Of a stretch of 64,000 bases of DNA, positions 1 through 64,000 are shown one piece after another. Position 1 is the stretch's first letter; each line of letters begins with the position of its first letter. The stretch is taken from contig JAFZOU010000037.1 of the NCBI GenBank assembly GCA_017550525.1, positions 62,001 through 126,000 of the forward strand, read 5' to 3'. A model generated the notes under the pieces. That model did not search any database, was not told the DNA's origin, and saw only the letters and a program-made list of their open reading frames with translations. The translations under genes were made by a program, and so were the position numbers. Source of the stretch: Bacteroidales bacterium. GTDB lineage: Bacteria; Bacteroidota; Bacteroidia; Bacteroidales; UBA932.

Positions 1-1921
1 AGAAGATGAGGATGGTGGTGGCCATCTTCTCCAGGTACTGCTTGCCCTTTTCCCAGGTGTGGCGCCAGGTGGCTTTCCAGGTGGGCATACGGTACGGCGG
101 CAGTTCCATCACAAACGGGAGGTCGTCGTCCTTGACGAATTTTCCTATGACAAGGGCCGATAATATGGCCAGAACTATTCCCAGAAGGTATATTCCAAGA
201 AGCGCCGTCGCGGGACTTCCGGGGAAGAACGCCCCCGCGAACAGGACGAAAATCGGTAATCGGCCCGCGCAGGACATAAACGGAATTATGGCCATCGTGA
301 CAAGGCGGGACTTCCGGCTCTCGATGGAGCGGGTGGCCATAATTGCCGGCACGTTGCAGCCAAAGCCCATAACCATGGGGATGAAACTCTTTCCGTGAAG
401 GCCGATCCTGTGCATCAGTTTATCCACGATGAACGCCGCGCGGGCCATATAGCCGCTGTCCTCCATTATGGAAATGAAAAAGTACAGGATCATGATGTTG
501 GGAAGGAACACAAGGACGCTCCCCACACCCGCGATGCATCCGTCAACCACAAGGTCCTTCAGCCAGCCATCGGCCATAAGTGAGCCGACGGCGTTTCCAA
601 GCCAGCCCACCCCTGCCTCTATCCAGTCCATAGGATACTGGCCGATAGTGAACGTTGCCCAGAAAACAAACCACAGCAGCACCAGGAAAATGGGGAAAGC
701 CGCCCACTGGTTGGTGACAATTGCGTCTATCCTGTCCGTGATGGTGCGGCGAGGCCTTTCTTCCTGATATTTCTGATAGGTCTCGGCAAGGGCGCCCTGG
801 ATGAAGGCGTACTTTGCATCCACAATGGCGCTTTCCATATTGGTACCCACGATGCCTTCCACGCGCTCCATTTCATCGGCCCTGGCGTCTGAGATATCTC
901 CTATGTTTGGCTTTCCGGACAGGAGGCGCTCAACCTCCTTGTCCCCTTCCAGATACTTTATTGTAAGGTATCTGGTGGAGTAGGTGGCCTTGAGTTCCTC
1001 ATTATATGCAATGTGCCTCTGGACCCTCTTTATGCTCTTTTCTATCTCCGCGCCGTGGTTGATGTGGATGTGGCGGGCAAGGCGGTCATCGGCCCCTTCA
1101 TATATCTTTATGACTGTGTCAAAGAGCTCCGGGATGCCGCGGCCGTCACGGGAAACCGTGGGGCAGACGGGCATACCAAGCAGGTAGCCCAGTTGCGTGG
1201 TGTCCAGTTTATCCCCCTTGTGCTCAAGTTCGTCGTACATATTGAGGGCCATCACAACCCTCAGGTTCATATCTATGAGCTGGGTTGTGAGGTAGAGGTT
1301 ACGCTCAATGTTTGAGGCGTCAACCACGTTCACAACAACGTCAGGGGTGGTTTCCAGCAGGTTTTTTCGGACATAAAGTTCCTCCGGAGAGTAGGCGCTG
1401 AGGGAGTAGGTGCCGGGCAGGTCCACCAAGGTTATTTCATAATCCCGAAACTTGAAATGGCCTTCCTTGGCGTCTACCGTCACACCTGAATAATTGCCTA
1501 CGTGCTCGTGGCTTCCGGAGGCAATGTTGAAGAGTGAAGTTTTTCCGCAGTTAGGATTGCCGACAAGCGCAACACGGATAGAGTGGTGACGTTCCTCGGC
1601 AACATGGGCCATGGCTTCTCCCAGGCGCCGGGGCTCTTCCATATCGGCCGGAAGTCCCTGAAGGTGCTCATCGCTTACCAGCGCCTCCCTGGCTTCCTCC
1701 TCCGTTACCACTTCTATAAGACGTGCTTCCTCTCTCCGGAGAGAGACTTTATAGCCGATTATTTCATATTCGATAGGGTCCTTGAGGGGGGCGTTGAGGA
1801 CAACCCTCACTTCCTTCCCCTTGATGAATCCCATCTCTATAAGACGTTTACGGAAACTGCCGTGACCGTGCACACGCACAATCACCGCCTTTTCCCCGGT
1901 CTTAAGGTCTGCAAGTATCAT
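1..1921 (-). CDS. feoB: Ferrous iron transporter, FeoA-FeoB fusion (C-terminus off the left edge)
   Basis: About 640 codons are visible, read leftwards from ATG 1921-1919; the 3' end lies outside the window. The first ~75 residues form a FeoA (SH3-like) domain. A cytosolic G domain follows with G1 GNPNCGKTS, G3 DLPG and G4 NMYD, then a helical linker and the first membrane segments (ILYFFISIMEDSGYMARAAF and the Gate motif region with GFGCNVPA). The family imports Fe(II) across the inner membrane using GTP hydrolysis; a FeoA-FeoB fusion is common in Bacteroidetes. A TAACTTTG -7 box lies 18 nt upstream of the start. All rightward open frames over this stretch are antisense shadows. The reading frame is unbroken within the window. 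Confidence 0.95.
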   Translation of the reverse strand, partial: MILADLKTGEKAVIVRVHGHGSFRKRLIEMGFIKGKEVRVVLNAPLKDPIEYEIIGYKVSLRREEARLIEVVTEEEAREALVSDEHLQGLPADMEEPRRLGEAMAHVAEERHHSIRVALVGNPNCGKTSLFNIASGSHEHVGNYSGVTVDAKEGHFKFRDYEITLVDLPGTYSLSAYSPEELYVRKNLLETTPDVVVNVVDASNIERNLYLTTQLIDMNLRVVMALNMYDELEHKGDKLDTTQLGYLLGMPVCPTVSRDGRGIPELFDTVIKIYEGADDRLARHIHINHGAEIEKSIKRVQRHIAYNEELKATYSTRYLTIKYLEGDKEVERLLSGKPNIGDISDARADEMERVEGIVGTNMESAIVDAKYAFIQGALAETYQKYQEERPRRTITDRIDAIVTNQWAAFPIFLVLLWFVFWATFTIGQYPMDWIEAGVGWLGNAVGSLMADGWLKDLVVDGCIAGVGSVLVFLPNIMILYFFISIMEDSGYMARAAFIVDKLMHRIGLHGKSFIPMVMGFGCNVPAIMATRSIESRKSRLVTMAIIPFMSCAGRLPIFVLFAGAFFPGSPATALLGIYLLGIVLAILSALVIGKFVKDDDLPFVMELPPYRMPTWKATWRHTWEKGKQYLEKMATTILIF

Positions 1922-1939
1922 ATAAAATAATTACCGCCG

Positions 1940-1947
1940 CAAAGTTA
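1940..1947 (-). promoter_or_regulatory. -7 promoter box of feoAB
   Basis: On the minus strand this reads TAACTTTG, matching the Bacteroidetes -7 consensus TAnnTTTG, 18 nt before the feoAB ATG. No clear Fur or DtxR-type palindrome was seen by eye. The remaining ~85 bases up to the neighbouring stop codon hold a short ATCCC/GGGAT inverted repeat near 1972-1988 and nothing else recognised. Confidence 0.6.
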
Positions 1948-2031
1948 GCGCTTTGCGACGGTATGGTCAATCCCAATAAATGGGGATAGGGAAAAGCCCC
2001 ACGGGAAAATCGTCGTAATCAAGAAAAGAGG

Positions 2032-2208
2032 TTAACGATGACCGCCTGCCTGATTATCTTCTATTGTCCGTAAAATTTTTCTTCCTATTTTACGTTCCAT
2101 TCCACTTCTGGTTGTGGGTATGCCTGTTTTATCTGCAATTTCTTTCTTAATTGCAGTAACGCCTATAGCTCTCTTAAGAGAGAATGATATTCCGGGTATT
2201 TTAGCCAT
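2032..2208 (-). CDS. Small basic protein, 58 aa, function unknown
   Basis: Start ATG 2208-2206 overlaps the stop of the upstream gene as TAATG, the same coupling used one gene earlier. The product begins MAKIPGISFSLKRAIG and is rich in Lys and Arg (about one residue in four), with no signal peptide or membrane segment. A central IADKTGIPTTR stretch is followed by a basic MERKIGRKILR segment. It resembles short conserved Bacteroidetes proteins I recall only by appearance, and I cannot assign a function. Conserved-looking composition, a clean stop and stop-start coupling argue that it is a real last gene of the 5893-2032 operon. Confidence 0.65.
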   Translation of the reverse strand: MAKIPGISFSLKRAIGVTAIKKEIADKTGIPTTRSGMERKIGRKILRTIEDNQAGGHR

Positions 2209-3086
2209 TAGTACGGAAGATTAATGATAAACAATTCGAATAGTATCTTCTCCAGTAACTGATAGAGAACATATAGCCAGCTAAGTATTAAAGCAGGAAT
2301 GATTATCCAAGCTAAAAATCCTGTTCCCAGCAAAGCCTCCACGATAAGCCGAATGAGGAAAAACAAGACTCCAAATACGACGAACAACAAGACCGCTAAA
2401 AGCAGCGAAAGTGTATCAAAAATGCTTAACTTAAAGAACCTCCCGTCCGTTGTGGAAACACTTGCCCTGTCAATATAGCCATTAATCGTCCTGCAGTTAT
2501 CGTCTGTCTTATAGCATTTCAGCCACGGAGAGTCTGCGGGGTAATTATTAATGATAACTTTATCTCCATTATTAAATGCATTGATTTGAGTGGAATTTCT
2601 ACTTGGAGATTTATATACCGGGATTGATTCTTCTTCTCCGGCGAGATGTGCTATCATCAAGTTCTCGCCCTTTATCTTGGCCCAATTGAAACCCAATGCT
2701 TTTCCTTCCGCAGTCTCTTTAATCTCCCACGTATCTTCAATTATATTATCATGAAGAACCCCTTGCGCCTCCATATAATTACGAAAATACGGGGTGGGGT
2801 TTACGCACTCCAATACTACTTTTACAGCTGGTTTACCCTTTATTTCAGAGTTCTCTTTTGATATTAATTTGAGAAAAGTATCAGGATTCTTGGTCATCAC
2901 TTCGGCATATAATTTCAGTTTCGGATGGTCTCCGGGGAAAATATACTGAGACGCACAAGAATATTCCCGCGCATTTAGCCTTGAAATGAATTTTTCTACC
3001 ATTCGGCCGTCATTTGGTCTTTCTCCGCAACCATATAATAGCATTATTGAGACTATTGTGGTTGCCCAAACAAGAACTCTTTTCAT
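2208..3086 (-). CDS. SH3-like lipoprotein with C-terminal membrane helices
   Basis: 292 aa. The N-terminus is a lipoprotein signal with lipobox LYGC (Cys ~20). Residues ~25-150 form an unrecognised alpha/beta region. Residues ~155-215 look like a bacterial SH3 domain (IPVYKSPSRNSTQ, then GDKVIINNY, WLKCY and GYIDRASV). After residue ~220 come two or three strongly hydrophobic helices, and the protein ends in NLPY. Having both a lipobox and C-terminal membrane helices is unusual. Start ATG 3086-3084 overlaps the upstream stop as TAATG, so translation is probably coupled to the MORN-like gene. AT-rich codon use differs from the flanking genes. Function unknown; a sensor or effector role is inference only. 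Confidence 0.75.
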   Translation of the reverse strand: MKRVLVWATTIVSIMLLYGCGERPNDGRMVEKFISRLNAREYSCASQYIFPGDHPKLKLYAEVMTKNPDTFLKLISKENSEIKGKPAVKVVLECVNPTPYFRNYMEAQGVLHDNIIEDTWEIKETAEGKALGFNWAKIKGENLMIAHLAGEEESIPVYKSPSRNSTQINAFNNGDKVIINNYPADSPWLKCYKTDDNCRTINGYIDRASVSTTDGRFFKLSIFDTLSLLLAVLLFVVFGVLFFLIRLIVEALLGTGFLAWIIIPALILSWLYVLYQLLEKILFELFIINLPY

Positions 3087-4855
3087 TACTTAAATCCGTT
3101 TGTTATTTGTTTATATTGAGCCAATGGCTCATACTTGTCAAAAAATATATCCTTTAAAGAAACGGCTGATGTGCCATTCTTATTTAACAGCGTGCCATGA
3201 TTATAATTGTAGATGGTCTCTTTTTTGGTTTTGCGATCTTTTAATACCCAAGGGCCGTCTGCCCATCCATAAGAGTCAAATTGTCCTTTTATCTCAAAAC
3301 CACGACTCCCTTCTTTGATTGTTATTGTAATATTCCCAACAAGATTATTGCTACGGTATTCGCCATTAATGGTATATTTCATCTCTTCTACAGAGAACTT
3401 ATATAGGAATAATCCATTTAGAACACCTTCATTATACTGTTCTGTTAAATCTGCTCGAATTGTCCCCTGGCCATCCTTGTGCATTAACTTCCATTCTCCT
3501 ATTCTATCACCATTATAGTGTTGACCCGTTACGGAAACTTGATCTTTACCCACAGCCGACAGATAGATATACGTTCTAAAGTTATATGCTCCATGAAGTA
3601 TTTTATCTCCGTCATCCAGATAATATGTATACTTTCCTGTCCCCTCTTCGGCTTCTAATGGATGCCCCGAGTAATAATAGCCATATGGCCCCTCAAGGAT
3701 TCTTCCGCTGAATGTTTTTGTTTTGACGTTATTGGCATTCATTATTTGAGCCTCTTCTATGAATTCAGAAGGCGTATATAGAAGAGATAATGCCTCTTTA
3801 TCATAGTTGGAAAGCTTTAATGGTGATATCCAATCTCCAACCTTTGCTGTACCATCTTGTAGATATATTGTCCCATTAACGGGAATATTGCAAAACCAGG
3901 GCCCTCCGGCATTTCCGACAAATGAATCTCCATTCTCGTAGTTAATTGTCCCATTCTTGAGATTTATCAACAGTTGACTTCCTCTTAAAGAACATGAAAA
4001 GTTTCCAACAAAATGACGTCCTTGAGTCATTTCCGCTTTACCGTATATAGAAGAGGCGTTCTCAAGAAGCGCATCAAAAACATCAGCGCCATTTTTGGTT
4101 ATCACTGAAGAGCCGCAAGAGTATTGGACAGACTTTACCTTATCATTGCCATCCAAAAAAATATTTACTCTCACACTATCCGAGAGGAATGGTTCAAAGT
4201 GAATAGCCTCTATATTTTTTGCCGGAAGGCAGGAGATGCTACCCGAAAGCAAAACAGGGAATTCGTATCCTTCAGATAAAGATGCTTTCCCCTTAAATAA
4301 TTGGCCGTTAGCATAAGCGACCTGAATAGTATCACTTTTTATGAGTAGTGAGTCTACTGCATAGTACCCATATTTTCTAATTAATTCCGCAGAAATGTCA
4401 GATTCAAGAGATTCCACATTTGATTCTGTTGAGGAGAGGTCAAAGACAAGATGCGCATCGTTTCCGGAACAAGTTAATTCAATCTGATTCGAATTCCTTG
4501 AGAGAGAGTAAGAAGAAACTGTTAATGGTTCCCACTCCAGAGGGCGGTTTGATTTCAAAGCCAAACGTCCTTTAGTGTTGTTCCAAATGCTGAATGTACC
4601 ATTTATTATTTCACGTTCATTACGATACTCTCCATTTATGATGGTGCGCCCGCCTTCGTAGAATAGAATTCCTGTGAGGTAAGAACCATCATTCCAGGAA
4701 ACTGTTGTCCTATGATTTGCCAGAAAACTCTTTTTGACAAGTGTCCCCTCAATCTGGTATCCGGCCTTGAACTGCACTTTTTTTATTCCTAACTCTTGAG
4801 CACAAACAGGAATCATTAACAGAAATAATACCCCTAATAAGAACGTCCTTTTCAT
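3086..4855 (-). CDS. Secreted MORN-like repeat protein
   Basis: 589 aa with a Sec signal peptide (cleavage near PVCAQ). The body is built from repeats of the type (I/L)NG-(E/T)Y/F-x-NG-x3-G-x-W/F, for example IINGEYRNEREIINGTF near residue 70, NGTINYENGDSFVGNAG near 305 and NGDRIGEWKLMHKDGQG near 445. This resembles MORN or YwqK-type repeats, which form beta-hairpin solenoids. No catalytic motif is visible. It lies 12 bp downstream of the Mrr-like gene and is TAATG-coupled to the SH3 lipoprotein. Codon use is AT-rich and the genome's frequent GGCCGAT heptamer is absent, suggesting acquisition by transfer. MORN-like proteins are known in membrane-linked and conflict systems, but the role here is inference. 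Confidence 0.75.
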   Translation of the reverse strand: MKRTFLLGVLFLLMIPVCAQELGIKKVQFKAGYQIEGTLVKKSFLANHRTTVSWNDGSYLTGILFYEGGRTIINGEYRNEREIINGTFSIWNNTKGRLALKSNRPLEWEPLTVSSYSLSRNSNQIELTCSGNDAHLVFDLSSTESNVESLESDISAELIRKYGYYAVDSLLIKSDTIQVAYANGQLFKGKASLSEGYEFPVLLSGSISCLPAKNIEAIHFEPFLSDSVRVNIFLDGNDKVKSVQYSCGSSVITKNGADVFDALLENASSIYGKAEMTQGRHFVGNFSCSLRGSQLLINLKNGTINYENGDSFVGNAGGPWFCNIPVNGTIYLQDGTAKVGDWISPLKLSNYDKEALSLLYTPSEFIEEAQIMNANNVKTKTFSGRILEGPYGYYYSGHPLEAEEGTGKYTYYLDDGDKILHGAYNFRTYIYLSAVGKDQVSVTGQHYNGDRIGEWKLMHKDGQGTIRADLTEQYNEGVLNGLFLYKFSVEEMKYTINGEYRSNNLVGNITITIKEGSRGFEIKGQFDSYGWADGPWVLKDRKTKKETIYNYNHGTLLNKNGTSAVSLKDIFFDKYEPLAQYKQITNGFK

Positions 4856-4867
4856 TATAATACTCCT

Positions 4868-5893
4868 TTATAATTGCAACCCATCCAGTCCGTTTTCAAG
4901 AATCATTTTTGCGAACTTCTTACCATCGATGAGTTTTACACCTGAGGCCTGCGCCAGTTGCTCTGCATCTTCGGAGAATGATTCCCCGGATGTAATAACC
5001 CACATAATGGTGGTATAGTCGTCATAATTGTGATTTTTTTTGTAGGCGTTGATCTGATCTATAGCCCAAGAACCGGTCTGGCCATCGTGCTTTTTCACCT
5101 GCACCATAATTGCAACGCCCAGTTTGTCAAAGATTGCAACTCTGTCGGCATCTCCGGCCTCAGTGGGGCTCTCGTTCTTGGATGGCTTTACTACATCTCC
5201 GCCAAGTGATTCCAGATACCATTGTACCAGGTCCTCGAACTTGCTGTCGTTCTGTAGATTCCGAATCTTCTCAAGAATAATTCCTATGGTCTCTTCTTCA
5301 ATGGAGGCTTTTAGATTGATGGGGCGTTTCCTGCGGAAGTTCTCCACAGCAGTATTAATAGATCCAAGCAGGTCGTTGATATTGGCATTGGTCTGCCGTA
5401 TCTTCATCCTTGAATACAGGGCTTGGTCCGCGTAGTCTCCCCTTGGAATGTTGAGTTCCAGCGGCTCTACTCTTCTGAAGAATCCTAGGTCCACAATATT
5501 ATCTTCCTTATCCCGAAGATAACCATCTTTGGAAAGACGGATTATGTTGCCATTCCAATCCGTAAGAAGGTCTGGAGCAATGGTCTCTACGGTAAAGACT
5601 TTGTCATCGGCGATTCTGTAAATTGAAAAGGCCTGAGGCCTTGGGACAAGCACTATGTCGCCAGGCTTCATATCTACTATAAAGCGCCAAAGGTTCCATC
5701 GGTTTCTGGGAAGTCCCCATCCGGAGTCAACAAATAATTTGTCAAAGGAGCTGCCACTCTCCCGTAATTTTGCAAGATTCTCCTCAGAGGAAAAATCTGA
5801 CCACCCAATTGATATATATCCTTTCTCAAGTAATTCCCAAGATAAAGGCAGGGCATAATCTCCTCCTGTGATTCGGTGTAGCCAAGTATTCAT
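4868..5893 (-). CDS. Mrr-type restriction endonuclease with EVE/PUA-like N-terminus
   Basis: 341 aa, no signal peptide. Residues ~1-125 look like an EVE/PUA-like reader domain: IGWSDF, then NLWRF, MKPGDIVLVP and FSIYRIADD match the usual W...N...F...M.GD.V.V spacing. Residues ~205-335 match the Mrr catalytic domain (PD-(D/E)xK fold): FEDLVQWYLESLGG, then GDADRVAIF and the QVKKH catalytic strand, ending with a VKLIDGKKFAKM helix. Mrr enzymes cleave modified or foreign DNA. A reader plus Mrr nuclease is a known type IV restriction layout. It is the first gene of the coupled AT-rich cassette, with its own TATCTTTG box 26 nt upstream. No methyltransferase is nearby, as expected for type IV. Confidence 0.8.
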   Translation of the reverse strand: MNTWLHRITGGDYALPLSWELLEKGYISIGWSDFSSEENLAKLRESGSSFDKLFVDSGWGLPRNRWNLWRFIVDMKPGDIVLVPRPQAFSIYRIADDKVFTVETIAPDLLTDWNGNIIRLSKDGYLRDKEDNIVDLGFFRRVEPLELNIPRGDYADQALYSRMKIRQTNANINDLLGSINTAVENFRRKRPINLKASIEEETIGIILEKIRNLQNDSKFEDLVQWYLESLGGDVVKPSKNESPTEAGDADRVAIFDKLGVAIMVQVKKHDGQTGSWAIDQINAYKKNHNYDDYTTIMWVITSGESFSEDAEQLAQASGVKLIDGKKFAKMILENGLDGLQL

Positions 5894-5919
5894 ATGAGCG
5901 TTATTAAATATGACTACAA

Positions 5920-5927
5920 CAAAGATA
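5920..5927 (-). promoter_or_regulatory. -7 promoter box of the Mrr/MORN cassette
   Basis: The minus strand reads TATCTTTG, 26 nt before the Mrr-like start codon. It is the only strong promoter seen for the four-gene cassette, so 5893-2032 is probably one transcript. Confidence 0.6.
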
Positions 5928-6003
5928 ATGGGCCGTGATTATATTCCTAGGTCCAAAAAAGGTCCATATTTGATATGAACCTTAAAGCGGGGTGTGGGGA
6001 GAA

Positions 6004-7230
6004 TTAGAAATTCAGGCCGATGCTGATGGTGCCGGACGGGGCACGAAAGGCGGTGAGGGAGGCGCCGGCGCCCACGGTAATACGGCCGGGAGACCAAAGG
6101 ATGCCCGCATCGAGAAGAAGTCCATTGGCAGAAAGGTCGGAGACCCTTGCCCAGCTGCCGCTGCTGTCTTCCCAGAGAATATTCTGCTGTCCGTATCCCA
6201 GGCCGGCGTAGGCGCTGAAATGCTTGTGGAAGGCATAAACAGGTCCTGCTGCCAGTGAAAGTCTGTGACTGCGGCTGTTTCCGGAAGCCCAGAATCGGCC
6301 AAAATCACAGGTGCCGTCCTGGCGGCATTCATAGGCATACCCGTTGGAGGAGAAGTTGCTTCTGGCGCTGATGTATGCGCCGATTTTCCCGTACCCCACA
6401 GTGAGCATAACGCCAAATGAAGGCGCCGCCCAGAAATCGGCCTGTAACAACAATGCCCCGTTCCACGATGGCTTTTGAGCCGCGGCTGTTTCTGCCGGAG
6501 CCTCCCTTCTTGGTATTACGCCTGGACTTGACGCAAACCTGACGGTGTTTTTTTGGGGGATGGCGGTCCAATTTGCGGCTTCAATCACCCGGGTTGTGTC
6601 GCGGGTGATGGTGGTTGGGGCTTCCACCGGTTTCAGAGGTTCTTTTACCGCAGGCTTTTGTGCCTTCAGAGCCTTCTGGATTAGGCCGATCTCACTTTCA
6701 ATGTTCCTAAGGTGTACTGCGTCTGTTCGCCCAACACCTACTTGCGCCTTGATTTCTGTCACCTGCCTCCTGAGCGCAGGATCTGCCGGAGGGAGGGAGG
6801 CCAGGTAAGTATCGGCCCAATAGAGATAGGTCCTTGATGCGTCAGGGTTCTGGGTGGCCGATTTCTGAGCCCACTGCACCAGCTCCCGGACTTTTCTCCA
6901 CCTGTTGCCGAAAACCTTGTCAATGTCTCTCCAGGCAATATATCTCAGGACACCGTTGGGGGTGGTAAGGGTCTGTGTGCTGCTACGGACATCTGTGCGA
7001 TATGTCTTCCACAAGGGTCCCTTCAACCAGTCTGCTACCGGAAGGATGTCGGAGGCTGAAAGCTTTGCCAGAAGGTTGTCAATGGCCTTGTTGTCGGCCA
7101 GGGAAGGCCGGACATCCTTTCCTTCCGCCCACAGGTAATCGGCGCTGGAGCAGATGCTCTCCACCGTCTGGGCACCGGCACCGATGCTAAATGACAACAG
7201 CAGGATGATAAGGAGGAATCGGCCTTTCAT
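6004..7230 (-). CDS. Outer-membrane beta-barrel protein with periplasmic N-domain
   Basis: 408 aa. Signal peptide with cleavage near AGAQ. Residues ~25-170 form an alpha-helical periplasmic region rich in W and R. Residues ~175-240 are a proline/alanine linker. From ~250 the protein alternates short amphipathic strands (GALLLQADFW, SFGVMLTVGYG, HRLSLAAGPVYAF, ITVGAGASL) and ends in IGLNF, the terminal Phe typical of outer-membrane barrels. Start ATG overlaps the stop of the upstream lipoprotein gene (ATGA, 7230-7227), so the two are coupled. The sequence carries seven copies of the genome's ATCGGCC/GGCCGAT heptamer, so it looks native. Ligand unknown. Confidence 0.75.
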   Translation of the reverse strand: MKGRFLLIILLLSFSIGAGAQTVESICSSADYLWAEGKDVRPSLADNKAIDNLLAKLSASDILPVADWLKGPLWKTYRTDVRSSTQTLTTPNGVLRYIAWRDIDKVFGNRWRKVRELVQWAQKSATQNPDASRTYLYWADTYLASLPPADPALRRQVTEIKAQVGVGRTDAVHLRNIESEIGLIQKALKAQKPAVKEPLKPVEAPTTITRDTTRVIEAANWTAIPQKNTVRFASSPGVIPRREAPAETAAAQKPSWNGALLLQADFWAAPSFGVMLTVGYGKIGAYISARSNFSSNGYAYECRQDGTCDFGRFWASGNSRSHRLSLAAGPVYAFHKHFSAYAGLGYGQQNILWEDSSGSWARVSDLSANGLLLDAGILWSPGRITVGAGASLTAFRAPSGTISIGLNF

Positions 7231-7799
7231 TTACGATAAAAAGTCTGAAAACGGGTTACGATTTCCTCCAGGCGCTCCTGCTGGATTGTAGTCATGGAGC
7301 CTGATGCTCCCTGAAGCTTTTCCTGAAGGGCTTGGTGCGCTATAAGTATGTTGTCATTTATTTTACGGGAGCGGGAACTCAGGCATACATCACAAAGCTC
7401 CTCCAGGGCATCCAGGACGCTGTCCCAGTGCCTCACATCCTCATCCATGGCGTGCAGCAGCAGGTCATCGGCATTGCCGATAAGCTCAAGGACGGAGGAA
7501 GACTCTGCAAAAACCCTCCCATCCTTTGTGCATAGGTAGAAGACGCCTCCGCGGCTCAGCAGCGCAACTTCGTCGTCCAGGAATTCGGCCGAATCCCATT
7601 CCGGCTTGAGGCAGACTTTCCCGCTATCATCTATTATTCCGGCTTTCCCGTCAAGGTGGACTATGTAGCGCTGATTGAAACAGTAGAGGGTATCATCAAA
7701 GGTGGCCGATGACGCATAGGATGGCAAATCCGCCCTTTCCGTCTTGCAGGCTGTAAGGCAGAAAAGGACTAATGTCAGATATGGCAGGATTCGGGTCAC
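7227..7799 (-). CDS. WG-repeat-like lipoprotein
   Basis: 190 aa with GTG start at 7799-7797; no in-frame ATG lies upstream. Lipobox LTAC (Cys ~18). Residues ~45-105 contain two WG-like units (GKAGIIDDSGKVCLKPEWD and GGVFYLCTKDGRVF). The C-terminal half is helical and probably coiled (LQGASGSMTTIQQERLEEIV). WG repeats are beta-propeller-like units of unknown ligand. It is coupled by ATGA to the downstream barrel protein and divergent from the kinase gene, so a signalling or envelope role with that kinase is possible but is only inference. Confidence 0.7.
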   Translation of the reverse strand: MTRILPYLTLVLFCLTACKTERADLPSYASSATFDDTLYCFNQRYIVHLDGKAGIIDDSGKVCLKPEWDSAEFLDDEVALLSRGGVFYLCTKDGRVFAESSSVLELIGNADDLLLHAMDEDVRHWDSVLDALEELCDVCLSSRSRKINDNILIAHQALQEKLQGASGSMTTIQQERLEEIVTRFQTFYRK

Positions 7800-7825
7800 T
7801 GATGATAAAAATACGTAAAAAACAC

Positions 7826-7833
7826 TACATTTG
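7826..7833 (+). promoter_or_regulatory. -7 promoter box of the kinase gene
   Basis: TACATTTG, 21 nt before ATG 7855. An apparent TTG start codon at 7831 falls inside this box and is therefore unlikely to be used. Confidence 0.6.
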
Positions 7834-7854
7834 CAAAGCCAAACAAAGCATTCA

Positions 7855-8739
7855 ATGATTCAGTCATCCGGATTCTTTTATCCCGTACAGCCCCTTCCCA
7901 ACGATGGGACAAGTGCAAACCTTGAAGTTTTGTACGAGTCCCCGGAGGGAGACTGCATCCTTCTTAAGGGGCATCGGAATGACCGTCTGGTGGTTTACAA
8001 GGCTCTCAAAAAAGCCTTTAGGGAGGACCCGGTCCATCAGAGGATGCTCCGGCGTGAATATGAGATTGGAGCATCTCTCAAGCACCCTGCCATCTGCGAG
8101 GTTCTTTCCTGGACCACCCTCCCGGAATACGGGGACAGTATTGAAATGGAGTGGATAGACGGCTGTACGCTGGATGAATGGATAATATTGAATCCTTCTC
8201 ATAAAGGACAGCTCCGGAGAATATTCATTCAGATTTGCGAAGCGCTTTCCTATATGCATCAGAAGAGGGTATTTCACAAAGACCTTAAGCCGGCGAATAT
8301 CCTTATCACTAAATCCGGTGCATATGTCAAACTTATCGACTTCGGTCTTTCCGACACTGAGTCCATACTTACGGGAAAGGATCCTGCCGGAACGTGGCGC
8401 TATGCCGCGCCGGAAATCATTGCCGGTGAGAGTGCCGATGAATCCTGCGACATCTACTCCCTTGGCATTATCATTAAAGAGTGCTCCGGGCGTTCCTTCA
8501 GTCGTATTGCAAGAAAATGTTCGGCTCATGATAAATTTAAACGGTTTGCATCGGCTTCAGATGTGAAAAGGGCTTTGGCCAATGGAGGCAGATGGTGGAT
8601 TTGGGTGCTTGTTGTGGCACTGATTCTCCTTGTAGCAGGCGCGGCTGTTCTGTATTATTCAAATCGGGAGAATTCTGTTGAGCAATTATTTATGGATGCT
8701 GCCGAACAAGTCAGGGAAGCGGCTAATCCTTCCTTATGA
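7855..8739 (+). CDS. Transmembrane Ser/Thr protein kinase
   Basis: 294 aa from ATG 7855 (the in-frame TTG 7831 sits in the promoter). The kinase core is complete: VAIK-type lysine in RLVVYKALKK, the alpha-C Glu in LRREYEIGAS, catalytic loop HKDLKPANIL (His-Lys-Asp rather than His-Arg-Asp), DFG in LIDFGLSD, activation segment ending GTWRYAAPEI, and the F-helix Asp in CDIYSLGII. One membrane helix follows (WIWVLVVALILLVAGAAV, ~residues 250-272) with a short outer tail. The glycine-rich loop is weak. It is divergent from the WG lipoprotein and its 3' end overlaps the converging HTH gene by 17 bp. It likely autophosphorylates and signals from the inner membrane; substrates are unknown. Confidence 0.88.
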   Translation: MIQSSGFFYPVQPLPNDGTSANLEVLYESPEGDCILLKGHRNDRLVVYKALKKAFREDPVHQRMLRREYEIGASLKHPAICEVLSWTTLPEYGDSIEMEWIDGCTLDEWIILNPSHKGQLRRIFIQICEALSYMHQKRVFHKDLKPANILITKSGAYVKLIDFGLSDTESILTGKDPAGTWRYAAPEIIAGESADESCDIYSLGIIIKECSGRSFSRIARKCSAHDKFKRFASASDVKRALANGGRWWIWVLVVALILLVAGAAVLYYSNRENSVEQLFMDAAEQVREAANPSL

Positions 8740-9280
8740 TAATTACCCCTCCTTCGCGCCCGGCAATATAGGAAGGGGTCTTTTCTCCGTCACGCTGTAC
8801 CCAGGGAAGGACCAGCGGGAAACCTTTTATTATGGAATTTGCCTCAAAGACATCTCCTTCCTTCAACTTTGAATTGATAGAATTCAATACCCTGAAACGG
8901 CGATTGCCCATATACTCCAGCGAGACGATGCGGTCAGGGCGCCAGCCAATCTGAAAACGGTCTCCCGGTTGTAATGCATCGGCATCCAGGCGCTCTGCGT
9001 TAAAATAGTTTGACGAAGAGAATGAAGACTCCCTGAGACCGGAACAGAACGCCCGGTAATCTTTATATCCCACATATTTGGACAGGGCGTCCAGCGTGCT
9101 CCGGCGGGGCGTAACAACCATCCCCACATATCCCCAGAGCCTTTTGAGCGTGGAAGGGGAAATCCTCTCATCCATCTCTTCAGACAAAGCGGTGAAATCA
9201 GATGTTGTGGAAAGCCTCCTGTCAAACTTTATTTCTACGGCTCTCTTAAGGAAGCCTAGTTCCAGTTGTTCGTTACCCAT
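8723..9280 (-). CDS. Small HTH-type regulator of unknown target
   Basis: 185 aa, no signal peptide. Residues ~30-85 suggest a helix-turn-helix: ALSEEMDERISPSTLKRLW followed by TLDALSKYVGYKDYRAFC, a pattern seen in a Bacteroidetes family of short DNA-binding proteins. The C-terminal ~90 residues are beta-rich (LQPGDRFQIGWRPDRIVSL, RRFRVLN, GGVIIIRKD). Its start overlaps the stop of the upstream LRR lipoprotein gene as TAATG at 9282-9278, so both are made from one message. The converging overlap with the kinase gene (8723-8739) leaves no room for a terminator, so some antisense transcription is expected. Confidence 0.65.
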   Translation of the reverse strand: MGNEQLELGFLKRAVEIKFDRRLSTTSDFTALSEEMDERISPSTLKRLWGYVGMVVTPRRSTLDALSKYVGYKDYRAFCSGLRESSFSSSNYFNAERLDADALQPGDRFQIGWRPDRIVSLEYMGNRRFRVLNSINSKLKEGDVFEANSIIKGFPLVLPWVQRDGEKTPSYIAGREGGVIIIRKD

Positions 9281-10500
9281 TATCTGTATTGTATTTGAGT
9301 GTGTGAATCTATCTCAAGTGATTCCATCATTATACCCTCCTTGAGCCAGATTGTCTCCAGCTGAAGGTTGTCATGGGAGCCAAGATGCCGGAGGTTCCAG
9401 TTGGAGGACAGGTCCAGTTCCTTCAGGTTGGACTCATGTATGAACACCACCTGAAGCTGCCCGTTGTGGGAAAAATCCATAGTCTCCAACTTGACACCAT
9501 AACATTCAAAATTGGATAGTTTGGGACAAAGTGCCAGATCTATCGTCTTCAGGTTATCGGCCTGCATCAGATACAGGTAATACAGCTCAGGATTGTCAAT
9601 GATGATATGCTTCAGATGCGGATCCCTTCCGCCGGAGAAAAATTCCAGCTTCTTGTTTGCCGACAAGTCTATGGTTTCAAGCCAGTTATTTCCCATAGAC
9701 AGGGATTTCAGGTTGACAAGGGTTTCCAGTCCGTCAAGGGATTCAAGATAAATATCCGAAAGGACTATCTCCGTGATGCCCTGAAGCTCGGATTGAGACA
9801 TGATGCCGTTGCCGTCGGCGTCAAAGGTTTTGATCAGATATGTAAGCAACCCCGGCTCAAATACCAGCTTGGCGGTTTTGAAAACCTGAGGGGCGGATTC
9901 AACCGTCTCATATCCATTTTCGCAGAAAACGCAGAAGGTGTATTCTGTGTCCTCGGCAAGATTCTCCCAGGTATATGTCAAGGTGTTGCCCGTAAGCGGC
10001 ACCACTACTTTTGTGGCCGATTCTTCATTACCGCCAAGGATAAAACCCGCAGACGTAAGGTGGGATGTGTTAGTGAGGTGGGCTGTAAGCGTAGCGGAGT
10101 ATGTATTGGTGGCTACGTCTATCTCCTGTATGTCAGGGACAGGGATCCTCATGGTGCTGAAAGTAGATATTTCAGACAGGATCTCCTCTTTTCCGTTCCC
10201 CACAAAAGCGGCATACTGATAGCTTGTGGCGGGGGTTAATCCTGTAAAGGTGGCCGATATCCTATTGCCGCTTGGCTGGCATTCCTTACGCTGTTTTTGG
10301 TTATTATCGGCCCAGAGATAAAAGCCGGCAGACGTGATGTTTTCCGCATTTTCCAGCACGGCTTCCAACGAGATGAAATCATACCCTGCTTCTCCTTTCA
10401 ACGACGCGACCCTTGGTTGCAGCAGCGCCTGCGGAGGCGCCGTGACACATGCCCATAAAAGAGCCAGGACTACTGATATTGAAAGCTTTTTGGCACGCAT
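9280..10500 (-). CDS. Secreted FN3/EF-hand/LRR protein
   Basis: 406 aa. Signal sequence with a Cys near residue 17 (LLWAC), so probably a lipoprotein. Two fibronectin-III-like Ig modules follow: ITSAGFYLWADNN with LTPATSYQYAAF, and LTSAGFILGG with LAEDTEYTFCVF. Next comes a single EF-hand or dockerin-like loop (DADGNGIMSQSEL, ~residue 225). Then a leucine-rich repeat tract with the SLSMGNNWLETIDLSAN and NLKELDLSSNWNLRHL type units. Such mosaics are typical of Bacteroidetes cell-surface binding proteins. It is the first gene of a two-gene message with the HTH protein. Ligand unknown. Confidence 0.7.
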   Translation of the reverse strand: MRAKKLSISVVLALLWACVTAPPQALLQPRVASLKGEAGYDFISLEAVLENAENITSAGFYLWADNNQKQRKECQPSGNRISATFTGLTPATSYQYAAFVGNGKEEILSEISTFSTMRIPVPDIQEIDVATNTYSATLTAHLTNTSHLTSAGFILGGNEESATKVVVPLTGNTLTYTWENLAEDTEYTFCVFCENGYETVESAPQVFKTAKLVFEPGLLTYLIKTFDADGNGIMSQSELQGITEIVLSDIYLESLDGLETLVNLKSLSMGNNWLETIDLSANKKLEFFSGGRDPHLKHIIIDNPELYYLYLMQADNLKTIDLALCPKLSNFECYGVKLETMDFSHNGQLQVVFIHESNLKELDLSSNWNLRHLGSHDNLQLETIWLKEGIMMESLEIDSHTQIQYR

Positions 10501-10525
10501 TCCGTTTGTCGGTATTCATCTAATG

Positions 10526-10533
10526 CAAAGATA
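10526..10533 (-). promoter_or_regulatory. -7 promoter box of the LRR lipoprotein gene
   Basis: The minus strand reads TATCTTTG, 25 nt upstream of ATG 10500. The remaining bases up to 10611 show no other recognised signal. Confidence 0.55.
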
Positions 10534-10611
10534 GGTTCATTTAAGGTTTAATCAAAGTCCAAAGCTGGTCCATTTGCGGCACTGTGGCACCTCGGTCACT
10601 GCGATAACTCA

Positions 10612-10727
10612 ATATCGGCCTGCCTGGTAACTCCCTCTTCCTGAATCTTTTACGCAAAGTCGGGTGCACCGTGCGGTGCACCCGACTATTATCAAGTGGC
10701 TGAGTAACAGCCTGTTACGTACCAGGG
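10612..10727 (-). repeat. Intergenic hairpin element, copy A
   Basis: About 116 bp directly downstream of the phosphopantetheinyl transferase stop. Read on the minus strand it aligns nearly end to end, at roughly 80 percent identity by eye, with copy B at 13212-13328 (plus strand). Shared landmarks in order: CCCTGG-ACGTAA, GGCTGT-ACTC, ACTTGA, the 13-bp GTGCACC hairpin, GATTCAG, GAGGGAGTTACC, and GGCCGATATT at the far end. The outer ends are themselves complementary (CCTGG..GTAAC against GTTACCAGG). Both copies sit in the same sense just after a gene's stop codon. Confidence 0.8.
10658..10687 (-). terminator. Hairpin in copy A, probable terminator of the PPTase gene
   Basis: A 13-bp perfect stem AGTCGGGTGCACC/GGTGCACCCGACT with a 4-nt loop. 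On the minus strand only TTTG follows, so termination strength is uncertain. The second pair from the base is G-C here and A-T in copy B, a compensatory change. Confidence 0.6.
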
Positions 10728-10731
10728 ACAA

Positions 10732-11370
10732 TTAGTCTCCCACCACCCACACAAGGACGTGGCGGTCGAAGGTCATGTATTCAAGGTTGAATTCCTGCTC
10801 GTCGTCGTCTTTGTCCACGAAGGTGGCTTCAAGCTCACCTTCTCCGCGGTAACGGAAGCGGTCCACCTCTATCTGCTCCGCGAAGTCTACGCTGTACAGG
10901 CTGAGGAGCTTGAAGATTGCTTCTTTGGCGCACCAGTAGATGGCAAGCTGCTCATTGCGCTTCTCATCAGGAAGATCGTCAATCTCATCCTCGCTGAGAG
11001 CCTTTTTCTCCACGGCGGAGAAATCACGGTCCAGGGACTCTACGTCTATGCCGCAGTCCTGGTCTTCATGGAGGATTACCGCCACATACTTCTCAGTATG
11101 GGTTATGGAGATGTTTGTGGGGTTGTTCTCAAGGTAGGGCTTACCGTTGTCGTGGTGGCTGAGGTATACCTTTTCATCGAACAGGGTGTTGAGGAGGGCT
11201 CTCACCGCAAGACGCTGCTTGCGGAGGGATTCGCTCTTTATGAACGAGATTTCTTCCATCTCATCCGTGGGGGTGGCGGCAAGTTTTACCAGCTCATCCT
11301 CGGTTTCTGTAATCTGCCACACTCCGATGGTGGCTTCGTTTTCAAGTTCCTTCTTTAAATAAAGTGCCAT
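10732..11370 (-). CDS. 4'-phosphopantetheinyl transferase superfamily protein
   Basis: 212 aa, soluble. The three superfamily signatures are present: NISITHTEKYVAVIL (substrate-binding His strand), GIDVES (Mg-binding Asp) and WCAKEAIFKLLS (WxxKEAxxK helix with the second acidic ligand). Sfp-type enzymes move 4'-phosphopantetheine from CoA to a carrier-protein serine. Length fits a compact Sfp/AcpT-like member. No carrier protein or synthase gene lies alongside, so the substrate (fatty-acid ACP or another carrier) is not known. The gene is expressed from a promoter near 11548 with a ~170-nt leader and ends at hairpin element copy A. Confidence 0.85.
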   Translation of the reverse strand: MALYLKKELENEATIGVWQITETEDELVKLAATPTDEMEEISFIKSESLRKQRLAVRALLNTLFDEKVYLSHHDNGKPYLENNPTNISITHTEKYVAVILHEDQDCGIDVESLDRDFSAVEKKALSEDEIDDLPDEKRNEQLAIYWCAKEAIFKLLSLYSVDFAEQIEVDRFRYRGEGELEATFVDKDDDEQEFNLEYMTFDRHVLVWVVGD

Positions 11371-11639
11371 TACAAAATGTTCTGAACAACAATACGGTAG
11401 CGCCCGATACTCTTTTTAGAGGGTATCAGGTTTCTCAGTTAGATGTGGTGGACAATCGTGGGGAAGGATCGTCTGAACCGACGACCTTCAACTGGCTGGA
11501 TGTGACCGGACTGGGAGGCTCCATACTAATTGTTACAAATTCAACCGCAAAGATAATCATTTTTATGAATTCAAACACTTTTTGCGCGGAAATTAGTATC
11601 TTTGTGGCTGCAATTGAAATAACGTAAACAGAAAATATC
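11371..11639. other. Divergent intergenic region: two promoters and a structured leader
   Basis: The minus strand has a TATCTTTG box at 11555-11548 for the PPTase gene, which implies a leader of about 170 nt. That leader contains a 10-bp hairpin GAAGG-TCGTC/GACGACCTTC with one bulged base at 11463-11489 (loop TGAACC), and a weaker GATAC/GTATC hairpin at 11406-11427. The plus strand has the mdh promoter at 11597-11604. I do not recognise a known riboswitch, and the region does not fold as a tRNA. Confidence 0.5.
11597..11604 (+). promoter_or_regulatory. -7 promoter box of mdh
   Basis: TATCTTTG, 35 nt upstream of ATG 11640. It lies about 42 bp from the opposing TATCTTTG box of the PPTase gene. 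Confidence 0.6.
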
Positions 11640-12626
11640 ATGAAATTTCTCACTGACGAAAAACTCCTTATTGTTGGCGCAGCCGGTATGATTGGCTCAA
11701 ATATGGCCCAGACTGCCGCCTGCCTTGGACTTTCTTCAAACATCTGCCTCTACGATATCTTTGAGCCCGGCCTCAAGGGTGTCCTGGCAGAAATGGACCA
11801 CTGCGCTTTTGAGGGCGTGAACTTCACCGCCACCATTGACCCCGCAGAGGCCTTCAAGGATGCAAAATACATCATCTCCTCCGGCGGTGCACCCCGTAAG
11901 GAAGGCATGACCCGTGAGGACCTCCTCAAGGGCAACTGCCAGATTGCCGCAGAATTCGGCGACAACATCAAGAAGTACTGCCCGGATGCAAAGTTTGTGG
12001 TCGTCATCTTCAATCCTGCCGATGTTACCGCTCTCACAGCCCTCATCCACTCCGGCTTGAAGCCCTCACAGCTCACTTCCCTTGCAGCCCTTGACAGCAC
12101 CCGTCTGCAGGAGGCACTTGCACAGGAGTTCGGCGTACCTCAGTACAAGGTCACCGGCGCCCACACCTATGGTGGTCACGGTGAGGCCATGGCAGTATTC
12201 GCAAGCCAGGTGAAGATTGACGGAAAGCCCCTTTCAGAGCTTCCTCTTTCCGCAGAGCGCTTTGCAGAAATCAAGCACAACACCATCCAGGGCGGTTCCA
12301 ATATCATCAAACTCCGTGGCCGCAGTTCCTTCCAGAGCCCTGCATACCAGGCCGTGAAGATGATTGAGGCCGCAATGGGCGGAGACAAGTTCTACTGGCC
12401 CGCCGGCACCTATGTGAACGAAGGTAAGTACAAGAACGTCATGATGGCAATGCCCACCGTAATTGACGCCACCGGCTGCCACTTCACCGCTCCAAAAGGA
12501 ACCTCAGAGGAAATGGCCGCACTTGACGCCTCCTATGAGCACCTTGTGAAGATGAGGGATGAGATTGTGTCCCTTGGCATTGTTCCCGCAGTTGCAGACT
12601 GGAAGAAAGACAACGCAAATCTTTAA
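11640..12626 (+). CDS. mdh: Malate dehydrogenase
   Basis: 328 aa, cytoplasmic. Rossmann start LLIVGAAGMIGSNMA; substrate-loop arginines in GGAPRKEGMTRED; NPADVTALTA; DSTRLQ; and the catalytic His in VTGAHTYGGHGEAM. The family interconverts malate and oxaloacetate with NAD(H); in anaerobic Bacteroidales it runs reductively toward fumarate and succinate. The sequence is a Bacteroidetes-type LDH/MDH member about 15 residues longer than E. coli Mdh. The next gene starts 5 bp after the stop, so the two are probably co-transcribed. Confidence 0.92.
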   Translation: MKFLTDEKLLIVGAAGMIGSNMAQTAACLGLSSNICLYDIFEPGLKGVLAEMDHCAFEGVNFTATIDPAEAFKDAKYIISSGGAPRKEGMTREDLLKGNCQIAAEFGDNIKKYCPDAKFVVVIFNPADVTALTALIHSGLKPSQLTSLAALDSTRLQEALAQEFGVPQYKVTGAHTYGGHGEAMAVFASQVKIDGKPLSELPLSAERFAEIKHNTIQGGSNIIKLRGRSSFQSPAYQAVKMIEAAMGGDKFYWPAGTYVNEGKYKNVMMAMPTVIDATGCHFTAPKGTSEEMAALDASYEHLVKMRDEIVSLGIVPAVADWKKDNANL

Positions 12627-12631
12627 GCCGG

Positions 12632-13210
12632 ATGAAAAAGATCATTGTTCTGGCTATCGCAGCCATAGCTTTCATCGCCTCCGGCGTTACGGCAAACGCA
12701 CAGTATCGGCCCAGCACCCTCAGCCAGCACCGCGCAGGCCTTGAGGATGAGAATGGCCATGCCCTCACGGACCAGGAAGTTTTCCAGCTCATTGACGAGG
12801 ATGTCTATAATCAGACCTACGTAGGAGCATGCAAGCAGTACAAGACCGGTAAGATCCTCACCATCGTGGGTGCCGCAACAACTGGCGTCGGCTTGGTTGG
12901 TACCATCGCAGGTTCTGTCGCTACTGCTTATGCCATACAGAACGGCCACGTTACCTTTGAAGATCAGAACGGCCGGAAAGTGGTCAAGGAATATGACAAG
13001 CAGGCGGCTCTTGCAGTTGTGGGTTTTGCCGCCGGTGTCACACTCCTTGCAGCAGGTGACATCTGCCTCAGCGTTGGTATTCCGCTGCAGGTTATCGGCA
13101 AAAAGCGCCTTAATTGGATTGCCACCGAGTATAACCATGAGGCTGTCTCCAGCGCAAACCTTCGCATCGGCCTTACAAATTACGGCGCAGGCCTGGTTAT
13201 GAACTTCTAA
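12632..13210 (+). CDS. Small exported membrane protein, unknown
   Basis: 192 aa. Signal peptide with cleavage near ANAQ. Two glycine/alanine-rich hydrophobic segments follow (ILTIVGAATTGVGLVGTIAG near residue 75 and LAVVGFAAGVTLLAAG near 130), with a short polar stretch between them. The C-terminus ends LVMNF, like a barrel or surface protein end. Similar 190-residue proteins with paired glycine-rich helices are frequent and uncharacterised in Bacteroidetes. Its close link to mdh is probably positional rather than functional. Hairpin element copy B begins right after its stop codon. Confidence 0.6.
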   Translation: MKKIIVLAIAAIAFIASGVTANAQYRPSTLSQHRAGLEDENGHALTDQEVFQLIDEDVYNQTYVGACKQYKTGKILTIVGAATTGVGLVGTIAGSVATAYAIQNGHVTFEDQNGRKVVKEYDKQAALAVVGFAAGVTLLAAGDICLSVGIPLQVIGKKRLNWIATEYNHEAVSSANLRIGLTNYGAGLVMNF

Positions 13211-13211
13211 A

Positions 13212-13328
13212 CCCTGGCACGTAAACGGCTGTAACTCGGCAACTTGACAACAATCGGGTGCACCATGAGGTGCACCCGATTTTGTGTAAGTGATTCAGAG
13301 AGAGGGAGTTACCGGGCGGGCCGATATT
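13212..13328 (+). repeat. Intergenic hairpin element, copy B
   Basis: Homologous to copy A (10612-10727) but in inverted orientation, 2.5 kb away. It starts one base after the stop of the small membrane protein gene and reaches into the nrdG stop codon. It contains the CCCTGG end, the central hairpin, GATTCAGAGAGAGGGAGTTACC and the terminal GGCCGATATTA. Confidence 0.8.
13252..13281 (+). terminator. Hairpin in copy B, probable terminator
   Basis: 13-bp stem AATCGGGTGCACC/GGTGCACCCGATT, loop ATGA, followed by a short T run (TTTTG when counted with the stem end). Suitable to end the mdh transcript. Confidence 0.65.
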
Positions 13329-13833
13329 ACCTCAGCGGCTCAAGGGCCACGGTGCCGGGGATATGGTCCACTGGCGGTTCTCCGTGTAAATAGATGATGC
13401 GCTGGTTAGGGCTGCCACGGAAAAGGAGATCCGTGTCCCTCTGCTCCAGGATGAACGGGCCGTCCACAAGGACGTCCAGCCAGGGAAGCATTGCGGCCAT
13501 TGTGGGATCGGCCTTCACTTCCTCCAGCGTGAACCCGGTCCAGCACCAGATGGTCTTCCTGGTTTCTTCCTTGATACGGCGGGCAAGTTCCGTGAATGCC
13601 GGAGCCTGGTACATAGGATCCCCTCCGGAGAAGGTTACGTTGGACATTGAATCCTCTTTTATGATTTCCAAAAGTTCCTCAACGTCCATCCACTTTCCTG
13701 CATTGAAGTCCCAGCTCTGGGGGTTGTGGCACCCCTTGCAGCCGTGCTTGCACCCTGCGCAATAAATGGCCGTGCGGAACCCGGGTCCGTCGGCCATTGT
13801 CTGATGAAGTATGTCTAATACCCTTATCTTCAT
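13327..13833 (-). CDS. nrdG: Anaerobic ribonucleotide reductase activating protein
   Basis: 168 aa, radical SAM family. The N-terminal CKHGCKGC gives the CxxxCxxC motif that holds the 4Fe-4S cluster, followed by NPQSWDF. The SAM-binding GGDP motif is in VTFSGGDPMYQAPA. It generates the glycyl radical on NrdD. It lies 43 bp downstream of nrdD, separated by a hairpin at 13845-13865, and is probably on the same transcript. Length is normal for NrdG. Confidence 0.93.
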   Translation of the reverse strand: MKIRVLDILHQTMADGPGFRTAIYCAGCKHGCKGCHNPQSWDFNAGKWMDVEELLEIIKEDSMSNVTFSGGDPMYQAPAFTELARRIKEETRKTIWCWTGFTLEEVKADPTMAAMLPWLDVLVDGPFILEQRDTDLLFRGSPNQRIIYLHGEPPVDHIPGTVALEPLR

Positions 13834-13844
13834 AGTGAAAAGAG

Positions 13845-13865
13845 ATACCCGGTCAAGCCGGGTAT
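13845..13865 (-). terminator. Hairpin between nrdD and nrdG
   Basis: 8-bp stem ATACCCGG/CCGGGTAT with loop TCAAG in the 43-bp nrdD-nrdG gap. On the minus strand it is followed by CTCTTTTC, a weak T tract. It may attenuate nrdG relative to nrdD or stabilise nrdD mRNA. Confidence 0.5.
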
Positions 13866-13876
13866 GACAAGGGTGG

Positions 13877-16087
13877 TTACTCGTGAATCACGCGGTCGTG
13901 GAGTTCGGCCAGCTTGCCGGCGTTCCAACGGTCCGTGGTACCTACAAGGTAACCGGTGATGCGCTGGAGGGTGTCAATGTGGTGACCGTGGCAGTGGGGG
14001 CACTCATGGAGGTCCTTCTCTGCGTTCTCATAGCCGCAGTCAAGGCAGCGGTTGCGGTTGTGGTTCACGGAGCCGTAGCCTATGTCGTACTTATCCATGA
14101 GGTCCACGATCTGCATGATTGCCTCCGGGTTGTGAGTGGCGTCACCGTCAATCTCCACGTAGAAGATGTGGCCGGCGTTCTCATACTTGTGGTAAGGACC
14201 CTCGATCTTTGCCTTGTGCTCAGGCGTGCAGTGATAGTACACGGGAACGTGGCTGGAGTTGGTGTAGTAGTCCTTGTCCGTGATACCGGGGATGATTCCA
14301 AAGGTTTTCTTGTCCCTCTTGGTGAACTTTCCGGAAAGGCCCTCTGCGGGAGTGGCAAGGAAGGTGAAGTTGTGCTGATAGATCTCTGCAAAGCCGTTGA
14401 TCTTCTCTGCCATATGGGAGACAATCCTGAGGCCCAGTTCCTGGGCTTCGGGGCTTTCTCCGTGATGCTTGCCAATAAGTGCGATGAGGCACTCTGCAAG
14501 GCCGATAAAGCCGATTGAAAGGGTACCCTGGTTGATGACTTTCTCAATGGTGTCCTCAGAGTCAAGTTTCTCGGAGCCAAGCCACAGGCCGTTCATAAGG
14601 AGCGGGAACTGCTTCTTGAGGGCGGTCTTCTGGAAGTCGAAGCGCTCATTGAGCTGGCGGGCGCTGATTTCAAGGGCCCAGTCAAGCTTCTGGAAGAACT
14701 TCTGGATGCGTGCCTCTTTCTCAGGCTCTTCCCTCATTGCCTCGATGGCAAGCTTCACTATATTGATAGTGGTGAAGGAGAGGTTACCACGGCCGATAGA
14801 AGTCTTGGGGCCGAACTTGTTGCCGTACACGCGGGTGCGGCAGCCCATGGTTGCTACCTCGTGCTCGAAGCGGCGGGGGTCATCGGCCTTCCAGGCGTCG
14901 TCCTGATTGTAGGTGGCGTCAAGGTTCAGGAAGTTGGGGAAGAAACGGCGTGCCGATACCTTGCAGGCGAACCTGTAGAGGTCATAGTTGGGATCTTCCG
15001 GGAGGTAGCTCACGCCCTTCTTCTTCTTCCAAATCTGGATGGGGAAGATGGCGGTGCTGCCGTTACCTACGCCCTCATAGGTGGTGTTGAGGATCTCACG
15101 GATGATGCAGCGGCCTTCAGCCGATGTATCTGTACCGTAGTTGATGGAGGAGAACACAACCTGGTTACCGCCGCGGCTGTGGATTGTGTTCATGTTGTGA
15201 ACGAACGCCTCCATTGCCTGGTGTACGCGGCCAACGGTCTGGTTGATGGCGTGCTGCATTGCCCTCTCCTTGCCCTGAAGGCCCACGAGATCCCTCTTGA
15301 GGTAGTCGTCAATCTTGACGGGCTTTAGCTCGCTGTAATCCTTATTCTCCATATCGGAGATCTTGTCAATCTCTTCCTCGTAGGTCTTGCGGACGTAGGG
15401 TGCAAGATAGAAGTCGAAGGCGGGGATTGCCTGACCTCCGTGCATCTCGTTCTGGACGGTTTCCATGGAGATGCAGGCAAGGACGGAAGCGGTTTCAATG
15501 CGCTTTGCGGGACGGGACTCCCCGTGGCCGGCCTTGAGACCGTGCTCCAGGATCACATCCAGAGGGTGCTGGATGCAGGTGAGGGATTTGGTGGGATAAT
15601 AATCCTTATCGTGGATATGGATGTAGTTGCCGGCAACTGCCTCACGGACGGGGTCTGAGAGAAGGCACTCGTCCACGTAGCTTTTGGTGGCCTCGGAGGC
15701 GAACTTCATCATCATACCAGCCGGGGTATCGGCATTCATGTTGGCGTTCTCACGGGTTATGTCGTTCACCTGGGCGTCAATGATGGTCTGGAAGATCTCA
15801 TTGGTCTTGGCCTTACGGGCAAGGTTACGTTTGTTACGGTAGCGGATATACTCCTGGGCAACCTCCTGGCGGGGGCTGTTCATGAGGTGGCTCTCAACTA
15901 CGTCCTGGATTTCCTCAACGGTCATCTCCTCCTTGGGCAGAAGGGAGATATCGTGGGCGATCTGGGCAGCCAGCACAATATCTTCACCGTTCTCCGTTAC
16001 ATCCATTGCCTTGAGGATGGCGGCAACAATCTTCTGGTTGTTAAATTCGACGCGACGTCCATCGCGCTTTAGTACACGTTTTACCAT
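13877..16087 (-). CDS. nrdD: Anaerobic ribonucleoside-triphosphate reductase
   Basis: 736 aa. An N-terminal ATP-cone (residues ~1-90: VKRVLKRDGRRVEFN, then ATP-cone motif VEEIQDVVE) is followed by the ten-stranded reductase barrel. The C-terminus has the zinc site CLDCGYE...CPHC and the glycyl-radical segment RITGYLVGTTDRWN. It reduces NTPs to dNTPs without oxygen after activation by NrdG, consistent with a strict or facultative anaerobe. A TAACTTTG box with a 20-bp spaced TTG lies 47-77 nt upstream. No aerobic reductase is in the window. Confidence 0.95.
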   Translation of the reverse strand: MVKRVLKRDGRRVEFNNQKIVAAILKAMDVTENGEDIVLAAQIAHDISLLPKEEMTVEEIQDVVESHLMNSPRQEVAQEYIRYRNKRNLARKAKTNEIFQTIIDAQVNDITRENANMNADTPAGMMMKFASEATKSYVDECLLSDPVREAVAGNYIHIHDKDYYPTKSLTCIQHPLDVILEHGLKAGHGESRPAKRIETASVLACISMETVQNEMHGGQAIPAFDFYLAPYVRKTYEEEIDKISDMENKDYSELKPVKIDDYLKRDLVGLQGKERAMQHAINQTVGRVHQAMEAFVHNMNTIHSRGGNQVVFSSINYGTDTSAEGRCIIREILNTTYEGVGNGSTAIFPIQIWKKKKGVSYLPEDPNYDLYRFACKVSARRFFPNFLNLDATYNQDDAWKADDPRRFEHEVATMGCRTRVYGNKFGPKTSIGRGNLSFTTINIVKLAIEAMREEPEKEARIQKFFQKLDWALEISARQLNERFDFQKTALKKQFPLLMNGLWLGSEKLDSEDTIEKVINQGTLSIGFIGLAECLIALIGKHHGESPEAQELGLRIVSHMAEKINGFAEIYQHNFTFLATPAEGLSGKFTKRDKKTFGIIPGITDKDYYTNSSHVPVYYHCTPEHKAKIEGPYHKYENAGHIFYVEIDGDATHNPEAIMQIVDLMDKYDIGYGSVNHNRNRCLDCGYENAEKDLHECPHCHGHHIDTLQRITGYLVGTTDRWNAGKLAELHDRVIHE

Positions 16088-16133
16088 ATTGCGTTTATAT
16101 TTCTGTGATCTGTTGGTTAGGTCGGACTGGAGA

Positions 16134-16164
16134 CAAAGTTATATCAAGCTTTTTGTATTTACAA
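16134..16164 (-). promoter_or_regulatory. Promoter of nrdD-nrdG
   Basis: The minus strand has TTG (16164-16162), a 20-bp spacer and TAACTTTG (16141-16134), a good match to the Bacteroidetes promoter. The spacer includes an AGCTT palindrome. No clear NrdR box pair was identified. Confidence 0.55.
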
Positions 16165-16203
16165 CGATTTTTCTGAAAAAAGTTATCAACAGCGCGCAAA
16201 AAA

Positions 16204-16229
16204 GCCTGTTAATTTGTTGATTAACAGGC
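16204..16229 (-). terminator. Rho-independent terminator after the EnvC-like gene
   Basis: Perfect 9-bp stem GCCTGTTAA/TTAACAGGC with an 8-nt loop, followed on the minus strand by TTTTTT. It separates the TPR-EnvC transcript from the nrdD promoter. The remaining bases to 16306 are AT-rich with no gene. Confidence 0.8.
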
Positions 16230-16306
16230 AATTATAAAAGTTTCTAATTTAGAATTATTCTAAACAATAACTTTTGTGTTTCTTGCAAACCAAAGTTATC
16301 AACACC

Positions 16307-17506
16307 CTAGTCCCTAAGCCAGTTTTCAGGGTTCTGGGGAGTGGTTTCCTGCCAGAGTTCGAAGTGGAAAAGGTCCTCCCCGCCGATGGTGTCCACGATG
16401 CCCACAACCTGGCCGGTCTTGACCTTGTCTCCGGGTTTTACGGCTACGGTTGCAAGCTTGGAATATAGGGTGTAATACGCACCGTGGTTCACAAGGACGC
16501 ACTGGTTGTAGCCGGGAAGCACAACAATCTGGGTGACGGTGCCGTTGAACACGGCCTTGGCCTGGGTTCCGCGTTTGACGGCAAGGGTTACACCGTTATT
16601 CTGCGGGAGGTCCACATTCTGGTACACGGGGTGCTTATGCTTACCAAAACGCTCCACGATTGCGCCTTCCACCGGCCAGGGTAATCGGCCCTTATTGGAG
16701 GCGAACTCGTTGGAAAGTTTGGTGTCAATGGCAGTGGAGGTCTTCTTGCCGGACTTGCCGGTGCTGCCGCCGCCCTTCTTCTGGCTCTCCTTCCGGATAA
16801 GGTCTGCAATCTTACGGTTGAGATCCTCCTTCTGCCTGTTCTTTGACTGGAGCTGCTGCTGGTACTTCTTGCGGTCACTGCCCAGTTTCTGGACAAGGCG
16901 GTTACTCTCATCCTCCTCCCCGCGAAGCTTTGTGCGCTCAGATGCGATCTGCTTCCGGGTAGCGGCTTCTGCGGCCCTGAGGCCTTCCAGACGCTCCTTT
17001 TCCACCTCCAGGGCGGCCGATGTCTCACGTATGCGCGTAGCCTGCGCGCCCATTTCCGACGCAAGGGAGCGGAGGTATCCGAAGCGCCTGAACCCCTGGC
17101 CGATGGACTCCGAGGCCAGCACGTACATATACCACATACGGCTGTCGCGGTTTTTGTAGGTGCTTCTCACAAGACGGGCGTAATATGCGGAAAGGGTGTC
17201 GTGACGGGCCTGGAGCTTTTCAATGTCCTTACGGCAGGTGCGGATTGAGTCGTCAAGGATGCGGAGAGTCTGGTCCGACGCAGCAATGAGTTTTTCTCTT
17301 GCCTGGATCTTACTGCGCACCAGCGTAAGGTTTGTGAGTTCCTTCTCCCTGGCCGATGAATTCTCCTTCAGCTGCCTGTTGAGTATGGCAATCTCCTTCT
17401 CCAGCTGGGCCCTCTGGCTCTCCAGCTTCTTCATGGAGCTGGATTTCTGGGCCTGGACCGGGAGGGTCAGGGCAAACGCCATTATTATTATAAGGAGCCT
17501 TCTCAT
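16307..17506 (-). CDS. EnvC-like murein hydrolase activator (degenerate LytM)
   Basis: 399 aa. Signal peptide (cleavage near VQAQ), long coiled coil (~residues 25-250), a lysine/glycine linker (KKGGGSTGKSGKK), then a LytM/M23 domain (~285-399: GRLPWPVEGAIVERFGKH, GYNQCVLVNHG, ETTPQNPENWL). The M23 zinc ligands are altered: the expected HxxxD is HPVYQNVD with shifted spacing, and the HxH motif is HFEL. It is therefore probably an activator of amidases rather than a protease, as known for EnvC/NlpD. Its start overlaps the TPR gene stop (ATGA at 17506-17503). Role in daughter-cell separation is inferred from family. Confidence 0.85.
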   Translation of the reverse strand: MRRLLIIIMAFALTLPVQAQKSSSMKKLESQRAQLEKEIAILNRQLKENSSAREKELTNLTLVRSKIQAREKLIAASDQTLRILDDSIRTCRKDIEKLQARHDTLSAYYARLVRSTYKNRDSRMWYMYVLASESIGQGFRRFGYLRSLASEMGAQATRIRETSAALEVEKERLEGLRAAEAATRKQIASERTKLRGEEDESNRLVQKLGSDRKKYQQQLQSKNRQKEDLNRKIADLIRKESQKKGGGSTGKSGKKTSTAIDTKLSNEFASNKGRLPWPVEGAIVERFGKHKHPVYQNVDLPQNNGVTLAVKRGTQAKAVFNGTVTQIVVLPGYNQCVLVNHGAYYTLYSKLATVAVKPGDKVKTGQVVGIVDTIGGEDLFHFELWQETTPQNPENWLRD

Positions 17507-19128
17507 TGTTCCAGTCGTTTTGCCATATTGCGGTAAACCTTGGCCGAGTCATTCTCTCCAAGCACCTCAAGCACTGTGGCGTAATGCCTTAGGATTACCG
17601 GGCTGTCCTTGCCGCCGTAAAGCATAGCGTGCTTGAAGAAGGGCTTTGCCTCAAGGTCCTTTCCCTGAAGGTGGAGGATCCAGGCAAAGGTGTCAAGGTA
17701 GGTTGCATTATCAGGCTCCGCCTCTATTGTCTTTTTGGACATTGTGTACGCCTTCTTCAGTTTCTTTCCTTCCTCAGAGAGATAGTAGGCGTAGTTATTG
17801 AGAACCGGGGCGTAGGAAGGATCTATCTTCAGGGCCTTGTCATAGGCCTTGTAGGCCTCCTTGGAATTGCCTTTTGAGTGATATGCGTCTCCAAGCTGGG
17901 ACCAGGATGCAAGCTGCACCTTGGCGTCCTTGGGATAATTCTTTATAAGGTATCGGCAATTGCCGATAATTGCATCGTAATCCTCCAGCTGGTAGTTTGC
18001 CATATTGGCGTAATCCATGAAGCCAAGCTCACTGAAGCGGTTGAAAGCCTCAATGGATACATCCCTCATGGCCTCCCACTTCTGCTGCAGGGACAGGACC
18101 TGGATGTACGTAGCCATAATGGGGACGCTCTCCGGGAAGGCCAAGGCTGCAAGGCGGAAGTAATTCTCCCCCTGGTCCCTCCTTCCGGTGGAGAAGAAGT
18201 AGGACCCTACAGTAGTGTAGAGGGTGGAATCGGCCTGGGAATGCTCTACGGCAAGGACCGCCAGGGAGTCAAAGCTGGCCCTGTGAGCCTGGAGCACCTT
18301 TGGATCAATACTGCGGGTGATATTGCCGATATACATGCTCTTTGACTGGGCGGGGATGTCCGGCGACGTGAAGAAGGGCCTCAGCGTCCGGAAATACTCC
18401 GGATACTGCCTCTGGTGCCTGTATACCTCGCTCATACCCATGGTGGCGGGGATGTAGGAACTGTCCAGTTCCAGGGCCTCCGTGAAGCGGGCGCGGGCAA
18501 GGGAATCCTTGAAATCGGCAAGATACGCATCTCCAAGCATGGAGAGTATCTGGGGGGACGAATAATCCTTGTTGAAGGCTTCCAGGGCCTCTACGGCAAG
18601 GTCCGGACGGCCCATTGCCTGGTAGATGTCGTGGCGGGTGGTGGCAACTTCCTCCGACATCCCCCTCTGGTGCTCTATCTCCTCAAGGGCACCAAGGGCC
18701 TTGTCAAAGTCCTTTTCCGTGAGATACACGTTCAGAAGTTCATAGGGAAGGGACTGGTTGTCCGGGAAATCCTTAACAAGGGACTCATAGAGGGACTTTC
18801 CATCGGCCTTTTTCCCCTGCGCAAGATACAGGCGGGCAAGGGTGCGGCGATACCAGAAGTTGGTACTGTCAAGCTGGACGGCCTTCTCAAGGGAGGCTTC
18901 TGCGCCGGGCATGTCATTTTGCATCAGCTGCGTCTGGGCCAGGTAATACCATACGGCGTCACTCTCCGGAGAGGCTATGCTGAGGGTTTGCAAAATGCGC
19001 TGCGCCTTTGCATATTGACCGTTGGAATATAGGGAAACGGCGTCTACCAGATTGGACTCCACGGTTTGCGCCCTGAGGGGGAGCAGCATGGCCAAAATGG
19101 CAAGGGCCGATACAATTGCTTTTTTCAT
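17503..19128 (-). CDS. Exported TPR-repeat protein
   Basis: 541 aa. Signal peptide with cleavage near LRAQ. The mature part is at least nine tetratricopeptide-like helix pairs, for example AVSLYSNGQYAKAQRILQ, WYYLAQTQLMQNDMPGAEAS, and the most canonical ASWSQLGDAYHSKGNSKEAY followed by ALKIDPSYAPVLNNYAYYL. TPR solenoids bind protein partners in the periplasm. Coupling to an EnvC-like gene suggests a cell-wall or division complex. The start ATG is only 5 nt from a TAATTTTG -7 box, so the message may be leaderless. Confidence 0.85.
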   Translation of the reverse strand: MKKAIVSALAILAMLLPLRAQTVESNLVDAVSLYSNGQYAKAQRILQTLSIASPESDAVWYYLAQTQLMQNDMPGAEASLEKAVQLDSTNFWYRRTLARLYLAQGKKADGKSLYESLVKDFPDNQSLPYELLNVYLTEKDFDKALGALEEIEHQRGMSEEVATTRHDIYQAMGRPDLAVEALEAFNKDYSSPQILSMLGDAYLADFKDSLARARFTEALELDSSYIPATMGMSEVYRHQRQYPEYFRTLRPFFTSPDIPAQSKSMYIGNITRSIDPKVLQAHRASFDSLAVLAVEHSQADSTLYTTVGSYFFSTGRRDQGENYFRLAALAFPESVPIMATYIQVLSLQQKWEAMRDVSIEAFNRFSELGFMDYANMANYQLEDYDAIIGNCRYLIKNYPKDAKVQLASWSQLGDAYHSKGNSKEAYKAYDKALKIDPSYAPVLNNYAYYLSEEGKKLKKAYTMSKKTIEAEPDNATYLDTFAWILHLQGKDLEAKPFFKHAMLYGGKDSPVILRHYATVLEVLGENDSAKVYRNMAKRLEQ

Positions 19129-19133
19129 CCTTG

Positions 19134-19141
19134 CAAAATTA
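19134..19141 (-). promoter_or_regulatory. -7 promoter box of the TPR-EnvC operon
   Basis: The minus strand reads TAATTTTG, ending 5 nt before the start codon; with transcription starting about 5-7 nt downstream of the box, the mRNA would begin at or next to the ATG. Confidence 0.5.
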
Positions 19142-19181
19142 CTGCATTTTTCTCATTTTTGTGTAACAAATACCGCACCTT

Positions 19182-19778
19182 TTGAAACGTTTCTACATAA
19201 AACTGCATCTTATTACTTGGGCAGGGGACGAAGAATCCCCTGGAGGCCGACGCTCCCTTGAGGAGCTTGCGGCCGCCTGCGCCCAGGGTAAAAGGGATGC
19301 CCAGAAACGTCTCTTTGACTCCCTGGCGCCAAAGATGATGGCCGTCTGCCTCCGGTACATGGGAAACCGGGAAGACGCTGAAGATGTGCTCCAGGAGGGT
19401 TTTGTAACGCTTTTCACAAAACTTGAAAGTTACAACGGTTCCGGATCCTTCGAAGGCTGGGCCAGAAAGATCTTTGTCAACACTGCACTTATGCATCTCA
19501 GGAAAACAGACGCCCTGGGACTGTCAGGAGACATTGAGGAGGCGCGGTCACTCTCCACTGAAGAGGCCACCCCGCTCCAGAAGATGGGGTACAAAGAACT
19601 AATGGAAATTATTTCCCGTCTTCCGGCCGACGCTAGGACAGTTTTCAATATGTTTGTGGTGGAAGGATACTCCCATAAGGAGATTGCCGCCACCCTGGGA
19701 TGCACGGAAGCCACTTCCCGCTCAAAACTTCAGCGGGCAAGGCTTCAACTGCAGGAAATGATTAGTAAGAGAAAATGA
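19182..19778 (+). CDS. ECF-type RNA polymerase sigma factor
   Basis: 198 aa from ATG 19182; the first ~22 residues lack family character, so a later start near SLEELAAAC is possible. Region 2: DAQKRLFDSLAPKMMAVCLRY, EDAEDVLQEGFVTLF, then GSFEGWARKIFVNTALMHLR. Region 4: LPADARTVFNMFVVEGYSHKEIAATLG with the HTH CTEATSRSKLQRARLQL. It redirects RNA polymerase to a small regulon. It is coupled (ATGA, 19775-19778) to a membrane protein whose N-terminus looks like an anti-sigma factor, the usual arrangement. Confidence 0.9.
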   Translation: MKRFYIKLHLITWAGDEESPGGRRSLEELAAACAQGKRDAQKRLFDSLAPKMMAVCLRYMGNREDAEDVLQEGFVTLFTKLESYNGSGSFEGWARKIFVNTALMHLRKTDALGLSGDIEEARSLSTEEATPLQKMGYKELMEIISRLPADARTVFNMFVVEGYSHKEIAATLGCTEATSRSKLQRARLQLQEMISKRK

Positions 19779-20908
19779 GAGATCAAGACATAAGAGATAT
19801 ACTCTATAACGCAGAGGAACCCGTTTCCCCTGGCGTTTGGAGTGCGGTAGCGGCAGGATTGGACGCAAAGAAACGCATTGTACCCGCATGGATGTGGGGA
19901 GCCATGGCATTTGCTGCGGCAGCCGCGGTAGCGGTTGGCGTTTTCATCTGGCGTCCGACAAATTTGAGGTTAGAAGAATTTTCGCCTGCGTCCCCGCTTG
20001 CAGCGCAGATTGAATATGCCCTTCCCGGAGACATCGTGATGCCGGAGCCGGCACCATCGGCCCCTGCAAGGAAGGCAGCCGCTCCAATTGCTACACGGGA
20101 GGAAGCTATCCTGGAGGCCGTACCAAACGCAACCATTAACCCGGTACCACTTCAGAAGCTTTCTTCCCGCCTGGCAATGCCGCCCAAGAATTCCTATGCC
20201 GCAGCTACGGTAGATGACAACTACCTTCTCAACCAACTGGCCTGGGAGGCAAAGCCACTTCCCGGCAGGGACATCTCTCTCACGGCTGCAGGTAACTTCC
20301 AGGCAAGCTCCAAGGCTCCCTTCCTCAGCCGCCGCGGTGCCGCCGCGCCCGCAACTCCTCAGAAAGGAGTTTATAACCCTAGCCCAGAGTCAGACAAACC
20401 CGGGTTCCCCTTCTCCGTGGGCCTTGGCGTAAAATGGAACTTCGCTCCAAGGTGGGCTGTAGGTACGGGTGTGAACTACACCAACCTCAGCCGCTCCTTC
20501 ACCGCAGATTACGCAGATGATGGTTACACCCTCTTCCAGGTGCCCGTGGACAACATGCAGCACTGGATTGGCGTTCCCGTCAACTTCTACTTTGACATTG
20601 TACGCAGCCCCCGCTGGAGGGTTCATGTGCTGGCCGTTGGTGAAATGGACTACCTCCTTGCCAACAACTTCACGGTTCACGGCAACAAGCCCATTCCATG
20701 GCAGAAGAAGGATACATCCTTCCAGTGGTCGGCCGGGGCAGGTGCCGGCGCGGAGTACATGATCACTCCCTGGCTGGGTCTGTATCTCAATCCCATGGTG
20801 CGCTACTATTTCACACGCGTGAGCGGGGCCGATATTAACGGTCTTCCCGTCCACCCCGTCCGCTTCATGATGGAAGGCGGCCTCAGATTCTCCATCGGCA
20901 GTTATTAG
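19775..20908 (+). CDS. Anti-sigma-like protein fused to an outer-membrane barrel domain
   Basis: 377 aa. Residues 1-40 are a short cytoplasmic region (MRDQDIRDILYNAEEPVSPG). One membrane helix follows (~42-60, AMAFAAAAAVAVGVFIW), then a proline/alanine-rich linker (~65-200). A beta-barrel-like domain (~205-377) has strands FPFSVGLGVKWNF, WAVGTGVNYTNLS, VPVNFYFDIV and FMMEGGLRFSIG. The first part fits an anti-sigma factor for the coupled ECF gene; the last part fits the outer-membrane beta-barrel family common in Bacteroidetes. How one chain with an inner-membrane helix would place a barrel is unclear. It carries no cleavable signal peptide. The role is inference. Confidence 0.7.
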   Translation: MRDQDIRDILYNAEEPVSPGVWSAVAAGLDAKKRIVPAWMWGAMAFAAAAAVAVGVFIWRPTNLRLEEFSPASPLAAQIEYALPGDIVMPEPAPSAPARKAAAPIATREEAILEAVPNATINPVPLQKLSSRLAMPPKNSYAAATVDDNYLLNQLAWEAKPLPGRDISLTAAGNFQASSKAPFLSRRGAAAPATPQKGVYNPSPESDKPGFPFSVGLGVKWNFAPRWAVGTGVNYTNLSRSFTADYADDGYTLFQVPVDNMQHWIGVPVNFYFDIVRSPRWRVHVLAVGEMDYLLANNFTVHGNKPIPWQKKDTSFQWSAGAGAGAEYMITPWLGLYLNPMVRYYFTRVSGADINGLPVHPVRFMMEGGLRFSIGSY

Positions 20909-20909
20909 C

Positions 20910-21048
20910 GTCGCAGGTGACAGAAAGAAACGTCGCAGGTCTGCAAAAAAAGCTGGACCTGCGACACTTTTTTTCTCCTGTGGCCGATTTGCGTCGCAGG
21001 TGAGGCCAAAAATGCAGACCTGCGACAGTTAAGGCCCGGACCTGCGAC
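20910..21048. repeat. Six-copy GTCGCAGGT inverted-repeat array
   Basis: Between the barrel gene stop (20908) and the LacI gene stop (21093). GTCGCAGGT occurs at 20910, 20932 and 20993, and its complement ACCTGCGAC at 20957, 21018 and 21040. Neighbouring opposite copies can pair: 20932-20940 with 20957-20965 (loop AT-rich, followed by ACTTTTTTT) and 20993-21001 with 21018-21026. The first of these looks like a terminator for the sigma/anti-sigma genes. The region holds no gene. Confidence 0.8.
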
Positions 21049-21092
21049 ATTCCGTGTTACCACCTGCAACGGGATTCTTGAGAGCAGAAGAA

Positions 21093-22148
21093 TTAGGGCC
21101 GAAGATTTTCCTTAAAGACGATGTCTATGGGCAGCAATTCCGGGAGGGTGCTGTCCGGAGTTCCATAGAGAAGATAGTGAAGTATGGATTCTACCGCATA
21201 GAATCCCTGGCGTTCAGGATGCTGGTTGATGAGAAAATCCAGCGTACCCTCACGGACACACCTTGCATTACCGTCAGTTACATCAAAGCCGCCTACAACG
21301 AGTCCTGTTATACCGGCATCCCTGAGGGCATCCGAGATAAGATAACTTGAAGAAATAGCCACGGCTATTCCACCGACATTTGGATGTTCGCCCAAAAAGG
21401 ACTTTAATTCTGAGACCACGGCTTCATGCCCAACGGTAGAGAACTGGGCTTCATGGATGACACGGAGTTTCCCATTCTCTGGGAAGTAATCCTTAAATGC
21501 AGCTTTTCTTATGGCAGAGTTATTGGACATCTGGGTACCAGTACGGCGTGGCACCATTAGCACAAGTTCCTTGCCCTGCGGTGTAAGGCCGTCCATAAGC
21601 CTTGCCAGAAGGCGGCCGCAAGAAATCTGATTTGCCTTATAAGTGGCAACGGGAGTTGTTTCCTCTATTCCGCCATCCACAAAAACATATGGCACATGCC
21701 GTTTATTCAGGCGTTCACACAAATGCTTGGTCTCATCAACGAAGGTTGTGCCCACTACCACAGCCGAACACGGCGCTTCTGCAATAGAGTCAAATGCATC
21801 ACGACAGGAGAGGGAGTCGAACTGGTCGAAGAAAACAAACTGGCTTTCAATATCAAAGTCTCCATACTCACTGAAACCTTCCTCAATTCCTTCACGAATG
21901 AGATCCCAGTACTCTCCTTTTTCTGATGAAGGGATGGAAACCAAAATCTTCAAAGACTTTTTGGTTTTCTTGAAAGCAACCGCCGATGTATGAAGGTTAT
22001 ACTTGTAGGACTGGCCGTCCAGAACCTTCTGAACGGCAGCGAGAGCCTCCTGAGACACTTTTCCGCGATTATGGAGAACCCTATCCACCGTACCGGCGGA
22101 AACGCCAGCCAGCGCTGCAATTTGTTTTATGGTTAACTGTTGTGCCAT
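21093..22148 (-). CDS. LacI-family transcriptional regulator
   Basis: 351 aa from ATG 22148. An upstream in-frame TTG (22157) lies inside the -7 box and is not used. N-terminal LacI HTH: LTIKQIAALAGVSAGTVDRVL, hinge region with NRGKVSQEA. The C-terminal periplasmic-binding-like domain has ILVSIPSSEKGEYWDLIREG, SAVVVGTTFVD, YVFVDGGI and the IDVT-like GGFDVTDGNA. VDRVL instead of VSRVL in the recognition helix is typical of a sugar-type subfamily in Bacteroidetes. It is divergent from the SDR operon, whose promoter carries a TGTGT-N4-ACACA operator. Four such operators in the window make it the likely local regulator; binding is not proven. Confidence 0.88.
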   Translation of the reverse strand: MAQQLTIKQIAALAGVSAGTVDRVLHNRGKVSQEALAAVQKVLDGQSYKYNLHTSAVAFKKTKKSLKILVSIPSSEKGEYWDLIREGIEEGFSEYGDFDIESQFVFFDQFDSLSCRDAFDSIAEAPCSAVVVGTTFVDETKHLCERLNKRHVPYVFVDGGIEETTPVATYKANQISCGRLLARLMDGLTPQGKELVLMVPRRTGTQMSNNSAIRKAAFKDYFPENGKLRVIHEAQFSTVGHEAVVSELKSFLGEHPNVGGIAVAISSSYLISDALRDAGITGLVVGGFDVTDGNARCVREGTLDFLINQHPERQGFYAVESILHYLLYGTPDSTLPELLPIDIVFKENLRP

Positions 22149-22154
22149 TTCCTG

Positions 22155-22162
22155 CAAAAATA
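22155..22162 (-). promoter_or_regulatory. -7 promoter box of the LacI-family gene
   Basis: The minus strand reads TATTTTTG, ending 6 nt before ATG 22148, so the message is short-leadered or leaderless. Confidence 0.5.
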
Positions 22163-22193
22163 GTTAAAATTTGCATTATTATGAATTCTTTTT

Positions 22194-22213
22194 TATATTT
22201 GTGTCCGCACACA
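22194..22213 (+). promoter_or_regulatory. Promoter and LacI-type operator 1 (SDR operon)
   Basis: -7 box TATATTTG (22194-22201) overlapped by the palindrome TGTGTCCGCACACA (22200-22213), one base off the TGTGTGCGCACACA seen at the other three sites. A repressor bound here would cover the transcription start. The site also decides the SDR start: the TTG at 22171 is upstream of the promoter, so ATG 22225 is used. Confidence 0.75.
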
Positions 22214-22224
22214 CTTTAGGAATT

Positions 22225-22980
22225 ATGAATACTTTGACAGGAAAAGTGGCCGTGGTAACCGGAGGCTCAAGGGATATTGGCAGAGCCATCTCCATCAAAC
22301 TTGCCCAGGAAGGAGCAAAGGTTTGCATCAATTACTGCCACAATGAAGCAAAAGCCAGGGAAACCCTCCAAATGGTTAAAGATGCCGGAGGTGAGGCTAT
22401 TCTGGTAAAGGCCGATGTTACAAAAGCCGAGGATGTCCGGTTTCTGATGGAAGAAACCGCCAAGGCATTCGGCCCATGCATTGACATCCTGGTGAACAAC
22501 GCTGGTGGTATTGTCGGACGAAAAAAGATTGAGGAGCAGGATGAGAACTGGTACAACACTGTCCTGAACCTTAACTTCAAGAGCTGCTGGCTGTGCACAC
22601 GTGACGTCCTCCCCTATATGAAAGAAGGCGGAAGCATCATCAACATTTCTTCCCAGGCCGCACGAGACGGCGGCGGTCCCGGCAGTTCCATCTACGCATG
22701 CGGGAAAGCAGCCATGCTATGCCATACAAGGGCCATGGCCAAAGAACTGGGCCCTAAGGGAATCAGGGTCAATGCCATATGCCCCGGAATGATCAACACC
22801 TACTTCCACGACACCTTCACGGCACCTGAAGGGAGGGAAGCCCTGCATCGCAGCGCCCCTCTTAGAAGAGAAGGTGAAGCCTGTGAAGTGGCAGGTCTTG
22901 TTGCCTTTCTGGCAGGAAGCGAATCTCCTTACGTCACAGGCACGGGAATTGATATTAACGGCGGGTGTCTGTTCTCATAA
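22225..22980 (+). CDS. Short-chain dehydrogenase/reductase (sugar-acid type)
   Basis: 251 aa from ATG 22225. Classical SDR: cofactor loop TGGSRDIGRAI, NNAGG, active Ser in IINISSQAA, then YACGK (Tyr-x3-Lys) and the INAICPGM-type segment AICPGMI. It fits the FabG, KduD and gluconate 5-dehydrogenase group. An Asn in CINYCHNEA after strand 2 hints at NADP preference but is not decisive. As first gene of an operon with a transporter, a PfkB kinase and 6-phosphogluconate dehydrogenase, reduction of a keto-aldonate is the best guess. The stop overlaps the next start as TAATG. Confidence 0.85.
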   Translation: MNTLTGKVAVVTGGSRDIGRAISIKLAQEGAKVCINYCHNEAKARETLQMVKDAGGEAILVKADVTKAEDVRFLMEETAKAFGPCIDILVNNAGGIVGRKKIEEQDENWYNTVLNLNFKSCWLCTRDVLPYMKEGGSIINISSQAARDGGGPGSSIYACGKAAMLCHTRAMAKELGPKGIRVNAICPGMINTYFHDTFTAPEGREALHRSAPLRREGEACEVAGLVAFLAGSESPYVTGTGIDINGGCLFS

Positions 22981-24227
22981 TGAAAGACTTGCTTAAACGC
23001 ATACTTCGTGTAGTTGCACTTGTGGGGCCCGGGCTGTTTTGTCTGGGCTTTACTATCGGCACCGGCAGCGTTACATCAATGGTCAAGTCCGGCAGCATGT
23101 ACGGAACGGACCTTCTATGGGTCCTTGCCATCAGCGCCTTTTTCACATGGGTGATGACAGAGGCATACGGACGCTTTGGCATCATGACCGGAGATACCGC
23201 AATCCATGGCATCAAGACCCGCCTGAAAGGAGGTAAGGTTTGGGCCATCCTTCTTATCATCGGCCTAGTAGTGAGCCAGTGGATAAGCCTTTCCAGCATC
23301 CTCAATATCACTTCCAACGCCGTAAGCGAAGTCCTCTATATGTGCATACCCGGGCTTCCGGAGTCTGCCGGCTACTGGATAGTCCTTGGGATGGCAATAG
23401 TAATTGCCGGTTCCATATGGATTATCCTGAACAAAGGGAACTATGGTGTATTTGAAAAGATACTGTCGGCCCTTGTCACTCTTATGGGGCTGGCCTTTAT
23501 CCTGTCTCTGTTCATAGAACTACCTGAGCCGGGAACTATAGCAAAAGGGTTTGTTCCATCGCTCCCCAAGGATTCCGGAGCACTGCTTTTTGTGGCCGCC
23601 TTTGTAGGTACAACCATGTCCTCCCCAACTTTTGTGATAAGGCCGATGATCCTGAAGAGCAAAGGCTGGGGAAAAGAAGACGGGAAGCTTCAGCGGCGTG
23701 ATGCCATTGTAAGCGCTTCCCTTACCTTCATCATCAGCGCAAGCATCATGATTTGTGCTGCGTCAGTACTCCACACTCGTGGAATCACCGTGGAAAAGGT
23801 CCTGGACATGATATATGTCCTTGAGCCCATAGCCGGCAGATTTGCCGTGGCCCTGTTTGTCACAGGCCTTCTGAGCGCCGGACTGTCATCCCTCTTCCCC
23901 ATTATGATGCTGGCGCCGGAACTTATCAGTGATTATCGGCACGGAGAAATGCAGACCGGCACTCCACTGTTCAAAGTGCTGACCGGCATCGCCGCGCTTG
24001 CAGGCCTTACTATCCCCATCCTTGGGAAAAGCCCTGTCATAACCCAGATAGCATCCCAGGTGACACTGGTATTTGTCCTGCCGCTTGTCATACTCCTTAT
24101 GATTATCCTGCTTTGGAAGCAGAAGGAACGCCCCGGCATTCTATTCACAATCCTTATGGCGCTTGCCTTTGTCTTCGCCTGCATAGTATCATACACCGGA
24201 ATTGTAGCCCTAGGCAACCTTTTATGA
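22980..24227 (+). CDS. Nramp-fold transporter lacking the metal-binding motifs
   Basis: 415 aa, about 11 membrane helices. The start GPGLFCLGF and overall pattern match Nramp/SLC11 transporters. The two metal-site motifs are changed: DPGN in helix 1 is GTGS (TIGTGSVTS), and MPHN in helix 6 is MSSP (GTTMSSPTF). It is therefore unlikely to carry Mn or Fe. Its place between an SDR and a sugar kinase suggests uptake of a sugar or sugar acid, which is inference. The start ATG 22980 overlaps the SDR stop, and its own stop overlaps the kinase start (ATGA 24224-24227). Confidence 0.8.
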   Translation: MKDLLKRILRVVALVGPGLFCLGFTIGTGSVTSMVKSGSMYGTDLLWVLAISAFFTWVMTEAYGRFGIMTGDTAIHGIKTRLKGGKVWAILLIIGLVVSQWISLSSILNITSNAVSEVLYMCIPGLPESAGYWIVLGMAIVIAGSIWIILNKGNYGVFEKILSALVTLMGLAFILSLFIELPEPGTIAKGFVPSLPKDSGALLFVAAFVGTTMSSPTFVIRPMILKSKGWGKEDGKLQRRDAIVSASLTFIISASIMICAASVLHTRGITVEKVLDMIYVLEPIAGRFAVALFVTGLLSAGLSSLFPIMMLAPELISDYRHGEMQTGTPLFKVLTGIAALAGLTIPILGKSPVITQIASQVTLVFVLPLVILLMIILLWKQKERPGILFTILMALAFVFACIVSYTGIVALGNLL

Positions 24228-25282
24228 CGTCTAATCCAAAATATGCCCTTCTGGTACCCACCAGCATGGGCGTCCGCCTGACTCCTCCAAACGGACAACC
24301 GGCTCATCTTGGAGGGAACTTCACCCTTCAGGCAACAAGCGCCGAGACCAATGTGGCAAGCATAGCATCTTCCCTTGGCTTACCAGTCAAAGTTCTCACC
24401 GCCTTTGTAAAAGGGCATCCCTTCGCATCTTTCATCCGTGCCAATCTTCTTAGCCGCGGAATGTCCGTGGAAGGGCCTGAGCGTGAACAGGGCGGTCCGT
24501 GGGGCTACCGGCATCAGATCAATATTGCCGACAGCGGCTGCGCCTCACGCGGTCCCCGTGTTTGGAATGACCGCGCCGGAGAAGTTGGCCGTACCCTTAA
24601 GGCGGCCGATTTTGATCTGGAACGCATTTTTGAGAAAGAGGGGGTACGCCTTGTGCACCTCAGCGGCCTAATAGCGGCGCTCGCTCCGGAGTTCTGCCTG
24701 GCCGTAGCAGAGAAGGCAAAGGCCAGCGGCTCGCTGGTAAGCTTTGACCTCAATTACAGGGCATCTTTCTGGAAAGGCCACGAGAAAGAGTACCGGGCCG
24801 TTTTCGGTAAAATTGCTTCTTTCGCAGACATACTGATAGGAAACGAAGAAGACTTCCAGTTATGCCTTGGAATTGAGGGCCCGGAAACCGGTGGAACCAA
24901 TCTGGATGCCAAGATAGATGCCTTTAAGGAGATGATTGGGACAATCCGCAGCAGCTACCCCGGTGCCAGGATTATCGCCACCACGCTTCGCGGAGTAAAG
25001 GATGCCAATCTGCATCTATGGGGAGTAATTGTTTCTGACGACACTGAGACCATAGTTATCCCACCACGGGAGATCCGTGTCCTGGACCGTATAGGCGGCG
25101 GAGACGGGTTCACGGGCGGATTGCTGTACGGCCTCCTTAAGGGCTGGGATATAGAAAAATGCGCACAGTTTGGCTGGGCATCAGGGGCTCTGGCCGCAAC
25201 CTTCCTCACGGACTATGCCCTTCCTGCAGATGAAGAGGAGGTTTGGAGCATTTGGGCTGGAAACGCAAGAGTAAAAAGATGA
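24224..25282 (+). CDS. PfkB-family sugar or aldonate kinase
   Basis: 352 aa from ATG 24224, which overlaps the transporter stop; an upstream in-frame start at 24113 lies inside the transporter gene. Ribokinase/PfkB features: LGGNFTLQATSAETNVAS (substrate loop), SFDLNYRASFW, ILIGNEEDF, and the catalytic anion-hole motif IGGGDGFTGGLLYG, with Asp as base. The form resembles 2-keto-3-deoxygluconate kinases. No KDPG aldolase is nearby, but gnd is next, so gluconate or a related acid may be the substrate. That assignment is inference. Confidence 0.85.
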   Translation: MTSNPKYALLVPTSMGVRLTPPNGQPAHLGGNFTLQATSAETNVASIASSLGLPVKVLTAFVKGHPFASFIRANLLSRGMSVEGPEREQGGPWGYRHQINIADSGCASRGPRVWNDRAGEVGRTLKAADFDLERIFEKEGVRLVHLSGLIAALAPEFCLAVAEKAKASGSLVSFDLNYRASFWKGHEKEYRAVFGKIASFADILIGNEEDFQLCLGIEGPETGGTNLDAKIDAFKEMIGTIRSSYPGARIIATTLRGVKDANLHLWGVIVSDDTETIVIPPREIRVLDRIGGGDGFTGGLLYGLLKGWDIEKCAQFGWASGALAATFLTDYALPADEEEVWSIWAGNARVKR

Positions 25283-26682
25283 GCACGTCGCTATGTAATA
25301 TCGGCCTTGTTGGCCTTGGAGTAATGGGCAGGAGCCTTGCCGTAAATATGGCATCAAATGGCTTTAAAGTGGCCGTATACAACTATATCCCGGAGGTTAC
25401 CAGGGATTTTATGGCCGATGGTAAACCGGGATTCACCGGAACCTATTCCTATAAGGAGCTGGCTCAGAGCCTTGAGCGCCCAAGGAAAGTGTTTCTGATG
25501 GTGACGGCAGGCGCTGCCGTGGATCAGGTCATCGATGAACTCGAGAAAGTGCTGGAGAGCGGGGACATTATCATTGACGGCGGAAACTCAGATTTCCACG
25601 ACACTGACCGCCGATGCCATGAAATGGAATCCAAAGGCCTTCTATATATCGGTACCGGTGTATCCGGCGGCGAAGAAGGCGCCCTTAAAGGACCCTCCAT
25701 GATGCCCGGGGGCTCTCCGGAGGCCTGGCCCCTTGTGAAACCCATCCTTCAGGCGATATCGGCCAAAGTGGAGAATGGAACGCCATGCTGTGACTGGGTG
25801 GGCAGCGGCGGCGCCGGCCACTTTGTGAAGATGGTACACAACGGAATAGAATACGGCGACATAGAGCTTATCTGCGAGTGCTATCACCTTATGAGGGTGG
25901 GCCTGGGAATGACAAACGCCCAGATGCAGGAAACGTTTTCCCAGTGGAACCGCGGAGACCTTGACAGCTATCTCATAGGCATTACCGCAGACATCCTTGG
26001 GAAAAAGGACTCTGAAGGCCGATACATACTGGACAGCATCCTTGACACCGCCGGCCAGAAGGGCACTGGCAAATGGACGGTGCAGGCCGCTCTGGACCAG
26101 GGCGTTCCGCTATCTCTCATCAGCGAATCCGTGTTTGCCCGCTGCCTATCTTCAAGAAAGGAAGAAAGGGTAATCGCGTCACAAGTTCTTGAGGGCCCCG
26201 CCAAAAAGACACTCAAACTTGATCTTGAGGATCTTCGAAAAGCGCTTTTGGCTGCAAAAATCGTATCCTATGCCCAGGGCTTCAGCCTGATGGACAGCGC
26301 ATCAAAGCAATATGGATGGGACCTGAACCTTGGGGCCGTTGCGCTTCTTTGGCGCGGCGGATGCATCATCCGCAGCGTGTTCCTTGGCCGTATTAAAGAC
26401 GCTTATCAGGCCCAGCCAGATCTAACCAACCTGATGCTCTCCCCCTGGTTCAAGGAGACGCTCGCTCAGGGACAGGCCTCATGGCGGAAGGTGGTTTCAG
26501 AAGCCGTTTTAAGCGGCATTCCCGTCCCATCCCTCAACTCTGGCCTCAGTTACTATGACGGTTACCGCTGCGCATCCCTGCCGGCCAACCTGCTTCAGGC
26601 CCAAAGGGACTATTTCGGGGCACACACCTATGAACGCACTGACCGTTCCCGGGGAGAATTCTTTCACACTGAATGGTTATGA
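25279..26682 (+). CDS. gnd: 6-phosphogluconate dehydrogenase
   Basis: 467 aa from ATG 25279 (ATGA overlap with the kinase stop). Rossmann start IGLVGLGVMGRSLAVNM, catalytic SGGEEGA and GHFVKMVHNGIEY, and the C-terminal TAGQKGTGKWT motif are intact. It oxidatively decarboxylates 6-phosphogluconate to ribulose-5-phosphate with NADP or NAD. No glucose-6-phosphate dehydrogenase or lactonase is present here, so in this operon 6-phosphogluconate probably comes from direct phosphorylation of gluconate. Length matches the long-chain Gnd type. Confidence 0.95.
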   Translation: MSTSLCNIGLVGLGVMGRSLAVNMASNGFKVAVYNYIPEVTRDFMADGKPGFTGTYSYKELAQSLERPRKVFLMVTAGAAVDQVIDELEKVLESGDIIIDGGNSDFHDTDRRCHEMESKGLLYIGTGVSGGEEGALKGPSMMPGGSPEAWPLVKPILQAISAKVENGTPCCDWVGSGGAGHFVKMVHNGIEYGDIELICECYHLMRVGLGMTNAQMQETFSQWNRGDLDSYLIGITADILGKKDSEGRYILDSILDTAGQKGTGKWTVQAALDQGVPLSLISESVFARCLSSRKEERVIASQVLEGPAKKTLKLDLEDLRKALLAAKIVSYAQGFSLMDSASKQYGWDLNLGAVALLWRGGCIIRSVFLGRIKDAYQAQPDLTNLMLSPWFKETLAQGQASWRKVVSEAVLSGIPVPSLNSGLSYYDGYRCASLPANLLQAQRDYFGAHTYERTDRSRGEFFHTEWL

Positions 26683-27770
26683 TAAAGAAATTACTGATCC
26701 TATCTCTTACAATGCTTCTTGGCATTGTAGCATTCGCCCAGGATAATGATTACTCCTTCACTGAAGCGGCAGAACTGACTATCGTTGGAAAAGTCTTTCC
26801 TAACACACCCAACCCGTACCAGCGAATGGATTTCACCAAATATGGTGGATGGGATGAAAAGGATATCAATCTTCTGGAGATGCCCTCGGGAATAATCGTC
26901 ACTTTCAAGACAGATTCTCCTGTAATTGCGGTAAAACCCGATTTCAGCTATCTACACTACACAAATTCCTCCTGCATTGCATCCAGGGGCTTTGACCTAT
27001 ACATCAAAAAGGATGGCAAATGGCTATGGGCAGGCATGTGCGCATACAACCATGATGTTTCAACCGAAAATGGGAGAATCAGAAAAATGGTAGACCATAT
27101 GGATGGCAGCGTCCATGAATGCTTGATGTACCTTCCCACCGAGAGCAAATTAAATTCTCTGAAGATTGCCGTCAAGAAAGGGTCTTTCATAGAAAAGGGA
27201 GATGTTCCTTTCCGTCACAGGATTTGTGTCTACGGTTCTTCGTTCATGCATGGTGCCAGCACAACCAGAGCGGGAATGACAGTTCCGGGGTACCTTACCC
27301 GCGCTACCGGAATGCAGTTCTGCAGCCTTGGCGTAAGTGGAGACTGCCGTATGCAGCCACAGTTTGCCAATGCCTTGAAAGATGCCGATGTTGATGCTTT
27401 TGTATTTGATGCTTTTTCCAACGGAAACGAAAATACTATTAAAGCGAATCTGTTCAATTTCATTGAGACTCTTCAGGCCTCACATCCCGGCAAACCACTT
27501 ATCTTTATTCATTCCATTTGGGAAGAAAAGAGAAATTTCAATCTCCAGCATGATGAAAAGGAAAGAAACAAATTGGAAGTTGCTGACAGCCTAATGGCAA
27601 TAGCCTTAAAAAAATACAAAGATGTATACTACATAGAATCCAACGCAACGTCATCTACCCACGACACAACTGCAGACGGTGTCCATCCCGGTGACTGGGG
27701 CTATTACCTTTGGGCGGAGTCCATCCGCAAACCTATTCGACGCATTCTACGCAAATACGGCATCCGATAA
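26679..27770 (+). CDS. Secreted SGNH/GDSL-type hydrolase
   Basis: 363 aa from ATG 26679, which overlaps the gnd stop as ATGA; an ATG two codons upstream is also possible. Signal peptide with cleavage near AFAQ. An N-terminal beta-rich domain (~25-175) precedes an SGNH domain (~185-363): block I YGSSFMHGAS (nucleophile Ser), block II LGVSGDCRM, block III FDAFSNGNE and block V DGVHPGDWGY (Asp-x2-His). It resembles the two-domain acetyl-esterases found in polysaccharide loci. It probably removes acetyl or other acyl groups from the imported glycan. Last gene of the 22225-27770 operon, ended by the terminator at 27809-27853. Confidence 0.85.
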   Translation: MIKKLLILSLTMLLGIVAFAQDNDYSFTEAAELTIVGKVFPNTPNPYQRMDFTKYGGWDEKDINLLEMPSGIIVTFKTDSPVIAVKPDFSYLHYTNSSCIASRGFDLYIKKDGKWLWAGMCAYNHDVSTENGRIRKMVDHMDGSVHECLMYLPTESKLNSLKIAVKKGSFIEKGDVPFRHRICVYGSSFMHGASTTRAGMTVPGYLTRATGMQFCSLGVSGDCRMQPQFANALKDADVDAFVFDAFSNGNENTIKANLFNFIETLQASHPGKPLIFIHSIWEEKRNFNLQHDEKERNKLEVADSLMAIALKKYKDVYYIESNATSSTHDTTADGVHPGDWGYYLWAESIRKPIRRILRKYGIR

Positions 27771-27808
27771 GGATTGCAGCTATAATTTGCCAGCACATAT
27801 TAAGGCTT

Positions 27809-27853
27809 ATTTTTAGCGGAATATGCAAATATTTTGGCGATTCCGCTAAAAAT
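27809..27853. terminator. Bidirectional terminator
   Basis: 14-bp perfect stem ATTTTTAGCGGAAT/ATTCCGCTAAAAAT with a 17-nt loop, between the converging SGNH and LamG genes. The A/T-rich outer stem gives T tracts on both strands. Confidence 0.85.
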
Positions 27854-27872
27854 ATCCTTGTTCCTTAGCAGT

Positions 27873-29909
27873 CTAGTTGGCAATATCAATACTTATAGGA
27901 TCAGTGGCTGACAAGGGGAGCCAAAGGATAAGGCGGAATCCGTCAGGGCCATTAATGATGCCTGTTTTGAAGTCAGCGTAATCCTTGTCATCCACTTTGA
28001 TGGCCGATGGTGCCTTCCCCACATCATTCAATATGAAGCACAGGCCGTTGACAGGCTGCTTTGAGGATGCATTCAGACAGAGAGAAAGAGTGTCCCTATC
28101 CTGGGCCGGAATAACATATGCACGCTGAGTAACATCATACGGAATATCATGTCCGTTTTCTGTCATCTTGGGAGCACGGAGCCAGGACTTGGCCAGAGGC
28201 AGCAGATCCACGGCATCCCCTTCTGTACATCCAAGGAGCATCAGCTTGGTTATCTTCCAGGTGGAACTCAATTCCTCAGGGGACACTTTGGATGTATATG
28301 GTGCTTCCTTTCCTTCTTCCGGAGCGTAAACAGCATCGGCAGGACCCGAAATCTTTTCAACGCTGTGCGGAGCATTATATTGCGTGGCAGTGTATGTATG
28401 CGATGGGGCGTCTGCCACAACGGCATGCCGGCCCACAACGTAATCCTGGGCCACAGGCCAGTGGTTGCGCCACGGGAAATCTGAATAATCAGACCATCTT
28501 CCGGAGTAACGGTCTATACGTGTGCCGCGCATATTCTTTTCGTTAAGGCCAGAGCCGTCCTCTAGAATCAGGTAAGGATTCCATTGGCTGTTAAGATAAG
28601 TCACCTGGATATTAGCCCCCGGAAGAGACGGGGCATCCTGGCGTTTTACGGCATCCAAATCCCATCCGCAAGTTTCTGTCCGGCCGTCCATTGCGGCAAC
28701 TGACATTATTCTGGATGCATTCAGGACATCCTCCGGCCGCTGTGACGGATGCAGTACCTGCAGGCTCTGGCTCCATTCCATCCACGCTGCCGGGGCCGAT
28801 GTCCAAAGGTCCATCTTTCGCACGCATACCCCGTCAGGATAGAAGATATATGTTTCCTCTGAGCAGTCTCCCCACTGGGATTCCTCACTCTGGAAGGGAA
28901 TCTTCTGATTAACGCCCACAGGAAGATGACGCCACACAACTACGGTACGGGCCGGAGTATTCTCCACGACGCGGACACTGGAGAAATCGGCATGTTTGTC
29001 ACTCATGTTTTCCGGGCATCCCCACTTGGTTACTTTAGCGCGTTCCACAAACTCATTGCTCATCCAGTTCCCCTTCTCAGTCACAAAACAGGGAGCATAG
29101 GAAATGCCGTGCCAGAAAACCACCTTCCAGGGCTGCTGAGGGCCAAAACCAACCACAATATCATCAAGGCTTCCTCTCCACCTGCGGTCAAAGGCCTCAT
29201 AATACTTCAGGGGAACATACCAGGCTCCAAAATCAACCTGCTGAGGACCTGAAGGCAGGACACGCTCTTCAAAACCAGGCACATCTGTACCCGGAGCATC
29301 AGGCCGGAAGAATTTCTTCCTGAGAATCTTCTTATACGTACACTTGTCGGCATAAATATTCAGCTCATCAATGGCTCCGTCAAAAGAACTGTAGATTGGA
29401 ATACTATGGTTCTCAAAGAATGAAGGCGTGCGCACCTGAGTGCGGCCAATCCATAGGTCATAGGCCGATTGATCAACCTTGTTGAATGTGACCGGAGCCT
29501 TGGCTACTTCCTTACCGTCAACAGCGAGGAAAATCCCTTCTCCACTTTTGAAAAATGCCGTAAGCCGCGACCACTGCCGCAGCGGCAGGCCTTGAGGAGA
29601 CTCCGCCTCAACGTCTTCTACGGTAAAATGTACCTTGCCAAAACAATCAAGCCACAAATTCCATCCCTCAGGGCCGTCATCGGCCTTGCGGCAAACCACC
29701 GGGCAGGGGCTCTTGGGGAAGGCGATGGGACATACCCATACGTCTACGGTGAAATCGGCCTTGGGTTCCGGCACTTCAGCAGCCGGCAGGACTATTCTGG
29801 AGTCAAAACCGTCAAAGAGCATTGCCTGGCCCTCCACGCCGGGCACGGTTCCGTCGTTGAACGGCAACGATAACAAGGCCGACAAGGCCACCTGGAGAAA
29901 GATATTCAT
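27873..29909 (-). CDS. LamG-domain secreted protein, unknown family
   Basis: 678 aa with an N-terminal signal sequence. Residues ~30-205 form a LamG/concanavalin-like module (AMLFDGFDSRIVLP, FTVDVWVCPIAF, SSFDGAIDELNIY). The larger C-terminal part (~235-678) is rich in Trp and Tyr (FGAWYVPLKYYEAFDRRW, VVFWHGISYAPCF, WMEWSQSLQVLHPSQ). I do not recognise it; it could be an uncharacterised glycan-active or glycan-binding family. Last gene of the leftward GDPD operon, 7 bp after the MBL gene. Conserved-looking acidic and aromatic clusters (EESQWGDCSEETYIFYPDG) could form a substrate site. Confidence 0.7.
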   Translation of the reverse strand: MNIFLQVALSALLSLPFNDGTVPGVEGQAMLFDGFDSRIVLPAAEVPEPKADFTVDVWVCPIAFPKSPCPVVCRKADDGPEGWNLWLDCFGKVHFTVEDVEAESPQGLPLRQWSRLTAFFKSGEGIFLAVDGKEVAKAPVTFNKVDQSAYDLWIGRTQVRTPSFFENHSIPIYSSFDGAIDELNIYADKCTYKKILRKKFFRPDAPGTDVPGFEERVLPSGPQQVDFGAWYVPLKYYEAFDRRWRGSLDDIVVGFGPQQPWKVVFWHGISYAPCFVTEKGNWMSNEFVERAKVTKWGCPENMSDKHADFSSVRVVENTPARTVVVWRHLPVGVNQKIPFQSEESQWGDCSEETYIFYPDGVCVRKMDLWTSAPAAWMEWSQSLQVLHPSQRPEDVLNASRIMSVAAMDGRTETCGWDLDAVKRQDAPSLPGANIQVTYLNSQWNPYLILEDGSGLNEKNMRGTRIDRYSGRWSDYSDFPWRNHWPVAQDYVVGRHAVVADAPSHTYTATQYNAPHSVEKISGPADAVYAPEEGKEAPYTSKVSPEELSSTWKITKLMLLGCTEGDAVDLLPLAKSWLRAPKMTENGHDIPYDVTQRAYVIPAQDRDTLSLCLNASSKQPVNGLCFILNDVGKAPSAIKVDDKDYADFKTGIINGPDGFRLILWLPLSATDPISIDIAN

Positions 29910-29916
29910 ATCAATA

Positions 29917-31209
29917 CTAAGTTCTGAAGTGTAGAGCGCTGAGCACCTTCATAGACTCATCAGCGGCGCTAATGAAGGATACGGAGTAACGACGCCCGCC
30001 CTTTTCAACATTCACTACAACATGGCAGCCCTCGAAAGAGTCAGGAGCGACATCTTTCATCCAGGCAGCATCACCATCCTTTGCCCGACGCTCGGCAGGC
30101 ATAATCGTAGGGCAGATAATACGGTCCTGTGGATAGATTGAACGGTCTGAGAGAAGTTCCATACAGGGTGGCAGGTTGTGGAGCTGATCCCATACACAGC
30201 TCACATACACCTGAGAGCGAAGTGCTGTGACAAGTTTTCTACTCATCGAATTATGTCCATGGTGATTGATTTTGGCCACATTGGCTGGGCCGCAAACCTC
30301 GGCGATGTCATCTTCTATAAAGCGGACCGTTCCGTCCGGATCCTTGAATTTAGCCGAGAAATCACCCGCTGTATAGAAACGGAAATTGCCATAGGAGAAG
30401 ACCATCCCCAGTGACATGGCGTTCTCGTTGAGTGTCTTGGGGGACTGAGTTTTCACCGCTTCAAAGAGGTCTTTGATTCGGCCATCCGGGTACGCGATAC
30501 GTCCGTTGGCGCATATGTTCCTGACCGAGAAGGATGGGTATTTTGCTCCGTCATGGAGTTGGACAATCTGGTCTGTTGCCCCAAGGCGAAACTTTTCTAT
30601 CTCGAGGCCACGATGCCTCTGCATATAGCTGTAGAAACGCTTCATGTGCTGCACTGTATCGGGGTCTCCGCCCATGGCCGTATCCGGAATAGGGTCGTTA
30701 TAATCCGGCCAGCAACGGTCGATAGCTTTGCGGAAGTTCAAAGTCTCTGAGGCCTGGGAGAAGCCACTGAGCGCGTATTCTTCACCATCGCGGATGATTT
30801 TCTCGGCAAAAAAATGGTCGCTGCCTGCATGGTCATTGTGATAATGACTCAGGAGCATATAATCAACATCGGTGACGGCTGGATTGACCCGCGTCACATA
30901 TCGGGCAATCCACTCGCCTGAATGGCGGGCCGGGCTCGGAAGCAGCGGAACGGCCTTCGGCCCACGGGCAAGTGCATCAAAGTCACCGCAGTCCAGCAGC
31001 ATTGTTGTCCCATCTGGAAAAATCAGGAACATAGACTCCGCTACGCCGGTATAGATGAAATGAATCTGGAACTGCCCTTCCTTCCAACCCGGCCATGTCT
31101 TGCCCGCAAGCTTGTCCTTGCAACCGGCGGCAAAAGCCTCTTGCCAGTCCGTAAGGTAAAGCCCAGCCCCGGCCAGCAACGTCGTCTTTATGAAATCCCG
31201 TCTGTCCAT
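29917..31209 (-). CDS. Tat-exported metallo-beta-lactamase-fold hydrolase
   Basis: 430 aa. N-terminal twin-arginine signal RRDFIKTTLLAGAG. MBL core: the metal motif HYHNDHAG (HxHxDH), an upstream TMLLDCGDFD strand, FYTAGDFSAKF and a late His in INHHGHNSM. This matches ComEC-like or phosphodiesterase-type MBL proteins rather than beta-lactamases. Tat export suggests folding with metal in the cytoplasm before export. Within a locus that also holds GDPD and EEP enzymes, cleavage of a phosphoester is plausible, but the substrate is unknown. The next upstream gene (GH63-like) ends 1 bp away. Confidence 0.85.
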   Translation of the reverse strand: MDRRDFIKTTLLAGAGLYLTDWQEAFAAGCKDKLAGKTWPGWKEGQFQIHFIYTGVAESMFLIFPDGTTMLLDCGDFDALARGPKAVPLLPSPARHSGEWIARYVTRVNPAVTDVDYMLLSHYHNDHAGSDHFFAEKIIRDGEEYALSGFSQASETLNFRKAIDRCWPDYNDPIPDTAMGGDPDTVQHMKRFYSYMQRHRGLEIEKFRLGATDQIVQLHDGAKYPSFSVRNICANGRIAYPDGRIKDLFEAVKTQSPKTLNENAMSLGMVFSYGNFRFYTAGDFSAKFKDPDGTVRFIEDDIAEVCGPANVAKINHHGHNSMSRKLVTALRSQVYVSCVWDQLHNLPPCMELLSDRSIYPQDRIICPTIMPAERRAKDGDAAWMKDVAPDSFEGCHVVVNVEKGGRRYSVSFISAADESMKVLSALHFRT

Positions 31210-31210
31210 T

Positions 31211-33325
31211 TCACTGTATCTTAAGGGTTAATGGCTTCCGCGTAGCTTTAACCATCTTGGTAACAGGGCCGCCGGCAAGGCAGGCGATGACGGCTATATC
31301 ATTCCCGATGAGTTCCCGGTCAAAGCGGAGTGTGAGCACCACAGAAGACTTGTCTTCACTCCAGCTGGCACTTGTGACCAGCGTGCCGAATCCGGTGGAG
31401 ACAGTTCCTGGCTGATTGTAGGCAAAATACCAGTTGAGAATGGGAGATGACAGACCGGAGAAATTACTCCAGCCGCCGCCTCGGCCGGTTTCTATCATAA
31501 AATGCTCGTAACAATTGTATGAGTCCTCGCATTCGCGCTCCCAATTCTCCAGCGCAGTGTCTGCTATGCGCTTTGCCAGGTCCGGGCGGCCAAGATCCAA
31601 CATTGTCTTCCAAAGGATCATCTGATGAGGCATCCACACCGTACCGTTCCAGTAGCCGTCTATTCGGTAATATGGTGCGGTCTGATCCACAGCAGTAATG
31701 CCGCAGTCACTCCAAAGCTCCCCTTGCGTAAAGACATGGCCAATCAAAGCCTCTTTCTGAGCTTTATCCACTATACCGGCCACAAGTGGTGTTACACCGT
31801 CAAGACCCATATTGAAATTGACGCCTTTATCGGTCCTGTAAATGCTTCCGGGAGCTCCGTCGGTATCGTGCTCCACATAGCCGAAATAGCCTGTTTCTGA
31901 ATCCCAGGCATTATCGAGAATGCCTTTAGACATTGCAGCAATATCGGCCTCAAACTGTTTGATATCGGCCGTAAAAGACTTTTTCTGTCTACCCTTTGCG
32001 CCGGCCTCCAGATGTGAGGCAATCAGACGAAGAATCTTTGCGCAGCGGATGTAATAGGAGGTGGAGACCATAGGAGTAGTGCGGCTGCGAAGCTCCTTTT
32101 GCGGGCGAAGGGTCCACTGCGGCGGATAGTCATCCCAGCCACCACTGTTGTAGAAAATGTTCCATGTCTCAAGCAGGCCGGAAGGTTTGCGGAATCGCGG
32201 GCCAGTCATATAATCATAGAAACGCTTTAGACGGGGGTAAATCTCCTGGAGCTCATCCATATTACATCCGCCCCTTTCCCAGACATCTCCGATGGCAAGG
32301 ATCTGTGTGGCGAGGGGTGTCCCGTGGTGTACAAAAGGAGCTTCTTCCTCCGGGACTGTAGTGTACTGCCTTATTATCTCATAACCGCGCCCCGGGTCTA
32401 TCTCGCTCATGGCCCAGCCGATGAATCCGCAGTCCCAGGTATAAAGGCTGTTCCAGTTTTTCCCGGGGCAGAAATGGCGTATGGGCTCACCGAAGGCATC
32501 TATGGGATAGACCACATTGGTCAGGAGGGTAGCTTGCAAAAGTTGCACTCCGAGGGGGGAGGGCCGATCTGGCTGGCCATGACAGTAATAGTCTTTCCCG
32601 GCTTGACCTGGAATCTTCTCCCCTTTGAAAATAACCATCCTCAACGTAGTATCGCTTTGAGGCTTCAGGACTATGGGACGCAGGAAATTGGCGGTATAAT
32701 GGCCTTTACCGTCACCTTTAAGGTCTTTGTAAACGTGGTCGTGGACCTTGATGGGCATAAGCTGCTCCAGTTTGGCGCAACGCCATTGACGGACTTCGCT
32801 CAAAGGATAGTCCCAGGCAACGCCATAGGCGGCATCCACTTCCGGATAACGCACTGTGAACCACCCCTCTCCCTGCTTCAGTTCCGGCGTCCATTGCCCC
32901 TCAGTGCCACCTGCCTTACGAACGGCGAGTTGAAGGTTGATATTCTGCACCTCTGACGTATTGTTTACGCAGCGGGCTTCAAGCAGTACGCTGTCATCAT
33001 CTATGACGTTGTAGGTAGCATCCACGTACACCCTGTCCTTCCATTCCAACTCATAACGGTAAGTGAAACGAGTCATGTCGGCCGATGCCTCCCAGGGGTG
33101 AACGCCAGACTCAAACAGGGCGCAAGGGACCATTACATTACGCCTGTAAATACCCGGAACAAGGCAAAACTCTACCTGCGCTCCGGACGAGAGATCGTCA
33201 ATGTTTGAAATCCCGAAATACTCCTTTGAATACGGCCCCCACTTAGATAAAGAGGCTATATCATGAGACGGTAGAGTAATTATTGCGGCAATGGCCGCTT
33301 TCAGAATGCAGGATGTATATAGCAT
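31211..33325 (-). CDS. GH63-like (alpha/alpha)6 glycoside hydrolase
   Basis: 704 aa. Signal sequence, then a beta-sandwich region (~25-250) and an (alpha/alpha)6 barrel (~265-640). Barrel motifs include SLYTWDCGFIGWAMSEIDPG, WNIFYNSGGWDDYPPQ and YRIDGYWNGTVWMPHQMILW, of the kind found in GH63, GH37 and related clan GH-G or GH-L enzymes. The acidic residues in WDCGF and GGWDDYP are candidates for catalysis. GH63 members cleave alpha-glucosides and related bonds; the exact linkage cannot be read from sequence. It lies in the GDPD operon, 6 bp downstream of the GDPD gene. Confidence 0.75.
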   Translation of the reverse strand: MLYTSCILKAAIAAIITLPSHDIASLSKWGPYSKEYFGISNIDDLSSGAQVEFCLVPGIYRRNVMVPCALFESGVHPWEASADMTRFTYRYELEWKDRVYVDATYNVIDDDSVLLEARCVNNTSEVQNINLQLAVRKAGGTEGQWTPELKQGEGWFTVRYPEVDAAYGVAWDYPLSEVRQWRCAKLEQLMPIKVHDHVYKDLKGDGKGHYTANFLRPIVLKPQSDTTLRMVIFKGEKIPGQAGKDYYCHGQPDRPSPLGVQLLQATLLTNVVYPIDAFGEPIRHFCPGKNWNSLYTWDCGFIGWAMSEIDPGRGYEIIRQYTTVPEEEAPFVHHGTPLATQILAIGDVWERGGCNMDELQEIYPRLKRFYDYMTGPRFRKPSGLLETWNIFYNSGGWDDYPPQWTLRPQKELRSRTTPMVSTSYYIRCAKILRLIASHLEAGAKGRQKKSFTADIKQFEADIAAMSKGILDNAWDSETGYFGYVEHDTDGAPGSIYRTDKGVNFNMGLDGVTPLVAGIVDKAQKEALIGHVFTQGELWSDCGITAVDQTAPYYRIDGYWNGTVWMPHQMILWKTMLDLGRPDLAKRIADTALENWERECEDSYNCYEHFMIETGRGGGWSNFSGLSSPILNWYFAYNQPGTVSTGFGTLVTSASWSEDKSSVVLTLRFDRELIGNDIAVIACLAGGPVTKMVKATRKPLTLKIQ

Positions 33326-33331
33326 TTTCGA

Positions 33332-34240
33332 TTAACGTAACAGTTCTATCAGTCTATCCGGATAGTTTGAAATAATGGCGTCTACACCACAATTGGCGAC
33401 AGCAAGGATATCAGTTTGCTCATCTACTGTCCAAGGGACGACTTTTATACCCAAAGAATGACAATAAGCAACATTCTCAGCAGTAACCACACTGAAATGT
33501 GGAGACCACCATCCTGGCAAAAAACTGATTCTGGAAAGTATCTCCTTGATGTCTGTGTCTTTCTTTGTGAGAAATGCCAGAGTAACTTCCGGCCACCTTT
33601 GGTGAATATACTCCAGTGAGCGAACGTCAAAGGTCTGTACTATCAGACGCTTTCCAAGGTTTTTAGAAAGAAGAAGCGGAATAGAGGTATCACAAAATGT
33701 CTTGTAATCCGGCCAGTTGATACCTTCCCCCTCATCTGCAGAGGACTTGATTTCTATATTATAATTAGGAAGGGGAAGATTATTCTCCGAGGCATACTTT
33801 TCAGTATAGTCAATAAGCAATGATGCCAGAGGAACATGCTCTGATATCAGTTTTTTTTCTGGCCACTGTTCAGTATACCTGAGCCCGACCTCATATTTTG
33901 CAATGCTATCATAAGGCATAGTATAAAGATATTCCCTGGCCTCTCCTTTCTGAACAGGGGTGCCGTCCGGCCTTATGGCACAGCGATAATGGAAATAATT
34001 GTCATGAGACAGGACGACATGACCATCTGCGGAGATTTGCAAATCCATTTCCAAAGTGTTTACACCCAGATCAAGAGCATTCTTCATTGATGAAAAGGTG
34101 TTCTCCGGCATCAGGCCTGCTCCTCCCCTGTGGGCCTGAAGGTCTATCGGAACAGCAGTATTATGTCCACATGCACACAACACAACGGAAAGACATGCCA
34201 AAACAGCCTGAATACTATTCTTGTTAAGATTCATAATCAT
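33332..34240 (-). CDS. Glycerophosphodiester phosphodiesterase lipoprotein
   Basis: 302 aa (an internal start two codons in, MNLNKN, is possible). Lipobox LCAC (Cys ~24). GDPD core: QAHRGGAGLMPENTFSSM (His-Arg and Glu-Asn), LEMDLQISADGHVVLSHD (metal ligands and second His), YNIEIKSS, and a C-terminal VKVVPWTVDEQ. The family hydrolyses glycerophosphodiesters to glycerol-3-phosphate and an alcohol. First gene of a four-gene leftward operon with its own -7 box at 34252-34259; operator 2 lies at the -33 position of this promoter. Confidence 0.92.
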   Translation of the reverse strand: MIMNLNKNSIQAVLACLSVVLCACGHNTAVPIDLQAHRGGAGLMPENTFSSMKNALDLGVNTLEMDLQISADGHVVLSHDNYFHYRCAIRPDGTPVQKGEAREYLYTMPYDSIAKYEVGLRYTEQWPEKKLISEHVPLASLLIDYTEKYASENNLPLPNYNIEIKSSADEGEGINWPDYKTFCDTSIPLLLSKNLGKRLIVQTFDVRSLEYIHQRWPEVTLAFLTKKDTDIKEILSRISFLPGWWSPHFSVVTAENVAYCHSLGIKVVPWTVDEQTDILAVANCGVDAIISNYPDRLIELLR

Positions 34241-34251
34241 TATTATCTTTA

Positions 34252-34293
34252 CAAAGATATGAAAAAGATTTTATAAATTTGTGTGCGCACACA
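34252..34293. promoter_or_regulatory. Divergent promoters with LacI-type operator 2
   Basis: Leftward: TATCTTTG at 34259-34252 for the GDPD operon. Rightward: TAAATTTG at 34274-34281 for the GH36-like gene. The perfect palindrome TGTGTGCGCACACA (34280-34293) overlaps the rightward -7 box and start site, and sits about 20 bp upstream of the leftward -7 box, where its -33 box should be. One bound repressor could silence both directions. Confidence 0.75.
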
Positions 34294-34309
34294 CAACATG
34301 CTTCTTAGA

Positions 34310-36292
34310 ATGAAATATTTAATAACAACACTTCTCCCGTTACTGATAGTATCCGCCTCTTCTTTTGCGCAGAATTCCTGCTACGCCCGTCTGGACGGAG
34401 ACACTCTGCGCATAGGGAACACACATATAGAAAGAGTATTTGCTTGGAACTCCGGAGCCATAAGAACGCTGTGGCTTGAGGATTTATCCAATGGCCGTAT
34501 ACTTAAATCCACAAACAATTCGCCAGACTTCGTTATTTCCGAAGAACAGCCGGAAAACGCCAGTCTGGAAGTTATTACCGCCCCCGCAGGCAAATGGTCC
34601 CCGGCCTGTTTTACGGCAAGGATTAACTATAATATCGGCAGTGTCCGGGTGCGCCGGGAATATCGTTTATATGACGATGTCCCGGCCATTGCCTGTGACA
34701 CATATATCAAGGGAACTTGGGACATTACGCCTGTAGAAGCCCCAGTGTTGGACCAGATATGCCTAAAAGGAAGGAACTGGCACTGTACCGTGGTAGAGTT
34801 CCATGACCGCACAGATGTCCACAACACGTTATTGGAAGAGCATAAGTTCATATCATACCATCATGAAAAGGATTGGAATGGAAACTTACTGCTAGCAAGG
34901 GATGCCACCACCGGGAATGGGCTCTTCATACTCAAAGAAGCGCCATGCTCGGATATGCAAGTTGGCCCCGGAGACGCTGACTTCAGGACTAAAAACGGAT
35001 GGTTCCGGGTTATGCGATTAGGGTTTGAGCCTTCGGATATACTTTCTGATGAATGGACCCGTCTCTACGGCTGCGTTATGGGAGTGACCGGAGATGACAG
35101 CCTGTCAGAAGCCATGGCGCTCCGTTCTTATCAGAAGAGTCTGCGACATCAGCCAGATATGATCATGATGAACACCTGGGGAGACCGCAGCCAGGACGGG
35201 CGCGTCAGCGAAGCCTTTTGCCTTCAGGAGCTGGACAAGGCCGCCAGATTGGGCGTTACAATATACCAAATAGATGATGGGTGGCAATTAGGGAAAAGCC
35301 CGGCATCGGTAGTTGAAGGCGGTTCTTTTAACAACATATGGAGACGCGCAGGCTATTGGGACCTTGACCCGGTGAAGTTCCCGCGCGGACTGCAACCCCT
35401 TGTGGACAAGGCCCACTCACTCGGAATGGGAATAGGCCTGTGGTTTAACCCAAGTGTGCAGGACCACATGGCCGATTGGGAGAAGGACGCGGCAGTTCTT
35501 ACCGGGCTATACCAAAAATACGGCATTCGCGTCTTCAAGATTGACGGCCTTGTCATCCCCTCAAAGAAAGCGGAAAAGAATCTTCGGAAAATGCTGGACC
35601 GTGTCCGCGAAGAGACCGGCGACGAAGTTATCTTCAATCTGGATGTTACCAACGGACGCCGGATGGGATATAACTGGTTTGCAGAATACGGGAACTTATT
35701 TTTGGAAAACCGCTACACTGACTGGGGTAATTATTACCCGTACAAGACACTGCGAAATCTATGGCAACTGTCGCGATACGTTGCCCCCGAGCGCTTCCAG
35801 ATTGAATTCCTGAATCCTTGGAGGAACGCCGACAAGTATCCGGGGAACGATGCATTTGCCCCGGCCAATTACTCCTTTGACTATATTGCAGCCACCACAT
35901 TTGCCGCTCAGCCACTTGCTTGGATGGAGGCTTCCAATCTGCCGGAAGAGGCTTATTCCACGGGACAATTATTGAAGGAGTGGATGGATATAGCTGCAAG
36001 CTTCCATTCCGGCACCATCCTTCCTATAGGAGAAGAGCCCTCCGGCACATCATGGACCGGATTCCAATCAGTCACGGATGCCGGGCATGGCTATCTTATT
36101 GTGTACCGGGAAAACACTCCCACAGCAAAGGGCTGCATAAAGACCTGGCTGCCGGAAGGAAAGTGCGTTAGGTTCAGGCCTCTACTTGGCAGCGGCAAGC
36201 CTTTCCGTGCCAAAGTTGGCCCTGGCGGCACAATTAATATTAAACTCAGTGAGCCCAATACCTTTGCTTTGTACGAGTATTCGGTAAGGTAA
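34310..36292 (+). CDS. GH36-like (clan GH-D) alpha-galactosidase-type hydrolase
   Basis: 660 aa from ATG 34310, which gives a good signal peptide (cleavage near SFAQ); ATG 34298 adds four residues, and GTG 34283 is inside the operator. An N-terminal beta-supersandwich (~25-270) precedes a TIM barrel with IYQIDDGWQLGK, MGIGLWFNPSVQ, the nucleophile strand VFKIDGLV and the acid/base region ENRYTDWGNYYP, then a C-terminal beta domain. The arrangement matches GH36/GH27 retaining alpha-galactosidases or alpha-N-acetylgalactosaminidases. Substrate is inferred. It is a single-gene rightward unit ended by the hairpin at 36301-36329. Confidence 0.8.
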   Translation: MKYLITTLLPLLIVSASSFAQNSCYARLDGDTLRIGNTHIERVFAWNSGAIRTLWLEDLSNGRILKSTNNSPDFVISEEQPENASLEVITAPAGKWSPACFTARINYNIGSVRVRREYRLYDDVPAIACDTYIKGTWDITPVEAPVLDQICLKGRNWHCTVVEFHDRTDVHNTLLEEHKFISYHHEKDWNGNLLLARDATTGNGLFILKEAPCSDMQVGPGDADFRTKNGWFRVMRLGFEPSDILSDEWTRLYGCVMGVTGDDSLSEAMALRSYQKSLRHQPDMIMMNTWGDRSQDGRVSEAFCLQELDKAARLGVTIYQIDDGWQLGKSPASVVEGGSFNNIWRRAGYWDLDPVKFPRGLQPLVDKAHSLGMGIGLWFNPSVQDHMADWEKDAAVLTGLYQKYGIRVFKIDGLVIPSKKAEKNLRKMLDRVREETGDEVIFNLDVTNGRRMGYNWFAEYGNLFLENRYTDWGNYYPYKTLRNLWQLSRYVAPERFQIEFLNPWRNADKYPGNDAFAPANYSFDYIAATTFAAQPLAWMEASNLPEEAYSTGQLLKEWMDIAASFHSGTILPIGEEPSGTSWTGFQSVTDAGHGYLIVYRENTPTAKGCIKTWLPEGKCVRFRPLLGSGKPFRAKVGPGGTINIKLSEPNTFALYEYSVR

Positions 36293-36300
36293 TACAAATG

Positions 36301-36329
36301 ATTGGGGGCCGGCTTAACCGGCCCCCGAT
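36301..36329. terminator. Bidirectional terminator
   Basis: Stem GGGGGCCGG/CCGGCCCCC (9 bp, extended by AT pairs) with loop CTTAA, between the converging GH36-like and EEP reading frames. Confidence 0.8.
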
Positions 36330-36332
36330 TGA

Positions 36333-37127
36333 TTAGTCCATTCTGTATTCTACTACTACCGGCCAGTGGTCGGAGAGATACTCTACTGAAGAATATGTAT
36401 CAGTGGGAATTGTATAGGAGGCCACCGACGGGAAACCTTTGTAGAACTGAAAGTCTATAGTGGCCACGTTCCCGTTCTCCCAGTCCCAGTCGTTGTAGGT
36501 GCGGCCGGTGGCTCCTCCTGTAAAACCGTCGCGGGAGAAATAGCCATAGGTGCCGTCCTTCCACTCATCGAAGATGGCTTCCCAGTGGGATGTATTCATA
36601 TCACCCATGAACAGGAGCCATCCGTCACTGGTGGCATTGTAGTGGCCGTCAATCCAGGTCTTGATGACACCCATCTCAGTTTGGCGCAGGGCAATCACGT
36701 CATCCGATCCCGGCGTGCTATTGTTTTTTGTCCTATAGCTAAGGTGAACGTCCATAACCAGCATCTTCTGGCCTTCGTAGGTGCATTTCATCCAGGTACA
36801 GCTGCGGTAGGAGTTCTGGTCGGAAGACTTGGTAGGCGTGGTAGGTGCGCCGGAAGTGAGCCAGAACGTGCCGGAAGACTGGACGGTGATGTCACTCGTC
36901 TTGTAGAGGATTACTTCCGCGGAGTTTTCTCCCCCGGAAAGCTGTTGCCACCAACTCAGTGAAGTATCGTCGTAGATGGCGGCGTACCCGGCGCAGTTAC
37001 TTGTAAGGTAACTGCGCTGGTCGCTCTCGCATTCCTGCATGCAGATAATCTGGGGCTGGCGGTCGTTGATGAACGCCGCCATTCCGCCCCTTCTCGCACT
37101 CCAGGCACGATCACCCGTGTCGTCCAT
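36333..37127 (-). CDS. EEP-fold phosphodiesterase domain lacking its own start (second copy)
   Basis: 264 aa from the first ATG, 37127. Endonuclease/exonuclease/phosphatase motifs are intact: ICMQECESD (metal Glu), VMDVHLSYRT, FMGDMNTSH and LSDHWPVVV. However the family's first strand with its catalytic Asn (ITWNIRSS) lies upstream of this ATG, in the same frame, and is preceded at 37175-37173 by the TGA stop of the beta-helix gene. Between them there is no ATG, GTG or TTG in frame. Either the TGA is read through, or ATG 37176 is used with a +1 shift at GGA-TAA, or the gene is damaged. The other EEP (47750-48652) keeps a signal peptide and complete N-terminus. Confidence 0.65.
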   Translation of the reverse strand: MDDTGDRAWSARRGGMAAFINDRQPQIICMQECESDQRSYLTSNCAGYAAIYDDTSLSWWQQLSGGENSAEVILYKTSDITVQSSGTFWLTSGAPTTPTKSSDQNSYRSCTWMKCTYEGQKMLVMDVHLSYRTKNNSTPGSDDVIALRQTEMGVIKTWIDGHYNATSDGWLLFMGDMNTSHWEAIFDEWKDGTYGYFSRDGFTGGATGRTYNDWDWENGNVATIDFQFYKGFPSVASYTIPTDTYSSVEYLSDHWPVVVEYRMD

Positions 37128-37172
37128 GGCTGACGACCGGATATTCCAGGTTATGGCCTGGAGATTATCCCT

Positions 37173-40100
37173 TCATATAGCACCTTCCTGATAAGCGCCA
37201 GGCCACCACTCGCCGCTGCCGCGGTCATTACCAATCTGATCCTTATTCAGGACACCCTTCTCTTCCAGCCAAGTCTTGAAACCGGAGCTTGCAGTGTTAA
37301 GCTGGCTTGCAAAGCTGCTGGCAGTGATGGCGGTATATCCTCCGCTCAACGAGCCATTCCATTCCCAAGTATTGTTGTTCCAGGTAAGACCTCCGAAGTT
37401 AGCTGCAGATTTAGAACCGCTGTCGTTACTTGATGTATAAGAACCTCCGGAATTACCCTTTGCAGAATAGACGTTATTGTAACCATTGCAGTCAACTGTG
37501 TTTGTCCACCATGCATATTGCTCAGTTCCTGATGCGATGATGCAGTTGTTTATGAAATATGCCTTTTTACCGCTCTTCGTATTCAAGACATACACCAGTT
37601 CTTGTCCATTCGTAAGCATGTTCAAAGATGAGGTACTCCTCGCAGAGCCAATCAGTGAGCAGTTGCTGATAACACATTCTTCCATCACCTTATCACCCGT
37701 ACCATTCAGGCATATCCAGTTTGCCTCGTCCCCACCAGACATCAAAGTATATGTATTATCGTATAAACTGCTGTTATTCATGCAGAAATACTTGGTCTTT
37801 TCAACGTAAATGGTGGTCCCGTAATAATAGGAAATCCAGTTCCCATTGAACGAGCATCCGTTCAAGTAAAGACCGCTAGCAGTACAATTGTACGCCGAAA
37901 TTGCACCTCCTCTTGTTGCATGGTTTCCTTCAAAATAGCAATTGTTGATATAAGACATGCCGTCTGCATAGTAGGCGATGGCACCTCCATAGGCGCTCTT
38001 TACCTCAGATCCGGCGCCATGGGTGTAATTACCGATAAAGGTATAATTATCAAAAGTACTGGGAGTGGCATCGTGTCCGAGACGGATTGCTCCGGCATGA
38101 CGTGCGTAGTTGTCATTGTTCGACCCGCTGTAGTTGTTGTAATTGTTTTGGAAAAGAGTATTGCTTACATGCATGTAACCGTTTCCATCACCATAACCAC
38201 TGCCATTTGTGGACTGATAACTTATGGCTGCGCCTGCACCTGATGCAGTGTAATTTCCGGTAAACTCGCACTCATCAATCGTAATCTTGACACCGTTTTG
38301 TCCGGAATCGACACAGAGGGCTCCTCCGAATGATTCATTTTCGCCATTGTAATCGTTATGATTACCTGTAAATGTAACACCGGTAAGACTTAATGTCGCA
38401 TTTTTGGCGTTCTCGCACTTGATGGCGCCGCCCCATGATGCACTATTTCCATTACTGGCATAGTTTCTATCGAAAATGGTGCCTACCCCACCGCTGCGTC
38501 CAACCACTATACTTGCGTAGTCCTTGGCCAGGATGGCTCCGCCTCCCTTTCCGTAATTCTCACTGATGGTTCCTCCTTGAATCTGAAGGCGTACATCTCC
38601 TTCTGAAGAGCCGGCGATAAAGAAAGCGCCGCCCCACTGGGCATGGTTACCGCTGACTGTGCATCTTGCGAAGTTACAGGTTGCCTTGGAATACACCATG
38701 CCTCCGCTGCTGTTTGCCGAGTTACCGGTAATGGTGGCATCCTTCACATTAAGGTAGGCACTTTCGTCATAGAACACGCCACCGTATTTTCCTGACGAAT
38801 TTCCGGAGAACGTTCCGCCATTGACAACAACCGTACCCGTCCCGGCAATGCCGATAGCTCCGCCGTTGTTGGCGGCCGTGTTGTTTGTAAAGGTGCAGTT
38901 GTTAAGATTGCATGTACCATTGTTGTGCTGGATGGCGCCATAATCACCTCCTTGAGCCTCGTTGTTGCTGAATGTGCAATCCTCAAAGGTGCATGTGAAA
39001 GTGTGGGAACCGCTGTCGCGAAGACGGACAGCTCCGCAATAGTTAGTGGCCACGTTACTGTCGAAAACGCAGCTTGTCATATTCAGGGTGGCGTGATCGT
39101 TATAGATGGCAGGAGCCGTATAGGCAGTATTGCCGGAGAACGTCACGCGCGTAGCGTTAAGGGTACCATTGGACAGCACGATGCCAGCGCCGCTGTTGGA
39201 ATCGGATGTGTCGTTCGAATTGGCGGTAACTGAGCAGTCAACCATGTTGATAGTAACACCACTTCCTGAACTTTGCAAGGCGCCACGCTTGTCACCGGAC
39301 ACACTGTTGCCAGTGATGTTGATCCCGTCCAGGGTCAACGTCAGCTTGCCGGAAAGGATAAGTGAGGAACTTCCTGCCGTTGCGGTAAAGTCAGTGGGAT
39401 TGCCAGCAATGTTTCGAGCCCCGGTAGAGGCATTGTAACCTCCTTTAAATGTTATGGCAATGGGATCATCGAATGACAGATTCGGATTACTACTGAAATC
39501 ATAAGTTCCTGCTCCGAGATGGAAGGTAGCACCGTCGATGGATGCAAGTTTTGCTGCATCAATCTGGACATCTGTCCCGGCGAGAGTCAACTTCTTCCAC
39601 ATCTGCTCCGCGCTCATGGCATTATCCCAGTTCATTCCACTACCATTTCCAGCACCGCTGACAGTGACATAATAATTACCCTTGGTTTCCACCTCACCCA
39701 TCTGGTAGTTGGTGTTTACGGCAGTGGTAATATTACGGTTAAGGTAATGGACACCGGTAACATCATCACCCTTCTTGTAAGACATCTTAAAGCCTTTGGC
39801 GTGGGTGACACCGGGAGCTATGGCAATGTAATAAGTGCCGGCTCCGCTGGATGTAGTTGTTGTAATGCTTGAGGCTCCGCTCTCGATTGTTGTAGGTGCG
39901 GGGGTTGCACCGGAACAATCAATTGAGAGAACTCCGGCAAGATTGCTGCCATCTACACTTTCCACCACCACGCTGGTAACATCTGTGCCAGCGGGAAGAG
40001 TAAAGCTGATAAAGGCCGTTACATTCTTGAATTGCAGTTTGTTGCCGGAAGCCACTTTGGCAACTGCAACGTTTCCGCTGCCAAAATCACCTTCCCTGGA

Positions 40101-40481
40101 TGCAGGAATACTGATCTTTACGGTAGACCCGCTGACAGAAGAGCACCTTTCTGCAGGATATACTGCATATGTAGGAGTGGTTCCGCTGGGAATATATCCA
40201 TTAAATTCGGCCTCTGCAGTACCTTGTCCATCCACAAGATTAAAAGGATCAGAAATAGAGCCATCACTGCTGATAACTGCAATATTATCACCATCGGCCC
40301 ATAAGGTATGTCCATCCGAAATGGTTGTCTTCGTACGCTCACTGGAAGCAGTAAGCGTGACCTGTTTCATTCCTTCTGGGGCAATTCCGTCTCCCTCACG
40401 TCCAAAATCCGCTTCTTTCTGACAGGACATGGTTGCGGAAAAACAAAGCGTAATAAACAAAGCGCTGTAAATCTTTTTCAT
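37173..40481 (-). CDS. Fimbrillin-like/beta-helix surface lipoprotein 1
   Basis: 1102 aa. Lipobox TMSC (Cys ~20). A fimbrillin-like domain (~45-265) has KTTISDGHTLWADGDNIAVI and YAVYPAER. From ~300 a long right-handed beta-helix follows, with polymorphic-membrane-protein-like rungs: GGAI and F/NN-x-A motifs such as FSGNTAYTAPAIYND, NNEAQGGDYGAIQHNN and RGGAISAYNC. The C-terminal ~80 residues (FKTWLEEKGVLNKDQIGN) match paralogue 2 at 42038-45085 closely and end WWPGAYQEGAI. Beta-helices bind or cleave polysaccharide; no lyase signature was identified. The in-frame open reading continues past its TGA into the EEP domain. Confidence 0.85.
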   Translation of the reverse strand: MKKIYSALFITLCFSATMSCQKEADFGREGDGIAPEGMKQVTLTASSERTKTTISDGHTLWADGDNIAVISSDGSISDPFNLVDGQGTAEAEFNGYIPSGTTPTYAVYPAERCSSVSGSTVKISIPASREGDFGSGNVAVAKVASGNKLQFKNVTAFISFTLPAGTDVTSVVVESVDGSNLAGVLSIDCSGATPAPTTIESGASSITTTTSSGAGTYYIAIAPGVTHAKGFKMSYKKGDDVTGVHYLNRNITTAVNTNYQMGEVETKGNYYVTVSGAGNGSGMNWDNAMSAEQMWKKLTLAGTDVQIDAAKLASIDGATFHLGAGTYDFSSNPNLSFDDPIAITFKGGYNASTGARNIAGNPTDFTATAGSSSLILSGKLTLTLDGINITGNSVSGDKRGALQSSGSGVTINMVDCSVTANSNDTSDSNSGAGIVLSNGTLNATRVTFSGNTAYTAPAIYNDHATLNMTSCVFDSNVATNYCGAVRLRDSGSHTFTCTFEDCTFSNNEAQGGDYGAIQHNNGTCNLNNCTFTNNTAANNGGAIGIAGTGTVVVNGGTFSGNSSGKYGGVFYDESAYLNVKDATITGNSANSSGGMVYSKATCNFARCTVSGNHAQWGGAFFIAGSSEGDVRLQIQGGTISENYGKGGGAILAKDYASIVVGRSGGVGTIFDRNYASNGNSASWGGAIKCENAKNATLSLTGVTFTGNHNDYNGENESFGGALCVDSGQNGVKITIDECEFTGNYTASGAGAAISYQSTNGSGYGDGNGYMHVSNTLFQNNYNNYSGSNNDNYARHAGAIRLGHDATPSTFDNYTFIGNYTHGAGSEVKSAYGGAIAYYADGMSYINNCYFEGNHATRGGAISAYNCTASGLYLNGCSFNGNWISYYYGTTIYVEKTKYFCMNNSSLYDNTYTLMSGGDEANWICLNGTGDKVMEECVISNCSLIGSARSTSSLNMLTNGQELVYVLNTKSGKKAYFINNCIIASGTEQYAWWTNTVDCNGYNNVYSAKGNSGGSYTSSNDSGSKSAANFGGLTWNNNTWEWNGSLSGGYTAITASSFASQLNTASSGFKTWLEEKGVLNKDQIGNDRGSGEWWPGAYQEGAI

Positions 40482-40496
40482 TGTCAGGTCCTCCTC

Positions 40497-40679
40497 TTAT
40501 TCAATAACTGACCCTGCCTCCCAGAGACTGGTTGACGAATAATCTTCTGCCTGAACGGCAGACTCACTTGCAAAGATGACAAGCAAAGTATTGCTTGCAC
40601 AAATAAGTTGTTCCTGCGACAAATCAATTTGCCGGACCTCGGGAGACTCATATGTCATCCCTAATTGTTTTCTGTCCAT
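40497..40679 (-). CDS. Short conserved-type protein, 60 aa
   Basis: MDRKQLGMTYESPEVRQIDL at the N-terminus, then EQLICASNT and a short hydrophobic stretch (LLVIFASES). The pattern of a Tyr-x-Ser-Pro-Glu-Val start followed by a Cys-Ala-Ser segment is one I associate with short Bacteroidetes peptides found next to surface lipoprotein genes. It starts 9 bp after the GH39 stop and ends 15 bp before the beta-helix lipoprotein, so it is probably in the same operon. Function unknown; there is no signal peptide. Confidence 0.6.
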   Translation of the reverse strand: MDRKQLGMTYESPEVRQIDLSQEQLICASNTLLVIFASESAVQAEDYSSTSLWEAGSVIE

Positions 40680-40688
40680 AATGAATTC

Positions 40689-42038
40689 TTATTTATTATT
40701 ATTTGGTTTCAGATAAAGAAGCGTGATTGCATTTGATTCCATAGCAATTGTACCACTTGGTTCAATTGTATAGTCCATGCCCTTGCTGTCAGTTAGCCGT
40801 ATTTCTGCTATATGGTATCCCTCCGGGACACTTATAGTAACCTCGCGGGTAGTATTATGACTATCGTCATCATGGTATCTGGCCAATAAAAGCCGTAATT
40901 CCCCGTCTTCTGATTTTGCGGCGCAGGTGTATATATTGTCTGTACTACAAGAACTCTCCACCTGAGTACCGCATTCGGTAAGCTCCGCCCAATAATACAG
41001 AGCCCAGTAAGGCGGACGGATGTCATATATGAACGGAGCCCACGGTCCGCACCATGAGGTGTTGGGCCGCAGGTCATAGTACATGAGCATGTCCAGCGGA
41101 GCTTTCTGGCACTCGCACATCACCGCTGCAATGAAAGCAGCAGCCTTTACCGTGGGACGCATCCTGCGGCTGTAATGGAAAGGAGCCTCGCTCCAGCTTC
41201 GGTTGTAGTTCCATTCGTTAAGGATGGATTCCGTATTTGTGAATCCCCGTTGGTCCAGCATATCACGTATGATGCGCACATCCTCAGTGATGCGCGCAGG
41301 CTTGCGGTGATACATATGATGGGAGAAGAAGTCAAGTGGGGCCCCCTTCTCCTTTACGTAATCCAGGAATGGCGGGCCGTATTTCCGCGGATTGGCAAAG
41401 GCCGGACCACCTATCTTCAAGCCGGGGAAGCATTTCTTTAGATGCTTGGCAGCAGTAACGTACAAATCGTAAAACTGGTGCTGAGTTCCGCCCCAGGTAC
41501 GAGGGTCGGTCTTCCAACGGTCATCTGGGTCGTCGAGGTCGGGTTCATTCCATATCTCCCAGTATTCAATATCCATGTGATAACCGTTGGCCCAGCCTTC
41601 ATTATAGTGACGAATGATATGCTCACATATCTTCGCCCACTTTTTATAGTTCTTAGGCGGGTATATTCCGTATTTCTTTGTCTGATGTTCTATGCTCTGA
41701 CCAAGGCGGTAAAATGGTTTTGTGCCGGCCTTGAGCATATCCAGGAGCACAACATCACTATTGGTAAAGTCGTAGGACTTTGAGGAATTCACGTTTGCAG
41801 AGAAATCCGGGAACACTTCGCTGATGTCTATACAGTGACCGCCGTATTCGGTACCCAGTGCCGTATCGTGGGTGCGCGCATAAGGAATGCGGAGTTCCCG
41901 GTATGAGTCCATGTTCGTATCCAACGGTCCGTTATTCCCCGCATTCATGGGTTTTATCGGCCCAACAACGGCGGCGGGGTCAATCCCCACCACCGTCTGG
42001 GCAATAATAAACAAAGATAGAATGGCAGACTTGAACAT
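40689..42038 (-). CDS. GH39-like glycoside hydrolase
   Basis: 449 aa from ATG 42038, which overlaps the upstream stop as TGATG and gives a signal peptide (MFKSAILSLFIIAQTVVG); an ATG eight codons upstream is less likely. TIM-barrel motifs: YWEIWNEPDL (acid/base Glu), SHHMYHRKP and SILNEWNYN (nucleophile Glu), then a C-terminal beta-sandwich ending LLYLKP. The family contains beta-xylosidases and alpha-L-iduronidases, so a pentoside or uronide is possible. It lies between two paralogous beta-helix lipoproteins, suggesting joint action at the cell surface. Confidence 0.82.
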   Translation of the reverse strand: MFKSAILSLFIIAQTVVGIDPAAVVGPIKPMNAGNNGPLDTNMDSYRELRIPYARTHDTALGTEYGGHCIDISEVFPDFSANVNSSKSYDFTNSDVVLLDMLKAGTKPFYRLGQSIEHQTKKYGIYPPKNYKKWAKICEHIIRHYNEGWANGYHMDIEYWEIWNEPDLDDPDDRWKTDPRTWGGTQHQFYDLYVTAAKHLKKCFPGLKIGGPAFANPRKYGPPFLDYVKEKGAPLDFFSHHMYHRKPARITEDVRIIRDMLDQRGFTNTESILNEWNYNRSWSEAPFHYSRRMRPTVKAAAFIAAVMCECQKAPLDMLMYYDLRPNTSWCGPWAPFIYDIRPPYWALYYWAELTECGTQVESSCSTDNIYTCAAKSEDGELRLLLARYHDDDSHNTTREVTISVPEGYHIAEIRLTDSKGMDYTIEPSGTIAMESNAITLLYLKPNNNK

Positions 42039-45000
42039 CACTTCTGGTATGCACCCGGCCACCAGCCGCTATCTCCACGGCTGTTTCCGAGCTGGTCCTT
42101 GTTAAGCACTCCCTTTTCTTCCAGCCAGTTCTTGAAATCGGGACTTCCTGAATTAACCGCCGAAGCATAGTTTGCGGCGGAGATGGCAGTAAAACCACCG
42201 GTAAGGGTACCGTTCCACGTCCATGCATGGTCTGTTGAGTTCCAGGCAAGGCCACCGAAATCCGACACCGCCTTGCCGGTAGTATCGCCAGAGCCCGTGT
42301 AAGAGCCACCGGTATTGCCCTTGCTGGAATACACGTTGTTGTATCCAATAATATCCACACCATTTGACCACCAGGCATATTGTTCCGTACCGGCTGCAAG
42401 TATGGCATTATTGACAAGATAAGCTTTCTTGCCGCTCTTCATGTTATAGATGTACAGCAGTTCCTGATTCTGCATAGGAGTAAGAGCCGAAGTGGTCCTG
42501 GCGGAACCGAACATTGAGCAGTTACTCACGACGCATCCTTCGAGAACCTTTCCAGAGTCGCCGCCAACATAAACCCAATTTCCTTCATCTTCTCCGCCGG
42601 AAAGAGTATAGGTATTATCAGCGAAACTGCAGTTGTTCATATAGAAATACTTAGATTTCTCGAAGTAAATTGTAGTACCATTCTTGTATGAAATCCAGTT
42701 TCCGCTGAACGAACAGCCGTTCATGAATAATCCGCTCACGCTGCAGTTCCAAACGGAGATGGCGCCGCCGCGGGTGGCACTGTTATTCTCAAAATGGCAA
42801 TTGTTAAGGTAAATCATGCCGTCGGCATAGCAGGTGAGGGCGCCTCCGTAAGTGCTCTTTACCTCTGTACTCGCCGTCATAGTGCTGTTGTTCACAAACA
42901 CGCAATTGTCGAAGTAACTGGGGGTAGCGTCATGTCCCAAGCGCACTGCGCCAGCGTGTCTTCCGTAATTGTCATTGTTGTCGCCGTTGTATTCGTTGTA
43001 GTTTCCTTCGAAGCGGGTGTTGCTCACCTTCATCCAACCGGATCCGGTACCTGAAGACTGATAGGATAACGCAGCTCCTCCTCCGGACATGGTGTGATTG
43101 CCGGAGAAAAGGCAGTCATCTATGGTTACGTGAGAATCATGTTGGTCGTAGCCGACTGAAACTGCTCCGCCGAAAGCCTCGTTTTCTCCATTGTATAAAG
43201 TGTAATTACCGTCGAATGTGGTACCGGTGATGGTGAGGTCACCGTTGCCCTCATGTCGTATTGCGCCTCCGAAATTACCGGATTTAATGAGATAGTTTTC
43301 CTTGAAGATGGCATCCTTTATGATGACATTCGCATTATCCCCTTCAAGGATACAGCCACCACCCTTGGCATAGTTCTCCTTATATACGCCACCTTCTATC
43401 TCAAGTGTAGATGAGCCAACTGCGTTGAGCGCGCCACCCCAGTCGGCAGTGTTCTGTGCTACAGTACAGTTCACCAGTTTCACATAGCCGGAGTTCTGCA
43501 CACGCAGCGCACCGCCTCTTCTTGTGGGGATGCTGTTCTTTAGAATGGAGCAGTCGGTCATGGTAAGTCTGCCGCCCAGGACGGCTATTGCGCCGCCGTC
43601 GGGTTTTTGTCCCTCAAGTTTGGAAACAGTGTTGCCTTCTATGGTACTGCCATCAACAGTACAAACGGCATCTTCATGGTCCAGATAAAGCGCGCTTCCC
43701 GGCCAGGTGCCGTCATTGTCATGCATGTTGCAATCCTTGAGCGCTGCGCTACCCTTTATGAGAAGGGTTGCCGCATAGGACCCCCTGTTTCCGGAGAATT
43801 CGCAATTATTGAAGGATATGACGGTTCCTTCATCGGCATAGATGCAACCGGAGGTCTTGTATTCTCCTTCGTCGGTCTTATTCACGCAATCCGTGAATTT
43901 ACAATCAGTGAAACTTGCATTCGCCTCTTCGTTTATAAGGATTGCAGGATGTCTTGATTGCTTGGCGAGGCTCTTTGTGAAGCTTATACCCTTGAAGGAT
44001 AACTTGGCGTTTGCGCCGATATTGAGAAGCCTGTGAGTTTCACCTCCGGTTATGACAGTCTCAGAACCTTCGAAACTAACTTCAACCGGTGCGCCGGCAC
44101 CAGGGAACGCCACCAGAAGCGAATCCTGAAAATCCCAGGTGCCTTCTCCCATATGAATGGTGGCTCCTCTGAGGGCTTCGGTCTTGGCCGCAATTCCATC
44201 TTCATCTTCCGGCATTGTAAGCAGCGCTTTGAGGCCTGCGAGGTCCATAGCATTCGCAGCATTGATGCCGGTCTTATTTCCTGCGCCATCGAGCGTGGCA
44301 AAGTATTCTCCTGTTACGCCGAATTCGCCGAAACTATGTATTACCGAAGCCTCAGTCACAAACGTTTTGTCCATGTAGTAAGAACCCTTGAGGCCAGATT
44401 CGTCGTAATATTTGAGAAGAAGGCCTTTCTCGTGGGTAACGCCGGCAAGCACGGCTATGAATACATCGCCGGCCGGGAACCCGTCAGAAGAGATTTCCAC
44501 GGTTGCGGGGCCGTCCGGAGAAAGTGTCACCACGGGGCTGCCGGAGCTCAGATCCACGTCCATTGAGCCCACAAGGGCATTGCCTGCGGGGCTCTCTACC
44601 ACGATACGCTTATAGCCCGCAGCGGGGAGAGAAATCTTGAGGAAAGAGTTCAGGTTTTGAAAAGCGAAAACCTTACCTGCCGCCTTCGCCATGGCGATAT
44701 GACCAGCTCCGAAAGTTCCATTCTGGCAGCCTGGAAGCGTTATGCTGATGTGTCCGGCCGATGGCATTGAAGATGCCAGACCTTCGGGATAAACGGCATA
44801 GTAATCCACTCCGTCAGGGACGGAGGCCTGGTATGTGGCCTGGGATGAGCCTTCGCCGTACTTGATGTTTGCCGCTACGCTCTGGCCCACGCCGTAGAAG
44901 ACCTTGATGGCATCGCCTGCCGACCATACGGTATGGCCATCAGCGAGCTCCGTCTTTGTTTGGGCGGCAGTAGCGAGGAATTCCACCATGGAAGGGTGGT

Positions 45001-45085
45001 CATTCTCTACAGGAGCATTTATCTCCTTTGCACAGGAAACCGCTAAAGCTGCGGTTGCCAACAGTATGTATAGATACTTTTTCAT
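42038..45085 (-). CDS. Fimbrillin-like/beta-helix surface lipoprotein 2
   Basis: 1015 aa. Lipobox AVSC (Cys ~18). A fimbrillin-like domain (~30-255) has KTELADGHTVWSAGDAIKVF and YAVYPEG. A beta-helix (~300-900) carries repeated GGAI/GGAL and F-x-N rungs. The C-terminus (FKNWLEEKGVLNKDQLGN ... WWPGAYQK) is nearly the same as paralogue 1, especially the last ~280 residues. Most of the rest is diverged. A tandem duplication followed by insertion of the GH39 gene is a simple explanation. The stop overlaps the GH39 start. Confidence 0.85.
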   Translation of the reverse strand: MKKYLYILLATAALAVSCAKEINAPVENDHPSMVEFLATAAQTKTELADGHTVWSAGDAIKVFYGVGQSVAANIKYGEGSSQATYQASVPDGVDYYAVYPEGLASSMPSAGHISITLPGCQNGTFGAGHIAMAKAAGKVFAFQNLNSFLKISLPAAGYKRIVVESPAGNALVGSMDVDLSSGSPVVTLSPDGPATVEISSDGFPAGDVFIAVLAGVTHEKGLLLKYYDESGLKGSYYMDKTFVTEASVIHSFGEFGVTGEYFATLDGAGNKTGINAANAMDLAGLKALLTMPEDEDGIAAKTEALRGATIHMGEGTWDFQDSLLVAFPGAGAPVEVSFEGSETVITGGETHRLLNIGANAKLSFKGISFTKSLAKQSRHPAILINEEANASFTDCKFTDCVNKTDEGEYKTSGCIYADEGTVISFNNCEFSGNRGSYAATLLIKGSAALKDCNMHDNDGTWPGSALYLDHEDAVCTVDGSTIEGNTVSKLEGQKPDGGAIAVLGGRLTMTDCSILKNSIPTRRGGALRVQNSGYVKLVNCTVAQNTADWGGALNAVGSSTLEIEGGVYKENYAKGGGCILEGDNANVIIKDAIFKENYLIKSGNFGGAIRHEGNGDLTITGTTFDGNYTLYNGENEAFGGAVSVGYDQHDSHVTIDDCLFSGNHTMSGGGAALSYQSSGTGSGWMKVSNTRFEGNYNEYNGDNNDNYGRHAGAVRLGHDATPSYFDNCVFVNNSTMTASTEVKSTYGGALTCYADGMIYLNNCHFENNSATRGGAISVWNCSVSGLFMNGCSFSGNWISYKNGTTIYFEKSKYFYMNNCSFADNTYTLSGGEDEGNWVYVGGDSGKVLEGCVVSNCSMFGSARTTSALTPMQNQELLYIYNMKSGKKAYLVNNAILAAGTEQYAWWSNGVDIIGYNNVYSSKGNTGGSYTGSGDTTGKAVSDFGGLAWNSTDHAWTWNGTLTGGFTAISAANYASAVNSGSPDFKNWLEEKGVLNKDQLGNSRGDSGWWPGAYQK

Positions 45086-45097
45086 ATTCTTTCCGGA

Positions 45098-46321
45098 TTA
45101 GAAAACAGGCTTTTCTTCGAAATCGGACAGGCCGCCTTCCTTATCATCGTCACTTGGCGCCTGCTTGGTGGTAACATCGATGGATGCCACGGCACCAGCC
45201 TTGTAGGTTACGCTCTCCGCATCGGAAGGTACGGCATAGACCTTGACGTTATACAGAGTCTCGGCCTGCAGGCCTTCGTACTTAATGGAAGTTGCGGTTA
45301 CCGGAGTGGCTTCAGCATCGCCCAGCGAGCACATGTAACGCGCAGCGTGGGGAACTGCGGCCCATGTTACGGTGAATTCCTGGCCACGAACGTTCTCGGC
45401 CTTGAGCACCGGCGCTGCCAGCGCCACAAGATCCAAAGTGGTCACCTGTATACTGGCCCATCCGCTATTGACGTAATTGTCGATATTGACTTCAGATGGA
45501 GCGGCTTGAACCTCCACCGTATGCTGCGAAAGTGCGGCAAGGGAGTTGAAGGCTACGCTGAGCTCTGTGGTGGTACGGACATCTCCGCCATCCAGCTTGT
45601 AATTGTATTTTCCCGCGCCGGGAATGGCCGCCCAGGAAATGGTAAAGCCGTTGGTGTGAATATCACCGGCTGCGAGTACCGGATTCGCAAGATCGGTGCG
45701 GTGCTGCGTCTCAGCGGTGACCTCGGCCCATTCGCTTTCTACTGCAAGTGCGGCCTGAGCTTCAGACGGAACGGCCTTCACCTTGACTACATACCGGGTG
45801 GAATGCTTGAGACCATCGGTAGTAAAACTGGTCTCGGTGGTTTGCATTTCCTGGCCGTCATCAATCTTATAGACGTATTTTCCGGCATTCTTTACGGCAG
45901 CCCAGGAAACGGTGAAACCACCAGCCAGCACATTGGAGACGGTGAGCACCGGCGAGTCCAGCATTTTCTTGGCCCCGGTAGAGAAAGCAAGGGGCTCGCT
46001 CCAGTCGGAATCCAGCCAGGAGTCGCTCCCAGAAGGGGCTATGGCTTTCATCTTCATGGTATACGCTGTTGAAGCGGTGAGATTGTTGATGGTAATGTTC
46101 ACTCCGCTTACCGAAACAGGTTCGCCGTCATTCACCACCACCTTATAAGAGTCTGCACCTTTTACAGCCTCCCACATGAAGGTGGCATTGTCGATTCCGG
46201 CGTTCACAAGAACAGGTGAAGGCGCGGCCAGACTGACCGGCGTCTTTCCCTGTTTTTCGCAGGCCGTGACGGCCGCGAAGGCAGCCAAAATGATGGCTGC
46301 GGCAAAACAAACGCGATTCAT
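45098..46321 (-). CDS. Lipoprotein with four FN3 modules
   Basis: 407 aa from ATG 46321, which puts the lipobox TAC at Cys ~21; seven codons upstream there is a weaker start. Four fibronectin-III-like repeats of ~85 residues share the pattern F/V-x-WAAV/I...AGKY-x-Y...T-x-Y-x-V-x-V-x-A-x-P-S, for example FTVSWAAVKNAGKYVYKID and FTISWAAIPGAGKYNYKLD. Such proteins act as spacers or glycan binders on the outer face. It lies 12 bp before beta-helix gene 2 in the SusCD operon. Confidence 0.8.
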   Translation of the reverse strand: MNRVCFAAAIILAAFAAVTACEKQGKTPVSLAAPSPVLVNAGIDNATFMWEAVKGADSYKVVVNDGEPVSVSGVNITINNLTASTAYTMKMKAIAPSGSDSWLDSDWSEPLAFSTGAKKMLDSPVLTVSNVLAGGFTVSWAAVKNAGKYVYKIDDGQEMQTTETSFTTDGLKHSTRYVVKVKAVPSEAQAALAVESEWAEVTAETQHRTDLANPVLAAGDIHTNGFTISWAAIPGAGKYNYKLDGGDVRTTTELSVAFNSLAALSQHTVEVQAAPSEVNIDNYVNSGWASIQVTTLDLVALAAPVLKAENVRGQEFTVTWAAVPHAARYMCSLGDAEATPVTATSIKYEGLQAETLYNVKVYAVPSDAESVTYKAGAVASIDVTTKQAPSDDDKEGGLSDFEEKPVF

Positions 46322-46350
46322 ACAATATGTGGTTATTATCATTTGTCGTT

Positions 46351-47133
46351 TTATAATAAATCATTAAGGTCTACGGAAAGCATCGAGAATGCGCCAGGCT
46401 CTATTATGATAGCGTCGGATGGAGAGAAATACATCACCTCGCCTTCAGCGGGAGTGATTGTGAAACGTATTTCCTCATATTCACCGGGAGGCATCACAAA
46501 ATAAAACGGAGTTGCCCTGGAGGGGAAGACTTCAGTATCGGGAGCATCTATCAGGATAATGTTGGCTCCGCCTATCATCGCGAACATGCTGTCGGAGAGG
46601 CTGCATAGGAATTCCCCCGATATTGGCCGGCCTGCATCAAGAAGTACGGACTTGAGCCTGCCGCTTCCCTTGAGATTCAATTGAAGAACACCGCATGGAC
46701 TGCTTACCTTAACGTTTTCGAGGTCGCGGGCACGTCCCCAGAGAGGCAGTGTTCCAAGCGGCGTGGCCGGCAAGCTGTAACTCACCTGGGTTTCGAGTTT
46801 GCCGCTGAAGGTGATACCGTCACACTTTGCGGTTGATGGATGGCACACTATGAATAATTCGCCTTGGGGCTTTATACCTTCAAATGAAGCGCAGGTATAG
46901 CCCGCACCTGAGCGGAGTGTGAATTCGGAGGGAGACTCCGAGTCTTCGCCGAGGACTGCAATCTTATCGCCCTGACTCCATATGGGAGTGGCATTGGTGC
47001 TGACCTGGGTTTTTGTCTGGAAGGCTTCAATTGATACGAAAGCAAGATCCTTTTCCGGCTCAACGACGGGATTGCCCTTCTTGCATGCACAGAGCGGCAA
47101 CAGGACTAGCAAAGTAAAGAGTATTCTTTTCAT
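46351..47133 (-). CDS. Fimbrillin-like lipoprotein
   Basis: 260 aa from ATG 47133 (ATG 47139 also fits). Lipobox LCAC. A single domain resembles the N-terminal module of the two beta-helix proteins: KTQVSTNATPIWSQGDKIAVL, then LFIVCHPSTAKC and the late strand GEYEEIRFTITPAEG. The family includes fimbrial and minor-fimbrial anchors but also many glycan-locus lipoproteins. Sits between the PKD and FN3 lipoproteins. A role as surface glycan-binding protein is inferred from context. Confidence 0.75.
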   Translation of the reverse strand: MKRILFTLLVLLPLCACKKGNPVVEPEKDLAFVSIEAFQTKTQVSTNATPIWSQGDKIAVLGEDSESPSEFTLRSGAGYTCASFEGIKPQGELFIVCHPSTAKCDGITFSGKLETQVSYSLPATPLGTLPLWGRARDLENVKVSSPCGVLQLNLKGSGRLKSVLLDAGRPISGEFLCSLSDSMFAMIGGANIILIDAPDTEVFPSRATPFYFVMPPGEYEEIRFTITPAEGEVMYFSPSDAIIIEPGAFSMLSVDLNDLL

Positions 47134-47146
47134 ATCCATATCCTGT

Positions 47147-47743
47147 TTAGTTGGTAATGTCTATAGTACGGGTAAAACTGTCGCTTGCCCCGAAAGAATC
47201 TGTTACCGTCAGGGTGACGACCATTCCGGTAACCGGAGCATCGAACACAATAAGCGGGGATTGGTAAGGAGATGATACTCCGCCAATGTCCCAGTTCCAT
47301 ACTGAGATGCCGCCGATATTGTCCACCGACTTGTCTTCGAACAGGACCTCTTCCCCTACCTTTGCCGAAGCAGGGCATTCGAAATACGCCCAGGGCTTAT
47401 CGTTCTCGTCAATGACCATTATCTGTCTGGAATAAGTATCCTGTCCGGCACCCTGCTCCGCATAAGCGGTCAGTTCAACCTTATACAGTCCAGGAGCGTC
47501 GAAGGAGATGCCCTCGATGTCGAGGCCGTAAAAAACGCTCTTCCCCTCTTCTGAACCATATTCCCATTTGCAGAAGGCCAGGATGTTGTTCTCTACCGTG
47601 GATGTGTTCTCTATTATCAGTTCTTCCCCAACCTGGTAGACGTCTTTGTTCGTAGTGAACGAAGCGGTCACTTTGACGACCGGAGCCTTGCTGCAGCACA
47701 CTACTGCAGTAAGGGCAAACGCTATGAATGCGATTCTTTTCAT
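47147..47743 (-). CDS. PKD-domain lipoprotein
   Basis: 198 aa. Lipobox VVCC. Two PKD-like modules: one with YQVGEELIIENTSTVEN, CKWEYG and DAPGLYKVELTAYAEQG; the other with ASAKVGEEVLFEDKSVDN, SVWNWDIGG and VVTLTVTDSFGASDSF. These are extracellular Ig-like adapters common in glycan-degrading loci. Its start is 6 bp after the EEP lipoprotein stop. It is small enough to be a surface glycan-binding partner of SusD. Confidence 0.8.
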   Translation of the reverse strand: MKRIAFIAFALTAVVCCSKAPVVKVTASFTTNKDVYQVGEELIIENTSTVENNILAFCKWEYGSEEGKSVFYGLDIEGISFDAPGLYKVELTAYAEQGAGQDTYSRQIMVIDENDKPWAYFECPASAKVGEEVLFEDKSVDNIGGISVWNWDIGGVSSPYQSPLIVFDAPVTGMVVTLTVTDSFGASDSFTRTIDITN

Positions 47744-47749
47744 GGCCGG

Positions 47750-48652
47750 TCAGAATTTGAGGGTTATACTTACGGGATAGTGGTCGGAGATGTAGGTCAC
47801 TCCCGCCCATTTGTCCCTGATTGTCGTAAAGTTGGAAACGCTTTTGATGCCTTTGTACCAGCAGTGGTCCAGGGTCTGTCCGCTGCCGTAGTCTCCGTAG
47901 CCATTGAAGGTCTTGAAGGAATCGCCGACTGCAGCATTCAGGCGTGCGCTCTTGAATCCAAACGATTTCACCGCTTCGAAAATGCTGTCGTCCTCATCGG
48001 TGTTATAATCGCCGGTGAATATTATAGGTAGATTATCAGTTACAATTGTCCCCATCCTGTTCAGGATTATGCCCAGTTCGGGTTCCCTGGCAGCGGCGGC
48101 GGAATACTCGAGATGGGTGTTGAAATAGTAGAACTCCGTGCCGTCAGATTTGAACTTGAACTTTCCCCATGTGCATACGCGGTAATGCCCCACCTGCGGC
48201 ATACGGCTGGGCACATCCGGGGTAGAGGTGAGGTAAAAGGTGCCGTGATCCAGCACATCTACAGAGTCCTTCATATAAAAGACGGCACATTCCTCACATT
48301 CCTCCTTGGGCCCGTTAAGGTCTATGCCTATGGCGGCATAGCGGGGATCATCTTCCAGAATGTTGTTCCTCTGGATTATGTCACATTCCTGAGTGCCCAT
48401 AATCACGGGGCTCTTTACGGAGAGCATGGCTTTCACGGCAGGACGCCTGGCCGTCCAGTTGCGCTCGCCGGTATCGGCCGTGCTGGAAGCCGCCCTTACG
48501 TTAAATGTCATCACGGTCACCGTCTTACCGGCAATGCCGGCATTGGGGTCTGCATACCAGCGGGAGTAGTCATAGTCCCTGGGCTTATGGCAGGATATTG
48601 CCAATACGCTCAGTGCAAGAAGTGATATTAAAGACGTTACAAAGTATTTCAT
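47750..48652 (-). CDS. EEP-fold phosphodiesterase/phosphatase lipoprotein
   Basis: 300 aa. Lipobox AISC (Cys ~21). Complete endonuclease/exonuclease/phosphatase fold: VMTFNVRAAS (catalytic Asn), IMGTQECD (metal Glu), YFNTHLEYS, IFTGDYNTDED and YISDHYPVSI (catalytic His). Family members act on DNA, inositol phosphates, sphingomyelin and endonuclease substrates. A surface or periplasmic location in a SusCD operon makes a phosphorylated glycan or phospholipid-like substrate more likely than DNA. A second EEP domain lies at the end of the operon. Confidence 0.88.
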   Translation of the reverse strand: MKYFVTSLISLLALSVLAISCHKPRDYDYSRWYADPNAGIAGKTVTVMTFNVRAASSTADTGERNWTARRPAVKAMLSVKSPVIMGTQECDIIQRNNILEDDPRYAAIGIDLNGPKEECEECAVFYMKDSVDVLDHGTFYLTSTPDVPSRMPQVGHYRVCTWGKFKFKSDGTEFYYFNTHLEYSAAAAREPELGIILNRMGTIVTDNLPIIFTGDYNTDEDDSIFEAVKSFGFKSARLNAAVGDSFKTFNGYGDYGSGQTLDHCWYKGIKSVSNFTTIRDKWAGVTYISDHYPVSITLKF

Positions 48653-48667
48653 GTTGCAGCGATTCTT

Positions 48668-50515
48668 TTATTCCCAACCAGGATTCTGTGTAAGTGTATA
48701 GCCCTTGGCAGCGTATTCCCGTATAACCTGGGGAGGGATAGGTGAGAGGTATTGGCGGTCGTCATCGTGCCAGATTCGTGGCACGGCATATACGAACTCC
48801 AGGTCATATCCTCCGGCAGGATTGGGCTTTGCCCTAAGGCCCTGCTCGGTGGAATCTTCAGGATAAATCTGCACATAATAGTCTTTATGCGCACCGGGGA
48901 TCTCGGCAAGTGGCTTAAGCGAGAAGTAAGCCTCTTCCTTCCCCTTGCCGCGGATATCCACCGCAGTATCAAGGTCGGGGATATGTATGCCTGTCCAGGG
49001 AAGGTCCTCGATCAGGTGCCCTTCAGCCCAGCGTTCAAGGTCGGAAAGACGGAAGCCTTCGAAGAACAATTCTATGCTTCTCTCGCGACGAATTTCCATT
49101 ATCACGGGGTTTGTCACGTTCGGGTAGAATACTGTCTGCATGTATGGATCAATGACGGTAGGCTTGGAGTTGATACCTCCAGTGATACCAGCCCTTGAGC
49201 GAAGTTTTCCGATTGTCTTTGCCCAGTCGGCGTCGGTGAACGGGCCTATTTCAGCATCGGCCCCATCAAGTTCTGCCTTAGCTTCGGCATAGATGAGCAG
49301 CACCTCTGCATAGCGCATCAGAGGCATTGAATTGATGCCCTTTGACTCTTTATTGTACTTGACGTCATCCAAACAGAATTTTATGATTTGGTAGCCGGTT
49401 ACGGCATACTGGTGGATAATGTCTGGGGCAAGTTCCAGATCAGTGGCGCCGGTCATGGTAAAGTCCGGGTTCTTGAGTGTCTGGCGGAGGCGAAGGTCAC
49501 GTCCGGAGAACTCATCCTTGAACAGGGTGGTAGAATAATTTGTCTTGTTAGTAAACGGAGTGCCATCGGTGTTGAGGTAAGTGAACACGAAGGCACGTGA
49601 CATGCAGTCTCCATTGCCGGCACTTGCATAGAAATGCCGATTGGCGGAATTATACACTCCGTATTCCTGATCTGTGCAGAGGCCAAGGATGACTTCGTCG
49701 GTATTGATGCTCTCGTCATACCAGAGGCTGCGGTAAGCCCCTTTGGTGCCGGCAGCGGTATGGATTGAGAACATGTTCGACTTCATAATGATATCGGCAG
49801 TCTTTACCGCCATGGCATAAAGGTCATTCGCGGTGTAAATTTCGTCCGGAAGGTTATGGTACTTCTTCCAGGACGCTTCGTAGAGGCAGATACGCGCCTT
49901 CAGGAGAAGGGCCGCATATTTGGAAACCAGGGAGTTGCCTACCGAAGAGACTGTTTTAAGATGCTCATAGCAATAGTCAAGATCCTGAATCATGTGGTCC
50001 ACGATGACATCCCGTGAATCGCGGGGTTTGTAGAGGGTGGCTTCGTCGGTACTGCTCACCAGATGTTCAAACCACGGCACTCCGCCGTAATCACGGAGCT
50101 TGCTGAAGTAGAACCATGCGCGGAACCATTTGCCGAGCGCGATATAGTGTTCCTTCACATCCTCCGACACAGTGCAGTCTTCGCTCTGCAGGGCATCCAG
50201 GAAATAGTTGATACGCCGGAGTCCGTCCCAACTCCATGATGTGGCATGCTCAGGGTTGTAAGTTCCGTCCACGTAAAAGTCATAGTAGCTGTTTGCAGCA
50301 CAGTAGTCCACATGTGACGATTCAAGATAGAACACGTCATTCAACGAAGGTAAAGCCGCGTAGAGCGAATATGAATAGGATTGTATACCTGTTTCGGAAC
50401 CGAATACCGTCTTGCGGTCGGCCGAAGTTATAAGGGGTTCGTCGAGCGTGCATGAAAGCGTGGAGATTCCTGCGAAGAGGAGCGCTGCTATGTATTTTAG
50501 ATCTTTCTTTTTCAT
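48668..50515 (-). CDS. susD: SusD/RagB-family outer-membrane glycan-binding lipoprotein
   Basis: 615 aa. Lipobox LSC (Cys ~22) followed by TLDEPL. SusD hallmarks: early SYSLYAALPSL, TPR-like helices (ALGKWFRAWFYFSKLRDYGGVPW), MRYAEVLLIYAEAKAEL and IRRERSIELFFEGFRLSDLERW near the C-terminus. It caps the SusC channel and delivers oligosaccharide. Starts 12 bp after the SusC stop. Ligand specificity cannot be read. Confidence 0.95.
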   Translation of the reverse strand: MKKKDLKYIAALLFAGISTLSCTLDEPLITSADRKTVFGSETGIQSYSYSLYAALPSLNDVFYLESSHVDYCAANSYYDFYVDGTYNPEHATSWSWDGLRRINYFLDALQSEDCTVSEDVKEHYIALGKWFRAWFYFSKLRDYGGVPWFEHLVSSTDEATLYKPRDSRDVIVDHMIQDLDYCYEHLKTVSSVGNSLVSKYAALLLKARICLYEASWKKYHNLPDEIYTANDLYAMAVKTADIIMKSNMFSIHTAAGTKGAYRSLWYDESINTDEVILGLCTDQEYGVYNSANRHFYASAGNGDCMSRAFVFTYLNTDGTPFTNKTNYSTTLFKDEFSGRDLRLRQTLKNPDFTMTGATDLELAPDIIHQYAVTGYQIIKFCLDDVKYNKESKGINSMPLMRYAEVLLIYAEAKAELDGADAEIGPFTDADWAKTIGKLRSRAGITGGINSKPTVIDPYMQTVFYPNVTNPVIMEIRRERSIELFFEGFRLSDLERWAEGHLIEDLPWTGIHIPDLDTAVDIRGKGKEEAYFSLKPLAEIPGAHKDYYVQIYPEDSTEQGLRAKPNPAGGYDLEFVYAVPRIWHDDDRQYLSPIPPQVIREYAAKGYTLTQNPGWE

Positions 50516-50527
50516 GACATCGTCTTT

Positions 50528-53500
50528 TTAGAATCCGATTTGCAGCCCGAGGCTGAATGTACGCATGGTAGGATAGTTGTAACCGTCACCCTCACCGCCA
50601 CCAAGGTCGCTGTCGGAACCGTAGCATACGGTAACCACGTCAAAGTCTTTGGTGTATTTGTGCATGGGAGACCAGGTCCAGAGGTTCTCGGCCGAGAGAT
50701 AGACTGACGCCTGCGATAGCCCCAGCTTGCCGATTAGTTTTTTAGGGAAGTTATACCCCACCTGAAGGTTCTTCAGGCGGCAGTACGAAACATCCATCAA
50801 GTAACGGTCTATGCGTTTGTTCTGCCAGGACACGCCGCAGTAGCCGGTCCACTTTGGCAGGAGTGCGTCCGGGTTCTCCGGAGACCAGCAGTTGTCCAGC
50901 TGCCATTTGTAAGCCATGGCATACGGGCGGCAGTACTGGCCCCAGAACGGGCCTTCCTTGGTTGGGCTCCAGAGCCGCTTGCCAACGCCCTGTATAAAAG
51001 CGTTGACGTATACTCCGTGCCAGCTCAGGTTCAGATTGAACGAATACGGGAAACGCGGACGGGTATTGCCGATAATGGTTTGGTCGCCGGGATCGTCAAG
51101 CGTATTGGAGCCAGAATCGATCATATTGTTGTGATTGAGGTCAGAGAAAATCACGTCGCCAGGTTTGGTGATGCCATCATCGTGCATGCGTATACGCGTT
51201 TGTTCGTAAGGAATAGGAAGGCCGGTGTTTATGTCGGTCCAGTAGGTGTCAATCTGCTCCTGGTCTCGGAAAAGGCCTTCTATCCTCCAGCCCCAGACAT
51301 CGCCGATTTCATAACCGGCATAGTAGTCACCGAGGTCTCCGGTGGGATTGTAATACTTGGTAATGAATGAGCGGCTATCGGCCAGAGTAGCCTTTATGCC
51401 ATAGGAGAACGGCGATCCCGCCAGGTCAAAACTGTCGTGCCACGACAGAGACACTTCCCATCCGCTGGTGTACATGTCGGCATAGTTGCCCTTTGGAGCG
51501 CTGGCGCCGTAAGTGTCCGGCAGTGTGGGACCGGTAGTATACATATTATAGGTGCGGCGCTTGTACCAATCGAACACGAACTCCATCCTTCCGGAGAACA
51601 TTCCGAGGTCAAGTCCCAAATCCAGGGTCTGTGAGGTTTCCCAGGTGAGGTTGTCGGGGATTTGGCTAGGTAAACTGGTAAAGCGAAGTCCGCTCACTCC
51701 GTCAAGCGTGCGGCACCAATCGCTGGTGCCCTTGCCCATGTTGTCGTAACTGAACTTTTCCATGAAGGCATAGGTGCTTACGCTACCGTTACCGAGCTCT
51801 CCGAAGGAGCCGCGTATTTTGAGATTGGAAATAAACTTCGGGCTAACCTTCCACCAGTGCTCCTGAGACACTCTCCATGCCGCCGAAGCGGAAGGGAAGA
51901 AGCCCCACTGGCTGTATGTGGGAAATTTGGAGGAGCCGTCGTAACGGCCGTTGACTTCAAGGAGATATCGCTCGTCATAGCTGTAATTGAGGCGGAACAT
52001 AAAGCCTGCCACCCTCCAACGGCTTTCGCTGGAGGATACGCTCATGTCGTCGCCCACGGCGAGGTTGATTGCGTCGGTATCGTAGGTAAGAAGGTCGTAG
52101 CGCTTTGCGTACACGCCTTTCCAATGTTCACGCTCATAATTGTAACCGCCCATTGCCTTGAAATAATGCTTACCGGCAAAGGTCTTTTCGTACTCTGCAT
52201 ACGCGTTGGCGGCGATATAGTCGGTTTCGGAGAAATACTCCTGCAGATAATCGTCAGTTCCGGGTGTGCCAAGGTAAGTTATTTCCCCAGGGGCTTCGCT
52301 GTATGGCACTACCGTGCGTTTCTGAATCTCGTTCTTTCCGCGGTCGGCGTAAGAGAAGTCGGCGTTGATGCGGAAGGTATCGTCAAAGAAACTTGCTCTG
52401 AGGGCGGTGGTGGACTTCCAGTTCTTCACCTTACGGTCTTTGTAGTTGTTGCCGGTAACAAGGCCGCCCACTGCGTAGGCACCGGATTTTGTCATTGTGC
52501 CGTCGGGGTTGAAAATGGGAGAACTCGGATGGCCTTCGGAGTTGATTGCCGACCAGAAATTACCGGAACTCTGCTGATTTGAAGTACTGGGAATATGGTA
52601 GAATTCACTGTTCAGGCTGATATTCTCCGATATTTTGAGCCACGGGCGGAGATTGGCCGACATCTTGGCGCGGAGGTTTATGGTGTGGTACTTGTCCGTG
52701 CTTAGATTGAACAGGCCGTCGTACTTGTAGAAACGGCCGGAAACATAGTAGCTGATATCCTTGTTCCCTCCGCTTACCGAAACGTTGTGTGTCTGGGCTG
52801 TAGTGAAATCCTTGTAGAGCCAGTCGTACCAGTCGGTATTGCCATAATAGACGTACTTTCCATCGGGGCCGATCTCAGTTGTGCGTTTGATTCCAGCGAG
52901 CTGCCGCTGGCGGAATTCCTCCAGCCATGCACGGGAGAAAGGCTGGCTCTTGTTTATGGTAGTTTGATACTTACCGGCAACGCTGTAGTAGCCTTCCGAG
53001 AACAGACTGGCATACACGAACCCGTCCGTTACCACATCCGGCACAGCGGTGGGTGTCATTATTGAAAAACCACCCGTATAGTTGATTTTAGGCTTTCCTT
53101 CACCTGTTGGGGTATTGGTGGTGATTAAAACCACACCATAAGGGGCCCGTGAACCGAACACAGCCGCTGATGCGGCGTCCTTAAGCACGGATACGCTTTC
53201 GATGTCGTTAGGGTTCAGCGTAGATGGGTCTCCTTCAACTCCGTCAATGAGGATGAGAGCAGAACCGCCTGCTCCTACCGAAGTGGTACCTCTAATATTA
53301 TAATCAGCACTGCGTCCAGGCTTTCCGTCCACCAATTCAATGTTCAGGTTAGGAACTACGCCCTGCAACATCTGTGTGGCGTTTGCCACAGGACGACCCG
53401 CGAATACCTGGGCACTCACTTGATCCACGGCACCGGTGAGATTTTCCTTCTTGACGCTGCCGTAACCCACCACAACAACCTCATCAAGGAATTCAGTGGA

Positions 53501-53803
53501 AACATCCAATACAATCCTGATATTTTGAATATCATTTGAGGCGACAAATGAATACTCCTTAAAACCAATTGAGCTGGCTACGAGAGTAGATCCGCGGGGT
53601 GCAATGATAGAAAATTCTCCATCTAGGCCTGTTACAGTACCACGTGTTGTACCCATAACCATAACAGATGCACCTATAACGGGCTCACCTGATCCAGACT
53701 CAACAACAGTGCCTTTAACTGTAACTGTCTTCTGAGCCCATGCAGCTGGTCCTGTTAGAATCAGCAAGGAGACCAGGAAGAGTATTATGCGTTTTTGTGT
53801 CAT
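50528..53803 (-). CDS. susC: SusC/RagA-family TonB-dependent transporter
   Basis: 1091 aa. Signal peptide (cleavage near AWAQ), carboxypeptidase-like Ig domain (VKGTVVESGSGEPVIGASV), TonB box region DEVVVVGYGSVKKENLTGAV, plug domain (LILIDGVEGDPSTLNPNDIESVSVLKDA) and a 22-strand barrel ending in LGLQIGF. It imports oligosaccharides bound by SusD, powered by TonB. First gene of the 53803-36333 operon. Promoter: TTTG, 19-bp spacer, TACATTTG, with operator 3 directly downstream. No N-terminal STN domain is present, so it is probably not itself a trans-envelope anti-sigma regulator; control by the LacI protein fits better. Confidence 0.96.
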   Translation of the reverse strand: MTQKRIILFLVSLLILTGPAAWAQKTVTVKGTVVESGSGEPVIGASVMVMGTTRGTVTGLDGEFSIIAPRGSTLVASSIGFKEYSFVASNDIQNIRIVLDVSTEFLDEVVVVGYGSVKKENLTGAVDQVSAQVFAGRPVANATQMLQGVVPNLNIELVDGKPGRSADYNIRGTTSVGAGGSALILIDGVEGDPSTLNPNDIESVSVLKDAASAAVFGSRAPYGVVLITTNTPTGEGKPKINYTGGFSIMTPTAVPDVVTDGFVYASLFSEGYYSVAGKYQTTINKSQPFSRAWLEEFRQRQLAGIKRTTEIGPDGKYVYYGNTDWYDWLYKDFTTAQTHNVSVSGGNKDISYYVSGRFYKYDGLFNLSTDKYHTINLRAKMSANLRPWLKISENISLNSEFYHIPSTSNQQSSGNFWSAINSEGHPSSPIFNPDGTMTKSGAYAVGGLVTGNNYKDRKVKNWKSTTALRASFFDDTFRINADFSYADRGKNEIQKRTVVPYSEAPGEITYLGTPGTDDYLQEYFSETDYIAANAYAEYEKTFAGKHYFKAMGGYNYEREHWKGVYAKRYDLLTYDTDAINLAVGDDMSVSSSESRWRVAGFMFRLNYSYDERYLLEVNGRYDGSSKFPTYSQWGFFPSASAAWRVSQEHWWKVSPKFISNLKIRGSFGELGNGSVSTYAFMEKFSYDNMGKGTSDWCRTLDGVSGLRFTSLPSQIPDNLTWETSQTLDLGLDLGMFSGRMEFVFDWYKRRTYNMYTTGPTLPDTYGASAPKGNYADMYTSGWEVSLSWHDSFDLAGSPFSYGIKATLADSRSFITKYYNPTGDLGDYYAGYEIGDVWGWRIEGLFRDQEQIDTYWTDINTGLPIPYEQTRIRMHDDGITKPGDVIFSDLNHNNMIDSGSNTLDDPGDQTIIGNTRPRFPYSFNLNLSWHGVYVNAFIQGVGKRLWSPTKEGPFWGQYCRPYAMAYKWQLDNCWSPENPDALLPKWTGYCGVSWQNKRIDRYLMDVSYCRLKNLQVGYNFPKKLIGKLGLSQASVYLSAENLWTWSPMHKYTKDFDVVTVCYGSDSDLGGGEGDGYNYPTMRTFSLGLQIGF

Positions 53804-53840
53804 AATATTTGGGTTGTTTTAAACTCATCTTTTATAGCGG

Positions 53841-53888
53841 TGTGTGCGCACACACCACAAATGTAGAAATTATTTTTCTTTCTACAAA
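53841..53888 (-). promoter_or_regulatory. susC promoter with LacI-type operator 3
   Basis: Minus strand: TTTG (53888-53885), a 19-bp spacer and TACATTTG (53865-53858), a near-ideal Bacteroidetes promoter. The perfect palindrome TGTGTGCGCACACA (53841-53854) starts 3 bp downstream, over the transcription start. Confidence 0.8.
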
Positions 53889-53907
53889 GAGTTTTGGGTT
53901 TTTTTGT

Positions 53908-53927
53908 TATCTTTGTGTGCGCACACA
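53908..53927 (+). promoter_or_regulatory. GH3 gene promoter with LacI-type operator 4
   Basis: TATCTTTG (53908-53915) overlapped by the perfect palindrome TGTGTGCGCACACA (53914-53927). Leader to the GH3 ATG is about 70 nt. No good -33 box was seen at the usual spacing. Confidence 0.75.
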
Positions 53928-53991
53928 CTGACGTTTTTTGTTCACTTTGTGAAACGCTGCGAAACCTTAGATACCTTATATTTTAATATAT

Positions 53992-56199
53992 ATGAAGAAA
54001 TTTCTGAACCTCTGCATTATCATTGCACTCGCCTACGCCTGCTGTGGCAAGGGAAACAGCCTTGAAGAAAAAGTTGAGAACACACTCTCACAACTTACGC
54101 TTGAAGAGAAAGTGGCGCTCACACATGCCCAGTCCAAGTTCAGCAGCGGCGGTGTCCCCCGCCTTGGCATTCCAGAACTCTGGCATACAGACGGGCCTCA
54201 CGGAATCAGGCCTGAAGTCCTTTGGGACGAGTGGGTCCAGGCAAAATGGACCAATGACTCCTGCACGGCATTTCCCTGCCTTGAGAATCTGGCCGCAACC
54301 TGGGACAGGGAACTCAGCGCCCTTTACGGCAAGAGCATTGGAGAAGAAGCACGCTATAGGAAAAAGGATGTCCTGCTGGGCCCGGGAGTTAATATAGGAC
54401 GAACCCCGCTAAATGGTCGGACCTTTGAATATATGGGAGAGGATCCGTTCCTGGCTTCTGAAATGGTTGTACCATATATTAAAGGTGTACAAAGCAATGG
54501 CGTTGCTGCCTGCGTCAAGCACTTCGCCGTTAATAACCAGGAAGTGAGGCGCACCGGCACCAGTTCAAATGTAGACGACCGCACAATGTACGAGATTTAT
54601 CTCCCGGCCTTCAAGGCTGCAGTACAGGAAGGCGGTGCCTGGGCCATCATGGGGTCATACAACCTGTGGAACAACCAGTTCAACTGCCACAATGAGCGCC
54701 TCCTCAAGGACATTCTCAAGGGAGAATGGGGATTTGACGGTATTGTAGTCAGCGACTGGGGAGGATGCAGGGATGATGACGAAGCCGCCGCCAACGGCCT
54801 GGACATAGAGATGGGAACATGGGTAGACCCTGATTTGGAGGTTGAAGGAGCATCAAACCTCTATAACCTGTACCATCTGGCCAACCCCTATCTTGAAAGG
54901 CTGCGTGACGGACGTGCAAGCATGGAAGACCTGGACGACAAGGCTCGCCGCGTACTCAGGACAATCTACCGCACATCAATGAGCGAGGAAAAGCATTTTG
55001 GCAGTTTTACATCTCCCGAGCATTTTGCTGCCGGACGCAAGATTGCGGCCGATGGAATAGTGCTCCTTAAAAATGACGGCGCCCTCCCCCTCAACATTCC
55101 TCAAGGCGGACGCATCCTGCTTGTGGGAGAAAACGCATACAAGATGATGACAGTTGGCGGAGGCAGTTCCAGCCTCAAGACCAAGCACGAGATAATACCC
55201 CTGGATGCCCTCCGCGAGGCTTTTGCAGGGAAGGCCGATGTAATTTGGGAAAGAGGCTACGTAGGTGACACCACCACGGATTACAACCTGGTTGTCACGG
55301 GACAGGACCTCTCCGAAAGCCGTTCCCCGGAGCAGCTTCTTGCCGATGCACTAGCTGCAGCAAAGGATGCGGACCAGGTTATTTTCATAGGAGGACTCAA
55401 CAAGAGCAAGAATCAGGATAAAGAAGGAACCGACCGTCTGGACATTGTCCTCCCCTACGGTCAGGACGCACTCATCGAAGCCCTTGCCGAGGTCTGCCCG
55501 AACCTTGTCGTGGTAAACATCTCAGGCTCCCCCGTAGCAATGCCCTGGGCATCAAAGGTAAATGCCATAGTACAGTCCTGGTACGGCGGATCTGAAAGCG
55601 GACACGCCCTTGCCGATGTCCTCACCGGCGCCGTTAACCCCTCCGGAAAACTGCCCTTCACCATGCCGTTTGCCCTTGCCGACGGTCCTCTCAAGACTCA
55701 GCGTCAGTATCCCGGAATCAAGGAGGAGGGAAAACAGTGGTGGCAGGAGTACTACGACGAAGGAGTTTTTGTGGGTTACCGCTGGTACTCCTCAAAGGGT
55801 ATTCCCGTACAGTATCCATTTGGCTATGGCCTGAGCTACACCACCTTTGAGCTTAGCGGCGCCAAGCTGTCAGCTTCTTCTATTAAGGCCGGGAAGGAGG
55901 TTTCTGCCACCATAATGGTAAAGAACACCGGTTCTGTTGCCGGCGCAGAAGTAATCCAGCTTTATGTAAACGATGAAGATGCATCCGTAGAGCGCCCGGC
56001 ACGTGAATTGAAGGGATTTCAGAAGGTATTTCTGGAACCTGGTGCATCGGCCAAAATCTCTTTCAAGATTAAGCCGGAGCACCTTAGTTTCTTTGATGCC
56101 GATGCCCATTCCTGGAAGCTTGAGCCCGGAGATTTCCACATTCTCATCGGCACATCTTCCGAGAACCTGCCATTTGATTTACCGCTGAAAGTAAGTTAA
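53992..56199 (+). CDS. GH3 beta-glycosidase lipoprotein (BglX-like)
   Basis: 735 aa. Signal with Cys ~17-18 (AYACC). GH3 N-domain: GIPELWHTDGPHGIR, LGPGVNIGRTPLNGRTFEY, VKHFAVNNQE and the nucleophile Asp in IVVSDWGG. The second alpha/beta domain has GVLLLKNDGALPL-type residues (GIVLLKNDGALPLN) and YGGSESGHALADVL, and a C-terminal FN3-like domain (VSATIMVKNTGSVAG). The family removes beta-linked glucose or xylose from oligosaccharide ends in the periplasm. First gene of a two-gene unit with the GH2 enzyme, under operator 4. Confidence 0.93.
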   Translation: MKKFLNLCIIIALAYACCGKGNSLEEKVENTLSQLTLEEKVALTHAQSKFSSGGVPRLGIPELWHTDGPHGIRPEVLWDEWVQAKWTNDSCTAFPCLENLAATWDRELSALYGKSIGEEARYRKKDVLLGPGVNIGRTPLNGRTFEYMGEDPFLASEMVVPYIKGVQSNGVAACVKHFAVNNQEVRRTGTSSNVDDRTMYEIYLPAFKAAVQEGGAWAIMGSYNLWNNQFNCHNERLLKDILKGEWGFDGIVVSDWGGCRDDDEAAANGLDIEMGTWVDPDLEVEGASNLYNLYHLANPYLERLRDGRASMEDLDDKARRVLRTIYRTSMSEEKHFGSFTSPEHFAAGRKIAADGIVLLKNDGALPLNIPQGGRILLVGENAYKMMTVGGGSSSLKTKHEIIPLDALREAFAGKADVIWERGYVGDTTTDYNLVVTGQDLSESRSPEQLLADALAAAKDADQVIFIGGLNKSKNQDKEGTDRLDIVLPYGQDALIEALAEVCPNLVVVNISGSPVAMPWASKVNAIVQSWYGGSESGHALADVLTGAVNPSGKLPFTMPFALADGPLKTQRQYPGIKEEGKQWWQEYYDEGVFVGYRWYSSKGIPVQYPFGYGLSYTTFELSGAKLSASSIKAGKEVSATIMVKNTGSVAGAEVIQLYVNDEDASVERPARELKGFQKVFLEPGASAKISFKIKPEHLSFFDADAHSWKLEPGDFHILIGTSSENLPFDLPLKVS

Positions 56200-56200
56200 C

Positions 56201-58066
56201 ATGAAACAACTCATCATCTCCGGCATTATTCTCCTTGTTGCCGCAGCCTGCACGGAAAAGAGCTCGTGGTCCCCGGCCGGAGACCGCATAAGGACCAGAT
56301 GGGCAGAAGAAGTTTCTCCCTCAAACGCCCATCCGGAATACCCAAGGCCGCAGATGATAAGGAAGGACTGGAAAAGCCTTAACGGCCTGTGGAATTATGC
56401 GATAACCGCAGTAGACGCTACTCAGCCTGAAGTCCCGGACGGGGAAATCCTGGTTCCGTTCTGCGCAGAGTCTTCCTTGTCTGGAGTCGGCCGCACCGTA
56501 GGCGCCGACAGCGTCCTGTGGTACAGGCGCCGCTTCAAGGTTCCGGGAGCGTGGAAAGAACGCGTCCTGCTGCACTTTGATGCCGTGGACTGGAAGAGCG
56601 AGATCTGGCTGAACGGGCAGTACATTGGCATCCATACCGGCGGATACACCGCTTTTGTCTTTGATATAACGGATGCCCTGGTCAAAGGCCCTCAGGATCT
56701 TGTGGTGAAGGTATGGGATGGCACCAACAATGATGAGCAGCCCCGCGGCAAACAGGTTTCCCGGCCCGGAGGCATCTGGTACACGCCAGTTACCGGTATA
56801 TGGCAAAGCGTATGGCTTGAGCCGGTATCGGCCACTTACATCCGGGACTACAACTGCGTCACGGATATTCAGAAGGGCTCTGTGTCAATTCTTACGGAGG
56901 TTTCCGGAAAGGCCGATGAAGTGCGCATTTCTGTCTTTGAAGGAGGAGAAGGATGGGACGTTGAGAAAGGAAAGAGAGGGGCAAAGGTGGCATCGGCCAA
57001 AGGAATACCTGGAGAGGTCATTTCCGTCACTATTCCTGATGCAAAACTTTGGTCTCCCGACCATCCGTACCTTTATGCGATAGAGATTGAGGCGGTTTCT
57101 GGAGGAAAGGTTGTAGACAAGGTTAAAGGCTATACTGCTTTACGATGCTGCAGCGAGGTGACAGACTCCACTGGCTATAAACGCCTGGCACTTAACGGGG
57201 AAGTGGTTTTTCAGTACGGCCCGCTGGACCAGGGATGGTGGCCGGACGGTCTCTATACCGCCCCCACCGACGAGGCCCTTGCTTTTGACATTGTCAAGAC
57301 AAAGGAATGGGGATACAACTTTATCCGCAAACACATCAAGGTTGAGCCAGCCCGCTGGTACTATCACTGTGACCGCCTTGGGATGATGGTGTGGCAGGAT
57401 ATGCCTTCGATGGCCGGAAACGTGGATGTGTTCAAGAATGACGGCATTTATGACCCCCAATGGGGGCGCAAAGCATATGGGACTGGCTGGGATTACCCGC
57501 TTTCTGAAAGTGCCAGGGCCAATTATTATAAGGAATGGGGTGAGATTATCGGCCAGCTCAAAAAGTTTCCCTGCATTGTGGTATGGGTTCCTTTCAACGA
57601 AGGCTGGGGACAGTTTGACACGGAAGCCGTTGTGGATTTCACACGCGCACAGGATCCTACCCGCCTTATCAACTCTGCATCCGGCGGAAACCATCGCTAC
57701 TGCGGCGACATTCTGGACAGTCACAGCTATCCACGTCCCCAGATGCTGCTTAGAAGCGACGGCCGGCAGATTGACGTAGTGGGGGAATACGGCGGCATAG
57801 GATACGCCGTAGAGGGCCACACCTGGAATAAGGAAGGCAACTGGGGCTATAAGGGCCTGTGTGAGAACGGTGATGCAGTCCTTGAAAAATACAGGCATTA
57901 TGCCCTTGAGTACCTTCTTCCAAGCATTTCAGATGGCATTGCCGGTGCCGTTTATACCCAGACAACGGATGTTGAAGCAGAGGTCAATGGCATCATGACC
58001 TATGACCGGGAAGTTGTCAAGGTAAACGAGGAAGCCCTACGTGAGATTAACCTGAAGATGCAATAG
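56201..58066 (+). CDS. GH2-family glycoside hydrolase lipoprotein
   Basis: 621 aa. Signal with lipobox AAC (Cys ~17). GH2 layout: sugar-binding jelly-roll (~50-220: LNGLWNYAI, WYRRRFKVP, EIWLNGQYIGIHTGGYTAF), Ig-like domain (~220-320) and TIM barrel with FIRKHIKVEPARWYYHCDRLG, the acid/base in VWVPFNEGWGQFD and the nucleophile in VVGEYGGIG. Lacks the C-terminal domains of LacZ, so it is a short GH2 as in many Bacteroidetes loci. Possible activities are beta-galactosidase, beta-glucuronidase or beta-mannosidase. One base separates it from the GH3 stop. Confidence 0.9.
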   Translation: MKQLIISGIILLVAAACTEKSSWSPAGDRIRTRWAEEVSPSNAHPEYPRPQMIRKDWKSLNGLWNYAITAVDATQPEVPDGEILVPFCAESSLSGVGRTVGADSVLWYRRRFKVPGAWKERVLLHFDAVDWKSEIWLNGQYIGIHTGGYTAFVFDITDALVKGPQDLVVKVWDGTNNDEQPRGKQVSRPGGIWYTPVTGIWQSVWLEPVSATYIRDYNCVTDIQKGSVSILTEVSGKADEVRISVFEGGEGWDVEKGKRGAKVASAKGIPGEVISVTIPDAKLWSPDHPYLYAIEIEAVSGGKVVDKVKGYTALRCCSEVTDSTGYKRLALNGEVVFQYGPLDQGWWPDGLYTAPTDEALAFDIVKTKEWGYNFIRKHIKVEPARWYYHCDRLGMMVWQDMPSMAGNVDVFKNDGIYDPQWGRKAYGTGWDYPLSESARANYYKEWGEIIGQLKKFPCIVVWVPFNEGWGQFDTEAVVDFTRAQDPTRLINSASGGNHRYCGDILDSHSYPRPQMLLRSDGRQIDVVGEYGGIGYAVEGHTWNKEGNWGYKGLCENGDAVLEKYRHYALEYLLPSISDGIAGAVYTQTTDVEAEVNGIMTYDREVVKVNEEALREINLKMQ

Positions 58067-58076
58067 TTTTTTTACG

Positions 58077-58084
58077 TATCTTTG
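58077..58084 (+). promoter_or_regulatory. -7 promoter box of tsaE
   Basis: TATCTTTG ending 5 nt before the GTG start of tsaE, suggesting a leaderless message starting at or near the GTG. Confidence 0.6.
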
Positions 58085-58089
58085 CATAC

Positions 58090-58515
58090 GTGAAACACTC
58101 CATTGCAATACACAGCCTTCAGGAGCTGCCGGCAGCGGCAGAACTATTCCTTTCAGAGATTGGTAACAACCGGCTCATTGCGTTCTATGCGCCAATGGGG
58201 GCCGGTAAAACCACGTTTACTACGGCCATCTGCCATGCCCTTGGCGTGAGGGATGATGCCGTGAGCTCCCCTACGTTTGCAATTCTGAATGAATACCGCG
58301 CGGCAAGCGGTGAACCAGTATTTCACTTTGACTTTTACAGGATAAACCGCCTCACAGAGGCCCTGGACCTTGGCCTGTATGATTACCTTGACAGCGGCTG
58401 CCTGTGTCTTATGGAGTGGCCCGAGAATATTGAGGAGCTTCTGCCGGAAGAAACCCTGAAAGTGCATATTACCGTGCAGCCGGATGGATCAAGGCTGGTA
58501 ACCTGGGAGGACTAG
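58090..58515 (+). CDS. tsaE: tRNA t6A biosynthesis ATPase TsaE
   Basis: 141 aa with GTG start at 58090; no earlier start is possible downstream of the promoter. Walker A in MGAGKTTFTTAI, switch region SSPTFAILNEY, DFYRI, and CLMEWPENIEELLP near the end are diagnostic for TsaE. It helps TsaD, TsaB and TsaC make N6-threonylcarbamoyladenosine on ANN-decoding tRNAs. The ispE start lies 3 bp after its stop, so the two are co-transcribed. Confidence 0.93.
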   Translation: MKHSIAIHSLQELPAAAELFLSEIGNNRLIAFYAPMGAGKTTFTTAICHALGVRDDAVSSPTFAILNEYRAASGEPVFHFDFYRINRLTEALDLGLYDYLDSGCLCLMEWPENIEELLPEETLKVHITVQPDGSRLVTWED

Positions 58516-58518
58516 AGC

Positions 58519-59352
58519 ATGATTACCCATCCCAATGTCAAAATCAATCTGGGGCTGAACGTGCTCAGGAAGCGCCCGGACGGCTACCATGACCTTGAGA
58601 CTCTGTTTGTCCCTTACTTCGGGCTCACGGACACCCTTGAAATCATTACCGGAGATGACTACAGCCGCACAATAGCGGGGCTGCAGGCTAAATACGGGGA
58701 ACTTGCCCAGGCCATTTCCCCGGACGGGAAGCTCATGATAACCATCGCACGGAAGGATGGCGTGGACTGGGATCCCCTCAAGGACCTTACCGCAAAGGCA
58801 TATATGATGCTCTCCGATGATCACAAGCTTCCGCCCATGAAGATTTTTCTGGAGAAGACCAACCCCGTTGGGGCCGGACTTGGAGGGGGATCGGCCGATG
58901 CCGCCTTTGCCCTGAGGATGATATCGGAACTGGCGGAACTGGGCCTTTCGGATGAGGCCCTTGCAGGTTATGCCGCACGTCTTGGCAGCGACTGCGCGTT
59001 CTTCATCTATAACAAGCCCATGATGGGATCCGGCCGCGGGGAAATCCTGGAGCCGTTCCCGCTGGACCTTGGAGACCTCCGCCTGGAAGTGGTGATTCCG
59101 GAGGGAATATCTGTTTCCACGGCCGATGCCTACCGCGGAATTGTCCCCCGCATCCCGGCAAAGCCGCTGGCGGAAGTCCTGCGTCAGGACCCCTCCACCT
59201 GGAAGGAGGAACTGAGGAACGATTTTGAGGAAACGGTGTTTGCAAAATACCCCAAACTTGCAGCGATCAAGGCGGAACTCTATGAAAAAGGGGCGTTGTA
59301 TTGCGCGATGAGCGGCAGCGGTTCGTCCCTATATACGCTTTTTCGTCCCTAA
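58519..59352 (+). CDS. ispE: 4-diphosphocytidyl-2-C-methyl-D-erythritol kinase
   Basis: 277 aa. GHMP kinase: the catalytic Lys in HPNVKINLGLNVLRKRPDGYHD, the ATP loop NPVGAGLGGGSADAAF, the Asp in LGSDCAFF and the C-terminal MSGSGSSLYTLF motif. It phosphorylates CDP-ME in the MEP pathway for isoprenoids, so the organism uses the non-mevalonate route. Co-transcribed with tsaE. Confidence 0.95.
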   Translation: MITHPNVKINLGLNVLRKRPDGYHDLETLFVPYFGLTDTLEIITGDDYSRTIAGLQAKYGELAQAISPDGKLMITIARKDGVDWDPLKDLTAKAYMMLSDDHKLPPMKIFLEKTNPVGAGLGGGSADAAFALRMISELAELGLSDEALAGYAARLGSDCAFFIYNKPMMGSGRGEILEPFPLDLGDLRLEVVIPEGISVSTADAYRGIVPRIPAKPLAEVLRQDPSTWKEELRNDFEETVFAKYPKLAAIKAELYEKGALYCAMSGSGSSLYTLFRP

Positions 59353-59436
59353 TCCGTTGAAACGTAAAAACTTTTTTTGTGATTCTTGCTTTTAAGCCCG
59401 CAACTGGCGACATTGTACGCCAAAAAGTTGTGAGCC

Positions 59437-60648
59437 ATGAGGAGAATCGTCTTGTTACTGGCGGCTGCGGCCGCCCTTCTATCCTGTAAAAAACCTCTTA
59501 TGGATTCCCTGCCCCGGTGGTATCGGCCGGGGTTACGGGCGCATGCCGCGGGGTCCGCCGGCGCGCAGGATTCATCGGCCTGGAATTCCCCGGCGGGAAA
59601 GGGTGTTTATGTTGCCGCCCTCCGTTTCCCGGAGTGGGCTTCCTGGCAGGACGGGGATTTCCGCGGCGCGGAGGCCGTGCTTTTCCGCGACAGCGTAGAG
59701 ATTGCCCACTGCGCCATGGGGGCACGCCCGGACCCTGACCGTATCCGTATAATTGACGGCCATCTGTGGACGGATGTGGCCGGAGAGGGGCAGACGCAGG
59801 TGTTCTGTGACGGGAAGCATCGGCTTACAATCCCCGACGAGGAACTTCTTAAGGGTTTTCTCATAGAAAATGACACTATATGCACCCTGGGGCAGCGTCC
59901 CGGGGGCGGCGGCCTTTGTTACAGGGTGAACGGAGAGGAGGTGTTCTCGGCAAGTGCGGGGACTGTTTTCGGCCAGTTTGAAAGGGACTCCAGCGGCACC
60001 CATTTCGCGTACGGCATCCCTATCCGCAAGGGAGATGCCGTCACCACGGAATACCATATAATGAATGGGGCCGATGAAATTAGCACCATCACACCAAACA
60101 AGGGCGGAGTCATTTACGATATCCGCGTGCGGGACGGGACGGTGTACCGGAGCGAGCGCCGCGGGGAGAGTCCGTCCAGCCTTTGCCTTGTGATTGGAGA
60201 GAGCTATCACTCCATGGACGTGGGGACGGCAGAGGAGATCCACCAGTGCAAACTGGTTGACTGCGGCGGGGAAATAATGATTAAGGGCTACTCCATAATG
60301 GGGAGCCTGATACGGCACTGGATACGCTCCAGGGACGGACTCCGGTATCAGGTGATAAGTTCAATGGGAGTTCCGGACATATATCTGGATTCCGGCAAAC
60401 TGGCCCATCTTATCACCAATCGGGACGGCAGGGTGACAAAGGTGGTCAAAGGGGACGAGACAATATCGGCCCTGGAAGACAGCCTTTACCTCAAGATTCG
60501 CAGCTCCTCCTGTGCCGATTTCCGGAACGACTCCTTTGCCGCCGCCCTTTCCGACACCTCCGGCCGGAAGCACCGGCTGTTTCTGGACGGACGCCTTGTC
60601 CCGCTTGAATTCAACGGTTATTTCACCTCCTTAAAGATTATTCAGTAA
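59437..60648 (+). CDS. Uncharacterised lipoprotein
   Basis: 403 aa. Lipobox LLSC (Cys ~17). The mature region is beta-rich with repeated motifs of 40-50 residues (RIIDGHLWTDVAGEG, IENDTICTLGQRPGGGGLCYRVNGEEVF, IYDIRVRDGTVYRS, PDIYLDSGKLAHLITNRDG). This hints at a beta-propeller, but no known family was recognised. Its stop overlaps the comM start as TAATG (60646-60650), so translation is coupled. GC-rich codon use with several GGCCGAT heptamers suggests a native gene. Function unknown. Confidence 0.6.
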   Translation: MRRIVLLLAAAAALLSCKKPLMDSLPRWYRPGLRAHAAGSAGAQDSSAWNSPAGKGVYVAALRFPEWASWQDGDFRGAEAVLFRDSVEIAHCAMGARPDPDRIRIIDGHLWTDVAGEGQTQVFCDGKHRLTIPDEELLKGFLIENDTICTLGQRPGGGGLCYRVNGEEVFSASAGTVFGQFERDSSGTHFAYGIPIRKGDAVTTEYHIMNGADEISTITPNKGGVIYDIRVRDGTVYRSERRGESPSSLCLVIGESYHSMDVGTAEEIHQCKLVDCGGEIMIKGYSIMGSLIRHWIRSRDGLRYQVISSMGVPDIYLDSGKLAHLITNRDGRVTKVVKGDETISALEDSLYLKIRSSSCADFRNDSFAAALSDTSGRKHRLFLDGRLVPLEFNGYFTSLKIIQ

Positions 60649-62204
60649 TGCTTGTAAATATTTATTCCGCAAAGATTATCGGCATAAAGGCCGTGCCCGT
60701 CAACGTTGAGATCAATATCACCCTGGGGGTTGGCCTTCATCTTGTGGGACTGGCCGATGCCGCCGTGAAGGAGAGCCTCCTGCGCACCGTGACGGCCCTC
60801 CAGGCTCTTGGCTACCATGTGCCTGGCAAGAAAATTGTCATAAATCTGGCTCCTGCCGATATGCACAAGCAGGGCAGCGGCTACGACATCCCCATTGCGC
60901 TGGGGATTGTTGCGGCGTCGGGGCAGAGAGAGATGCCCCTGCTGGATAAATACCTGATTATGGGAGAGTTGGGCCTTGACGGGAGCGTGCGGTATGTGAG
61001 CGGTTCCCTTCCCATGGTGGAACTTGCCATGGAGATGGGGTTCCGGGGATGCATCCTGCCGGAGGCGGCTGCACTTGAGGCGGTGGATTACACAGGAACG
61101 GAGATTTACGGAGTGAAGACGCTGGAGGATGTTCTGAGGATACTGGAGGGCGGTCTGGCACAGGACCTTCTCATTTGGAATACGGAAGCATACCGGGAGG
61201 CGCGGGAGATGGCGCTTAATCCGGTGAAGCGGTATATGGATTTTGCTGAGATAATTGGCCAGGATGCGGCCCGGAGAGGCGTTGAAGTGGCTGCCGCTGG
61301 TCAGCACAACGTACTTCTTGTTGGTGCCCCTGGCAGTGGAAAAACCTCTCTGGCCAAGGCTCTGGCGGGCATTCTGCCGCCAATGACACTGGAGGAAAGC
61401 GCCGTCACGTCAAAGATTTACTCCGTGGCCGGGACTTCCTCCGGGGGCTTCGGGCTTCTGAGGTCAAGGCCGTTCAGGGCTCCGCATATATCGGCCTCAA
61501 AGGCGGCGCTCCTTGGCGGCGGAAGCGGAGACAACATCCTTCCCGGGGAAGTTTCACTTGCCACTGGGGGAATTCTCTTCCTGGACGAATTTTGCGAGGC
61601 GCCAAAATCAATCCTGGAGGCGCTTAGGGGGCCGATGGAGGACCGCAAGGTGTGCATTTCCCGCCTCAAGGCAAAGATTGAGTACCCGGCGTCGTTTATG
61701 CTTGTGGCGGCTTCCAATCCCTGCCCCTGCGGCTATTACGGGGAGGGAGACCGCTGCACCTGCACGCCAAGCGTAAGGAACGCCTACCTGGCTAAACTGA
61801 GTGGCCCCATTATGGATAGAATAGACATACAACTTTGGATGCATCCGGTTGAGACCCAGGCACTTATAGCCGGAAAGAAAGCAGAGCCGTCGGCCGCTGT
61901 GGCAGAAAGGGTTGTGCGGGCCCGGGAAATCCAGATGAGGCGCTTCCAGGGGCTGGGAATCTACGCCAATGCAGAGATGAGCGGGGCGCAGCTGGAGGAG
62001 TTCTGCCCTTTATCGGCCCAATGTAAGGACCTTCTGGAGAAAATCATTGACCGCCAGGGGCTCAGCGCCCGCGCTTACACCCGTATCATCAAGATTGCCC
62101 GCACAATTGCAGACCTCGCCGGCGTTCAGGACATCCTCCCGCAGCACCTAGCCGAAGCCGCCAGTTACCGTTTCCTTGACCGGCGGCATATAATGGGATT
62201 GTGA
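60648..62204 (+). CDS. comM: YifB/ComM-family Mg-chelatase-like AAA+ ATPase
   Basis: 518 aa. An N-terminal Lon-like substrate domain (VEINITLGVGLHLVGLADAAVKES) is followed by an AAA+ module with Walker A LVGAPGSGKTSLAKAL, Walker B ILFLDEF and the Cys cluster NPCPCGYYGEGDRCTC, and a C-terminal helical domain (LSARAYTRIIKIARTIADL). In Vibrio and Haemophilus, ComM is a helicase for branch migration in natural transformation; it is widespread also in non-competent species. Coupled to the preceding lipoprotein gene. Confidence 0.93.
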   Translation: MLVNIYSAKIIGIKAVPVNVEINITLGVGLHLVGLADAAVKESLLRTVTALQALGYHVPGKKIVINLAPADMHKQGSGYDIPIALGIVAASGQREMPLLDKYLIMGELGLDGSVRYVSGSLPMVELAMEMGFRGCILPEAAALEAVDYTGTEIYGVKTLEDVLRILEGGLAQDLLIWNTEAYREAREMALNPVKRYMDFAEIIGQDAARRGVEVAAAGQHNVLLVGAPGSGKTSLAKALAGILPPMTLEESAVTSKIYSVAGTSSGGFGLLRSRPFRAPHISASKAALLGGGSGDNILPGEVSLATGGILFLDEFCEAPKSILEALRGPMEDRKVCISRLKAKIEYPASFMLVAASNPCPCGYYGEGDRCTCTPSVRNAYLAKLSGPIMDRIDIQLWMHPVETQALIAGKKAEPSAAVAERVVRAREIQMRRFQGLGIYANAEMSGAQLEEFCPLSAQCKDLLEKIIDRQGLSARAYTRIIKIARTIADLAGVQDILPQHLAEAASYRFLDRRHIMGL

Positions 62205-62233
62205 ATTGTTTTTGAAAATGTTAGTAAAATTAC

Positions 62234-62241
62234 TATCTTTG
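62234..62241 (+). promoter_or_regulatory. -7 promoter box of hicAB
   Basis: TATCTTTG ending 2 nt before the hicA ATG, implying a leaderless hicA message or translation from a second site. Confidence 0.6.
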
Positions 62242-62243
62242 CG

Positions 62244-62432
62244 ATGAAATATTCGGAGATTCACAAAAAACTCAGAGAGGCTGGGTGCTATATTGTAAGA
62301 TATGGTGGTAGACACCCTGTTTGGGAAAGTCCTATTACCGGTCTACAATTTGAGACAAGTTATCATGATTCAGAAGAGGCCAGAAAGGGAACTCTGCATA
62401 ATATCAAAAAAAAGTCCGGTGTAAAACTATAA
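62244..62432 (+). CDS. hicA: HicA-family mRNA interferase toxin
   Basis: 62 aa, the usual length. Double-stranded-RNA-binding-like fold: MKYSEIHKKLREAGCYIVRY, then the active-site His in GGRHPVWESP and the C-terminal ARKGTLHNIKKKSGV. HicA cleaves mRNA and is neutralised by HicB, whose gene follows 4 bp downstream. The toxin-first order is typical. Confidence 0.88.
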   Translation: MKYSEIHKKLREAGCYIVRYGGRHPVWESPITGLQFETSYHDSEEARKGTLHNIKKKSGVKL

Positions 62433-62436
62433 TAAT

Positions 62437-62847
62437 ATGCGTAAAGTAACAGCTGTAATTGAAACTGGTCTGGATCGTCGTATAGAGATATACGTCGGCG
62501 ACGATACGTACCCCTATGGAATACTGGGAGAAGGTCATACCATTGCCGAAGCAAAAGAAGATTTCATGATTGGCTACCAGGAAATGAAAGAGTACGTTCT
62601 AGACTCCGGAAAAGAATTTGAGGAAGCAGAATTTGTCTTCCGCTATGATATTCCGTCCTTCCTTCAGGAATTCGCTTATGCCTTTACCCTCTCCGGCCTT
62701 GAGAGAATTACCGGAATCAATCAGAAGCAACTGGGTCACTATGTGAGCGGGTACAGGAAACCATCGGCAAAAACTATTCGGAAAATGGAAGAAGGTATCC
62801 ATAATTTCAGCGAACAGTTAAGCCGAATCCATTTCTACGGACTCTGA
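62437..62847 (+). CDS. hicB: HicB-family antitoxin with HTH
   Basis: 136 aa. The N-terminal RNase H-like HicB fold has GEGHTIAEAKEDFMIGYQEM. The C-terminal helix-turn-helix is GLERITGINQKQLGHYVSG, with YRKPSAKTIRKMEEGI, like an Xre/Cro unit. It binds and inhibits HicA and should repress the hicAB promoter. Its stop is 1 bp from the stop of the converging CotH-like gene. Confidence 0.87.
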   Translation: MRKVTAVIETGLDRRIEIYVGDDTYPYGILGEGHTIAEAKEDFMIGYQEMKEYVLDSGKEFEEAEFVFRYDIPSFLQEFAYAFTLSGLERITGINQKQLGHYVSGYRKPSAKTIRKMEEGIHNFSEQLSRIHFYGL

Positions 62848-62848
62848 C

Positions 62849-64000
62849 CTATAAATTGCCCAGCACAAACTGGAGGTGGATGTTGTAGTTCTTCTTGATG
62901 CGGGCAACGGCTTCGTGGAAGGTCATACGTTCATCTCCGTTGATAATCTGGCCGCCGTTCATTGAGGCATCTTCGGCGGGATTCCACATCTTGAAATTGA
63001 GTTTTGCGCTCTCTGAAAGGAGGGCCTCGCACTCATCTATGTAATCCGGAATGGTCTGGAGCTGAGGGAGAAGTTCCCTGATGCGGTCCCTGGTCTTTTG
63101 AAGGAAAGCCGGATCCTGGAACAGGCGGTCGTACCAGATGGCGTGGCGGTTTATGAGGCGCCTGTCGCCACCAGTAGTGTCAAAGGTAAGCACTCCCCAG
63201 TCAAAGTCCCAGCAGGGACCGGCGGTGAGTTTTCCGTCCTTGTCCTTGTGCATGAAGACGCTTCCGGGGTTACCAAGCTCATGGTTTGTCATCACCTCAA
63301 AGACTATCCAGTAATCTATGAAGGAATCCACATCCAGATACTTTGCATAGCCGTTTACGGGGTCTATGAAATTGGATCCATAAATGACATTGGAGACCTC
63401 TGCAATGTAGTTTTTGATGTAGGTCTTTTTCTCCTGGGTGAGTTCCGTGGGCTCATCCGGATCCGGATGCTTCACGGCAAACGGGATGTTGTGGTCCTTC
63501 CACTGGAAGGTGTTGTCATTATGGAAGTCAAGTTCCAGGAGGTAGCCGTCCTTCTTGTCTATGTTCACGCGGTCTCCGTCCACCCTCACCTGCTCAATGA
63601 GAAGGTAGTTTCCAACATGTTTGCCGTTGAGGACAAGCTCCACGGTCTGGCTTCTGGGAGTCCAGGCAAGACGCGTCATGGAAGACACCTTCATGGCCAC
63701 CATGTTTCGCATCATGGTGCGGTCCATGAAGTTTGCAAGAAGCACCCAGCGCTTGTGCTCCGGGAATCCAAAAACGGATGCCTTTTCCTCCAGTTTCACA
63801 AGATACGGCTTCTTGGGCCACTCCCATGTGGTGTTTCCACGGCCGCGGATGCTGCAGGCAACCTCCGGGAAATAGTCCTGCGGGGCGTCTTCACTCACTA
63901 TTGAGAATTTGGCCGATACATACTGTTCCTTTGAGGTAATTGCCGCGCCGCCCTGAGTGTCCACAAACACCACCGGAAGGCCGGTGTGGACCATACCGGC
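62849..64000 (-). CDS. CotH-kinase-family protein (N-terminus off the right edge)
   Basis: At least 383 codons; the frame is open to the window end (GCC GGT before the first ATG at 63994), and there is no signal peptide at that ATG, so the true start lies outside. CotH motifs: SIRGRGNTTWEWPKKPYLVKL, KRWVLLANFMDRTMMRN, LVLNGKHVGNYLLIEQV and the metal-binding WDFDWG near the end. CotH-like proteins are secreted atypical protein kinases (first known in spore coats) and are frequent in Bacteroidetes, often with surface-protein domains. Substrate unknown. Confidence 0.88.
   Translation of the reverse strand, partial: AGMVHTGLPVVFVDTQGGAAITSKEQYVSAKFSIVSEDAPQDYFPEVACSIRGRGNTTWEWPKKPYLVKLEEKASVFGFPEHKRWVLLANFMDRTMMRNMVAMKVSSMTRLAWTPRSQTVELVLNGKHVGNYLLIEQVRVDGDRVNIDKKDGYLLELDFHNDNTFQWKDHNIPFAVKHPDPDEPTELTQEKKTYIKNYIAEVSNVIYGSNFIDPVNGYAKYLDVDSFIDYWIVFEVMTNHELGNPGSVFMHKDKDGKLTAGPCWDFDWGVLTFDTTGGDRRLINRHAIWYDRLFQDPAFLQKTRDRIRELLPQLQTIPDYIDECEALLSESAKLNFKMWNPAEDASMNGGQIINGDERMTFHEAVARIKKNYNIHLQFVLGNL

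Follow-up and report, generated by a model that had tools for sequence, protein, structure and literature searches.

The heptamer ATCGGCC (GGCCGAT on the opposite strand) is far more common in the genome of a rumen "Candidatus Cryptobacteroides" (Bacteroidales) than proteins or base composition explain. It marks one clade, and most other surveyed relatives are without it. In a pair of sister species, its first base has changed from A to T in place at many shared sites, which amounts to a dialect switch. Word statistics and gene content together suggest, at what we judge to be about an even chance, that ATCGGCC is a DNA uptake sequence with dialects, one that does not depend on type IV pili. 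Any process that acts on a specific sequence throughout the genome would leave the same statistics.

Abundance and context of the word

The window, i.e., the whole 64-kb stretch of DNA that was analyzed, carries 82 copies of the word compared to 10.1 expected from trinucleotides, and ATCGGCC/GGCCGAT is its top-ranking 7-mer. The initial annotation had counted about 80 copies, and all 15 positions listed there do carry the heptamer. In a 463-kb sample, consisting of the window and 20 stretches taken from ATCGGCCGAT-containing contigs, 737 copies are seen versus 68.7 expected under an order-2 Markov model, although this sample leans slightly upward (1.59 per kb versus 1.51 per kb in the whole genome) because of this choice of contigs. 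The overrepresentation proposed initially is confirmed. The whole assembly (2,380,099 bases) contains 3,596 copies, 1,800 and 1,796 by strand, compared to 227 (108 and 119) for the reversed word; this is 1,511 per million bases, or approximately one per 660 bases.

The form of the word in this genome is (C/T/A)ATCGGC(C, less often A), with G directly before ATCGGCC being rare (5%). Except for that single preceding base, the flanks carry at most 0.11 bit per position within 15 bases, i.e., almost no information, so ATCGGCC is not an interspersed repeat. An evenly spaced signal is ruled out by the near-random gaps (mean, 605; CV, 1.13). The heptamer itself is nonpalindromic; 150 of the 3,596 copies pair up as ATCGGCCGAT, which consists of two overlapping copies in opposite orientations and occurs 75 times in the genome, compared to once for its reversed form. 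The palindrome that had been pointed out in the window is one of these (Table 1). After removal of such overlaps, close pairs include 32 inverted and 21 direct ones, so that inverted pairs are not clearly in excess; four noncoding inverted close pairs come from one repeat element.

Codon choice alone had been considered insufficient from the start, and two synonymous nulls refute codon or dipeptide use as the full explanation. The 463-kb sample has 672 coding copies, compared to 92 (standard deviation [SD], 7.6) after within-gene synonymous reshuffling and 141 (SD, 11.5) after a stricter reshuffling that also keeps codon-junction dinucleotides. The use of different codon frames was noted correctly: genes contain the word in all six frame/strand combinations, each above expectation, and the FeoA-FeoB fusion gene holds both orientations in the proportions originally given. 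Noncoding DNA of the sample has 63 copies versus 7.3 expected, and the three window copies cited as noncoding all lie outside genes as called here by simple codon-scored open reading frames (one genome, G372, required pooled training). Intergenic densities are 2.0 per kb in convergent, 1.1 in tandem, and 0.4 in divergent regions. Within genes, both orientations become slightly rarer toward the ends, with no notable difference between them.

Table 1. Features of the 64-kb window
Feature	Position	Strand	Basis or content
ATCGGCC/GGCCGAT copies	1..64000	both (42/40)	count = 82
FeoA-FeoB fusion gene, reaching the window edge; 8 ATCGGCC copies (5 + 3 by orientation)	2..1921	-	Pfam FeoA, FeoB_N, FeoB_C
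Word-free stretch	1650..6014		Mrr_cat nuclease gene (4868-5893, -); two proteins lacking a Pfam match
ATCGGCC copy outside called genes	10614..10620	+	gene calls
ATCGGCC copy outside called genes	13319..13325	-	gene calls
ATCGGCC copy outside called genes	20982..20988	-	gene calls
Word-poor island, 7 copies versus 33 expected	35471..55046		SusC/SusD, GH39, beta-helix, fn3, and PKD proteins
ATCGGCCGAT, two overlapping opposite-orientation copies	58890..58899		sequence match
ComM/YifB-family AAA ATPase, 4 word copies	60648..62204	+	family widespread, not diagnostic

The word-poor island has a G+C content like that of the rest and was probably acquired. This island and the word deserts, which hold nuclease, methylase-like, and glycan-use genes, fit the use of DUS gaps to locate acquired elements, as described in a published study (PMC7371117). 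In atypical genes, the word is only a little less frequent (Spearman coefficient, 0.12; P = 0.03).

Distribution among relatives and one-letter dialects

ATCGGCC is not a general feature of Bacteroidales, as most of the 35 surveyed genomes do not show it. In the NrdD tree, all 24 high-density rows (of 81) fall within one supported group of 30, and the word distribution requires 6 changes versus a shuffled mean of 20.9; the cutoff of 8 copies per 10 kb was set after the densities were seen, locus L041 (7.8) is just below it, and a few loci are only 3 to 9 kb long. The comparison with related genomes proposed in the initial annotation thus confines the word to one clade, with variants in relatives. 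Raw counts overstate some of these relatives: G324 and G349 (G+C content, 60 to 62%) have >1,600 raw copies, but ATCGGCC is not among their top five 7-mers under a strict null. In G053 and G059, which belong to other families, ATCGGC-type words are up 2- to 3-fold.

Eleven genomes with a strong top word, among 40 genome handles, are referred to here as word bearing, one of them (G360) on a single 15-kb locus, L016; G327, G330, and G333 (approximately 3-fold), as well as the unsurveyed G313 and G321, were left out. The 40 handles represent 39 distinct genomes, since G225 and G373 give identical matches. Among word-bearing species, ATCGGCC is in most cases more conserved than words of matched composition. 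Conservation of the copies is uneven across loci: 31 of 38 copies are kept at L008 (versus 48% for such words), 5 of 25 at L050 (versus 18%), and only 4 of 18 at L011 (versus 27%). At L046 (4 of 10) and L039 (2 of 7), in relatives without a strong ATCGGCC, the word is also kept above the control.

The word TTCGGCC is dominant in G366 (UBA4230), with 3,128 copies versus 582 for the control, and CATCGGCA is dominant in three genomes (G350, G144, and G364). Between G366 and its sister species G357, there are 56 sites with TCGGCC kept, at which the first base is T in 18 cases and G in 6, compared to 2.1% T and 6.7% G at 6,892 other A-words; in pairs that share a dialect, A is retained at 49 of 49, 25 of 26, and 16 of 16 sites. 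The dialects are not clean, as TTCGGCC is also raised 1.8- to 2.6-fold above control in several ATCGGCC species (G356, G358, G360, G361, G365, and G370). Three weaker candidates, ATTCGCC (G367), ATTGCCC (G372), and ATTGGCA (G371), at 2.7- to 4.0-fold and z scores of 7.6 to 8.9, are not counted as dialects, the background of such word scans reaching top z scores of approximately 5 to 8. The sister pair is a natural experiment on the rewriting of a genome-wide word, and, whatever the cause, a strand-neutral nonpalindromic word whose first base has become T in about one-third of otherwise intact aligned copies needs explaining.

Competence genes and alternative explanations

Competence genes are nearly universal in this group: ComEC is found in 38 of 39, DprA in 39 of 40, and HHH_3 in all 40 genome handles, word-poor ones included. 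Being equally present in word-poor relatives, they leave the word distribution unexplained, and ComEC, DprA, and the ComEA-like protein, which is membrane anchored and has two helix-hairpin-helix domains, are no better markers than comM, a gene that had rightly been described as present but widespread. The open frames that bear ComEC are short, 356 to 413 amino acids in most, and the DprA match in G357 comes in two pieces. In the window's own genome, a 91%-complete metagenome-assembled genome (MAG), the comEC frame falls into two parts and DprA was not found, which may reflect MAG gaps or errors or a real loss. The competence pilus that was also to be looked for did not materialize: the type IV pilus ATPase (PF00437) is over the cutoff in none of the 11 word-bearing genomes and in 3 of the 40 handles overall, while 38 handles have some match at an E value of ≤0.001, nearly all under the cutoff. 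A type IV pilus route was accordingly set aside. The ComEA-like proteins of G357 and G366 are 75% identical, compared to 99% and 88% for two neighbors; as DprA is equally variable and same-dialect pairs also differ, this divergence allows no conclusion on the ComEA-like protein as the dialect reader.

Among the alternatives, we consider it unlikely that an orphan methyltransferase recognizes the word or its core, with methylation-linked mismatch repair or selection amplifying it with no link to uptake, as for HIP1 and the alternate HIPs of cyanobacteria. The density of ATCGGCC is similar to the 1,000 to 2,000 per million bases given for HIP words, and the replacement by variants in relatives has its counterpart in genomes where HIPs are swapped for other words together with their methyltransferases (both from PMC4390886). 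The rarity of a preceding G, as if GATCGGCC were disfavored, also agrees with this explanation, as does an MmeI-like methylase match in 4 of the 11 word-bearing genomes. However, known HIPs are palindromic and tied to methyltransferases, whereas ATCGGCC is nonpalindromic and the three families tested, each found in at most 5 of the 11, provide no common partner (PF02086, PF02384, and PF07669 were outside the search). Thus, C5 methylases (PF00145) are found in 5 genomes, there being no match in the other 6 for a partner like that of HIP1; N6/N4 methylases (PF01555) in 4, with 3 over the cutoff; and MmeI-type enzymes (PF20473) over the cutoff in 2. G019, G350, G360, and G361 have none of these over the cutoff, and adding G327, G330, and G333 brings the counts to 6, 5, and 4 of 14; MAG gaps could hide methylase genes in all these counts. 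The absence of a palindrome and of a common tested methyltransferase family makes HIP1 a weaker analogue than DUS, although the initial annotation had named both.

It is improbable that ATCGGCC is a Chi-like recombination or repair hotspot read by an AddAB/RecBCD-type enzyme of the clade. Chi words are enriched core-genome features of 5 to 8 bases that vary between lineages, and the likeness extends to a short, lineage-specific genome word. However, Chi sites are strand biased, whereas over 23 stretches of approximately 20 kb the strand counts here are 377 versus 353 (heterogeneity chi-square, 10.7; 23 df; P = 0.99), and the 10-fold enrichment exceeds what is usual for Chi. The balanced strands rule out a Chi- or KOPS-like polarity, as had been argued from the window; residual strand bias shows a weak rank correlation with GC skew (0.44; P = 0.03). 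Comparably doubtful is a binding site for an abundant chromosome-organizing or segregation protein: a genome-wide, strand-neutral word every 0.66 kb would suit such a protein, but there is no candidate, and such proteins are not known to discriminate sharply at a single base or to switch dialects among closely related sister species. A by-product of codon, dipeptide, or context mutation with no recognizer is very improbable, since, although ATCGGC fits codons (e.g., ATC GGC) and 92 to 141 copies remain after reshuffling, this is far from the 672 genic copies in all six frame/strand combinations, the noncoding excess, and an A-to-T excess at position 1 in G366 that is specific to ATCGGCC.

A proposed uptake role and its relation to known systems

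If ATCGGCC is an uptake sequence, a putative DNA receptor belonging to the competence apparatus, at the cell surface or in the periplasm, would prefer word-bearing DNA, and conspecific DNA would be preferentially taken up and recombined. Such biased import would let matching point changes pile up at tolerated sites genome-wide, up to the density seen, and a shift in receptor preference could shift the word at the same sites, producing dialects such as TTCGGCC from ATCGGCC. The machinery would be of the Bacteroidota kind that lacks type IV pili, with ComEC, ComEA-like protein, DprA, and RecA, whose genes are found in the clade, in the respective roles. Porphyromonas gingivalis, of the same order, is competent without type IV pili and requires ComEA and ComEC (PMC11532111); Riemerella anatipestifer, of the same phylum, needs ComEC, DprA, ComF, RecA, and an HHH protein (PMC8459023); and a preference for own DNA is reported for R. 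columbina (PMC7965970). More tentatively, and at somewhat less than an even chance, we propose a Bacteroidota uptake-sequence system without type IV pili in which fast changes of dialect from one sister species to another would serve as a mating barrier among rumen bacteria, the word being read by a putative Bacteroidales outer-membrane DNA receptor.

For two proteobacterial families, it is well established that DNA uptake is directed by a word. If true, a third case among rumen Bacteroidales, unrelated to those two, would mean that such uptake has arisen repeatedly and does not need type IV pili. It would also direct attention to the missing outer-membrane step in Bacteroidales competence and offer a genetic handle for hard-to-manipulate bacteria through the addition of the word to donor DNA.

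The USS of Pasteurellaceae likewise is an overrepresented short word found throughout the genome; its sequence and hosts are unrelated to those described here. The DUS of Neisseriaceae have 10 to 12 bases rather than 7, and the system described here differs further in its Bacteroidota host, in that no match to the type IV pilus ATPase passes the cutoff in word-bearing genomes, in the lack of a clear excess of inverted terminator pairs, and in having no candidate receptor. The DUS analogy nevertheless stands on the balanced strands, the restriction to one clade, and the one-letter dialects. The 3,596 copies per 2.38 Mb fall in the range of known DUS dialects, such as king3DUS (2,787 and 3,603 copies per genome) and eikDUS (3,269 and 2,245), as given in PMC3630211. 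As with DUS, the word is nonpalindromic, is present in thousands of copies on both strands in genic and intergenic DNA, and has dialects in relatives that differ by one or a few bases.

Abundance and coding context of ATCGGCC

The heptamer ATCGGCC/GGCCGAT outnumbers every other 7-mer in the window, with 82 copies (42 ATCGGCC and 40 GGCCGAT) versus 10.1 expected from trinucleotides. This agrees with the approximately 80 copies claimed in the initial annotation, and all 15 positions listed there carry the word. The window lies on contig 47 of a genome of 2,380,099 bases (136 contigs, 91% complete), which contains 1,800 + 1,796 copies, compared to 108 + 119 copies of the reversed word, the composition control. 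The excess over expectation also holds in a 463-kb sample (the window and 20 stretches of its genome), with 737 copies versus 68.7 expected. In this sample, the core length is seven bases, ATCGGCA being the sole strongly raised one-letter neighbor (281 versus 49.5 expected); the base 5' of the word is C or T in 75% of the copies and G in 5%, and all other flanking positions, up to 15 bases on each side, carry at most 0.11 bit. The word is therefore point-like and not a fragment of a longer repeat. Gaps between copies are near random, with a mean of 605 bases.

A polar signal is ruled out by the strand counts, 377 versus 353 copies over 23 pieces of ~20 kb with scatter at the chance level (chi-square, 10.7; 23 df), so that the claimed lack of strand bias stands; the residual strand bias is weakly rank-correlated with GC skew (0.44; P = 0.03). 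Codon or dipeptide use is likewise excluded as the full cause: there are 672 coding copies, versus 92 (SD, 7.6) after synonymous reshuffling within genes and 141 (SD, 11.5; maximum of 168 in 100 runs) when codon-junction dinucleotides are also kept (the strict null). All six strand/frame combinations are raised, in agreement with the reported use of both orientations and different frames. In the frame that is filled best (ATC GGC C), the word occupies 119 of 163 protein-permitted sites (73%, versus 21% after reshuffling), and in the frame richest in copies it occupies 293 of 554. Noncoding DNA, in which some copies had been noted initially, has an excess as well (63 copies versus 7.3 expected).

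Distribution and dialects among relatives

Among named genomes, the NrdD relatives are Bacteroidales MAGs, many from the rumen or forestomach, the nearest being RGIG7900 from water buffalo (99% identity). Genomes G225, of the window's genus, and G373, which holds locus L059 of “Candidatus Cryptobacteroides excrementipullorum,” give identical matches in the same places; this identity and the genus shared with the window place the host in “Candidatus Cryptobacteroides.” In the NrdD tree of 81 rows, all 24 high-density rows (loci carrying 8 or more copies per 10 kb) fall inside one supported 30-row group, and the high state needs 6 changes, versus a shuffled mean of 20.9, with none of 500 shuffles as low.

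The strict null was applied to samples from 35 genomes. ATCGGCC ranks first among 7-mers in the window's genome, G000 (observed/expected, 727/102), in G357 (137/20), G356 (88/13), G019 (236/47), G361 (100/21), and G028 (72/22), and, at about threefold, in G327 and G330; G333 shows 22/7.2. Nothing comparable was found in the 7-mer samples of eight word-poor genomes of the same genus or of 5 of 7 genomes representing other families within the order. The exceptions, G053 and G059, have ATCGGCA raised about 3-fold. In G053 (ATCGGCA, 49 versus 16.6), the palindrome TCGGCCGA is raised as well (22 versus 5.7), and these words may represent a distant variant of this phenomenon. ATCGGCC is nearly absent in the 11 genomes of genus g45 (0 to 10 copies per strand, versus 9 to 89 of the reversed word), in some of genus g44, and in G085, G125, and G161, an avoidance perhaps caused by restriction of sites within the word.

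The other strong cases in this survey are variants of the word. The top word of G366 (UBA4230) is TTCGGCC (188 versus 39), followed by ATCGGCC (111/24), and CATCGGCA is prominent in G350 (34/5.0), G144 (26/4.4), and G364 (21/2.2). Genome-wide, TTCGGCC has 3,128 copies in G366 (control, 582) and 637 in the window's genome (control, 527); it is found at 1.8 to 2.6 times control in six other ATCGGCC-type genomes, so these dialects overlap.

In the NrdD tree, UBA4230 (L041) is sister to L008/G357, an ATCGGCC species. Over a 40-kb alignment (83% identity), the 82 ATCGGCC sites of G357 correspond in G366 to ATCGGCC at 32, TTCGGCC at 18, and GTCGGCC at 6 sites. With the other six bases unchanged, the first base is T at 18 of 56 sites, versus 2.1% of 6,892 other A-initial words, so that roughly one-third of the otherwise intact copies share a change of one base in one direction. 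Against G366, T also stands first at 15/42 otherwise intact sites of G000 and 11/37 of G356. Same-dialect pairs keep the first A at 49/49, 25/26, and 16/16 word sites, and other A-initial words in these pairs keep it in 91, 88, and 85%. Between sister species, the word thus shows an A-to-T change that is rare outside it.

Conservation, word-poor stretches, and repeat elements

Copies of the window's genome were aligned to relatives, with composition-matched words as the control. They are kept in 31/38 cases with L008 (control, 48%), 15/33 with L007 (29%), and 8/18 with G019 (23%). Conservation is uneven (L011, 4/18 versus 27%; L050, 5/25 versus 18%). Word-poor relatives are mostly at or below control (L024, 1/16 versus 22%; L029, 1/11 versus 13%; L036, 2/17 versus 20%), except for L046 (4/10 versus 19%) and L039 (2/7 versus 17%).

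The large word-poor island of the window (7 copies versus 33 expected; G+C like the rest) probably represents a locus for polysaccharide use that was acquired recently. In Neisseriaceae, gaps in DUS coverage have served to detect foreign DNA (PMC7371117). Across 320 genes, atypical codon use has a small effect with respect to word content. MmeI-like matches in frames similar in size to that of the 213-aa protein in L104 are also present in G019 and G144.

The intergenic element of L090 and L092, possibly a terminator or a small mobile element, has the ends GGCCGATT...AATCGGCC, an inner GCC/GGC hairpin, further outer inverted repeats, and, after two of its copies, a T run. ACCTGCGAC, with 15 occurrences in L008, is a second repeat family.

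Features located in the window and in other loci of its genome
Feature	Location	Content
Word-poor island	window 35471-55046	SusC/SusD, GH39, beta-helix and similar genes
Mrr-type nuclease	window 4868-5893	inside word gap
8.4 kb without the word	L104:1045-9453 (G000:C69)	213-aa MmeI-like methylase-like protein, T5orf172 protein, M13 peptidase
Intergenic repeat element	L090:3296-3332, L090:5737-5773, L092:5364-5400, L092:7188-7224	
Inverted repeat	window 20957-21001	ACCTGCGAC and complement around word copy at 20982
comEC	L095:10404-11122 (G000:C36)	frame split into two overlapping frames

Candidate readers and known systems

Profile matches were assessed in 40 genome handles (39 distinct genomes), 11 of them counted as word-bearing (G000, G019, G028, G144, G350, G356, G357, G360, G361, G364, and G366). 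C5 methylases are found in 5 of these 11, N6/N4 methylases in 4, and MmeI-type methylases above the cutoff in 2; in 4, none of these types scores above the cutoff.

The suggested check for competence genes found those for ComEC, DprA, and HHH_3 proteins in nearly all genomes, including those poor in the word. ComEC is matched in 38 of 39 genomes (all except G360) and HHH_3 proteins in all 40 handles, each having, longer ones aside, a match in an open frame of 168 to 406 aa; PF00437 (T2S/T4P-type) ATPases are well above the cutoff only in G101, G243, and G261, all word-poor members of the same genus, and none exceeds it in the other 37 handles. DprA is matched in 39 of 40 handles, the exception being the window's genome. 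That genome encodes a 320-aa protein with two HHH matches and, close to its N terminus, a hydrophobic stretch; its gene lies two genes from thymidine kinase, near recA. The split comEC frame there is either an assembly error or a real loss.

Porphyromonas gingivalis, of the same order, is competent without type IV pili; it requires ComEA and ComEC, and the step at the outer membrane is described as unknown (PMC11532111). Among the genes essential for competence in Riemerella anatipestifer, four are of an unknown type, one of them carrying an HHH domain (PMC8459023). Riemerella columbina reportedly prefers its own DNA, and its k-mer count gave candidate words, including A-rich 10-mers (PMC7965970); self-preference is therefore not new in the phylum. 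In the open-licence PubMed Central literature, we found no paper on Cryptobacteroides and natural competence or on Bacteroidales and an uptake signal sequence, nor, among the matches listed, a title dealing with a word like this in Bacteroidales; for a strong word of the ATCGGCC kind in the phylum, no precedent was found in this literature.

Of the analogies drawn initially, that to HIP1 is the weaker: the HIPs described in PMC4390886 also differ from genome to genome, but they are palindromic and have matching methylases, whereas ATCGGCC is nonpalindromic and none of the three methylase classes assessed occurs in more than 5 of the 11 word-bearing genomes. The likeness to DNA uptake sequences and their dialects, as presented in PMC3630211, is closer: the word is short, nonpalindromic, strand-neutral, and clade-bound, exceeds 1 copy/kb, and has changed in place between sister species. 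By this analogy, ATCGGCC is a candidate DNA uptake sequence, a reading whose chances we judge to be about even.
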